From assembly GCA_030681095.1 (NCBI GenBank), contig JAUXTZ010000386.1, positions 1 through 36,940 on the forward strand: 36,940 nucleotides of DNA. The letters are read 5' to 3'. The notes beneath the pieces were generated by a model. It saw only the letters and a program-made list of their open reading frames with translations. It did not search any database and was not told the DNA's origin. The DNA is from Burkholderiales bacterium (GTDB lineage Bacteria; Pseudomonadota; Gammaproteobacteria; Burkholderiales; Thiobacteraceae). A program made the position numbers and the translations under genes. Of the stretch, positions 1 to 36,940 are shown piece after piece (positions within the stretch are counted from its first letter, which is position 1; every line of letters begins with the position of its first letter).

Positions 1-1
1 C

Positions 2-259
2 GCGGAAATACTCTTGCCAGTGGAAATCAAAAAAGTACTGGTCGTCAGCCATGCCTGGCACATGCCGCGTGCGCGCTATGCGTTCGAAAAAGTGGGCATG
101 ATTTTTTTGCCGGCGCCTACCCGGTTCGCCAACCCGCCGCCACAAAACGACACCGGTTACAGCTTATTCGACTTCATCCCGAACGCGCGAGCGCTGGAGA
201 AGAGTTACTTCGCGCTGCATGAACTCATCGGCCTCGTGTGGTATCGTTTAACGCTTTAA
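2..259 (+). CDS. DUF218/YdcF-like family protein, C-terminal part (gene starts before the window)
   Basis: Frame open from base 2; motif VLVVSHAWHMPRARYAFEKVGM is typical of the DUF218 C-terminal half. Confidence 0.7.
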   Translation, partial: AEILLPVEIKKVLVVSHAWHMPRARYAFEKVGMIFLPAPTRFANPPPQNDTGYSLFDFIPNARALEKSYFALHELIGLVWYRLTL

Positions 260-276
260 ATCTTGGGACAAGAAGC

Positions 277-693
277 ATGAAAGCACGCATCAAGTGGGTA
301 GAAGGCGCCAGCTTTTTAGGTGAGACCGAAAGCGGCCATGCGGTATTGATGGATGGCCCGCCCGATGGCGGTGGACGCAACCTGGGCCCGCGCCCGATGG
401 AAATGCTGCTGATCGGCACCGGCGGTTGCACCGCCTACGACGTGGTCGCCATCCTGAAAAAGCAGCGCCAGCAGATCAGCGATTGCGTGGCCGAAATTCA
501 CGCCGAACGCGCCGACACTGACCCCAAGGTATTCACTAAAATTCACATCCACTTTATCGTCAGCGGTAAGGATCTCAAGTCAGAACAGGTCGAGCGCGCG
601 ATCAATCTCTCGGCGGAAAAATATTGCTCGGCTTCGATCATGCTAGGGAAGACCGCCGTGATTACGCATGACTTTGAGATTCAGGAAAGCTGA
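277..693 (+). CDS. OsmC family protein
   Basis: MKARIKWVEGASFLGETESGHAVLMDGPPDGGG...GPRPMEMLLIGTGGCTAYDVVAILKKQRQ; internal ATG at 277 preferred over the ORF-track start at 238. Confidence 0.85.
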   Translation: MKARIKWVEGASFLGETESGHAVLMDGPPDGGGRNLGPRPMEMLLIGTGGCTAYDVVAILKKQRQQISDCVAEIHAERADTDPKVFTKIHIHFIVSGKDLKSEQVERAINLSAEKYCSASIMLGKTAVITHDFEIQES

Positions 694-702
694 TCAGACG
701 GA

Positions 703-1017
703 CTATTCACAGCGCACATTAAAGCGAAGGTTGCGCTCGACAATATCAAACAAGCGATCGATATTCGGATGTTTGCCCGGCTGCAGCCGCGCATCATTCG
801 TGTGCTCGGCAAACAACGCCAGCGCCTCTTGCGCTGCTTCAACGCCGATTGCGCCGCATTTCTTGGCGACATGGTGATAGACCCGAAACGAGCCCTGCGT
901 GCCGGGCGCATTTTCAAATACTGCCAAGGTTTGGCCGTCCGACCCAAGCAAGCTTAATCGTTGCAAGCCATCGACTGGTGCGAGTTGCTGAAGATTTTGA
1001 GAAAAACTCGGCATCAC
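703..1017 (-). CDS. small conserved-looking hypothetical protein next to coq7
   Basis: 104-aa ORF ending one base before the coq7 stop-side boundary; same strand as coq7; no family recognised. Confidence 0.5.
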   Translation of the reverse strand: MMPSFSQNLQQLAPVDGLQRLSLLGSDGQTLAVFENAPGTQGSFRVYHHVAKKCGAIGVEAAQEALALFAEHTNDARLQPGKHPNIDRLFDIVERNLRFNVRCE

Positions 1018-1641
1018 TCAAACCCAATACGCAGTCTTGGTCATCAGTTTCGAGCTCAGCTTCATCCCCAGTTTGACGGGCAAGGGCAACTCGGCGCCGC
1101 CGTGTTCCAACGCCGTCGTCGCGTGGCGCGCCTCGTCTTGCTTCATTTGCTCGACAATCGCCCGGCTCTTGGCATCTTGCACCGGCAAGCGCTCTAGATG
1201 CCGCGCGAGATGAGCCTCCACTTGATGCTCGGTCTCCGCCAGAAAACCTAGATTCCATTTATCGCCCAACACGCCCGCGAATGCACCGATCGCCAGCGAG
1301 CCGGTGTACAAGAGCGGATTGAGATAGCTTGTATGCGAACCCAATTCGCGAATACGCGTCTCGCACCAACTCAGGTGTTCGGTTTCCTCTTGTGCCGCCT
1401 GTTCCAGCGCGGCCTTCGCCGCCGGGTTGCGCGCCGTAAGCGCCTGGCCTTGATAAAGCGCCTGGGCGCAAATCTCGCCGCTGTGGTTTACGCGCATCAG
1501 TGCTGCTGCCAAGCGCTTCTCAGGCTCACTCAATATCGCTTCGTCCACCTGCTTCCCTGGCAAGGGGCGCACCGTTCCCGCTGGCGCGAACAAGGTGCGC
1601 AAGCCTTTATCAAATTCAACAATTAAACGATCCAGCATCAT
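1018..1641 (-). CDS. coq7: Demethoxyubiquinone hydroxylase (Coq7 family)
   Basis: [29 protein letters not shown] and [28 protein letters not shown]: di-iron carboxylate motifs of Coq7. Confidence 0.95.
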
Positions 1642-1684
1642 CGATTCCCTTATGCTTTGCCCAATTCACAGCATACCATCCAGG

Positions 1685-3655
1685 CTAAGCCGCATGTTCT
1701 GCACACCACTTCGCCCACATCCATCGATAGGCTCTTTCGATCTGGCGGGTACGGCCCTTCTCATCGCACAAGGGAGAGTTGGCCACACGCTCACGTAGGC
1801 CGGCACGTAGCGATTCAAGATGATCCAAATTTTGCGCCAAGCCTTGGGCGATCGTTACGTATTCCTCCTCATCGTGAGCGACCAATTCATTGAGCTTCAA
1901 TTTCTTCAGCATCGATCCGCTCCAGCGCGCCACCATATGGTCACCCAGCAGTGTCACAACCGGCACGCCCATCCATAGGGATTCGAAAGTGGTGGTGGAA
2001 CCGGTGAAAGGAAAGGTATCCAGTGCAATGTCGATGCCTGCGTAACGTGCCAGATGCTGCTCACCCGAGTCCGATGCGCTTACCAAATCAAGGCGCTGCG
2101 CTTCGATACCATGGGTCAGGAAAAGATCCAAGAAACGCCGGCGCAGGCTTTCATTTCCAAAGATGTTTTGATACTTAATTGTCAGCCGCGAATCCGGCAC
2201 GGCATGCAGCACCCGCGACCACAACGCCATCACTTTTTCATTTACCTTCGACGGGTTATTGAAGCTGCCGAAAGTGATATAGCCCTTCTCCCGCGCTGGC
2301 GGTAAACCTACGCCCGGCATATTGATCGACGGCGGATGCACGTAGAACGTCGGTAAATGAAACAAGCGCTCCGTAAATGGCTCTTTCGTTTCACGGGGGC
2401 TTAAGCCGTGATCGGTAATCAGATAGTCCATGGCCTTCAGTCCGCTGGTGACGGGGTCATGGAAACTGACTTGTACCGGGGCTGCCCGGCAAGCCGCGAT
2501 CAAGGGCCGGTTGTCGTCAAAACGACCAGCCAACAACACCAGGATGTCGATCTCGTCGCGCCGGATCATCTCCGCCGCATCCTGATCAGATACTCCGACA
2601 ATAGACCGCCAAGCCGTTACCGTGCTCTTAAACCATTCCGTGACGCTATCCGGCCGCAACACATTCCCGTACAGATAAATCTCAAATTTGCTCCGATCAT
2701 GACACCCGATCAAAGGCAAAATATTCCGCCCCACCGGGTGATAGCGAAAATCTGAGGACACATAGCCAATGCGCAGTTTTCTGCGTGGGTCGCGGGTATT
2801 AGGAAAGTAACGATCAATCTCGTGCAAGCCAGCACTCATCCGCACTGCAAAACTGTTTAGTTTTTCGTATAGCACCTCTGGCGTGGTTTCAGGGTGATAC
2901 AACCAGACCGCGAGATAATCCCGGTTGGTATCCAAGGAGTCTGGCTTGATTTCCAGAGCCCGGCGATAGCTGGCAACGGCCTCATCGAGTTGACCGAGGC
3001 TGGCCAACGCCACACCCAGGTTGCGGTGCGCCTCTTCGTAATCAGATTTGATCTTTAGCGCGCGGTGGTAACAGGCGACTGCATCGTCTTGCCGCCTGAG
3101 CTCTTGAAAAGCTATACCCAGGTTGTTGTATCCTTCAACATAATCGGGCTTGATCTTCAGCGCGCGGTGGTAACTGTCCACTGCAGCATCGAGTTGACCA
3201 ATATCCTGCAAGGCAGTGCCAAGGCTATTCCATACCTCGGCATTATCAGGATCGATCTTAAGCGCTCGGCGATAGCTTGCCACCGCGCTGTCGAATTGCT
3301 TGAGGTCTTGCAAGACAAGGCCCAGATTGTTTTGCGCTTCGGCATCATCAGGCAACAGTTCTGCTGCTTTTTTCAAAGCGCATAACGCATCTTTACCTTG
3401 CATCTGTAAGGAGGCGCACAAAAGCTTCCAGCTTATTCCAGATTTTGGAAATTTACCTAGCAACAAACTCGCTTGAACTTCCAACTCCGCATAACGCCCC
3501 GCGTGAAACAAGGCAACCAGTCGATCGAGTTCAATTGAGGATGGCGCAGGAGAGGCGAATGAAGGAGACATCGGTGTGCTCGAAGCCTTGCCGCAACACC
3601 GCTTAAGTTTTTTACCGCTGCCGCAAGGGCATGGCTCATTGCGTGACACATTCAT
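1685..3655 (-). CDS. SEC-C motif + TPR + SPINDLY/OGT-like glycosyltransferase (GT41-like)
   Basis: N-term MNVSRNEPCPCGSGKKLKRCCGK; TPR repeats (NNLGLVLQDLKQFDSAVASYRRALKIDPDNAE); C-term LRIGYVSSDFRYHPVGRN...DTFPFTGSTTTFESLWMGVPVVTLLGD. Confidence 0.9.
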   Translation of the reverse strand: MNVSRNEPCPCGSGKKLKRCCGKASSTPMSPSFASPAPSSIELDRLVALFHAGRYAELEVQASLLLGKFPKSGISWKLLCASLQMQGKDALCALKKAAELLPDDAEAQNNLGLVLQDLKQFDSAVASYRRALKIDPDNAEVWNSLGTALQDIGQLDAAVDSYHRALKIKPDYVEGYNNLGIAFQELRRQDDAVACYHRALKIKSDYEEAHRNLGVALASLGQLDEAVASYRRALEIKPDSLDTNRDYLAVWLYHPETTPEVLYEKLNSFAVRMSAGLHEIDRYFPNTRDPRRKLRIGYVSSDFRYHPVGRNILPLIGCHDRSKFEIYLYGNVLRPDSVTEWFKSTVTAWRSIVGVSDQDAAEMIRRDEIDILVLLAGRFDDNRPLIAACRAAPVQVSFHDPVTSGLKAMDYLITDHGLSPRETKEPFTERLFHLPTFYVHPPSINMPGVGLPPAREKGYITFGSFNNPSKVNEKVMALWSRVLHAVPDSRLTIKYQNIFGNESLRRRFLDLFLTHGIEAQRLDLVSASDSGEQHLARYAGIDIALDTFPFTGSTTTFESLWMGVPVVTLLGDHMVARWSGSMLKKLKLNELVAHDEEEYVTIAQGLAQNLDHLESLRAGLRERVANSPLCDEKGRTRQIERAYRWMWAKWCAEHAA

Positions 3656-3677
3656 AAATTATTTTATCAAACCGTGA

Positions 3678-5921
3678 TTAGCGTTTTTGGCACCAGAATT
3701 GATACATCCCCGCAAAGGTCAGCGGGTTTTTAAGCTCAAACTGATGCCAGCTCTGTAGATCGGTGCCGCGTGGGTCGGCGGGATTAAAGCGCGAATAAGC
3801 TTCGAGCGTCCAGGGATCGGCCTCCATGGCCAGAAAGTCCAAGCCCAACTCATCCAGAGAGGACGCGAGTTGCAAGAGCGTGAACTGATGTTCCTGCACA
3901 TGAAACAACAGATCACGACAATTCGATAGACTGTAAAAATCCCGGCCAAGCAGCGCTGCTTCCGCTAGTGCTGATCCTTCCGGGGCACACAGCACCTGCT
4001 GTCTGAAAGTCCTGATCGATGCCGCATCGTTTCCCAGCTCGGCCTGCTTAATATAATCCCGCGCAAAATTCAGTTTAGCCCGTGCGATTTGGCTATACAG
4101 CGCGATATGCATCAGGCCGCCCGGCATCAGCAAGGAAGCGAGGGCGCGCCATCCGGCAAGTGGATTTTCCAAATGATGCAACACGCCGATGGATTCGATG
4201 ATATGGAATCGTTTTTCCAACTGGCCAAGCGCTAGGATGTCCGCCTGGAAGTACTCAACATTCTCGATGTGCAACTCAGTGGTTTTTCGTGCGGCATACG
4301 CCAGGCTGGCCAGGCTCAAGTCGATGGCGGTGATGTGGGATGCTTGAAACTTCCGCGCGGTCTGAATCGAATGCCGACCTGTGCCGCAGCCCGCGATCAA
4401 TATCTGCATCGGCTGATTGAGGCAACTTGGGATATTGCCGTCGGTAAATAGCCTTCCCAGGCTCACCGCAGGGAGAATCGAATCCACCGGCGACAACGAC
4501 TGCCAACGCGGATAAGGGTTCTCTTCATACTGCTGCCTGACCTCCGCGGAGACACCCGCCGCGATAGGCGTTAGCGACTTGATCCCCGCTTTGATCCGCT
4601 GCTCCTCCCAATACTCTGTGTACTCAATCTTTATAATTTGCTTTAAATAGGCACTGGCAATCACCTCTGAAATCATGTCCTCCGACTTTTCGCGGAGTAC
4701 TGCATGCAAGGGCCGATACAAGGAAATCATCCAGATACGCAGCACAAGCGCAGGACTGATGACGCTGCCAGAATATTCATTCCACATTGCCTTAACTTCA
4801 CCCAATAACGGCACCAGCAACTGCTCTTCCGTTTCCGTACTGCTCCACAAGTGTTCATTGTTGAAACACTGTCGTGACAGACCGAATAAAATCAACTCGA
4901 TGCTGGCTGGAATGCCCGCGTTAAATGCCCCTCTATGCGCCAACAGGAAACGCAACAGTCTCGCTCTAAAACCAGTTGTTGCAAGCTCCAGCCGCGCGTC
5001 TTCCAGCAAACTTTGCGCAAGTACGCCTTCGAAATAGAGGCGGTGCTCTGTTGCGAATTCTCGTAGGGCCTCCAGATGCGTCTCACAGCTTTGGCTGTCA
5101 TCACTCAATACGGTTTCAAGCTGATTCAAAAAGCCATCGCGCGCCTTGAACACCGAAGCTGCAAATGAAGCCAGATCCTGCAAATAGACATGACGCCAAG
5201 TAAAAGCACGCTGAAGGATTGCAAAGTGAGCCGCAGAGGGCGAATCAAAGGTCGCCTTACGGCAGATCTCGACCACTCGTTGCTGCGTGGGCAAATGGTC
5301 GGGGGCAATGGACAAGCATGCATCATAAGCCGCCAGCGCTTCGTCATAGCGCTCCAAACCAAGCAGCGCTTCGCTGTAGCGAATATTTGCTTCTAGATCG
5401 TAGCGCTTAAGATTGAGCGCCTGTTCAGCCGCATGGAGCGCCTCTTCATGGCGCCCCAACATCCCCAGCAGCACACTACGTTGAATATGGGTGGCCAGCG
5501 CTTGTGGATTTTTGCACACAGCCTGGTCCAAAGCCGCTAAGGCCAATTCAGGCTGCCCCATGAGTCCAAATGAAACGCCCATGTTGACGAGCACCGTCGC
5601 GGGATCGGACGCATCGCCCAAGGCAAGCTTAAAAGCGTCGATCGCCTTCTGGTAGCGACCTGTGTGCGCCAACAACAGCCCTTTCTCATTCTGCGCAAAT
5701 GCGTTTTGCGGGCTTAGTTTGGTGGCGCTTTCCAATGCGGCAATTGCCGCGTCCACCAAGCCCAATTCTTTATTGGTCATGCCCAGCATCAACCATGCCT
5801 CGGCATTGATCTTGTCTGCCTTGCAAATTTGTTCGCACACGGTCTTGGCCTCGGACAACTGCCGGTTTTCAAACAATACGCGGGCTTGTTTTAGTTTGGA
5901 TCGGGAGCGGATATTTTGCAT
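3678..5921 (-). CDS. TPR-repeat protein with C-terminal class I SAM methyltransferase domain
   Basis: N-terminal TPRs; QMQILIAGCGTGRHSIQTARKFQASHITAIDLSLASLAYA and IIESIGVLHHLENPLAGWRAL. Confidence 0.88.
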   Translation of the reverse strand: MQNIRSRSKLKQARVLFENRQLSEAKTVCEQICKADKINAEAWLMLGMTNKELGLVDAAIAALESATKLSPQNAFAQNEKGLLLAHTGRYQKAIDAFKLALGDASDPATVLVNMGVSFGLMGQPELALAALDQAVCKNPQALATHIQRSVLLGMLGRHEEALHAAEQALNLKRYDLEANIRYSEALLGLERYDEALAAYDACLSIAPDHLPTQQRVVEICRKATFDSPSAAHFAILQRAFTWRHVYLQDLASFAASVFKARDGFLNQLETVLSDDSQSCETHLEALREFATEHRLYFEGVLAQSLLEDARLELATTGFRARLLRFLLAHRGAFNAGIPASIELILFGLSRQCFNNEHLWSSTETEEQLLVPLLGEVKAMWNEYSGSVISPALVLRIWMISLYRPLHAVLREKSEDMISEVIASAYLKQIIKIEYTEYWEEQRIKAGIKSLTPIAAGVSAEVRQQYEENPYPRWQSLSPVDSILPAVSLGRLFTDGNIPSCLNQPMQILIAGCGTGRHSIQTARKFQASHITAIDLSLASLAYAARKTTELHIENVEYFQADILALGQLEKRFHIIESIGVLHHLENPLAGWRALASLLMPGGLMHIALYSQIARAKLNFARDYIKQAELGNDAASIRTFRQQVLCAPEGSALAEAALLGRDFYSLSNCRDLLFHVQEHQFTLLQLASSLDELGLDFLAMEADPWTLEAYSRFNPADPRGTDLQSWHQFELKNPLTFAGMYQFWCQKR

Positions 5922-6053
5922 ACACGCAATGATAACGCCAGATGAGATGTGCCGAGCAGTGCAAGACTAATTGTCTGGCTAGCCAAGGCACTCTACAATG
6001 ACACGTTATTGCAACTTTACCGTCCATTTCGGCGCGTACACCAAGAATCAATC

Positions 6054-6565
6054 ATGTTAACCACTGATCAATACCGAGAACTCAACGCCCACCTTCACGA
6101 TACCAATCCGCATTACGGCATCAGCTCGTCAAAGTGGGCGCCTGTGGTGGCCGATCAGGTCGGTACGCGAGATATTCTGGACTATGGATGTGGAAAAGGG
6201 CTGCTCAAAAGCACGCTGGGTTGGCCGATCAGAGAATACGACCCTGCTATTCCAGGCAAGGACACGCCGCCCGAACCAGCAGACTTTGTCACCTGCACCG
6301 ATGTGCTTGAGCATATCGAACCGGAATGCCTTGAGCACGTCCTGAATGACCTGCAGCGTCTCACGCGCAAGATCGCTTTTTTGAACATCGCTACCCGACC
6401 CGCAAAAAAATTCTGGCCGAAGGCCGCAACGCGCATTTAATTCTGCAGCAGTTGCCGTTTTGGTTGCCACTGCTCTGGGATCGATTTACCTTGATGATGG
6501 TGGAGAACAACTCGGACGAATTCACCGCTATCGTTGCATCAAAAGAATGGAACCCTTGGGACTAG
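6054..6565 (+). CDS. class I SAM methyltransferase, frame interrupted at an A7 run (annotated ORF stops at 6440; downstream -1 frame continues to 6565)
   Basis: ILDYGCGKGLLKSTLGWPIREYDPAIPG...FVTCTDVLEHIEPECLEHVLNDL; after the A7 run at 6404-6410 the -1 frame reads KKILAEGRNAHLILQQLPFWLPLLWDRFTLMMVENNSDEFTAIVASKEWNPWD*. Confidence 0.75.
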
Positions 6566-6633
6566 GCCATTCGCGCATTCAAGACTCATCTGCCTGCCCG
6601 TAGAACAAGACAGCCACTTCCAGAAAGACAGAT

Positions 6634-7215
6634 ATGGGCGACATCAATCAACTGATCTACCTGAAAACGCTCGTTCCCGCCGTGGACGGCCCCATATTGG
6701 AAATCGGCAGCAAAGACTACGGAAGCACATCGAGCTTCCGCGACACCTACCGTGGGGTCGAGTATGTCGGCTTGGATATGGAAGCGGGTCCCGGCGTGGA
6801 TGTCGTGGCCGATTTAACCCAGGGCACCGGCGCTTTGCCGTGCGAGCACTTTGCATTGGGCATCTGCTGCTCGGTGCTAGAACATGTCCGCAGGCCCTGG
6901 GTGATGGCTGAGCACATCACCAGTTTGATCAGGCCGGGCGGCACGCTTTATATGTCCGTCCCTTGGGTTTGGCGCTACCACGCTTACCCGGATGACTATT
7001 TTCGTTTCTCGTGGCGGGGAATCGAAGAACTGTTCCCGGCATTCACTTGGGACCATATCTGTTACTCCACCAATGTGCCCGAAGAAATCATTCCCATCCC
7101 GCTGGACCAGCCGGGCGTGGACAACCAGATGGCCTTGATGGCCGACACGCCGGGCGGCAAGCGTAAATATCTGCCCTACCTCATGGTCAACATGCTGGAC
7201 ACGAAATCGCGCTAA
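6634..7215 (+). CDS. class I SAM methyltransferase-like protein
   Basis: PILEIGSKDYGSTSSFRDTYRGVEYVGLDMEAGPGVDVVADL...CCSVLEHVRRPWVMAEHITSLIRPGGTLYMSVPW. Confidence 0.8.
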   Translation: MGDINQLIYLKTLVPAVDGPILEIGSKDYGSTSSFRDTYRGVEYVGLDMEAGPGVDVVADLTQGTGALPCEHFALGICCSVLEHVRRPWVMAEHITSLIRPGGTLYMSVPWVWRYHAYPDDYFRFSWRGIEELFPAFTWDHICYSTNVPEEIIPIPLDQPGVDNQMALMADTPGGKRKYLPYLMVNMLDTKSR

Positions 7216-7246
7216 GCCGCCGCCCAGAAAATCGGAGATACCTGCA

Positions 7247-7888
7247 ATGAAAAATCCTGACGCCAGCTGGGACAGCTATTTTTCCTGGTTTCACGACAGC
7301 GATGTCTGGAAAAACATGCACTACCACGGCATCCGCACGCTCAAGCTACCGTCCGACATGTGGAACTACCAGGAAATCATTTTTGAGCGCGGCATCACCC
7401 ATGTCGTCGAAACCGGCACCCGCCACGGCGGCTCCGCCCTTTTTTTCGCGAACACACTCGCCGCCCGCCAGTCTCCCGGCTTCGTCGTGACCGTGGATGT
7501 GGACCCGAATTCGAACCATGTTCGGCAACATGAAAAAATCAAATTCCTGATCGGGGACAGCGGTTCAAGGGAAATGGCCAAAACCATTTTCTCCCACTTG
7601 CCCGAGGCGCGCGGCCCCCTGTTCATGATCCTTGATTCGGACCATAGCCGAACGCATGTCTATCGGGAACTGGAAGCGCTCGTCCCTTTTCTCAGAGCGG
7701 GCGACTATCTCATCGTGGAAGTTTCATGCGTGAATGGTCATCCGGTGCGCCCGGCGTTTGGCCCCGGGCCCTGGGAAGCGGTCCATGAATTCATCGAACT
7801 GAATCCGGGTATGCTCATACCGGACAAACAGCGCGAAAGAAAATTTGGCGCCACCGCCGCGCCGGATGGATACTACGTCAAGGCCTGA
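7247..7888 (+). CDS. cephalosporin hydroxylase/CmcI-like family protein (probable SAM-dependent enzyme of glycan or lipid tailoring)
   Basis: HYHGIRTLKLPSDMWNYQEIIFERGITHVVETGTRHGGSALFFAN...FMILDSDHSRTHVYRELEALVPFLRAGDYLIVE. Confidence 0.8.
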   Translation: MKNPDASWDSYFSWFHDSDVWKNMHYHGIRTLKLPSDMWNYQEIIFERGITHVVETGTRHGGSALFFANTLAARQSPGFVVTVDVDPNSNHVRQHEKIKFLIGDSGSREMAKTIFSHLPEARGPLFMILDSDHSRTHVYRELEALVPFLRAGDYLIVEVSCVNGHPVRPAFGPGPWEAVHEFIELNPGMLIPDKQRERKFGATAAPDGYYVKA

Positions 7889-7934
7889 TGTCCATTCGGA
7901 CACAGCCGCATCGGAATTACAGCAGGCAAGCCTG

Positions 7935-8456
7935 CTAGGCCGCTGGCTTGATGCCCGTAATGCGCATGTCTCTCGGCTCGCGCAATTTGAACTGCGCCGG
8001 TTCCTGGCGCAGCTCGCCCAAGCCGGCTTCGAACATCACCTGCGCCAGGCTGCGCGGCGTATAGGCCCAGCGATGCGTCATCAGGGGATCCTGCCAGGAA
8101 GGGTCTCCATAAAAGACCCACATGCTGCGTTGCCCCTCCTGTCCTGGGCCAGCAGTTATATCCGGATTTTGGAGCAGCTCATGGCATGCCGAAATCAGGT
8201 TGGGGCATTCCAGAATCATCTTGCCGCCCGGCTTCAGCACGCGTACCCATTCCTTGAGCACATCAACCACTTCCCAGCGCCAGAAATGCTCGACCACATG
8301 CACGGATAAAATTTCATCGGCGGCATTGTCTTCAAATGCAGTCAGCTTGTGTAGATCGCAAATCACGTCAGGATGTTTCCCCGCGCGGCTTTCGACTACA
8401 TCCACGTTGACGTACCCAGGGAGAATCTTGTCTCCGCATCCCAAGTTAAGCTTCAA
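7935..8456 (-). CDS. class I SAM methyltransferase
   Basis: MKLNLGCGDKILPGYVNVDVVESRAGKHPDVICDL...EILSVHVVEHFWRWEVVDVLKEWVRVLKPGGKMILECPN. Confidence 0.85.
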   Translation of the reverse strand: MKLNLGCGDKILPGYVNVDVVESRAGKHPDVICDLHKLTAFEDNAADEILSVHVVEHFWRWEVVDVLKEWVRVLKPGGKMILECPNLISACHELLQNPDITAGPGQEGQRSMWVFYGDPSWQDPLMTHRWAYTPRSLAQVMFEAGLGELRQEPAQFKLREPRDMRITGIKPAA

Positions 8457-9447
8457 TGACTGCCTCCCATTGCTTGCCGATCACTTCCGGCGAATAGTGC
8501 GCCGCCACAAAATCCTGTGCCGCGTGGATGCGCGGAACAATTTCGGATTGATGCGACATGACCCAATCGAGGTTGGCGCAGAAATCATCGCCCAGCGGAA
8601 TCCACTCGGCGAAGGGCTGGTACGCCGGCAAAGCGCTCGCCAGTGCAAAACGCCCGGCCCAAACCGATTCAACCAGCCGGTTCGGGCTTTTAACATCTTT
8701 TTTTTCCATGCCCACACGCGAAGGCAACAACACCATATCCGTCTCGCGCAGCTCTTTCCATACCTGCTCAACCGACCACGGCACGATATATACCTTAACC
8801 CGGTTGCCCACCTGCCGATTGAAGATTCTGCACTCTTCCTCCAAGCCCACCCTGGGTCGCGTGCAAATGCGCACCGAAAGCGCCACCTCCGCCTTGCGGA
8901 CAGCCAGTTGGGACAGCAGCACTTCCAGCGTATCCAGATTCACGGGGTGGCCAAACCAGAGCGCCTCGATCCGCCGCCCCGGCCGCCATTTCCATTCAGC
9001 CACGCCCTTTGGGCCTTCATAAGGATCGCCGATGACGGCCGCTTCGCGGCCTGTCTCATCGCTGATTGCCGCGGCCATCTCCTGCGTGTTCGCCACCAGT
9101 GCGTCAGCGCGCGCAAGCATGGCGCGGTCATGGTCGCCTTTTTGCTTCATATCAAACTTATAGTCGCACAAATCAACGATCACCTTGGCGCCGGCACGCT
9201 GGGCCGCCGCCAAAATCTCCTCGTTTGAGGGCTGATTGCTCTTGGAAAATATGATGACATCCGCGTTCATTGCTGCCGACATCGCCGCTTCGGGCTGCTC
9301 AGCGCTGACAATGGATTGAGAATATCCGCGCGCTTCCAACCATCGCGCAGGGATCAACACCCGATAGCGCGTGCTTGCGAAAGGAGAATAAAAAACATCG
9401 CCACGCTTTTCCAGCGTGGAGAAGGTAATCCAGCAGATACGTCGCAT
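8446..9447 (-). CDS. glycosyltransferase (GT-B, GT4-like)
   Basis: MRRICWITFSTLEKRGDVFYSPFASTRYRVLIPARWLEARGYS...LLPSRVGMEKKDVKSPNRLVESVWAGRFALASALPAYQPFAEW. Confidence 0.7.
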   Translation of the reverse strand: MRRICWITFSTLEKRGDVFYSPFASTRYRVLIPARWLEARGYSQSIVSAEQPEAAMSAAMNADVIIFSKSNQPSNEEILAAAQRAGAKVIVDLCDYKFDMKQKGDHDRAMLARADALVANTQEMAAAISDETGREAAVIGDPYEGPKGVAEWKWRPGRRIEALWFGHPVNLDTLEVLLSQLAVRKAEVALSVRICTRPRVGLEEECRIFNRQVGNRVKVYIVPWSVEQVWKELRETDMVLLPSRVGMEKKDVKSPNRLVESVWAGRFALASALPAYQPFAEWIPLGDDFCANLDWVMSHQSEIVPRIHAAQDFVAAHYSPEVIGKQWEAVIEA

Positions 9448-9465
9448 CGTGCTTACCTTAAAACA

Positions 9466-10143
9466 TCAAGCCTGCACACACCGCAACATATCCTCTCGCT
9501 CGCGCAACCACTCGGCGGCATATTCGCAATCGCGGGTGGCAGTGTAGTAAGGCCCACCCAGCGTGTAATGCACCAGCGACACATCCGGGTTAGGCGCATC
9601 GTAATCCACCAAATGATTCCAGCAATGCGGAAGCGTACCGATCAACTCGTCATTGCCCAGCCATTTGAATTGATGCAACTCCAAGCCTGACGCGGTATTC
9701 ACGTATTCTGGCGTTAGCGCACGGCACTTGGCGTTGTTGAAAATCATCACGCTCGACCAATTTTTTTTCTCATAGGCCGTTTGCGGTTCGCCAAGAAATT
9801 TGGTGCCCTCTTTCGGCTTGTGGTCATGCTTCACGCACTGCACCGCATAGCGTTCGTCACACAGCGCCCACAGCTTGGCGATGTCGTCCAGCACGATCAT
9901 GTCGTTGTCCATGAAGATCGAGAAGCCTTCATAACCGGAAAGATACGGCGCCAAAAATCGGCTAAAGGAAAACTCAGTGGACTGGAGTGGATTACGCTCT
10001 CGGTTGAATATTTCCTTCAACTGCGTTAGTGACAGCAGCGAAATATTCACCGGCTCCGATGCACGTGCATTAATGCTATGTGCCAATACGCTCGACAGAG
10101 CGGGAATACGCGAATCGTAGCCAATATATATTTGAATCATTTT
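9466..10143 (-). CDS. glycosyltransferase (GT-A, DxD motif, GT8-like)
   Basis: MIQIYIGYDSRIPALSSVLAHSINARAS...GFSIFMDNDMIVLDDIAKLW; DND/DMD metal-binding region; internal Met (MIQIYIGYD) preferred over the ORF-track start at 10152. Confidence 0.65.
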   Translation of the reverse strand, partial: KMIQIYIGYDSRIPALSSVLAHSINARASEPVNISLLSLTQLKEIFNRERNPLQSTEFSFSRFLAPYLSGYEGFSIFMDNDMIVLDDIAKLWALCDERYAVQCVKHDHKPKEGTKFLGEPQTAYEKKNWSSVMIFNNAKCRALTPEYVNTASGLELHQFKWLGNDELIGTLPHCWNHLVDYDAPNPDVSLVHYTLGGPYYTATRDCEYAAEWLREREDMLRCVQA

Positions 10144-10282
10144 TTTCCTCATTCAGTTTTTCTTAGGGCTTATTCCGAATACGAATAAAAAGTGCTTGAT
10201 TTCCCCATCTCTCTAACCCTCGCCCCGCTTGCGGGCTGAGCCAGGGCAAATGAAAGTCATGCATTTGCCGCACACGTCGCCG

Positions 10283-10558
10283 TCATCGACCGAAAAGATC
10301 GGCGTGCGTGCCGGTACGCTCGAAGCGAACCGTTTCGCCATCCACGCAGTAAATCAAGACCCAATCGGGTTCGATATGAAGGTCGCGGCTTGGCTTCCAC
10401 TCACCTTGCAGCGGGTGGTCTCCAAGCCCGCGCGGGAGAGGCTGGCCGGTGAGTAGCAGACCGATAACGTCGCGCAGCTTGCCCATATCCTTGCCGCGTT
10501 TCGCGGCTAGATTCACATCGCGTTTAAACTGTCCGCTATAGCTCGCCGAACGCATCAA
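10283..10558 (-). CDS. yafQ: YafQ family mRNA interferase toxin
   Basis: SYSGQFKRDVNLAAKRGKDMGKLRDVIGLLLTGQPLPRGLGDHPLQGEWKPSRDLHIEPDWVLIYCVDGETVRFERTGTHADLF; overlaps upstream antitoxin by 4 nt. Confidence 0.92.
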   Translation of the reverse strand: MMRSASYSGQFKRDVNLAAKRGKDMGKLRDVIGLLLTGQPLPRGLGDHPLQGEWKPSRDLHIEPDWVLIYCVDGETVRFERTGTHADLFGR

Positions 10559-10797
10559 ATGTCCAACTGTTTGAACAGGTCGGACAGACTTGAAGCATGG
10601 AACACGTCTTCACCTTGGCGGCCCTTGCGGATCGTGTCGGCGGTCAGTGCGTTGGGCGTTTCGCTGTCGGCGATGTACAGGCGCATCAGGTCACGGATGA
10701 TTTGAGCAGCGGGGCGATGGCGGTCTGCCGCCACGGCCATGAATTGGTCGCGTAGCTCCGGCTCCATCTTGATCGACATTTGCACTTCTTTAGCCAT
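10555..10797 (-). CDS. RelB/DinJ-like ribbon-helix-helix antitoxin
   Basis: MAKEVQMSIKMEPELRDQFMAVAADRHRPAAQIIRDLMRLYI; directly upstream of the YafQ toxin. Confidence 0.85.
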   Translation of the reverse strand: MAKEVQMSIKMEPELRDQFMAVAADRHRPAAQIIRDLMRLYIADSETPNALTADTIRKGRQGEDVFHASSLSDLFKQLDI

Positions 10798-10840
10798 GCT
10801 GGCCTCCCCCGGGTGAGTTAGTGAATGCGGCCATTTTAAA

Positions 10841-10873
10841 AGGTATTCACTAGGTATGCAATAGGTATTCTAA
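10841..10873. repeat. three tandem 11-bp iterons upstream of the DinJ/YafQ operon
   Basis: aggtattcact / aggtatgcaat / aggtattctaa. Confidence 0.7.
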
Positions 10874-11027
10874 ATCCATATAATTCGTGAATTGAATAGT
10901 TGCTACTCCTACCGCAAAAGCCATGGTCACTATCTCAGAATTTTCTTCTGATTTACGGCGGCATGCGCAACCCGGCCGTGCCAGGTATCGCAGGTGCCGC
11001 CCGCCCGCCCCGCGCTCAGCGCTTGTA

Positions 11028-12695
11028 TTAAGGAGCGTTTCTAACATGTAGATCGCTCGACAACCTAGCCAGAACCTGTTGCCAATCCCCGGAAGAAGTT
11101 TGCCGATAGATCTGAAACCCAGGGAACCAGGGTGATTGCGCTACGTCTTCCATCCAGCGCCAATCTGCGGGATAGGGAATCATCACCCGTGCCGTGCGCC
11201 CCAAGCCCGCCATCAGATGCATATTCGTGTTGCTGACCCCTATATATTCATGGACCAAATTCAGCAATGCCAACATTTCCTCCAGATTTTCGTTGGCCTC
11301 GCTGAAGTCATGCACCTCACGCCCTGCGTAATGCGCGAGTTGCTCGATTTCTCCTGGCTTAGGATGCCGCTGCAATACGACAATTGAACCAGGTAAATCC
11401 TTTAATAGCTCACCCAGCGATTGTATGGGCGCTTCCTTGAACAGCAGTCGCTCGGACTGCTCGGTCCCCGCTCGCCAAGTCACCCCGATGAAATGCTTCG
11501 CGGCGCACTTCGATAAACGTTCACTCATCCGTTTAAGTATTTCGGGCGCTGCCCTCAGCTTAAGCGGGGGCGGAATCTCCGATGCAGACGCCATGCCGAG
11601 CACATAGGGCAAGTTGCCGACGCTCAGCACGGCGTCGAATGCCGACGCATCAACTTCTGCCTGAGGATCCAACCACTCGGTAAATAAGTCCTGGTCAGCT
11701 AATAAAGTTTTCAGCCTGAGCGAGCCTCGGTAGCTTAAGCGCATGCCGAGCGCTTTCAATCCGTAGGTGAAACGCAAAAACAACAACTCATCGCCCAAGC
11801 CCTGCTCCCCCAGTAACAGAACATGAGATCCATTAGGATGTTGAGGTAATTGCGGCGGCACAGTTCGATCTTGCGTGGATAGCGCCCGACAAACATGATT
11901 CGCCCAGCCTTCGCGAAAATTCCCCAGACGCAATTGCAGATAGGCCAAGGCTTCCCGCGCGGCACGATCCTCGGGGGCCAGCGCCAAAACCATTTTTAAC
12001 TTCGCCTCTGCCTCGTCAAAATTACCCAGATATTTATCAACGATACCTAAGCCGTATAAGGTGGTGACACTTTGCGGGTTCTTTTCCAGCGCGGCCAGGT
12101 AGCAGGTTCTCGCCTGTTCGTAATCCTCAAGCGCAGCATAGCTGACGCCCATGTTATGCAACACTAAAGGATGGCCAGGGCTCAGCGCATTCGCTCTTTG
12201 TAAATAGGGCAAAGCCTCTTCATAGCGCTTGCTCTCATTGAATACCATCCCGACATTCAACAGCGCCCCCACATGATCCGGATTGATTTGCAACGCGCTG
12301 AGCCCATAGGCTTGCGCGCTATCCAAGTTACCCATTTCTTTGTTGAGGTAACACAAATTCGAGAGGATTTCTGGATTCTCAGGCTTCAGCTTTTCTGCCC
12401 TGGTGTAATACGCCAACGCCTCGCTTAGCCGCCCGCCAAATAAATACAAGCTACCCAGATTTGCCAGGGCCTCGAAATAATTTGGATCGAGTGAAATGGC
12501 CTGTATATACGCGGCTTCCGCCTCCGCTGGCTGGTTAAGCTGCGACAGCACCTTAGCCAAACCGAAATGCGCCCGTGATTCACTTGGGTTATCGGAAATA
12601 ATATGGCGATAGCATTGTTCTGCAGCGGTAAGGTTTCCCTGTTGGAACAGGGCTTGTGCTTGCGCTAGCAGGCTGATTTCATTATCAAGCGGCAT
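11028..12695 (-). CDS. TPR protein with C-terminal GT9-like (heptosyltransferase-fold) domain, no SEC-C motif
   Basis: TPRs in the N-terminal half; C-term LLLGEQGLGDELLFLRFTYGL...GVTWRAGTEQ...EYIGVSNTNMHLMAGLGRTARVMIPYPADWRWMEDVAQSPWFPGFQIYRQ. Confidence 0.85.
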   Translation of the reverse strand: MPLDNEISLLAQAQALFQQGNLTAAEQCYRHIISDNPSESRAHFGLAKVLSQLNQPAEAEAAYIQAISLDPNYFEALANLGSLYLFGGRLSEALAYYTRAEKLKPENPEILSNLCYLNKEMGNLDSAQAYGLSALQINPDHVGALLNVGMVFNESKRYEEALPYLQRANALSPGHPLVLHNMGVSYAALEDYEQARTCYLAALEKNPQSVTTLYGLGIVDKYLGNFDEAEAKLKMVLALAPEDRAAREALAYLQLRLGNFREGWANHVCRALSTQDRTVPPQLPQHPNGSHVLLLGEQGLGDELLFLRFTYGLKALGMRLSYRGSLRLKTLLADQDLFTEWLDPQAEVDASAFDAVLSVGNLPYVLGMASASEIPPPLKLRAAPEILKRMSERLSKCAAKHFIGVTWRAGTEQSERLLFKEAPIQSLGELLKDLPGSIVVLQRHPKPGEIEQLAHYAGREVHDFSEANENLEEMLALLNLVHEYIGVSNTNMHLMAGLGRTARVMIPYPADWRWMEDVAQSPWFPGFQIYRQTSSGDWQQVLARLSSDLHVRNAP

Positions 12696-12804
12696 GTAAA
12701 ATTTCTTTGGAAATGGATCAAAGAGCCTCTAATGATCGATCTTACCCCGCAGCGCCTGCCCTCGCGGAGGCGGCAGCGCTTAATTTGCCGTGGCTTACAA
12801 AACC

Positions 12805-12833
12805 CTGGTTTCCCGCCTTCGCGAGAATGACGG
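12805..12833. repeat. palindromic repeat, R-orientation copy (ctggtttcccgccttcgcgagaatgacgg)
   Basis: Same motif as the right-hand repeat at 13199-13243. Confidence 0.7.
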
Positions 12834-12866
12834 ATTAATCAATATCCTCACGACATTCCGCTAACC

Positions 12867-12894
12867 CGTCACCCCCGCGAAGGCGGGGGCCCAG
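12867..12894. repeat. left inverted repeat of GIY-YIG unit A (cgtcacccccgcgaaggcgggggcccag)
   Basis: Reverse complement resembles the right flank at 13199-13243; ends 2 nt before the nuclease stop codon. Confidence 0.75.
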
Positions 12895-12896
12895 CC

Positions 12897-13187
12897 TCAT
12901 AACAAACCTTCCCACAAATCGCACCAATCGGGATTAGACTCCTCGATCAAGCGCAGCTTCCATGCGCGGTTCCATTTTTTGAGTTGTTTCTCTCGAACAA
13001 TCGCTTCGCGCATGTCCTCATGCATCTCAAAATACACCAAGTGATGCACACCATCGCGCTGCGTGAAACCTTCTGCTAATTCGTTGCGATGCTGCCACCC
13101 ACGCTTGACCAAATCGCTGGTCAAGCCAATATACAAGGTGCCGTTGCGTTGGCTCGCCAGGATATAAACGCAGGGCTGTTTACTCAT
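12897..13187 (-). CDS. GIY-YIG (URI) domain endonuclease-like protein, copy A
   Basis: MSKQPCVYILASQRNGTLYIGLTSDLVKRGWQHRNELAEGFTQRDGVHHLVYFEMHEDMREAIVREKQLKKWNRAWKLRLIE. Confidence 0.93.
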   Translation of the reverse strand: MSKQPCVYILASQRNGTLYIGLTSDLVKRGWQHRNELAEGFTQRDGVHHLVYFEMHEDMREAIVREKQLKKWNRAWKLRLIEESNPDWCDLWEGLL

Positions 13188-13198
13188 GATATTGATGT

Positions 13199-13243
13199 CT
13201 GGTTTCCCGCCTTCGCGGGGGCAGGCTCTTCGCGGGAATGACG
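13199..13243. repeat. right inverted repeat of GIY-YIG unit A, with internal duplication of cttcgcggg
   Basis: ctggtttcccgccttcgcgggggcaggctcttcgcgggaatgacg. Confidence 0.7.
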
Positions 13244-13270
13244 ACTTAAGACTTCATCGTGCTGCATCAA

Positions 13271-15037
13271 TTAAGAATCAGAAAGATCGCGTGTTAATGC
13301 AGTTAAGGCCTGCCCCCAATCCCCCGCAACCGTCTGCCGATAAAGTTTAAAGCCAGGAAACCAAGGCGATTGATCCCCACTCGCCATCCAGCGCCATTCC
13401 GCCGGAAAGGGAATCAACACGCGCGCCGTTTTACCGAGTCCCGCCATGAGGTGCATGTTGGCATTGCTCACGCCCACATATTCATCCAGCACATCGAGCA
13501 AGGCCAGCATCGATTCCAGATCACCGTTGTATTCACTCAGATCATGTACGGGGCACGATACTTGGGCACGCAGTTGTTCGATTTCGCCCGCAGCAGGCTT
13601 GCGCTGGAGCACTACGATTGCGCCTGTCCAATCCTTGATTGCGCTTGCCAGCGCATCCAGCCCGATTTGCTTGAACAGCGTTTTCGGTTTACCCGGTACC
13701 GGCGGCGATCCGCCGCGCCAGGTGACGCCGAGCAGGCGTTGGCCGATCAGGCCCAGTTCGTTTAGATGCTGCCGTACTTTGGCAACATGCTGTTCGGTGG
13801 GGGAGAACCGCAGTGATGGGGGAATAGTCTCTGTTGAAAAGCATCCCAGCAATAAGGGCAGGTCTCCCACTGGGATAATTAAATCTGTTTGGGGGGCTTC
13901 GTCAAATCGGGATAACACTTGATCCACGCACCCCGATCTTTCGATCAAGGAGTGCACCTTGGCAGTGGACCAATAACCCACCCATTGCGCTTGTTCTCTC
14001 AATTGAGGGACGAAGCGTAGAAAGAAAAGCTCGTCCCCGATGCCTTGCTCATGGCAAAGCAAGATGCGTTTGTCCGCGCTTATGAAAGGCAGCAGGGATC
14101 TCGCCTTAGGTAAAGCGGTGGGTACCCTCCGCTCAACCGCGCACCGAGCATCGCGCCATTCATATTCCTGCCAGCCATGCTCGAAGTTGCCCTGCTCCAA
14201 CAAGAGGTGTGAAAAATTGATGTGCGCAGTATCGTAATCGGGCATGATCTCCAGCGCTCTACGGCAGCAAGCCATCGCATCGTCGAATCGCCCAAGCACT
14301 CTCAACACCGCACCCAAGTTGTTGTGTGCATCAGCGTAATTCGGCTGGATATCTAAAGCCTGGCGAAAGCTTTCCGCAGCACGGTCAAGCTGCCCCAAGT
14401 CTCTCAAGACATTACCCAAGTTGTTGTGCGCGGCCGCGTATTGCGGGTTGAGCTCCAATGCCCGACGGTGGCTGACCACGGCTTCATCAAACTGCTGAAG
14501 CTCATGCAGCACCGCGCCCAAATTGCTATGAAGCTCAGCAATATTTGGATTAATTTTCAGCGCCCGGCGATAGCTCGCTACCGCTGCGTCCAGCTGACCA
14601 AGATCTTTGAGGGCATTGCCCAAATTAGCATGCGCTTCCACAAAGTCCGGCGCCAGCGTCAGCGCCCGGCGGAGACTTATCACCGCATCGGCGTGCTGTC
14701 CGTGCGCTTGCAAGACATTACCCAAATTGTTGTGTATCTCTGCATCATTGGGTAAAAATTCCGCTGCCTTTTGCAAAGCACGCAGTGCATCTTTACCTTG
14801 CATCTGGAGGGAGATGCACAATAACTTCCACACCAACCCGGCCTCTGGATATTGCGCAAGCAGCAAGCGCGTACGGCTTTCCAATTCGGCATAGCGCCCA
14901 GCATTGAACAAGACGGCGAGTTGATTGAAGTCGGCGGCGGTCGGGGTGCGCAGCGCCGTTTTCCCGGCGCAGCAATGTTTGTATTTTTTCCCGCTGCCGC
15001 AGGGGCACGGGGCGTTTCTTCCTGGATGCATGCTCAT
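13271..15037 (-). CDS. SEC-C motif + TPR + GT9-like C-terminal domain
   Basis: MSMHPGRNAPCPCGSGKKYKHCCAGK; multiple TPRs; C-term GVTWRGG...EYVGVSNANMHLMAGLGKTARVLIPFPAEWRWMASGDQSPWFPGFKLYRQTV. Confidence 0.9.
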   Translation of the reverse strand: MSMHPGRNAPCPCGSGKKYKHCCAGKTALRTPTAADFNQLAVLFNAGRYAELESRTRLLLAQYPEAGLVWKLLCISLQMQGKDALRALQKAAEFLPNDAEIHNNLGNVLQAHGQHADAVISLRRALTLAPDFVEAHANLGNALKDLGQLDAAVASYRRALKINPNIAELHSNLGAVLHELQQFDEAVVSHRRALELNPQYAAAHNNLGNVLRDLGQLDRAAESFRQALDIQPNYADAHNNLGAVLRVLGRFDDAMACCRRALEIMPDYDTAHINFSHLLLEQGNFEHGWQEYEWRDARCAVERRVPTALPKARSLLPFISADKRILLCHEQGIGDELFFLRFVPQLREQAQWVGYWSTAKVHSLIERSGCVDQVLSRFDEAPQTDLIIPVGDLPLLLGCFSTETIPPSLRFSPTEQHVAKVRQHLNELGLIGQRLLGVTWRGGSPPVPGKPKTLFKQIGLDALASAIKDWTGAIVVLQRKPAAGEIEQLRAQVSCPVHDLSEYNGDLESMLALLDVLDEYVGVSNANMHLMAGLGKTARVLIPFPAEWRWMASGDQSPWFPGFKLYRQTVAGDWGQALTALTRDLSDS

Positions 15038-15072
15038 CAGTTAAAAGCGAAGCTTAGTCCCGTATTTTATCC

Positions 15073-15347
15073 GTGATCAGAAAGATCGCGTGTTAATGCA
15101 GCCAACGCCTGCCCCCAATCTCCCGCAACCGTCTGCCGATATAAGGCAAACCCGGGAAACCAGGGCGATTGATCCATGCTTGCCATCCAACGCCGGAAAA
15201 GAAATCAACACGCGCGCCGTTTTGCCCAGCCCCGCCATCAGATGCATGTTGGCATTGCTCACGCCCACATATTCACCCAAGACATCGGGCAAGGCCAGGA
15301 TCGACTCCAGATCATCATTGGTAAGGTACATTGCGTGTCACATTCAC
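15073..15347 (-). pseudogene. relic of a SEC-C/TPR/GT9-like paralog: C-terminal ~85 codons fused to the first few codons, with additional frameshift
   Basis: 15073-15330 parallels 13282-13540, lacking 'attccgcc' (8 nt); 15329-15347 reverse complement gtg aat gtg aca cgc aat parallels atg aat gtg tca cgc aat of the 3655 gene start. Confidence 0.8.
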
Positions 15348-15413
15348 AGGCAGCGTTAACGCACTTTATTGGTTCATATGAGGGGATTGTTGTTTGTTTC
15401 GATTGGAAGTCTG

Positions 15414-16826
15414 CTACCAATTGTGAAGAAAAGTATTGTGCGTGTGATACATATTTTGACCGATCAGATGCACATCACTTTCTGACCAGTCCTTTAAGTA
15501 ACGCACCATTAACGAAGGATTGGAAAAACCATTCCCGACAAAAGCTCTAGCTTTTGCAGCCAAATATGCGTCTACCACCACCTCAGCTCCAAGCCGCCGC
15601 CTATCCGGAACAGTTTGGTAATGAATCCCTTTTGCGCTATTCGTCCTTTGGCAGTCAGTAGTGATAATCTTTTTTCCGTATATTTTCTTGAAATAATCTA
15701 AAATCCGCGCGTCATCAGTCATAAGAAAAATATGGTGGCAGTTATAGGAAGAAAGATACTGGTTAATTATCCCCTCGTATTGCCTATTCACTTCATCGAG
15801 GTTATTCAGCTCTAATATCTTGTCCGAACCACGCGCATGCACTGCAATGAAGTCGGGGGAGCCAAGATACGCCTTATAGAAATAACCTACTGCATCTATA
15901 ATTTCCTTTTTGGGATGCAGATACTGGCGCACGAGGTATAAAGATAGCTCATCTACAGAAAGACCATACAAGTGATGCGTCGGCGGAATCCATGGTTTTA
16001 AATCGACAACAGCGGAAAAAAAGTCACTCACTACCACCATTTCTTGGCGGCTCAAAAGATAGAGTCCTGCCATGCGTGAGAAGGTACCTTTCCATTTATT
16101 GACTTCACCCTCCATCAAATTACGATAATTCCATTTTGGTGGCCAAAAATCGAAATTTTCGTTTAGAAGATCGCTCACCCCCCAATCCGAGCATGCCTCG
16201 AAGTAAAACTCAAACGCGTTGGCGGCGGTGCCATCTCCAAATAGGCTATTTTTTCCCCAATGCACGATAGGGATACGCCCAGTTAACTCAGCCACCAAAA
16301 GCTGGCCTAATACGTGACTGACATCAGACCAAAACCCGTAACCCCAAGCCTTTATCAACAAGAATTTCTCGGTGTGATTTTCCAGTTTGGATGATTTGAC
16401 AATCGGGGATCGACCTTGATCGCCTTCTAAGCTCTTGCAAACTTGATCCAGGTTGATCTGAGGCAATTTCCAATCCGGCGCCAATTTAACCGCCTCGCTA
16501 AAGTAGTGCTGCGCAAACTGCGGACGGTTGATTGCAGCGGCAATCCAGCCAAGAAAATTAAGCGCCTTAGGATTATTCAGCTCCCTTCCCAGACGATCAC
16601 GCAACAGAATCTCGGCTTGCGGAAGATTCCCCTTTTGAAGTAATTCAATAATAACTTTATCAAAGTCGTCTGCGTTGTCTTGCTCACCGCAGTTCTCAAA
16701 AGGTAATGAATCTGCGTAAGAGTTACATGGAGGAATGTAAACCCGCTCATCCGAGATTTTGCCGCAACACCGCTTAAACCTTAGGCCACTGCCACATGGG
16801 CAAGGCTCATTACGTGACGTATTCAT
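15414..16826 (-). CDS. SEC-C motif + short TPR-like region + NodZ/FUT8-like (GT23-like) fucosyltransferase domain
   Basis: Internal start MNTSRNEPCPCGSGLRFKRCCGK at 16826; C-term FIAVHARGSDKILELNNLDEVNRQYEGIINQYL...IFLMTDDARILDYFKKIYG...RRRLGAEVVVDAYLAAKARAFVGNGFSNPSLMVRYLKDW. Confidence 0.75.
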   Translation of the reverse strand: MNTSRNEPCPCGSGLRFKRCCGKISDERVYIPPCNSYADSLPFENCGEQDNADDFDKVIIELLQKGNLPQAEILLRDRLGRELNNPKALNFLGWIAAAINRPQFAQHYFSEAVKLAPDWKLPQINLDQVCKSLEGDQGRSPIVKSSKLENHTEKFLLIKAWGYGFWSDVSHVLGQLLVAELTGRIPIVHWGKNSLFGDGTAANAFEFYFEACSDWGVSDLLNENFDFWPPKWNYRNLMEGEVNKWKGTFSRMAGLYLLSRQEMVVVSDFFSAVVDLKPWIPPTHHLYGLSVDELSLYLVRQYLHPKKEIIDAVGYFYKAYLGSPDFIAVHARGSDKILELNNLDEVNRQYEGIINQYLSSYNCHHIFLMTDDARILDYFKKIYGKKIITTDCQRTNSAKGIHYQTVPDRRRLGAEVVVDAYLAAKARAFVGNGFSNPSLMVRYLKDWSESDVHLIGQNMYHTHNTFLHNW

Positions 16827-16910
16827 GGGTTCACTTTTCAAATGCCAATTTTTTTGTGTCGACTTGACCAACGCTTGATCTGAGTCCGCAGTCCCGGCCA
16901 AAGAGAGAGT

Positions 16911-19571
16911 TTATTCCCGCCCGTTCCACTTGCGCCACATCCCCCACAGTGCCGCCTCAAAATTTCGCGCAAAGCGTGGAGCATCATAAACTGGTGAAGC
17001 CAACACGCGCGCTCTCTGCCCTGCACGCAGGTTCGCCAGCTTAGACAGATCATTAGTAAGGCTAATCGCTTTTTCAACGTAGCCCGCTTCACTAGTAGCG
17101 GCCCACTCCCCCAACCCTGCCGGGGTGACCACACCTGCTCCCTGCCTTGCCAGAAGCGTATCCCCTCCCAACGTTAACGTCGGCACCCCCATCCACAATG
17201 CTTCGCAAGTCGTGGTGACGCCGGGGTAGGGAAACGTATCCAACATCACATCCACTTCGGCGTAACGGCCTAGGTATTCTGCACGCGACTCAGCGGCACC
17301 ACGCGTCGCTACCCGTTCCGGGTCAATACCATGTTGCTGCAAGCGTTGTAGAAACTGCGCTGCCACACCTGGATCTCCCAACTGTTTGTTCGCAAAAAGC
17401 AGCCGTGCGTTGGGGAGCGCAGATAATATCCTCCCCCACGCTTTCAGCACCCCCTCACCCATCTTGTCCATGCGCTGGAAGCAACCGAAGGTCAAGTGGC
17501 CATTTTCAAATGCGGGCAAAGCGGCGACGGTAAGGTCAAACTCAGGGGGGGTGAAGCACAACCAGATATCAGGCAGATACCACACGCTTTCGGTGAAGTG
17601 CTCCTGGTGCGCCTTGGGTACCGCCACCTCTGACGTCAGCAAAAAGTCCATCTCCGCTACCCCCGTGGTGGCGAAATACCCTAGCCAACTCGCCTGTATG
17701 GGCGCCGGCTTCCAGGCAAACATGGGTAAACGGTTGTGAGCGGTATGGCCGGAAATATCCAGCAGAACATGCACCCCATCCGCGTGAATCAGGCGCGCCG
17801 CCGCTTCGTCGCTCTGACCGAACAAAGGTTTCCAGGCGGCAAAGTGAGGCCGGATGCGGACGGTCAACTCGTCAGCCTTGGAGGTAGTGGGATAAGCGAT
17901 CAGTTCAATCCGGGCTGGGTCAAGCTGCACCAGCAGACTTTCCAGTGCATAGCCAACAGGGTGATTACGCAGATCACCCGACACCAGCCCTACTCGCAAG
18001 CGTTCAGGTTTTGTTTCGCACCGCCAAGCAGAAAAACGTTCTACCGCACGCTTAGACACTATCCGGCCATATTCGTGTGCCGCATCAAGGCAATTGGATG
18101 TGGCATGAGTGTCAGTGAAATTAAGGGCAAAAAGCAGATTGCTGTATGCCATGGTGAAATCCGGCTTGATAGCCAACGCCTGGCGATAACTGGCTACTGC
18201 GTCATGAATCTGCCCAAGGTCTTTCAGGGCATTGCCCAAGTTGTTATGCGCATAAGCATCATAGGGATTGATTGCCAATGCTTGACGGTAGCTGGCTAGC
18301 GCAGCATCGAGTTGCCCGAGATCTTGTAGAGCCATACCCAGACTGTTGTGCGCATCAACGTAATCGTGTTTGACCTCTAGGGCTTTACGACAGCATGCCA
18401 CCGCTCCTTCTAACTCCCCCAATCCCTTTAGAGCAAGGCCCAAATTGTTATACGCCTCGGCAAAGTCAGGTTTGATTTCCAGCGCCCGGCGGTAACATGC
18501 CATTGCGCCATCGAATTGTCCGAGTGCTTGCAGTGCTGTGCCCAGGTTATTGTGCGCATCAGCGTAGTCCGGTTGTATTTCCAGCGCCCGGCGGTAGCTC
18601 GCCACGGCCGCATCGAGTCGCCCAAGGGCGCGCAACGCTATCCCTAAGTTGTATTGCGCATCTACGAAATCGGGCTTGATCTCCAGCGCTTTCCGGCAAC
18701 TGATCATCGCGTCCTCAAACCGCCCTAGCCCTTGCAAAGCCGTAGCCAAGTTACTGTAAGCCTCGGCATAATCCGGGTTATTCTCAATCGCGTGACGGTA
18801 ACTTTCTACCGCAGCTTCGGATTCCCCTCGCGCTTGCAGCACAGTGCCCAGATTGTTGTGTGCGTCCGCGTAGTGCGGATCCAGTTCCAGCGCTTGCTGG
18901 TAACACGCTACCGCTTCATCAAGCTGCCCCTTGTCTCTCAATACATTGCCCAGGTTGTTGTGCGCGGCTGCATATTGCGGGTTGAGCTCCAATGCACGGC
19001 GGTGGCTGGCCGCTGCTTCATCAAACTGCTGAAGCTCATGCAGTATCGCCCCCAGGTTGCTGTGAATCTCGGCAACATGCGGATTGATCTCAAGGGCTTT
19101 GCGATAGCTCGCTACCGCAGCATCGAGCTGGCCCAAATCCTTCAGGGCATTGCCCAAATTGGCGTGCGCTTCGACAAAGTGAGGCGCCAGCGCCAGCGCC
19201 CGGCGGAAACTTGCTGCCGCTTCGGCATGTAAGCCGAATACTTGCAAGGTATGGCCCAGGTTATTGTGTGTCTCGGCATCATTAGGTAAAAATTGCGCTG
19301 CTTTTTGCAAAGCACCCAATGCATTTTTGCCTTGCATCTGAAGGGATAGACCTAAAGCCTTCCAGCAAAAGCCTGCGTCCGGATATTGCTCAAGCAGAGA
19401 ACGCGCCCGGTTTTCCAATTCCGCATATCGCCCGGCATTGAACAGCGCGATTAGTTGATTAAAGTCGGTGGGCGCTAGCGCACGCGGCGCAGCTTTCTCT
19501 GCACAGCAATGCTTGTATTTTTTGCCACTACCACAGGGGCATGGGGCGTTTCTTTCAGGAGGCATACTCAT
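16911..19571 (-). CDS. SEC-C motif + long TPR array + SPINDLY/OGT-like glycosyltransferase (GT41-like)
   Basis: MSMPPERNAPCPCGSGKKYKHCCAEK; about 12 TPRs of 34 aa; C-term LRVGLVSGDLRNHPVGYALESLL...VMLDTFPYPGVTTTCEALWMGVPTLTLGGDTLLARQG. Confidence 0.93.
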   Translation of the reverse strand: MSMPPERNAPCPCGSGKKYKHCCAEKAAPRALAPTDFNQLIALFNAGRYAELENRARSLLEQYPDAGFCWKALGLSLQMQGKNALGALQKAAQFLPNDAETHNNLGHTLQVFGLHAEAAASFRRALALAPHFVEAHANLGNALKDLGQLDAAVASYRKALEINPHVAEIHSNLGAILHELQQFDEAAASHRRALELNPQYAAAHNNLGNVLRDKGQLDEAVACYQQALELDPHYADAHNNLGTVLQARGESEAAVESYRHAIENNPDYAEAYSNLATALQGLGRFEDAMISCRKALEIKPDFVDAQYNLGIALRALGRLDAAVASYRRALEIQPDYADAHNNLGTALQALGQFDGAMACYRRALEIKPDFAEAYNNLGLALKGLGELEGAVACCRKALEVKHDYVDAHNSLGMALQDLGQLDAALASYRQALAINPYDAYAHNNLGNALKDLGQIHDAVASYRQALAIKPDFTMAYSNLLFALNFTDTHATSNCLDAAHEYGRIVSKRAVERFSAWRCETKPERLRVGLVSGDLRNHPVGYALESLLVQLDPARIELIAYPTTSKADELTVRIRPHFAAWKPLFGQSDEAAARLIHADGVHVLLDISGHTAHNRLPMFAWKPAPIQASWLGYFATTGVAEMDFLLTSEVAVPKAHQEHFTESVWYLPDIWLCFTPPEFDLTVAALPAFENGHLTFGCFQRMDKMGEGVLKAWGRILSALPNARLLFANKQLGDPGVAAQFLQRLQQHGIDPERVATRGAAESRAEYLGRYAEVDVMLDTFPYPGVTTTCEALWMGVPTLTLGGDTLLARQGAGVVTPAGLGEWAATSEAGYVEKAISLTNDLSKLANLRAGQRARVLASPVYDAPRFARNFEAALWGMWRKWNGRE

Positions 19572-19600
19572 CAGTTAAAAGAAAATTTTGGTCCCGTATT

Positions 19601-21361
19601 TTATACGTGATGGCAAAGATCGTGCTTAAGCGCAGCCAGCGGCTGCCCCCAACCCCCCGCAACCGACTGCCGATAAAGTTTAAAGCCGGGGAACCAAGGC
19701 GACTGATCCCCGCTCGCCATCCAGCGCCATTCCGCCGGAAAAGGAATCAACACCCGCGCCGTTTTACCCAGCCCCGCCATGAGATGCATGTTGGCATTGC
19801 TCACGCCTACATATTCATCAATAACATCAAGCAAGGCCAGCATCGATTCCAGATCGTCGTTGTATTCACTCAGGTCATGAACCGGACACAACACTTGGGC
19901 GCGTAGTTGTTCGATTTCGCCCGCGGCAGGCTTGCGCTGGAGCACGATGATCGCGCCTGCCCAATCCTTGATTGCATCGGCCAGCAAGTCCAGTCCAATT
20001 TGCTTGAACAGTGTCTTCCGCCGGCCAGGCACGGAGGGTGATCCGCCACGCCAGGTCACGCCGAGTATGCGTTGACCGGTCAGGCCCAATTCGCTTAAGC
20101 GTTGATGCACTTTAGCGACATGCTGCTCAGTGGGGGAGAAGCGCAGCGACGGAGGGATCGCCTCAGTCGAGTTGCATGCCAGCAACAAGGGAAGATCGCC
20201 CACCGGGAGGATTAAATCCCTTGGTGGTGCTTCATCAAGTCGGGAAAAAACCTGATCCACACACCCGGCTCTCGCAATCAAGGTATGCACCTTGGGCGTC
20301 GACCAATAGCCCACCCATTGAGCTTGTTCACGCAACTGGGGTGCAAATTGCAGAAAAAAAAGCTCATCTCCGATGCCTTGCTCATAGCAAAGCAATATGC
20401 GTTTGCCCGCGCTTGTGAAAGGCAGCAGGGATTTCGCTTCGGGCAATGGCACGTTCGCGGCATCCCGGCTGTAACGCCATGCGTACTCTAGCCAGCCACG
20501 CTCGAAGTCGCCTAGCGCCAGCAAGACATGGGCTAAATTGCTATGCGCGTGGGCATAGTCAGGCTTAATCTCCAGCGCCCGACGATAGCTAGCCACTGCT
20601 TCAGCAGCTTGTCCAAGGGCTTCCAGCGCTACGCCCAGATTGTTGTGCGCCTCAGCGCTATCCGGTTGAATCTCTAAAGCCCGGCGGAAGCTGGCTAACG
20701 CTGCATCAAGGCGACCAAGGTCTTTCAGCGCATTGCCCAGATTTCCATACGCCTCGACGAAATTGGGGTTGATTTCCAGCGCCCGGCCGAAGTTAGCCAC
20801 TGCATCATCGGGCCGCCCTACATCTTGCAGGGCGACGCCCAAGTTGTTGTACGCCTCGGCATATTGGGGGTTGATGCTCAATGCCCGGCGGTAACTTGCC
20901 ACTGCTACATCGAGTTGACCAAGATCTTTCTGGGCGTTGCCCAGATTGTTGTGCACTTCGGCGATATGCGGGTTAAGCCCCAACGCCCGTCGGTAACTTA
21001 CTATCGCACCGTCGATCTGCCCGAGGTCTTGCAGGACATTGCCCAAGTTGATGTGCACTTCGACATCACCCGGCAACAACACGGCAGCTTTTTGCAGGGC
21101 GGATAAGGCATCTTTACCTTGCACTCCGAGAGCCGTGCCGAACAGCTTCCAGGCAATACCAGAGCCCGGATACCGTTCAACTAGCGCGCGCGCTTGGCTT
21201 TCCATCTCCGCATAGCGCCCTGCATGAAACAGCGCAATCAACTGGCTTAGCTCGGCAGACGGCACAGACGGGCGGTGCTCGCCTTTTGCTTGGCAACAGT
21301 GTTTGTTTTTTTTACCGCTACCGCAGGCACACGGGGCGTTTCTTTCGATCTTCATATTCAA
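19601..21361 (-). CDS. SEC-C motif + TPR + GT9-like C-terminal domain
   Basis: MNMKIERNAPCACGSGKKNKHCCQAKGE; TPRs; C-term EYVGVSNANMHLMAGLGKTARVLIPFPAEWRWMASGDQSPWFPGFKLYRQSV. Confidence 0.9.
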   Translation of the reverse strand: MNMKIERNAPCACGSGKKNKHCCQAKGEHRPSVPSAELSQLIALFHAGRYAEMESQARALVERYPGSGIAWKLFGTALGVQGKDALSALQKAAVLLPGDVEVHINLGNVLQDLGQIDGAIVSYRRALGLNPHIAEVHNNLGNAQKDLGQLDVAVASYRRALSINPQYAEAYNNLGVALQDVGRPDDAVANFGRALEINPNFVEAYGNLGNALKDLGRLDAALASFRRALEIQPDSAEAHNNLGVALEALGQAAEAVASYRRALEIKPDYAHAHSNLAHVLLALGDFERGWLEYAWRYSRDAANVPLPEAKSLLPFTSAGKRILLCYEQGIGDELFFLQFAPQLREQAQWVGYWSTPKVHTLIARAGCVDQVFSRLDEAPPRDLILPVGDLPLLLACNSTEAIPPSLRFSPTEQHVAKVHQRLSELGLTGQRILGVTWRGGSPSVPGRRKTLFKQIGLDLLADAIKDWAGAIIVLQRKPAAGEIEQLRAQVLCPVHDLSEYNDDLESMLALLDVIDEYVGVSNANMHLMAGLGKTARVLIPFPAEWRWMASGDQSPWFPGFKLYRQSVAGGWGQPLAALKHDLCHHV

Positions 21362-21429
21362 TTTGCACAGTTCATTCGGCGCAATAAGCTGGAAGCCACA
21401 TTGCGCAAATCACCTGGCTTTTGAGACCC

Positions 21430-21684
21430 TCAGTAATGGAAGCGCAACTGAGCGACCATCAACGCATTATTCTCAACGCGATACACCATGCGGTGCTCAT
21501 CTGTTATGCGACGTGACCAAAAACCCGAAAGCGCATGTTTCAATGGCTCAGGTTTGCCTACGCCAGCGAAGGGTTCGCGCTGCGTCTCGCGTATCAGCTT
21601 GTTGATTCGCTCGACCATACGTTTGTCTTGCTTCTGCCAATAGAGATAGTCTTCCCATGCCTCGTCAGCGAAGATCAGCTTCAC
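21430..21684 (-). CDS. yoeB: YoeB family mRNA interferase toxin
   Basis: MKLIFADEAWEDYLYWQKQDKRMVERINKLIRETQREPFAGVGKPEPLKHALSGFWSRRITDEHRMVYRV. Confidence 0.95.
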   Translation of the reverse strand: MKLIFADEAWEDYLYWQKQDKRMVERINKLIRETQREPFAGVGKPEPLKHALSGFWSRRITDEHRMVYRVENNALMVAQLRFHY

Positions 21685-21929
21685 TTGAGTTTCCGCTCGA
21701 CGCCCTTTCCCGCATTCAGTTGCGCTGCGGCCGCGAGAATGCGCTTTGCGTTGGCGGGCGTGCGCAAGAGGTAGGCCGTTTCCTCCAGCGCCTTGAAATC
21801 TTCGAGCGAGAGCATGACGACGGATTGTTCTCCATTGCGCGTAATGATCAAGGCTTCATGATCCTCGCAAACGCGGTCCATGGCGCTGGCAAGGTTTGCA
21901 CGAACGGTGGTGTAGGTAATCGCATCCAT
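21681..21929 (-). CDS. yefM: YefM/Phd family antitoxin
   Basis: MDAITYTTVRANLASAMDRVCEDHEALIITRNGEQSVVMLSLEDFKALEETAYLLR; start at 21929 rather than 22073; 4-nt overlap with the toxin. Confidence 0.93.
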   Translation of the reverse strand: MDAITYTTVRANLASAMDRVCEDHEALIITRNGEQSVVMLSLEDFKALEETAYLLRTPANAKRILAAAAQLNAGKGVERKLK

Positions 21930-21945
21930 GGCGGGGCTCCTTATA

Positions 21946-21963
21946 TGTACGCAATAATGTACA
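21946..21963. promoter_or_regulatory. probable YefM operator: tgtacg and tgtaca half-sites 12 bp centre-to-centre
   Basis: ttatatgtacgcaataatgtacataa upstream of yefM. Confidence 0.6.
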
Positions 21964-22016
21964 TAATTTACACCCGCTTGTCTAGGACCATATTGAGGAT
22001 TTACCCCTCCAAGCAG

Positions 22017-22037
22017 GTGCACCCATGCTGGGTGCAC
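22017..22037. other. perfect 8-bp inverted repeat (gtgcaccc-atgct-gggtgcac) next to the porin terminator
   Basis: Read directly from sequence. Confidence 0.7.
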
Positions 22038-22070
22038 AAAAAAAAAACGGGCGCCCGAAGGCGCCCGTTT
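22038..22070 (-). terminator. Rho-independent terminator of the porin gene
   Basis: Minus strand: AAACGGGCGCC-TTCG-GGCGCCCG followed by a run of 10 T; stem cgggcgcc/ggcgcccg. Confidence 0.93.
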
Positions 22071-22105
22071 CAAGGCTACAAACTACTAACTCAGCTTACG
22101 CCAAA

Positions 22106-23281
22106 TTAGAACTTGTGAACGAAGCCAACCGAAATTGCTTTCGGATCTTGGCCAGCAGAAGCTGCAGTCACCGTAGCGACGCCGGTGTTGGCGCCCAGAA
22201 CCGTACCGTTGTTGCCGAGGGCACGGCTGGAGTTGCTGTCATTGCTCAACTGGGTGTACAGCGCATACAAGTTGGTACGCTTGGACATGGCGTAATCCGC
22301 GCCCAGAGTCCACTGCTTCGCGCCTTGCGAAGAAGCGGTAGCGGATGCAGCGTCGCCCGAAGTATCGCCCGACTTGACGTATTGCGCCTTCAAGGTGGTT
22401 TTGCCCATTGTGTAGGCGCCGCTCAGCATCCAGCTGTTCACTTTAGCGTTGGTAGTTGCGCCAGAAGCGTTGGTGGAAAGCTTGGTGGAGTTCCAACCCA
22501 GGCCCACTTTAGCAACGCCGAAGTTGTAGCCAAAGCCAGCGCGGGTGGTTTTCTGCTTGGTGCTAAGAATAGTAGAGGATACGGTCTTTTCTTCTTCATA
22601 AGCCAGCGCTGCGAAGATCGGACCGTTGGAGTAGGTTACGTTGCCGGACCAGTACGAAGGATCGGCAACCGAACCCGAGGTGGAGTCGTTACCAGCTTCG
22701 TTACGTGCGCTATAGCCGAGCTTGGCGCTGAAGCCACTCAGATTCGGCGTGACATACAGTGCCGAACTTGCCATACGAGTCTGTGGGCCCATCAGGGTAC
22801 GATAGTCAGCAATGGTGTTGCCGAACATGTCCAGCGCGCCGATGGCGGTCTTCATCGGGCTTTCTTGGTTACCGAAAGTCAACGCGCCCAAGGTCTTGCT
22901 GCTAAAGCCGGCGAAGGTGTTGCGTTGGCCAATGACGCCAATCGAGTCGCTACCGGCGCCGATAGCGCCAGTAGTAGTATTAGCATTACCAACAAGGCCG
23001 TTGGTATCCCAACCGATCGCGGTTTCAAACTGCCAAATGGCGGACAAACCGTTGCCCAGATCTTCAGTACCTTTGAAGCCGATGTTGCTGTTGTTGCTGG
23101 AAATGCGGGTGCGGCGTTCCGAGGTTGCGGCGCCAGCAGAAGTGCCATCGCCCGAGCCGCCATCAACACTGTCAACCGACATATTGATCACGCCGTAGAT
23201 CGTGACGTTGCTGGTGTCTGCCATTGCTACTGGAACCGAGAAGGCGCCAGCGATTGCTACGGCTAAAAGTTTCTTGTTCAT
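22106..23281 (-). CDS. Gram-negative porin (betaproteobacterial general porin family)
   Basis: Signal peptide MNKKLLAVAIAGAFSVPVAMA, DTSNVTIYGVINMSVDSV...; C-term ...PKAISVGFVHKF ending in Phe. Confidence 0.93.
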   Translation of the reverse strand: MNKKLLAVAIAGAFSVPVAMADTSNVTIYGVINMSVDSVDGGSGDGTSAGAATSERRTRISSNNSNIGFKGTEDLGNGLSAIWQFETAIGWDTNGLVGNANTTTGAIGAGSDSIGVIGQRNTFAGFSSKTLGALTFGNQESPMKTAIGALDMFGNTIADYRTLMGPQTRMASSALYVTPNLSGFSAKLGYSARNEAGNDSTSGSVADPSYWSGNVTYSNGPIFAALAYEEEKTVSSTILSTKQKTTRAGFGYNFGVAKVGLGWNSTKLSTNASGATTNAKVNSWMLSGAYTMGKTTLKAQYVKSGDTSGDAASATASSQGAKQWTLGADYAMSKRTNLYALYTQLSNDSNSSRALGNNGTVLGANTGVATVTAASAGQDPKAISVGFVHKF

Positions 23282-23596
23282 TCATCTCTCCTGTTTAATT
23301 AAATTTGCGGGCTTCAGGTCTCCCCTTTTCCCGCGGGGTGAAACCTCTCTGCAGAGAAGTTGGAGCCATTTTGCCTATGCCTATAGATGCATGACAAGTT
23401 ATTTATGGGATTTTTGCAACATAGCAGGAAGGGTTGTTGTGTTTTTGCAACAAGATGCAAGGTATGAGCGGTGAACACAAGGATGCGAAAGTGGCGAAGC
23501 TATATTTTCAGAATAAATGCTATGCCCCATAAGCGGCTAAGCGGCGGCAAGCATGTTGTGATACAATGAATGCATGTATTTATTAGGAGCTACATC

Positions 23597-23824
23597 ATGG
23601 CAACTTCAATCCGGCTAGATATTGAAACAGAGCAACGGCTAGACCACTTGGCAGCACAGACTGGCCGCACCAAGGCGTATTACCTGCGCGAACTGGTCAA
23701 GAACGGCCTAGAAGATTTGGAAGACTACTATCTAGCTGCCGCGACGATGGAACGTGTCCGCAAAGGCGAAGAAACCCTTTTCACGCTAGAGGAAGTGGAG
23801 CGCGATCTTGGCTTGGCGGATTGA
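23597..23824 (+). CDS. RelB-type ribbon-helix-helix antitoxin
   Basis: [50 protein letters not shown] at 23597 preceded by aggag. Confidence 0.88.
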
Positions 23825-24077
23825 GCTAACGGCCACCGCAGCCAAGCAGCTAGCGAAGCTAGACAAGAGTGAAGCAAAGCGCATTACAAGCTTTCTTCGA
23901 CAACGCCTAGCTGCACTCGATGACCCGCGCGCCACGGGTAAGGCGCTGACAGGCCCGCATCTTGGCTCGTACTGGCGCTATCGCATCGGCGATTACCGAA
24001 TCATCTGCGACATACAGGACGGCGCGCTTTGTGTCCTTGTTATCGAGATCGGCAACCGGCGCGAGATCTATCGCTGA
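23808..24077 (+). CDS. relE: RelE/ParE superfamily toxin
   Basis: [35 protein letters not shown]...[38 protein letters not shown]; overlaps the antitoxin by 17 nt. Confidence 0.92.
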
Positions 24078-24305
24078 GCGCCGAGCAGATAGTCAGCGCG
24101 GCTTGGCTCACATAGCGATCTTTCCGGCAGATGCCGTGAATATTCCATCGCTTTACCATACTTAATTTCCGCTTTCCGAGACAACCCCATGCAAGGTTTA
24201 ATATTAACGCTGAGCATCGCGATCCCGTTCCGTAAGAATGTCAGCGCTATTCATTAGGCGTGCATTACACACACCAGCAGATGCTTGCAGCAGCACCTAA
24301 GCGTA

Positions 24306-24335
24306 GGTAAGATTACTACCGTTATTACTCTTACC
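24306..24335. promoter_or_regulatory. 30-bp near-palindrome upstream of the AbrB/PIN operon (probable operator)
   Basis: ggtaagattactacc | gttattactcttacc; 12 of 15 positions are symmetric with no spacer. Confidence 0.6.
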
Positions 24336-24347
24336 AAAGGTGACGAC

Positions 24348-24584
24348 ATGAAAATTACAAGTAAAGGGCAGGTCACCATCCCGCAGGAGATTCGACAGCT
24401 GGCAGGTTTGCTACCCGACACAGAGGTCGAGTTCGAGTTGCGGCCAGAAGGTGTTTTCCTGCGCCGAGTCGGGGAAAAGCAACGCCGGGGGGCGCAATTA
24501 ATTACCAGGATGCGTAAGGTGAAGCCATCCATCGAGATGACCACCAACGAAATCATGGCGTTGACCCGAGGCACGACAAAGTGA
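24348..24584 (+). CDS. AbrB/MazE-type (SpoVT-AbrB) antitoxin
   Basis: MKITSKGQVTIPQEIRQLAGLLPDTEVEFELRPEGVFLRRV; RBS aaagg upstream of the ATG at 24348. Confidence 0.9.
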   Translation: MKITSKGQVTIPQEIRQLAGLLPDTEVEFELRPEGVFLRRVGEKQRRGAQLITRMRKVKPSIEMTTNEIMALTRGTTK

Positions 24585-24994
24585 CCAAAGTATTGGTCGA
24601 CAGCAATGTGATCCTGGATGTGGTGAAACAGGATTCACAATGGTCCGCTTGGTCGGCGGAACAACTGGAACGTTGCGCCGACCGGCATCGGCTTGTCATT
24701 AACCCAGTTATTTTTTCGGAAGTATCGATTGGGTTCGACACCATTGAAGAAGTCGTTGCCTTGCTGCCCACCGATTACTACGAGTACGCAGCCATTCCCT
24801 GGAGCGCCGCGTTTCTGGCGGGCAAGTGCTTTGTCGACTATCGCAGGCGTCGTGGCGTACGCACCACTCCACTGCCAGATTTTTTCATCGGCGCGCACGC
24901 AGCTGTGGATAGTCTGCAGCTATTAACCCGTGATGCCACGCGCTACCGCACCTATTTTCCAACCGTGCAACTGATCTGCCCGGACGCCCATTAA
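24581..24994 (+). CDS. vapC: PIN-domain toxin (VapC-like)
   Basis: MTKVLVDSNVILDVVKQDSQWSAWS...LPDFFIGAHAAVDSLQLLTRDATRYRTYFPTVQLI; 4-nt overlap with the antitoxin. Confidence 0.88.
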   Translation: MTKVLVDSNVILDVVKQDSQWSAWSAEQLERCADRHRLVINPVIFSEVSIGFDTIEEVVALLPTDYYEYAAIPWSAAFLAGKCFVDYRRRRGVRTTPLPDFFIGAHAAVDSLQLLTRDATRYRTYFPTVQLICPDAH

Positions 24995-25026
24995 ACGTGT
25001 AGAACAGAAAGCACGCACGTAAAACC

Positions 25027-25824
25027 TTATACAAAACCACCGAACAATCGGGCGAGCTCCGCGCCGGGGTCTGGCGCACGCATGAACACCTCGCCCACCA
25101 AAAAGGCATTAACCTGGCTTTTCCGCATCTTCGCCACATCTTCAGGGGTAAGGATGCCGCTTTCGGTGATGACCATGCGCTCTTGGGGAATGCGTGGCAG
25201 CAGTTCGAGGGTGGTTTCGAGCTTGGTCTCGAAGGTGCGCAGGTTGCGGTTGTTGATGCCGATCAATGGGGTTTTGAGCTGCAAGGCCATATCCAACTCC
25301 GCGCCATCGTGCGACTCGACCAACACAGCCATGCCGAGGCTGTGGGCGAGGGCTTCGAGTTCTTGCATCTGCGCAAGGCTCAAGGCGGCGACGATGAGCA
25401 GGATGCAATCCGCGCCCATGGCGCGCGCCTCATAGACTTGATACGGGTCGATCATGAAGTCTTTGCGCAACACCGGTAGGTCGCAAGCGTCGCGGGCCTC
25501 GCGCAGATAACCGGGGCTGCCTTGAAAGAAGTCTTTGTCAGTGAGCACTGACAGGCAGGCTGCGCCGTGCTTGGCATAGCTCGCTGCGATTTCGCCGGGT
25601 TGAAAATCTGCTCGCAGCACACCCTTGCTGGGGCTGGCTTTTTTGATTTCGGCGATCACGGCCGGCTGGCCGGCAGCGATTTTGGCTTGGAGTGCGCCTG
25701 TAAAATCGCGCGGCGGTGGCACAAATTCGGCGGCGGCACGTATGGCTTCGAATGGCTCAACCTGCTTTGCGGCGGCGATTTCGATTGCTTTGACGGCGAG
25801 AATTTTGTTGAGAATGTCACTCAT
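25027..25824 (-). CDS. trpC: Indole-3-glycerol phosphate synthase
   Basis: [20 protein letters not shown]...[52 protein letters not shown]. Confidence 0.98.
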
Positions 25825-26852
25825 GGCTTCGGCGCGAATCTCTGCGTAAAGGATGCCAACGCTTGGAGTTTTGCTTTAGCGGCTCCGCTTTCGATCGCGG
25901 TTCGCGCTTTGGCAATGCCTTCTTGCAGCGTAACAGCCACACCGCCGACATAGATCGCCGCGCCGGCATTTAAGGCAACGATATCCTTGGCCGGGCCATC
26001 ATGGTTGTCGAATACCGATAAGAGCATAGCTTTGGCTTCGTCGATGTTATGCACCGCGAGTTTTTCCGAGGAGCAGTTATCCAGACCGAATTGCTGCGGG
26101 TTCACGGTGTATTCGCTCACATCGCCCTCGCGCAGCTCTGCCACATAAGTGTCGCCGCCCAAGCTGATTTCATCCAAGCCATCTGCCGCATGCACCACCA
26201 ATACATGGTGGCTGCCGAGCTGTTGCAACACTTGTGCGAGCTTGGGCACCAGGTCGCGGTGAAACACGCCCATGACTTGATTTTGCGCCCCCGCCGGGTT
26301 GGTCATCGGGCCGAGCAGGTTGAACAGCGTGCGCACCCCCAATTCGCGCCGCACCGGGGCGGCATGTTTCATCGCACTGTGATGATTGGGCGCGAACATG
26401 AAGCCGACGCCGATCTCGTGCACGGCTTGGGCTACTTGCTCCGGCGTGAGGTTGACGTTGACGCCGAGCGCTTCCAATACATCCGCGCTGCCGCAGGTGC
26501 TGGAGACGGAACGCCCGCCGTGTTTCGCGACTTTGACACCGGCCGCCGCCGCGACAAAAGCGCTGGCGGTGGAGATGTTGAAGGTGTGCGCGCCGTCGCC
26601 GCCGGTGCCGCAGGTATCGACCAGATTCGCTTCGCCCGTCACCGGCACCTTGGTGGACAACTCGCGCATGACTTGCGCGGCAGCAGCGATCTCAGTCACG
26701 GTCTCGCCTTTGGCGCGCAGCGCGACAAGGATACCCGCGATTTGCACCGGGGTCAGTTCGCCGCTCATGATCTGATGCATGACGGACAACATCTCATCAC
26801 GGGTGAGATCGCGCTTTTCGATGAGGGTGGTTAGTGCGGTTTTGACGTCCAT
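25821..26852 (-). CDS. trpD: Anthranilate phosphoribosyltransferase
   Basis: [53 protein letters not shown]. Confidence 0.98.
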
Positions 26853-26887
26853 GAATTTTACCTACTAGATAATCGCAAAGAGCGTGG

Positions 26888-26916
26888 CGTCATTCCGGCG
26901 CATGCCGGAATCCAGT
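26888..26916. repeat. left inverted repeat of GIY-YIG unit B (cgtcattccggcgcatgccggaatccagt)
   Basis: Reverse complement matches 27218-27246 with 2 mismatches in 29. Confidence 0.9.
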
Positions 26917-27206
26917 TACACAAGATCAAGATACAAATCACGCCAATCAGGGTTGCTTGTTTCGATCAGTTCGAGCTTCCACTTGCGCTTCCACTCTTTG
27001 ATCGTTTTTTCGCGGGCAATCGCGTCCAACATGTTTTCGTGCAACTCAAACCAAACCAACATGTGCACACCGTAGCGCTTGGTGAAGCCCTCTACGACGT
27101 TATCCTTGTGCTGCCACACTCGCTTGACGAGATCAGAAGTAACGCCCACATACAGCGTGCCGTTCCTGCGACTGGCCAGGATGTAAACACATGGCTGCTT
27201 GGACAT
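26916..27206 (-). CDS. GIY-YIG (URI) domain endonuclease-like protein, copy B
   Basis: MSKQPCVYILASRRNGTLYVGVTSDLVKRVWQHKDNVVEGFTKRYGVHMLVWFELHENMLDAIAREKTIKEWKRKWKLELIE. Confidence 0.93.
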   Translation of the reverse strand: MSKQPCVYILASRRNGTLYVGVTSDLVKRVWQHKDNVVEGFTKRYGVHMLVWFELHENMLDAIAREKTIKEWKRKWKLELIETSNPDWRDLYLDLV

Positions 27207-27217
27207 CTGCCGAGTTT

Positions 27218-27246
27218 ACTGGATTCCGGCTTACGCCGGAATGACG
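27218..27246. repeat. right inverted repeat of GIY-YIG unit B (actggattccggcttacgccggaatgacg)
   Basis: Inverted copy of 26888-26916. Confidence 0.9.
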
Positions 27247-27282
27247 CCGAGGGGGCCGCTAGGGTGCAGCATGGCGCAGAAC

Positions 27283-27852
27283 TTATCGCGTATTGGTGAG
27301 GAAATTCTCCAACATCGCATGCCCATGCTCGGTCAGGATCGACTCCGGATGAAACTGCACGCCCTCCACTGCCAGCGTCTTATGCCGCACGCCCATGATC
27401 TCGCCGTCATCCGTCCATGCGGTAATCTCCAAACACTCGGGAAGCGACTCGCGCTCGATCACTAAGGAGTGATAACGCGTCGCGGTGAACGGACTCGGCA
27501 AGCCGGCGAACACGCCGACATCCTTGTGATGAATCTCGGAAGTTTTGCCATGCATAAGTTGCTTCGCATGCACGATCTTGCCGCCGAATGCTTGGCCGAT
27601 GCTCTGATGCCCGAGGCACACGCCGAGAATCGGGATCTTGCCGGCGAATTGTTTAATCGTCGGCACCGACACCCCTGCTTCATTCGGCGTACAAGGGCCA
27701 GGGGAAATCACGATGTGATCGGGCTTGAGCGCGGCGATGCGATCAAGATCAATCTCGTCGTTACGGTACACCTGCACCGCTTGCCCCAGCTCGCCAAAAT
27801 ATTGCACCAGGTTGTAGGTGAAGGAATCGTAGTTATCGATCATCAGAAGCAT
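27283..27852 (-). CDS. trpG: Anthranilate synthase component II (glutamine amidotransferase)
   Basis: [23 protein letters not shown]...[15 protein letters not shown]...[17 protein letters not shown]...[14 protein letters not shown]. Confidence 0.98.
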
Positions 27853-27861
27853 GTCATCACC

Positions 27862-29337
27862 TCATTCATGCCGCGTATCCAGTCCGCTTAATGCCAGCTC
27901 CGCCGCACGCAGCACGGCGCGGGCCTTGTTGCAGGTTTCGGTCCATTCGCTGGCGGGAACGGAATCGGCAACGATGCCGGCGCCGGCTTGTACATAGAGC
28001 GTGCCGTCTTTGACCACTGCAGTGCGGATGGCGATGGCCAGATCCATATCACCGTTGAAGCCAAGATAACCCACCGCCCCAGCATAGATGCCGCGCTTGG
28101 TCGGCTCCAATTCGTCGATGATTTCCATCGCGCGTACTTTCGGCGCGCCGGACACGGTGCCGGCGGGAAAGGTAGCGCGCAGCACGTCCATTGCATTGAG
28201 ATCGGCTTTGAGCGTGCCATCCACGTTGGAGACAATATGCATCACGTGCGAGTAGCGCTCGATCAGCATGTTTTCGGTCACGCGCACGCTGCCGGTTTGC
28301 GCCACGCGCCCCACATCATTGCGCCCCAAATCCATCAACATTAAATGCTCGGCACGTTCTTTCGGGTCCGCCAGCAAATCCTCGGCCAAGGCGCGATCTT
28401 CGTCGGCCGTCTTGCCGCGCGGGCGGGTGCCGGCGATGGGGCGCACGGTGACCGTACCTTGCTCCAAACGTACCAAAATTTCGGGCGAAGCGCCCACCAC
28501 TTGAAATGCGCCGAAATCGCAGTAGAACATATAGGGTGAGGGGTTGAGGCTACGTAGCGCGCGATACAAAGTGAGCGGGTGCGCGTCGAAGGGTTGGCTC
28601 ATGCGCTGCGATAACACCACTTGCATGATGTCGCCATCGAGAATGTAGTGCTTGGCTTTTTCCACCGCGTCTTTGAATCCAGCTTCGCCGAATTCGGACT
28701 GCGCGGCTTGCGCCGGCAACGGCGTGGCGTGAGGCGCTTCCACTGGCGCGCGCAATTGCCGGCGCAATTCATTCAAGCGCCGCTGCGCTTCGGGATAGGC
28801 GTTCGGTGCGCTGGGATCGGCATAGACGATCAGATAGAGCTTGCCGAATACGTTGTCCACCACCGCCAATTCTTCCGACAGCAACAGCAAAATATCCGGC
28901 GCGCCAATCACATCCGGCTTGTGCGTTTTGGCCAGCTTCTTCTCGATATAGCGCACGGTGTCGTAGCCGAAATAGCCGACCAGACCGCCGCCGAAACGCG
29001 GCAATCCGGGCAAGGTTGCGGCGCGATAGCGGGCGGAAAAGCTTTGCACAAAGGCGAGCGGATCGTCAGTCTCAATCGTTTCGACAATGCAGTCGTCGGT
29101 CTCGACTGCGACTTGATGCGCGTGCACGATCAAACGCGTCCGCGCCGGCAAGCCGATGAAGGAATAGCGCCCGAAACGCTCGCCGCCCTGCACCGATTCG
29201 AGTAGGTAGGAGTATGGCTGGTTGGCGAGCTTGAGATAAACGGATAAGGGGGTGTCGAGATCGGCCGGCATCTCGAGCACCACGGGGATGCGGTTGTAGC
29301 CAGCAAGGGCTAGCTGATTGAATTCTTGTTCAGTCAT
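27862..29337 (-). CDS. trpE: Anthranilate synthase component I
   Basis: [19 protein letters not shown]...[26 protein letters not shown]...[44 protein letters not shown]. Confidence 0.98.
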
Positions 29338-29350
29338 TGGCTTGGCTCCG

Positions 29351-29430
29351 AAAAAAGGTCATCACTCGGGCGATAAAATGGCCCGTCCCTAGCATGTGCG
29401 CTAGGGGCGCCATCGCAATACGCGAGTGAT
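29351..29430 (-). promoter_or_regulatory. nested inverted repeats between gph and trpE followed by T6; candidate trp attenuator
   Basis: Plus strand: atcactcg (29361-29368)/cgagtgat (29423-29430); ccctagc (29387-29393)/gctaggg (29400-29406); aaaaaa at 29351-29356 gives T6 on the minus strand. Confidence 0.5.
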
Positions 29431-29442
29431 ATCCTTTTTCAT
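29401..29442 (-). CDS. candidate trp leader peptide MKKDITRVLRWRP
   Basis: 13-codon ORF starting 2 nt after the gph stop, with aagg upstream; single Trp codon (29410-29412); stop lies in the central hairpin. Confidence 0.35.
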   Translation of the reverse strand: MKKDITRVLRWRP

Positions 29443-29444
29443 CC

Positions 29445-30155
29445 TCAGCCTTTTACCACGGCCTTCGCCGCTTCCAGCAGGCTAGGCACGATCGCATCCA
29501 CATCCAGCTCGCGCACATCGCGGCCGCGATTGTAGCCGTAGGGCACCACGAACACGGGGCAACCGGCGGCGCGGGCGGCTTGCGCGTCATTGAGCGAGTC
29601 GCCGATCAGCAGCAGATCAGCGGGTTGAATGCCGAATTCTTTGCACGCATGCAGCAGCGGCAGCGGGTCGGGCTTTTTCTTGGGCAGGGTATCGCCGGAG
29701 AGAATCAATTCGAAGTAATCGAACAGCCCCGTGTCTTTCAGCAGCGGCACGGTGAATTTTTCCGCCTTGTTGGTGATGCAGGCGATGCGAAACCCAGCTT
29801 GCTTGAGCGCGGCCAAGCCTTCCACCACACCGGGGAAAGCACGGCTCTTGCGACTCACATGCGCGCCGTAGTGCTTTTCATACAGCGGCAAGGCACGGCC
29901 AAACAATTCGGCATCGGGTTCGGCATCCATCTGCCGTGTCAGCACGCGCTTCACTAAGCGCGACACGCCGTTGCCGATGTAGGTTTTCACCGTCGCCAGA
30001 TCAATCGGCGGCAAACTCAACTCGCTCGCCATCGCCATCGCGGCATCGGCCAGATCCGGCGCTGTGTCGAGCAGCGTGCCGTCGAGGTCGATGACCACGG
30101 CTTTAACCGCAAGCGGCAGCGGGAAGTCGGCTTTAGCTTGTATCACAGCAGACAT
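29445..30155 (-). CDS. gph: Phosphoglycolate phosphatase (HAD family)
   Basis: VKAVVIDLDGTLLDTAPDLADAAMAMASEL...LLIGDSLNDAQAARAAGCPVFVVPYGYNRG. Confidence 0.95.
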   Translation of the reverse strand: MSAVIQAKADFPLPLAVKAVVIDLDGTLLDTAPDLADAAMAMASELSLPPIDLATVKTYIGNGVSRLVKRVLTRQMDAEPDAELFGRALPLYEKHYGAHVSRKSRAFPGVVEGLAALKQAGFRIACITNKAEKFTVPLLKDTGLFDYFELILSGDTLPKKKPDPLPLLHACKEFGIQPADLLLIGDSLNDAQAARAAGCPVFVVPYGYNRGRDVRELDVDAIVPSLLEAAKAVVKG

Positions 30156-30166
30156 GATGTGCCGAC

Positions 30167-30865
30167 TTAAACCTTCGCCAACTCAGCGCGCAGCGCGCCG
30201 ATGATCGTATCGTAGCGGTGTGCATCGCTATCCTTCGCCGCGCCGAACACGGCGGAACCGGCCACAAAGGTATCGGCACCCGCACGGGCGATTTCAGCGA
30301 TGTTGTTGGTCTTCACGCCGCCGTCGATTTCGAGCCAAATTTTCTTGCCGGTCTTCGCCGTATAGGCGTCAATTTTCTGGCGCGCGAGGCGTAGCTTGGT
30401 CAGCGCTTCGGGAATAAAACTTTGGCCGCCGAAGCCGGGGTTGACGGACATCAGCAAAATCATGTCGATCTTGTCCATCACGTGATCCATCAGATCGAGC
30501 GGAGTCGCTGGGTTGAACACGAGACCTGCTTGGCAGCCGTTTTCCTTGATCAGCGCCAGGGTGCGATCAATGTGCTCGGAGGCTTCCGGGTGGAAGGTGA
30601 TGATGTTGGCACCGGCTTTGGCAAAATCGGGAATGATGCGATCCACCGGTTTTACCATCAGGTGCACATCGATGATGGCGTCGGTCAGCGGGCGAATTGC
30701 CTCGCAGATCAAGGGGCCGATGGTTAAGTTAGGCACATAATGGTTGTCCATTACGTCGAAATGGATAATGTCCGCACCGGCGGCGATGACATTGGTGATT
30801 TCCTCGCCTAGCTTGGCGAAATTCGCCGAGAGAATGCTCGGCGCGATACGGTAGTTGCTTCCCAT
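30167..30865 (-). CDS. rpe: Ribulose-phosphate 3-epimerase
   Basis: [47 protein letters not shown]...[15 protein letters not shown]; internal start [10 protein letters not shown]. Confidence 0.97.
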
Positions 30866-30954
30866 GACGATTCCTTCATCCCAAACAAAGCCTTGCATTT
30901 TACCCGCAAACCGCTTTCCTTGCCTATGCGCGTAAATTGAGGTGCAATAGCGGA

Positions 30955-31338
30955 ATGGCCGACAGCAAAAAATACGAAATCCAAGTGACCACCGAGGTGG
31001 AATACATTCCCGAGCAATCGAGCGAGGAGCAAGATCGCTATGTGTTCGCCTACACCATCACCATCACCAACACCGGTTCGATCCCGGCGCAATTGATCAG
31101 CCGCCATTGGGTCATCACCGATGCCGCCAACAGTGTGCAGGAAGTGCGCGGCCTAGGCGTCGTGGGCGAGCAGCCTCTTTTGAAACCGGGCGAGAGCTTC
31201 GAATACACCAGCGGTTCCGCCATCGCCACGCCGGTGGGCACCATGAAGGGCACGTATCAAATGGTGGCGGAAGATGGCACCAAATTCGATGCGGAGATAT
31301 CTGAATTCACACTCAGCATGCCGCGAGTGCTGCACTGA
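30955..31338 (+). CDS. apaG: ApaG family protein
   Basis: [51 protein letters not shown]...[25 protein letters not shown]; start MADSKKYEI. Confidence 0.96.
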
Positions 31339-31382
31339 TTTAATCGGTTGTTCGTGGCGGAATAAGCCCGATCCCCAAACGA

Positions 31383-31493
31383 TTATTTCTGTTCGTCGTC
31401 TTGTTTATTTTTCTTCGGTAGCGTGAACCAAACAATGAATACCAGTAAGAATAGTGCTACACCCGCTTCCAGCAATAACCAGACCAAGTCCAT
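31383..31493 (-). CDS. 36-aa single-transmembrane small protein
   Basis: MDLVWLLLEAGVALFLLVFIVWFTLPKKNKQDDEQK; hydrophobic helix plus charged tail; absent from the ORF track because of its length. Confidence 0.55.
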   Translation of the reverse strand: MDLVWLLLEAGVALFLLVFIVWFTLPKKNKQDDEQK

Positions 31494-31523
31494 CATTTCC
31501 CGCCGTTTCATCGTCAATTGAAA

Positions 31524-31639
31524 AATGGCGCTTAGCCGCCATTGCTATACTAACGGTCATGGCAGTGGCCACGCTGGAAAATTAAGCTCGCCATGACCGT
31601 TTCCCTCTCTCCTAGCTCTCTCCCGCAAGCGGGAGAGAG
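31524..31639. repeat. cluster of three inverted repeats between the small ORF and mltA
   Basis: aatggcg/cgccatt (31524-31543); aacggtcatggc/gccatgaccgtt (31552-31601); ctctctcccgc-aa-gcgggagagag (31616-31639). Confidence 0.75.
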
Positions 31640-31699
31640 GGACTTAGACTCGTTACACGAGTTTTACTTTACGCAACTTTTTACCGAGATTTTTCTTCC

Positions 31700-32839
31700 A
31701 TGCTCACGCGTCTACGCTGGTTAGCCATTCCCCTGATCGTTCTTCTCGGCGGTTGCGCCATCGCGCCCACACCGCCGGTCACCCCGCCTCCTGTGCCGCC
31801 CAGCGCAGTTTTAAAACCTGCCGATTGGGCGCAATTGCCGGGCTGGGCCGAGAATGATGCGCTGGCCGCCTGGCCGGCATTTTTAGCCAGTTGCGGACCG
31901 CTCAAAAAACAATCCGCGTGGCAAACCGTGTGCGAAGCCGCGACAAAACACACACCGCAAGACGATGCGGCGGTGCGTGTCTTCTTCGAGCGCTGGCTGC
32001 TCCCGCATCAACTCAGCACGACTGACGGCAACGACAGCGGCCTGATTACCGGCTACTACGAACCCCTACTCTTCGGCAGCCGCACACCGACCAGCCGTTA
32101 CCGTTTTCCGCTGTATGCCGTGCCGGAGGATATGTTGATCATCGATCTCACCAACCTCTATCCGGAACTCAAAAATTACCGGCTGCGCGGCCGCGCGGTG
32201 GGCAATCGCGTCCTTCCCTATTACAACCGTTCCGAGATCGAAGCGGGGCGCGCGCCGCTCACTGGAAAGGAATTGCTCTGGGTCGACGATGCGGTGGATT
32301 TGTTCTTCCTGCAAATCCAGGGCTCGGGTCGGGTGCAATTGGAATCGGGCGAAGTGGTACGCGTGGGTTATGCCGATCAGAATGGCCACCCCTATGTTTC
32401 GATCGGAAAAAAACTGGTTGAGATGGGCGAGCTGAGCGTCGATCAAGCTTCGATGCAAGGGATTAAGCAATGGGGCATGCGCAATCCAGAGAAGCTACCG
32501 ACACTGCTTAACAATAATGCCAGCTATGTATTTTTTCGCGAATTGCCGCCATCACCCAATGGGCCGCCGGGTGCGCTGGGCGTGCCCCTCACCGGCGGTC
32601 GCAGCCTTGCCGTTGATCCGCGCGCGGTAACCTTGGGCAGCCCGGTCTATCTCGCCACCACTTTTCCCAATAGCGCGCAACCGCTCAACCGCCTGATGCT
32701 GGCGCAGGATACCGGCGGCGCAATCAAAGGCGTGGTGCGCGCGGATTTCTTTTGGGGGTTTGGTGAAGCAGCGGGCAAGCAAGCCGGCGCGATGCGCCAA
32801 CAGGGGAAGATCTGGGTGTTGTTGCCGAAAGCACCTTAA
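31700..32839 (+). CDS. mltA: Membrane-bound lytic murein transglycosylase A
   Basis: Lipoprotein signal LIVLLGGCA; ITGYYEPLLFGSRTPTSRYRFPLYAVP...IQGSGRVQLESGEVVRVGYADQNGHPYVSIGK...QDTGGAIKGVVRADFFWGFG. Confidence 0.95.
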   Translation: MLTRLRWLAIPLIVLLGGCAIAPTPPVTPPPVPPSAVLKPADWAQLPGWAENDALAAWPAFLASCGPLKKQSAWQTVCEAATKHTPQDDAAVRVFFERWLLPHQLSTTDGNDSGLITGYYEPLLFGSRTPTSRYRFPLYAVPEDMLIIDLTNLYPELKNYRLRGRAVGNRVLPYYNRSEIEAGRAPLTGKELLWVDDAVDLFFLQIQGSGRVQLESGEVVRVGYADQNGHPYVSIGKKLVEMGELSVDQASMQGIKQWGMRNPEKLPTLLNNNASYVFFRELPPSPNGPPGALGVPLTGGRSLAVDPRAVTLGSPVYLATTFPNSAQPLNRLMLAQDTGGAIKGVVRADFFWGFGEAAGKQAGAMRQQGKIWVLLPKAP

Positions 32840-32853
32840 GAAAAAACCTGTTT

Positions 32854-32895
32854 ACCGCGAAGGAACCCAAAAGTAATCAGATTTTCCTTCGCGGT
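32854..32895 (-). terminator. 12-bp perfect inverted repeat between convergent genes; terminator-like for the minus-strand gene
   Basis: accgcgaaggaa ... ttccttcgcggt; on the minus strand the stem is followed after ~7 nt by T6 (32841-32846). Confidence 0.5.
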
Positions 32896-32903
32896 GAAAT
32901 GCC

Positions 32904-33473
32904 TTAATCCCGCACGATCTCGCCTCTAAATCCCACCGCCGTCGCCATGCCCGCCAGTAGCAAGCCCAGCAGAATCAGGATCGGGCCAGCGCCGGTGTTA
33001 ACCACTTGCCACGCCCAGGCTTGATCCAACACCGCGCCCAGTATCAACATACCCGAATGCAGCACCGTGCCAAGGATAAAAGCCCAACTGATCACTTGCT
33101 TCATCCAGGCGCGCTTGCACGTCACGAAACACAGCACGACCCCGACTGCGATATTCAGCAGCGCTTCCAGGTTGCCATGCGCATGTGGCCCGCCCTTGAT
33201 CGAGTCAACTGGCGCACGTGCGTTGATCTGCTGATTGATGCCGAGGATGGCTGCGCTGTTGAGTTGGGCTAGCTTGTCCGGCGCAATCTTGGCCAGCGTT
33301 TCCGGGTCGTCGTAGTTGCTCTGCACCACCTCCGCCAGCTTGCCGGTCGCTGCCACCCGCGCGTTTTGCGCATCCCCCGCAGTGGGCAGCATCGTCTTCA
33401 CCATGTACGGCCCGAGCGCCGCGGTAAGCACCAAGAACAAAAAACCAAATACAATATTTTTCTTGCCGATCAT
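32904..33473 (-). CDS. hypothetical integral membrane protein
   Basis: 189-aa ORF with several hydrophobic segments (IVFGFLFLVLTAALGPYMV; GPILILLGLLLAGMATAVGF). Confidence 0.75.
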   Translation of the reverse strand: MIGKKNIVFGFLFLVLTAALGPYMVKTMLPTAGDAQNARVAATGKLAEVVQSNYDDPETLAKIAPDKLAQLNSAAILGINQQINARAPVDSIKGGPHAHGNLEALLNIAVGVVLCFVTCKRAWMKQVISWAFILGTVLHSGMLILGAVLDQAWAWQVVNTGAGPILILLGLLLAGMATAVGFRGEIVRD

Positions 33474-33495
33474 TTTCCACCCCCATTTTTGGTAA

Positions 33496-34170
33496 TTAAG
33501 GTTCGAAGTTAACGCGATACACCACCCGCGATTTCACCGCGCGGCCCTTGCGCATGGCCGGCTTAAAGCGAGCCTGCTTGAGCCACTCGTTCACCGCCGC
33601 GTCGAACCCATATCCGGGCGGGTTTTCTTCCAGCACCGAGACTTCATCCACGCTGCCGTTTTCATTGAGCATGAATAGTACCAGCACGTCGCCTTTTACC
33701 TCCGCTTTGACCGCTTTGGCAGGGTAATCCGGGCGCACCTGGCTCACCAGCGCCGGGTGCTCATCTACCTCACGCGCCGGGTAATACGTGGGATCAAGCG
33801 GCAACGGCGCATCGAACAGGGTAGGGCTCGCCGCCGCCTCGGGCAATCCGGGCTTGTGCTGCTCTGCTTGTGCTTTCGTACTATCGCTTGGCAGCGCTTG
33901 GGGTGGTGGCTGATATTCCTCCACCCGACTCTTGATGGGTCGATCGATCGCCTTCACCAGAATTTGCTGCGGCGGCGCATCCTGCATGGGCGGAGCCGGC
34001 ATCAACCGCGCCTCAATCGCTGGGCGTGCCTGGCTACCGCGCTCCACCGCACCGACTTGGATGCCGAAAATAATCGCCAAGTGCAACACGAGCGAAAGTT
34101 CGACCATGACCAACAGCCGTACCAGGCTCTTGGCGCGCGGGGATAATGAGGCGGGTTGGATGGCAGTCAT
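33496..34170 (-). CDS. TonB family protein (energy transducer C-terminal domain)
   Basis: N-terminal TM, proline-rich middle, C-term RPDYPAKAVKAEVKGDVLVLFMLNENGSVDEVSVLEENPPGYGFDAAVNEWLKQARFKPAMRKGRAVKSRVVYRVNF. Confidence 0.85.
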   Translation of the reverse strand: MTAIQPASLSPRAKSLVRLLVMVELSLVLHLAIIFGIQVGAVERGSQARPAIEARLMPAPPMQDAPPQQILVKAIDRPIKSRVEEYQPPPQALPSDSTKAQAEQHKPGLPEAAASPTLFDAPLPLDPTYYPAREVDEHPALVSQVRPDYPAKAVKAEVKGDVLVLFMLNENGSVDEVSVLEENPPGYGFDAAVNEWLKQARFKPAMRKGRAVKSRVVYRVNFEP

Positions 34171-34244
34171 GCTTTGAGGGTATTTTAGTCACTCGCCTGA
34201 GCTTTCGGGCGATGCTATGATCGAAAAAATTTCAGGAGACCACC

Positions 34245-35033
34245 ATGTTCCGTTTTTGCAGCCTGCTCCTTCTCGCGCTCGCAAGCTCCCCTACTCTCGC
34301 CAAGGAAATCACCATACAGCAAACCACGGTGAAATCGCGCGATGTAGACGTCCCGGTCGATATTGCCCTGCCCGCCGGGAAAGGCCCCTTCCCACCGGTG
34401 CTGTTCATCCACGCCAAACGCGGCATCGACGAGAACGAACGCAAGCACATCACTGAACTAGCCGAACAAGGCTTTCTGGTGGTCATGCCGGATTGGCAAA
34501 GCGGCCGCATGATCGAGCGCTGGCCGTCCGAGCATAACCCAGACACCGAATTGGATGTGGAAGCCGCCATGGATTTCCTGATGAAGCACCCCAGCGCCTG
34601 CAAGATTCCGGTGGGCATCGTCGGCCAGTCGCGCGGCCCCTATTACGCCATCCGCCTCGCCGCGAAACGCGGCAAAGATATCGCCGCCATCGTCAGCTAT
34701 TACGGCCACATGCAAAACCCCAATGCGCCGGAGCCGGATCAATTATTCCGAGTTGCACCTGAGTTAACGCAGATCACCACGCCGATGCTGATGATGATCG
34801 GCGAGCAAGATTTTGAACTACGGCGGATGAGCGTCGGGCGCGCCTTCTACACGCTCTACGAGCGCGGCGTGCCGGTGGAGCTGCAATACTATCCGCTGTC
34901 CCGACGTGCCTTCGATTTCCGTCCCGATCAAGGGCCAGAGGAACAAATCGCCACCCGGCACGCGCGTCAGCGCGCCAAGGATTGGCTCTATCGCTGGATG
35001 AAAGTGGATAAAAGCGGGAAGTGCAAAAGCTAG
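34245..35033 (+). CDS. secreted alpha/beta hydrolase (dienelactone hydrolase-like)
   Basis: Signal peptide MFRFCSLLLLALASSPTLA; VDIALPAGKGPFPPVLFIHAKRGIDENERKHITELAEQGFLVVMPDW; GIVGQSRGPYYAIRLA. Confidence 0.75.
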   Translation: MFRFCSLLLLALASSPTLAKEITIQQTTVKSRDVDVPVDIALPAGKGPFPPVLFIHAKRGIDENERKHITELAEQGFLVVMPDWQSGRMIERWPSEHNPDTELDVEAAMDFLMKHPSACKIPVGIVGQSRGPYYAIRLAAKRGKDIAAIVSYYGHMQNPNAPEPDQLFRVAPELTQITTPMLMMIGEQDFELRRMSVGRAFYTLYERGVPVELQYYPLSRRAFDFRPDQGPEEQIATRHARQRAKDWLYRWMKVDKSGKCKS

Positions 35034-35044
35034 GAAGGTTTTAC

Positions 35045-35650
35045 CTAAGCGCGCTTCCGCGCCACCAAATCAATCAACGCCGACATGCCGTAATGCTTCG
35101 TGCCTTCAGCGATGAATTCTTCGTGTTCGGCCAAATGCACTATTTCCATATCGGCAAACGCAGCGCGCAGTAACGCAGGCGTGTACATATTCTCCGCATA
35201 AGGCGGGCCGCCGGTTTTGTATTCCAGTTGCTTCGGTGTATAGCCCTGCATGATCAAGTAGCCACCAGGCTTGAGCGCGGCTTTGATGTGCTGAAATAGC
35301 GTGGCCCGGTCGGCAGGGCTGGCGAACTGTATGAAGATCGCCGCCACGATATCGTACGCGTTGACCGGCCAATTCCACGTCAGCACATCCGCCACTTCGA
35401 ATGCCAAAACTACGCCGCGCTCTTGCGCGAGTTGCTTGGCTTTTTCTACTGCCGGCAGGGAATACTCCACCGACAGCACATCTAAGCCTTGTTCGGCCAG
35501 CCACACGCCATTGCGGCCTTCACCATCGGCCACCGCCAGCGCACGATATCCAGGTTTCAGTAGCGCTTGCTGCGAGACGAGAAACGCATTGGGCGCTTTG
35601 CCGAAAATATAGTCCGGCGCGGCGTACACTTCATCCCAATGCGTGGCCAT
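35045..35650 (-). CDS. class I SAM methyltransferase (TehB/tellurite-resistance-like)
   Basis: MATHWDEVYAAPDYIFGKAPNAFLVSQQALLKPGYRALAVADGEGRNGVWLAEQGLDVLSVEYS. Confidence 0.85.
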   Translation of the reverse strand: MATHWDEVYAAPDYIFGKAPNAFLVSQQALLKPGYRALAVADGEGRNGVWLAEQGLDVLSVEYSLPAVEKAKQLAQERGVVLAFEVADVLTWNWPVNAYDIVAAIFIQFASPADRATLFQHIKAALKPGGYLIMQGYTPKQLEYKTGGPPYAENMYTPALLRAAFADMEIVHLAEHEEFIAEGTKHYGMSALIDLVARKRA

Positions 35651-36405
35651 TACTTGCCGTTTGCCTTGGGCTTCGCCTCGGTTTTACGCGCGGTCGCTTC
35701 CGATAGATATTTTTCGATTTGTTCTTTTGGAATCGCGCCGGGAACCAAGCGGCCATCCTCGAAAATCACCGCTGGTGTGCCTGCAATATTGAGTTTGCCC
35801 GCGAGTTCGATATTGCGTGCAACCGGCGTAGCGCAGTCCCCTTTGTTCTGGGGTACTTGGTTTTTCAGCATCAAATCGAGCCAAGCCTTGGGACGATCTT
35901 TGGCGCACCATACCTTCTTGGATTTGTTGATTGCATCCGAATGCAACTGCTCTATCGGGTATAAAAATACATACAAGGTATAGTTGTTCAGTTGCGCCAA
36001 ATTCGCTTCTACTTGCTTGCAAAAAGGACAATCCGGATCTTCGAACACCGCGACTTTGCGCGAGCCGTCGCCCTTGACGATTTTGATCGCGTCGTCGAAG
36101 GGCAGCGCTTCGAATTTCACCCGCATCAAATCGCGGATACGCTCTTCGGTCAAATTGCGCTTGCTCCTGGCATCGATGATCGAGCCGACAAAAACAAAAT
36201 CGGCCTTTTCGTCGACATAAAACAGCTTGTCGCCCGAAAACACTTCATACCAACCCGGCGTGGGCGCTTTCTTCACTTGCTGCACCGGCAAGTCGGGCAA
36301 GCGCTCTTCCAACAGTTTTTTCACTGATGCTTCATCGGCCTGCGCGTTTCCACTTACGATTAAGCTTGCAAGTGCAATACTTGCTATCCATTTTGTCAGC
36401 ATCAT
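35650..36405 (-). CDS. dsbC: Thiol:disulfide interchange protein DsbC
   Basis: Signal peptide; PGWYEVFSGDKLFYVDEKADFVFVGSIIDARSKRNLTEERI; VAVFEDPDCPFCKQVEANL (CxxC); GTPAVIFEDGRLVPG. Confidence 0.93.
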   Translation of the reverse strand: MMLTKWIASIALASLIVSGNAQADEASVKKLLEERLPDLPVQQVKKAPTPGWYEVFSGDKLFYVDEKADFVFVGSIIDARSKRNLTEERIRDLMRVKFEALPFDDAIKIVKGDGSRKVAVFEDPDCPFCKQVEANLAQLNNYTLYVFLYPIEQLHSDAINKSKKVWCAKDRPKAWLDLMLKNQVPQNKGDCATPVARNIELAGKLNIAGTPAVIFEDGRLVPGAIPKEQIEKYLSEATARKTEAKPKANGK

Positions 36406-36426
36406 TCGTCCTTCCGTTTAAAAAAA

Positions 36427-36940
36427 TTAATGGTTACCCAAGGCCTGTTTAACGAGTTGGTGCTTAACCCAGGTAAAGCGATTCGTCATCGATAAACCCC
36501 TATTGCGCGCCCAGCCCAACAGCGGCTGAGCGTTATTGAACAGGCCTTGCAGCCCGTCGGTAGCCAAAGCCATGGCGAGGATTTCTTCCCGCCGCGCACG
36601 TTCATAGCGCCGCAACAACAAACCGTCGCCGACATCGCGCGCTCCCCGATTCATCAGCACAGACGCCAACTCGCGCGCATCGCCAAAACCCAGATTCACG
36701 CCCTGACCTGCGAGCGGGTGCACTTGATGCGCAGCATCGCCGATCAGCGCCACGCGTGGCTTCACCAATTGTCGCGGTTCAATCAAGTGCAAGGGAAACG
36801 CGGCGGCGGAAGTGATCAATTCCAGTTTACCCAGTTGCATTTTTCCCGCTTGGGCGACGCGCTCGCACAACTCGGCAGGGGGGCTTTGCAGTAGCTCATT
36901 CGCAAGCGCCTGCTGCACAGACCAGACGATGGAGATGCGG
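36427..36940 (-). CDS. UbiH/UbiF/VisC-family FAD-dependent hydroxylase (5' end outside the window)
   Basis: LVKPRVALIGDAAHQVHPLAGQGVNLGFGDARELASVL; frame open to the window edge (RISIVWSVQQALANEL). Confidence 0.9.
   Translation of the reverse strand, partial: RISIVWSVQQALANELLQSPPAELCERVAQAGKMQLGKLELITSAAAFPLHLIEPRQLVKPRVALIGDAAHQVHPLAGQGVNLGFGDARELASVLMNRGARDVGDGLLLRRYERARREEILAMALATDGLQGLFNNAQPLLGWARNRGLSMTNRFTWVKHQLVKQALGNH

Follow-up and report, generated by a model that had tools for sequence, protein, structure and literature searches.

The flagellin glycosyltransferase FlmG of Caulobacter (PMC7591256) is a soluble protein in which an N-terminal TPR domain, able to bind the flagellin clients on its own, precedes a C-terminal GT-B head, and the modification takes place in the cytosol, before export. 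SPINDLY, OGT and the bacterial GT41 enzymes (7y4i, 3pe3, 5djs, 2jlb) share the order of a TPR superhelix followed by a GT41 domain. A different group of proteins carries SEC-C, the metal-binding domain of the SecA tail. In isolation, the SecA domain cosediments with ribosomes, to which it crosslinks close to uL23 (PMC6620043), and YecA/AscA, whose domain is near-identical, is reported to interact with SecB in work that a passage of PMC8076867 cites as un-peer-reviewed; for YecA/AscA, YchJ and other proteins with the SecA-like domain, the cited account mentions no fusion to TPRs or to a transferase. The mycobacterial proteins Rv0613c and MSMEG_1285 (PMC6032435) join SEC-C to TPR-like repeats, bind the surface protein HBHA and affect its surface exposure. 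By what means the glycosyltransferases of the bacterial cytosol reach their protein clients is still to be explained.

The locus described here brings these parts together. It lies in a window of 36,940 nucleotides (the whole stretch of DNA analyzed), which is contig C353 of a draft genome of 3.16 Mb. The genes from 1685 to 21361 are a real genomic island, as the initial annotation had supposed, because a close relative in the same genus (G004) has the empty site: coq7 (1018..1641, minus strand), the left border, and a porin gene (22106..23281, minus strand, followed by trpC-trpD-trpG-trpE), the right border, are 20.4 kb apart in the window genome vs. 108 bp in the congener. In another genome of the genus (G003) the same interval is occupied at both ends by a different gene set, with SEC-C-GT41, SEC-C-GT9, GT9 and GT8 genes at the porin end and a methyltransferase gene plus two SEC-C-GT41 genes at the coq7 end.

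Five island genes, all on the minus strand, begin with SEC-C. Gene A (1685..3655, 656 aa) has SEC-C at 3587-3643, then TPRs and a GT41 (SPINDLY-like) C-terminus; gene F (16911..19571, 886 aa) has SEC-C at 19500-19553, about 11 TPRs and again a SPINDLY-like GT41 domain. Genes D (13271..15037, 588 aa, SEC-C at 14966-15019) and G (19601..21361, SEC-C at 21290-21343) combine SEC-C and TPRs with a GT9-like C-terminus. Gene G encodes 584-586 aa depending on its start, for which the in-frame ATG at 21355 (MKIERNAP) fits the family better than the assigned TTG at 21361. Gene E (15414..16826, 470 aa, SEC-C at 16758-16814) has a weak TPR segment and a C-terminus of predicted NodZ/POFUT/FUT8 type. Two more minus-strand genes, as already described, have TPRs and no SEC-C: gene B (3678..5921, 747 aa), with a class I methyltransferase domain, and gene C (11028..12695, 555 aa), with a GT9-like domain. 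Between B and C lie two methyltransferase-like genes assigned by reading (5949-6440 and 6634-7215), a CmcI-type methyltransferase gene (7247-7888), and GT4-like (8446-9447) and GT8-like (9466-10152) genes, both below the Pfam cut-off. These small sugar- and methyl-transferase genes (5949..10152) are partly conserved in a congener.

SEC-C motifs are found in many unrelated proteins. In the window genome as a whole, Pfam model PF02810 gives seven matches, five of which are the N-termini of genes A, D, E, F and G (E-values 9.4e-11 to 7.1e-5, above the Pfam cut-off); the other two are the tail of SecA, at a contig edge, and a YchJ-like protein. The island domains stand at the extreme N-terminus, a difference from YecA/AscA and YchJ, and have both the metal ligands, CxCGSGx5C[CH], and the SecA-type surface residues, RN..KK[YF]K. 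Alignment of 33 N-terminal SEC-C domains leaves one R, one K and all positions of CxCGSG...C invariant, and yields a consensus, RN.PCPCGSGKK[YF]K, that matches the genome's own SecA tail (GRNDPCPCGSGKKFKHCH) except at the last ligand (the fourth metal ligand is Cys in 32 of the 33, vs. His in the window genome's SecA). The genome's YchJ-like SEC-C (IICPCGSGHAFSTCC) departs from the consensus and lacks the flanking basic residues. Across pairs of paralogues and orthologues, dN is 0.02-0.21 in the SEC-C codons, with dS from about 0.9 to saturated, and 0.12-0.77 in the adjacent linker; each pair contributes just 18-19 SEC-C codons, which makes single values noisy, and the direction is the same in nine pairs of nine. 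By these codon comparisons SEC-C is under strong purifying selection.

Such conservation could mean that SEC-C is an iron or zinc sensor, or an oligomerization element, that regulates otherwise ordinary TPR protein glycosyltransferases and docks to nothing. The metal ligands are indeed the best-conserved residues, and a SecA-like domain is reported to use iron in vivo (Cranford-Smith et al. 2020a, as cited in a passage of PMC8076867). Residues that metal binding does not need (R, N, KK, Y/F, K) are nevertheless conserved too, and are different in the genome's own YchJ-like domain; we consider a sensor the least probable of the alternatives weighed here. Because the basic and aromatic residues are kept in the N-terminal domains and the YchJ-like one lacks the flanking basic ones, the conservation argues for a SecA-like binding surface, beyond the metal site alone. 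The secB gene, a precondition for docking to SecB, is present in all ten genomes of the family and does not discriminate.

Behind SEC-C, Pfam finds strong TPRs in four of the five proteins, in keeping with the initial annotation, which had given TPRs to all five; gene E shows about one weak repeat (TPR_2, E-value 6e-4). The initial assignment of the C-terminal heads, two GT41, two GT9-like and one NodZ/FUT8-like, holds by profile search for the first and last kinds, and the GT9-like kind is without a direct Pfam match. Genes A and F match the GT41 model at 3.5e-50 and 2e-45, and SPINDLY at 3.5e-81 (head of A) and 1.5e-138 (whole of F). In both heads one His and one Lys fall in the conserved His and Lys columns of the alignment with human OGT and SPINDLY, columns that hold catalytic-site residues of those enzymes; beyond SPINDLY and OGT, the island proteins have a SecA-like metal-binding domain at the N-terminus and a cap segment that is distinct. 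The genome has five GT41 genes by search, two of them with SEC-C. The head of gene E matches NodZ (1.8e-9), FUT8 (1e-4) and POFUT1-type profiles over the GDP-fucose-binding half, and is predicted to be a divergent fucosyltransferase-like domain of the NodZ/POFUT1/FUT8 type (2hhc, 3zy2, 2de0). An AlphaFold2 model of gene E alone (pLDDT 36) was discarded, and the family was assigned from the profiles instead. The GT9 label is the weakest part of the confirmed observation: the domains of genes C, D and G in the window give no GT9 match above the Pfam cut-off, and four of eight relatives match GT9 weakly (best 5e-5). A fold model built from the window sequences alone (mean pLDDT 50, confident in the C-terminal half only) has E. 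coli heptosyltransferase II as top match (E-value 2.1e-4, TM 0.39), with another GT9 structure also among the first matches to this half-confident model.

Resemblance of the GT9-like heads to LPS heptosyltransferases, together with the methyltransferase and GT8-like genes in the island, raises the alternative that these enzymes act in building or decorating a polysaccharide of the cell surface, with the TPRs as scaffold for an assembly complex and SEC-C as a metal-binding fold element. One SEC-C homologue (L149) even adjoins nucleotide-sugar aminotransferase and Polysacc_synt_2 genes, although a sugar made by these neighbors could just as well go to protein modification, as happens in FlmG systems. 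Characterized members of the GT41 and POFUT-type families act on proteins, however, and the large ORFs read in the island interval included none recognized as a flippase, polymerase or transporter gene. We regard the polysaccharide explanation as unlikely; from the GT41 and POFUT families and from FlmG we infer that the clients are proteins.

The island proteins are built of one N-terminal module with exchangeable catalytic C-termini, as had been noticed at the outset. In genes D and F the first 286 aa agree at 70.6% identity and the heads are unrelated; their DNA similarity also reaches some 80 nt upstream. Genes D and G are 70% identical over their full length. A block of 68 nt, running from precisely the ATG to the end of SEC-C, is common to genes A and E. 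Several heads on one N-terminus, next to no flagellin or flagellar genes, set the island apart from FlmG, which is described without SEC-C. The mycobacterial SEC-C proteins differ again, being actinobacterial, with no glycosyltransferase head reported and a function attributed to export.

The same module recurs outside the window genome. A survey of genomes for the architecture, which the initial annotation had proposed, finds SEC-C plus cap in three of the ten genomes of the family. A profile of SEC-C plus cap, applied to 300 genomes from the order, matched 37 with E <= 1e-12, though for many of these the match came from the TPR cap only, and reading of the fetched loci places N-terminal SEC-C with TPRs in at least 18 genomes besides the window's (G003, G005, G015, G042, G043, G046, G047, G070, G077, G091, G100, G113, G122, G129, G192, G217, G259 and G283); these counts are lower bounds because a limited number of candidates was scored per genome. 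One further proteobacterial MAG (L009) has SEC-C-TPR with a methyltransferase head. A contig scan gave mostly matches to SEC-C only, with a Gallionella locus (L008) as a close relative, and a phylum-wide profile search, in which 11 candidates per genome were scored, was dominated by plain TPR proteins and says little on SEC-C distribution. The heads on SEC-C-TPR proteins elsewhere are GT41 in most loci, GT9-like in three (L126, L139, L144), methyltransferase in three (L009, L136, L142; homologous to the C-terminus of gene B in L009 and L136), and sulfotransferase in two genes of one locus (L130; Pfam E-values 1.6e-49 and 1.9e-41). With sulfotransferases and methyltransferases among them, the interchangeable C-termini are therefore a broader set than the window alone shows.

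The architecture, then, is real and recurrent; as to function, we infer from homology that these are TPR-type cytosolic protein glycosyltransferases with a SecA-like tag. In the most economical model, the island would encode soluble cytosolic protein-modifying transferases made of three parts. The N-terminal SEC-C would serve all of them as a tag that docks at the ribosome exit site and/or on SecB, the TPR solenoid would pick the client protein, and the C-terminal head (GT41/SPINDLY-like, GT9-like or NodZ/POFUT-like, with sulfotransferase or methyltransferase in relatives) would transfer a sugar or another group. Once docked, the enzyme would be locally more concentrated around proteins that are nascent or competent for export, and modification would therefore precede folding and export. 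Docking to the ribosome or SecB, and with it a coupling to synthesis or export, is plausible by homology with SecA and YecA/AscA, and glycosylation of proteins would be expected by homology with FlmG and SPINDLY. To the model as a whole, docking by SEC-C, selection by the TPRs and modification by the head, we give a little less than an even chance. The motif could also serve only metal-dependent folding or dimerization. Should the model be true, a common, mutable docking tag with swappable heads would offer a direct genetic handle on how clients are found, SecA-like metal-binding domains would gain a new function outside SecA, and protein modification would be tied to synthesis or export. The island suggests that bacteria may direct protein glycosylation to proteins just made or bound for export. 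Should docking prove wrong, the architecture still recurs across an order and appears undescribed, in that the open-access literature searched yielded no description of it.

Flagellin and porin were the clients first suggested, and neither has held up well. Porin as a client by adjacency was rejected, as the porin gene is at the same place in the congener with the empty site. For flagellin the case would be that the island enzymes are O-glycosyltransferases of the FlmG type, with SEC-C incidental: the TPR-GT architecture and GT-B head are as in FlmG (PMC7591256), flagellin is present in all genomes of the family, and two SEC-C members elsewhere lie 5.5 kb (L139, beside motA/motB) and 6.4 kb (L137) from flagellin genes. 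The window genome, however, has its flagellin gene on another contig (C206), directly after a different TPR-GT9-like gene, truncated on its N-terminal side where the contig stops and still 971 codons or more in length, and before genes reading as flaG, fliD and fliS; no genomic link of the island to flagellin or flagellar genes was found. The intact counterparts of this flagellin-linked TPR-GT9 protein in two genomes of the genus (1182 aa in G003, 1242 aa in G006) are both without SEC-C, and congeners such as G004 and G006 have flagellin with no SEC-C-TPR gene detected. Flagellin lies within 2.5 kb of 0 of 23 SEC-C loci vs. 7 of 22 loci of cap proteins lacking SEC-C (Fisher p 0.004, the loci not being phylogenetically independent and the seven amounting to about four genera), and within 10 kb of 2 of 23 vs. 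8 of 22 (p 0.035, with the same non-independence). Flagellin was accordingly lowered as main client of the island, given the separate flagellin-linked TPR-GT of the genus, and we regard it as unlikely that the island enzymes are flagellin O-glycosyltransferases of the FlmG type with an incidental SEC-C. Because flagellin in the genus adjoins a separate TPR-GT9 gene without SEC-C wherever the N-terminus is intact, the SEC-C enzymes of the island probably serve other clients. Flagellin is not a Sec client, and docking to SecB alone therefore cannot explain the two SEC-C loci (L139 and L137) in its vicinity, which show that SEC-C members occur in motility clusters as well. SEC-C is best read as the mark of a client set of its own, and docking to ribosomes could also cover non-Sec clients.

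In a wider form of the docking model, which we hold to be less probable than the three-part model, the SecA-like tag would recruit swappable hexosyl-, fucosyl-, sulfo- and methyl-transferase heads to ribosomes or SecB, as a cytosolic system of protein modification, coupled to synthesis or export, that would evolve by head swapping under one docking module. Gene E has the look of a recent arrival that picked up the SEC-C tag, because its G+C content is low (0.448, vs. 0.53-0.57 in its neighbors) and, elsewhere, its head has its closest relatives in TPR proteins that have no SEC-C (the bacterial homologues found are mostly TPR-fused and lack SEC-C). Between genes E and D (15038-15413), where the initial annotation had recorded nothing, lies the remnant of a further GT9-like gene (15076..15347, minus strand); it is out of frame, and over 253 nt it has 84% identity to gene D's 3' end. 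The remnant is preceded by a possible SEC-C start (VNVTRNVP), short and tentative.

Between gene D (SEC-C, TPRs and a GT9-like domain) and gene E (SEC-C with a NodZ/POFUT/FUT8-type head), positions 15038-15413 of the window hold a leftover piece of a GT9-like gene, 84% identical to gene D over 253 nt; a short stretch immediately ahead of it (VNVTRNVP) may be the start of a SEC-C. This remnant is a sign that the island went through duplication and deletion more than once. Several toxin-antitoxin-like pairs, recognized by reading only, lie within and flanking the island (10283-10797, 21430-21910, 23597-24078 and 24349-24994); the types represented are RelE/RHH-like, YefM/YoeB-like, RelBE-like and AbrB/VapC-like. 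A congener has a PemK/MazF-like gene (L126:14959-15297; Pfam 1.9e-16) at the corresponding position. A small GIY-YIG-like ORF, likewise assigned by reading, occupies 12897-13187, between gene C (TPR and GT9-like, lacking SEC-C) and gene D.

A Gallionella MAG encodes two convergent SEC-C-TPR-sulfotransferase genes (L130:8519-10096 and L130:10168-12141), one of them adjoined by a glyA-like gene. The protein at L144:7268-9559 runs from an N-terminal DUF5672 through an internal SEC-C and TPRs to a GT9-like end, an order that puts the SEC-C tag between two putative transferase heads. An 852-aa protein (L019:2372-4930) combines SEC-C with a UPF0149 (YecA-family) domain and a weak TPR. On one chromosome, G221:C1, eight identically scoring matches are scattered along its length, each a 162-aa open frame with SEC-C, a pattern suggestive of a mobile element encoding a SEC-C protein.

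At L186:1-3954, a single 1318-residue open frame unites GT41 with the NodZ/POFUT-like domain known from gene E and with a region resembling methyltransferases. Very large TPR-GT9 proteins without SEC-C, from the genus of the window, immediately adjoin flagellin (L239:10208-13756 and L243:3100-6828) and are likely flagellin glycosyltransferases.
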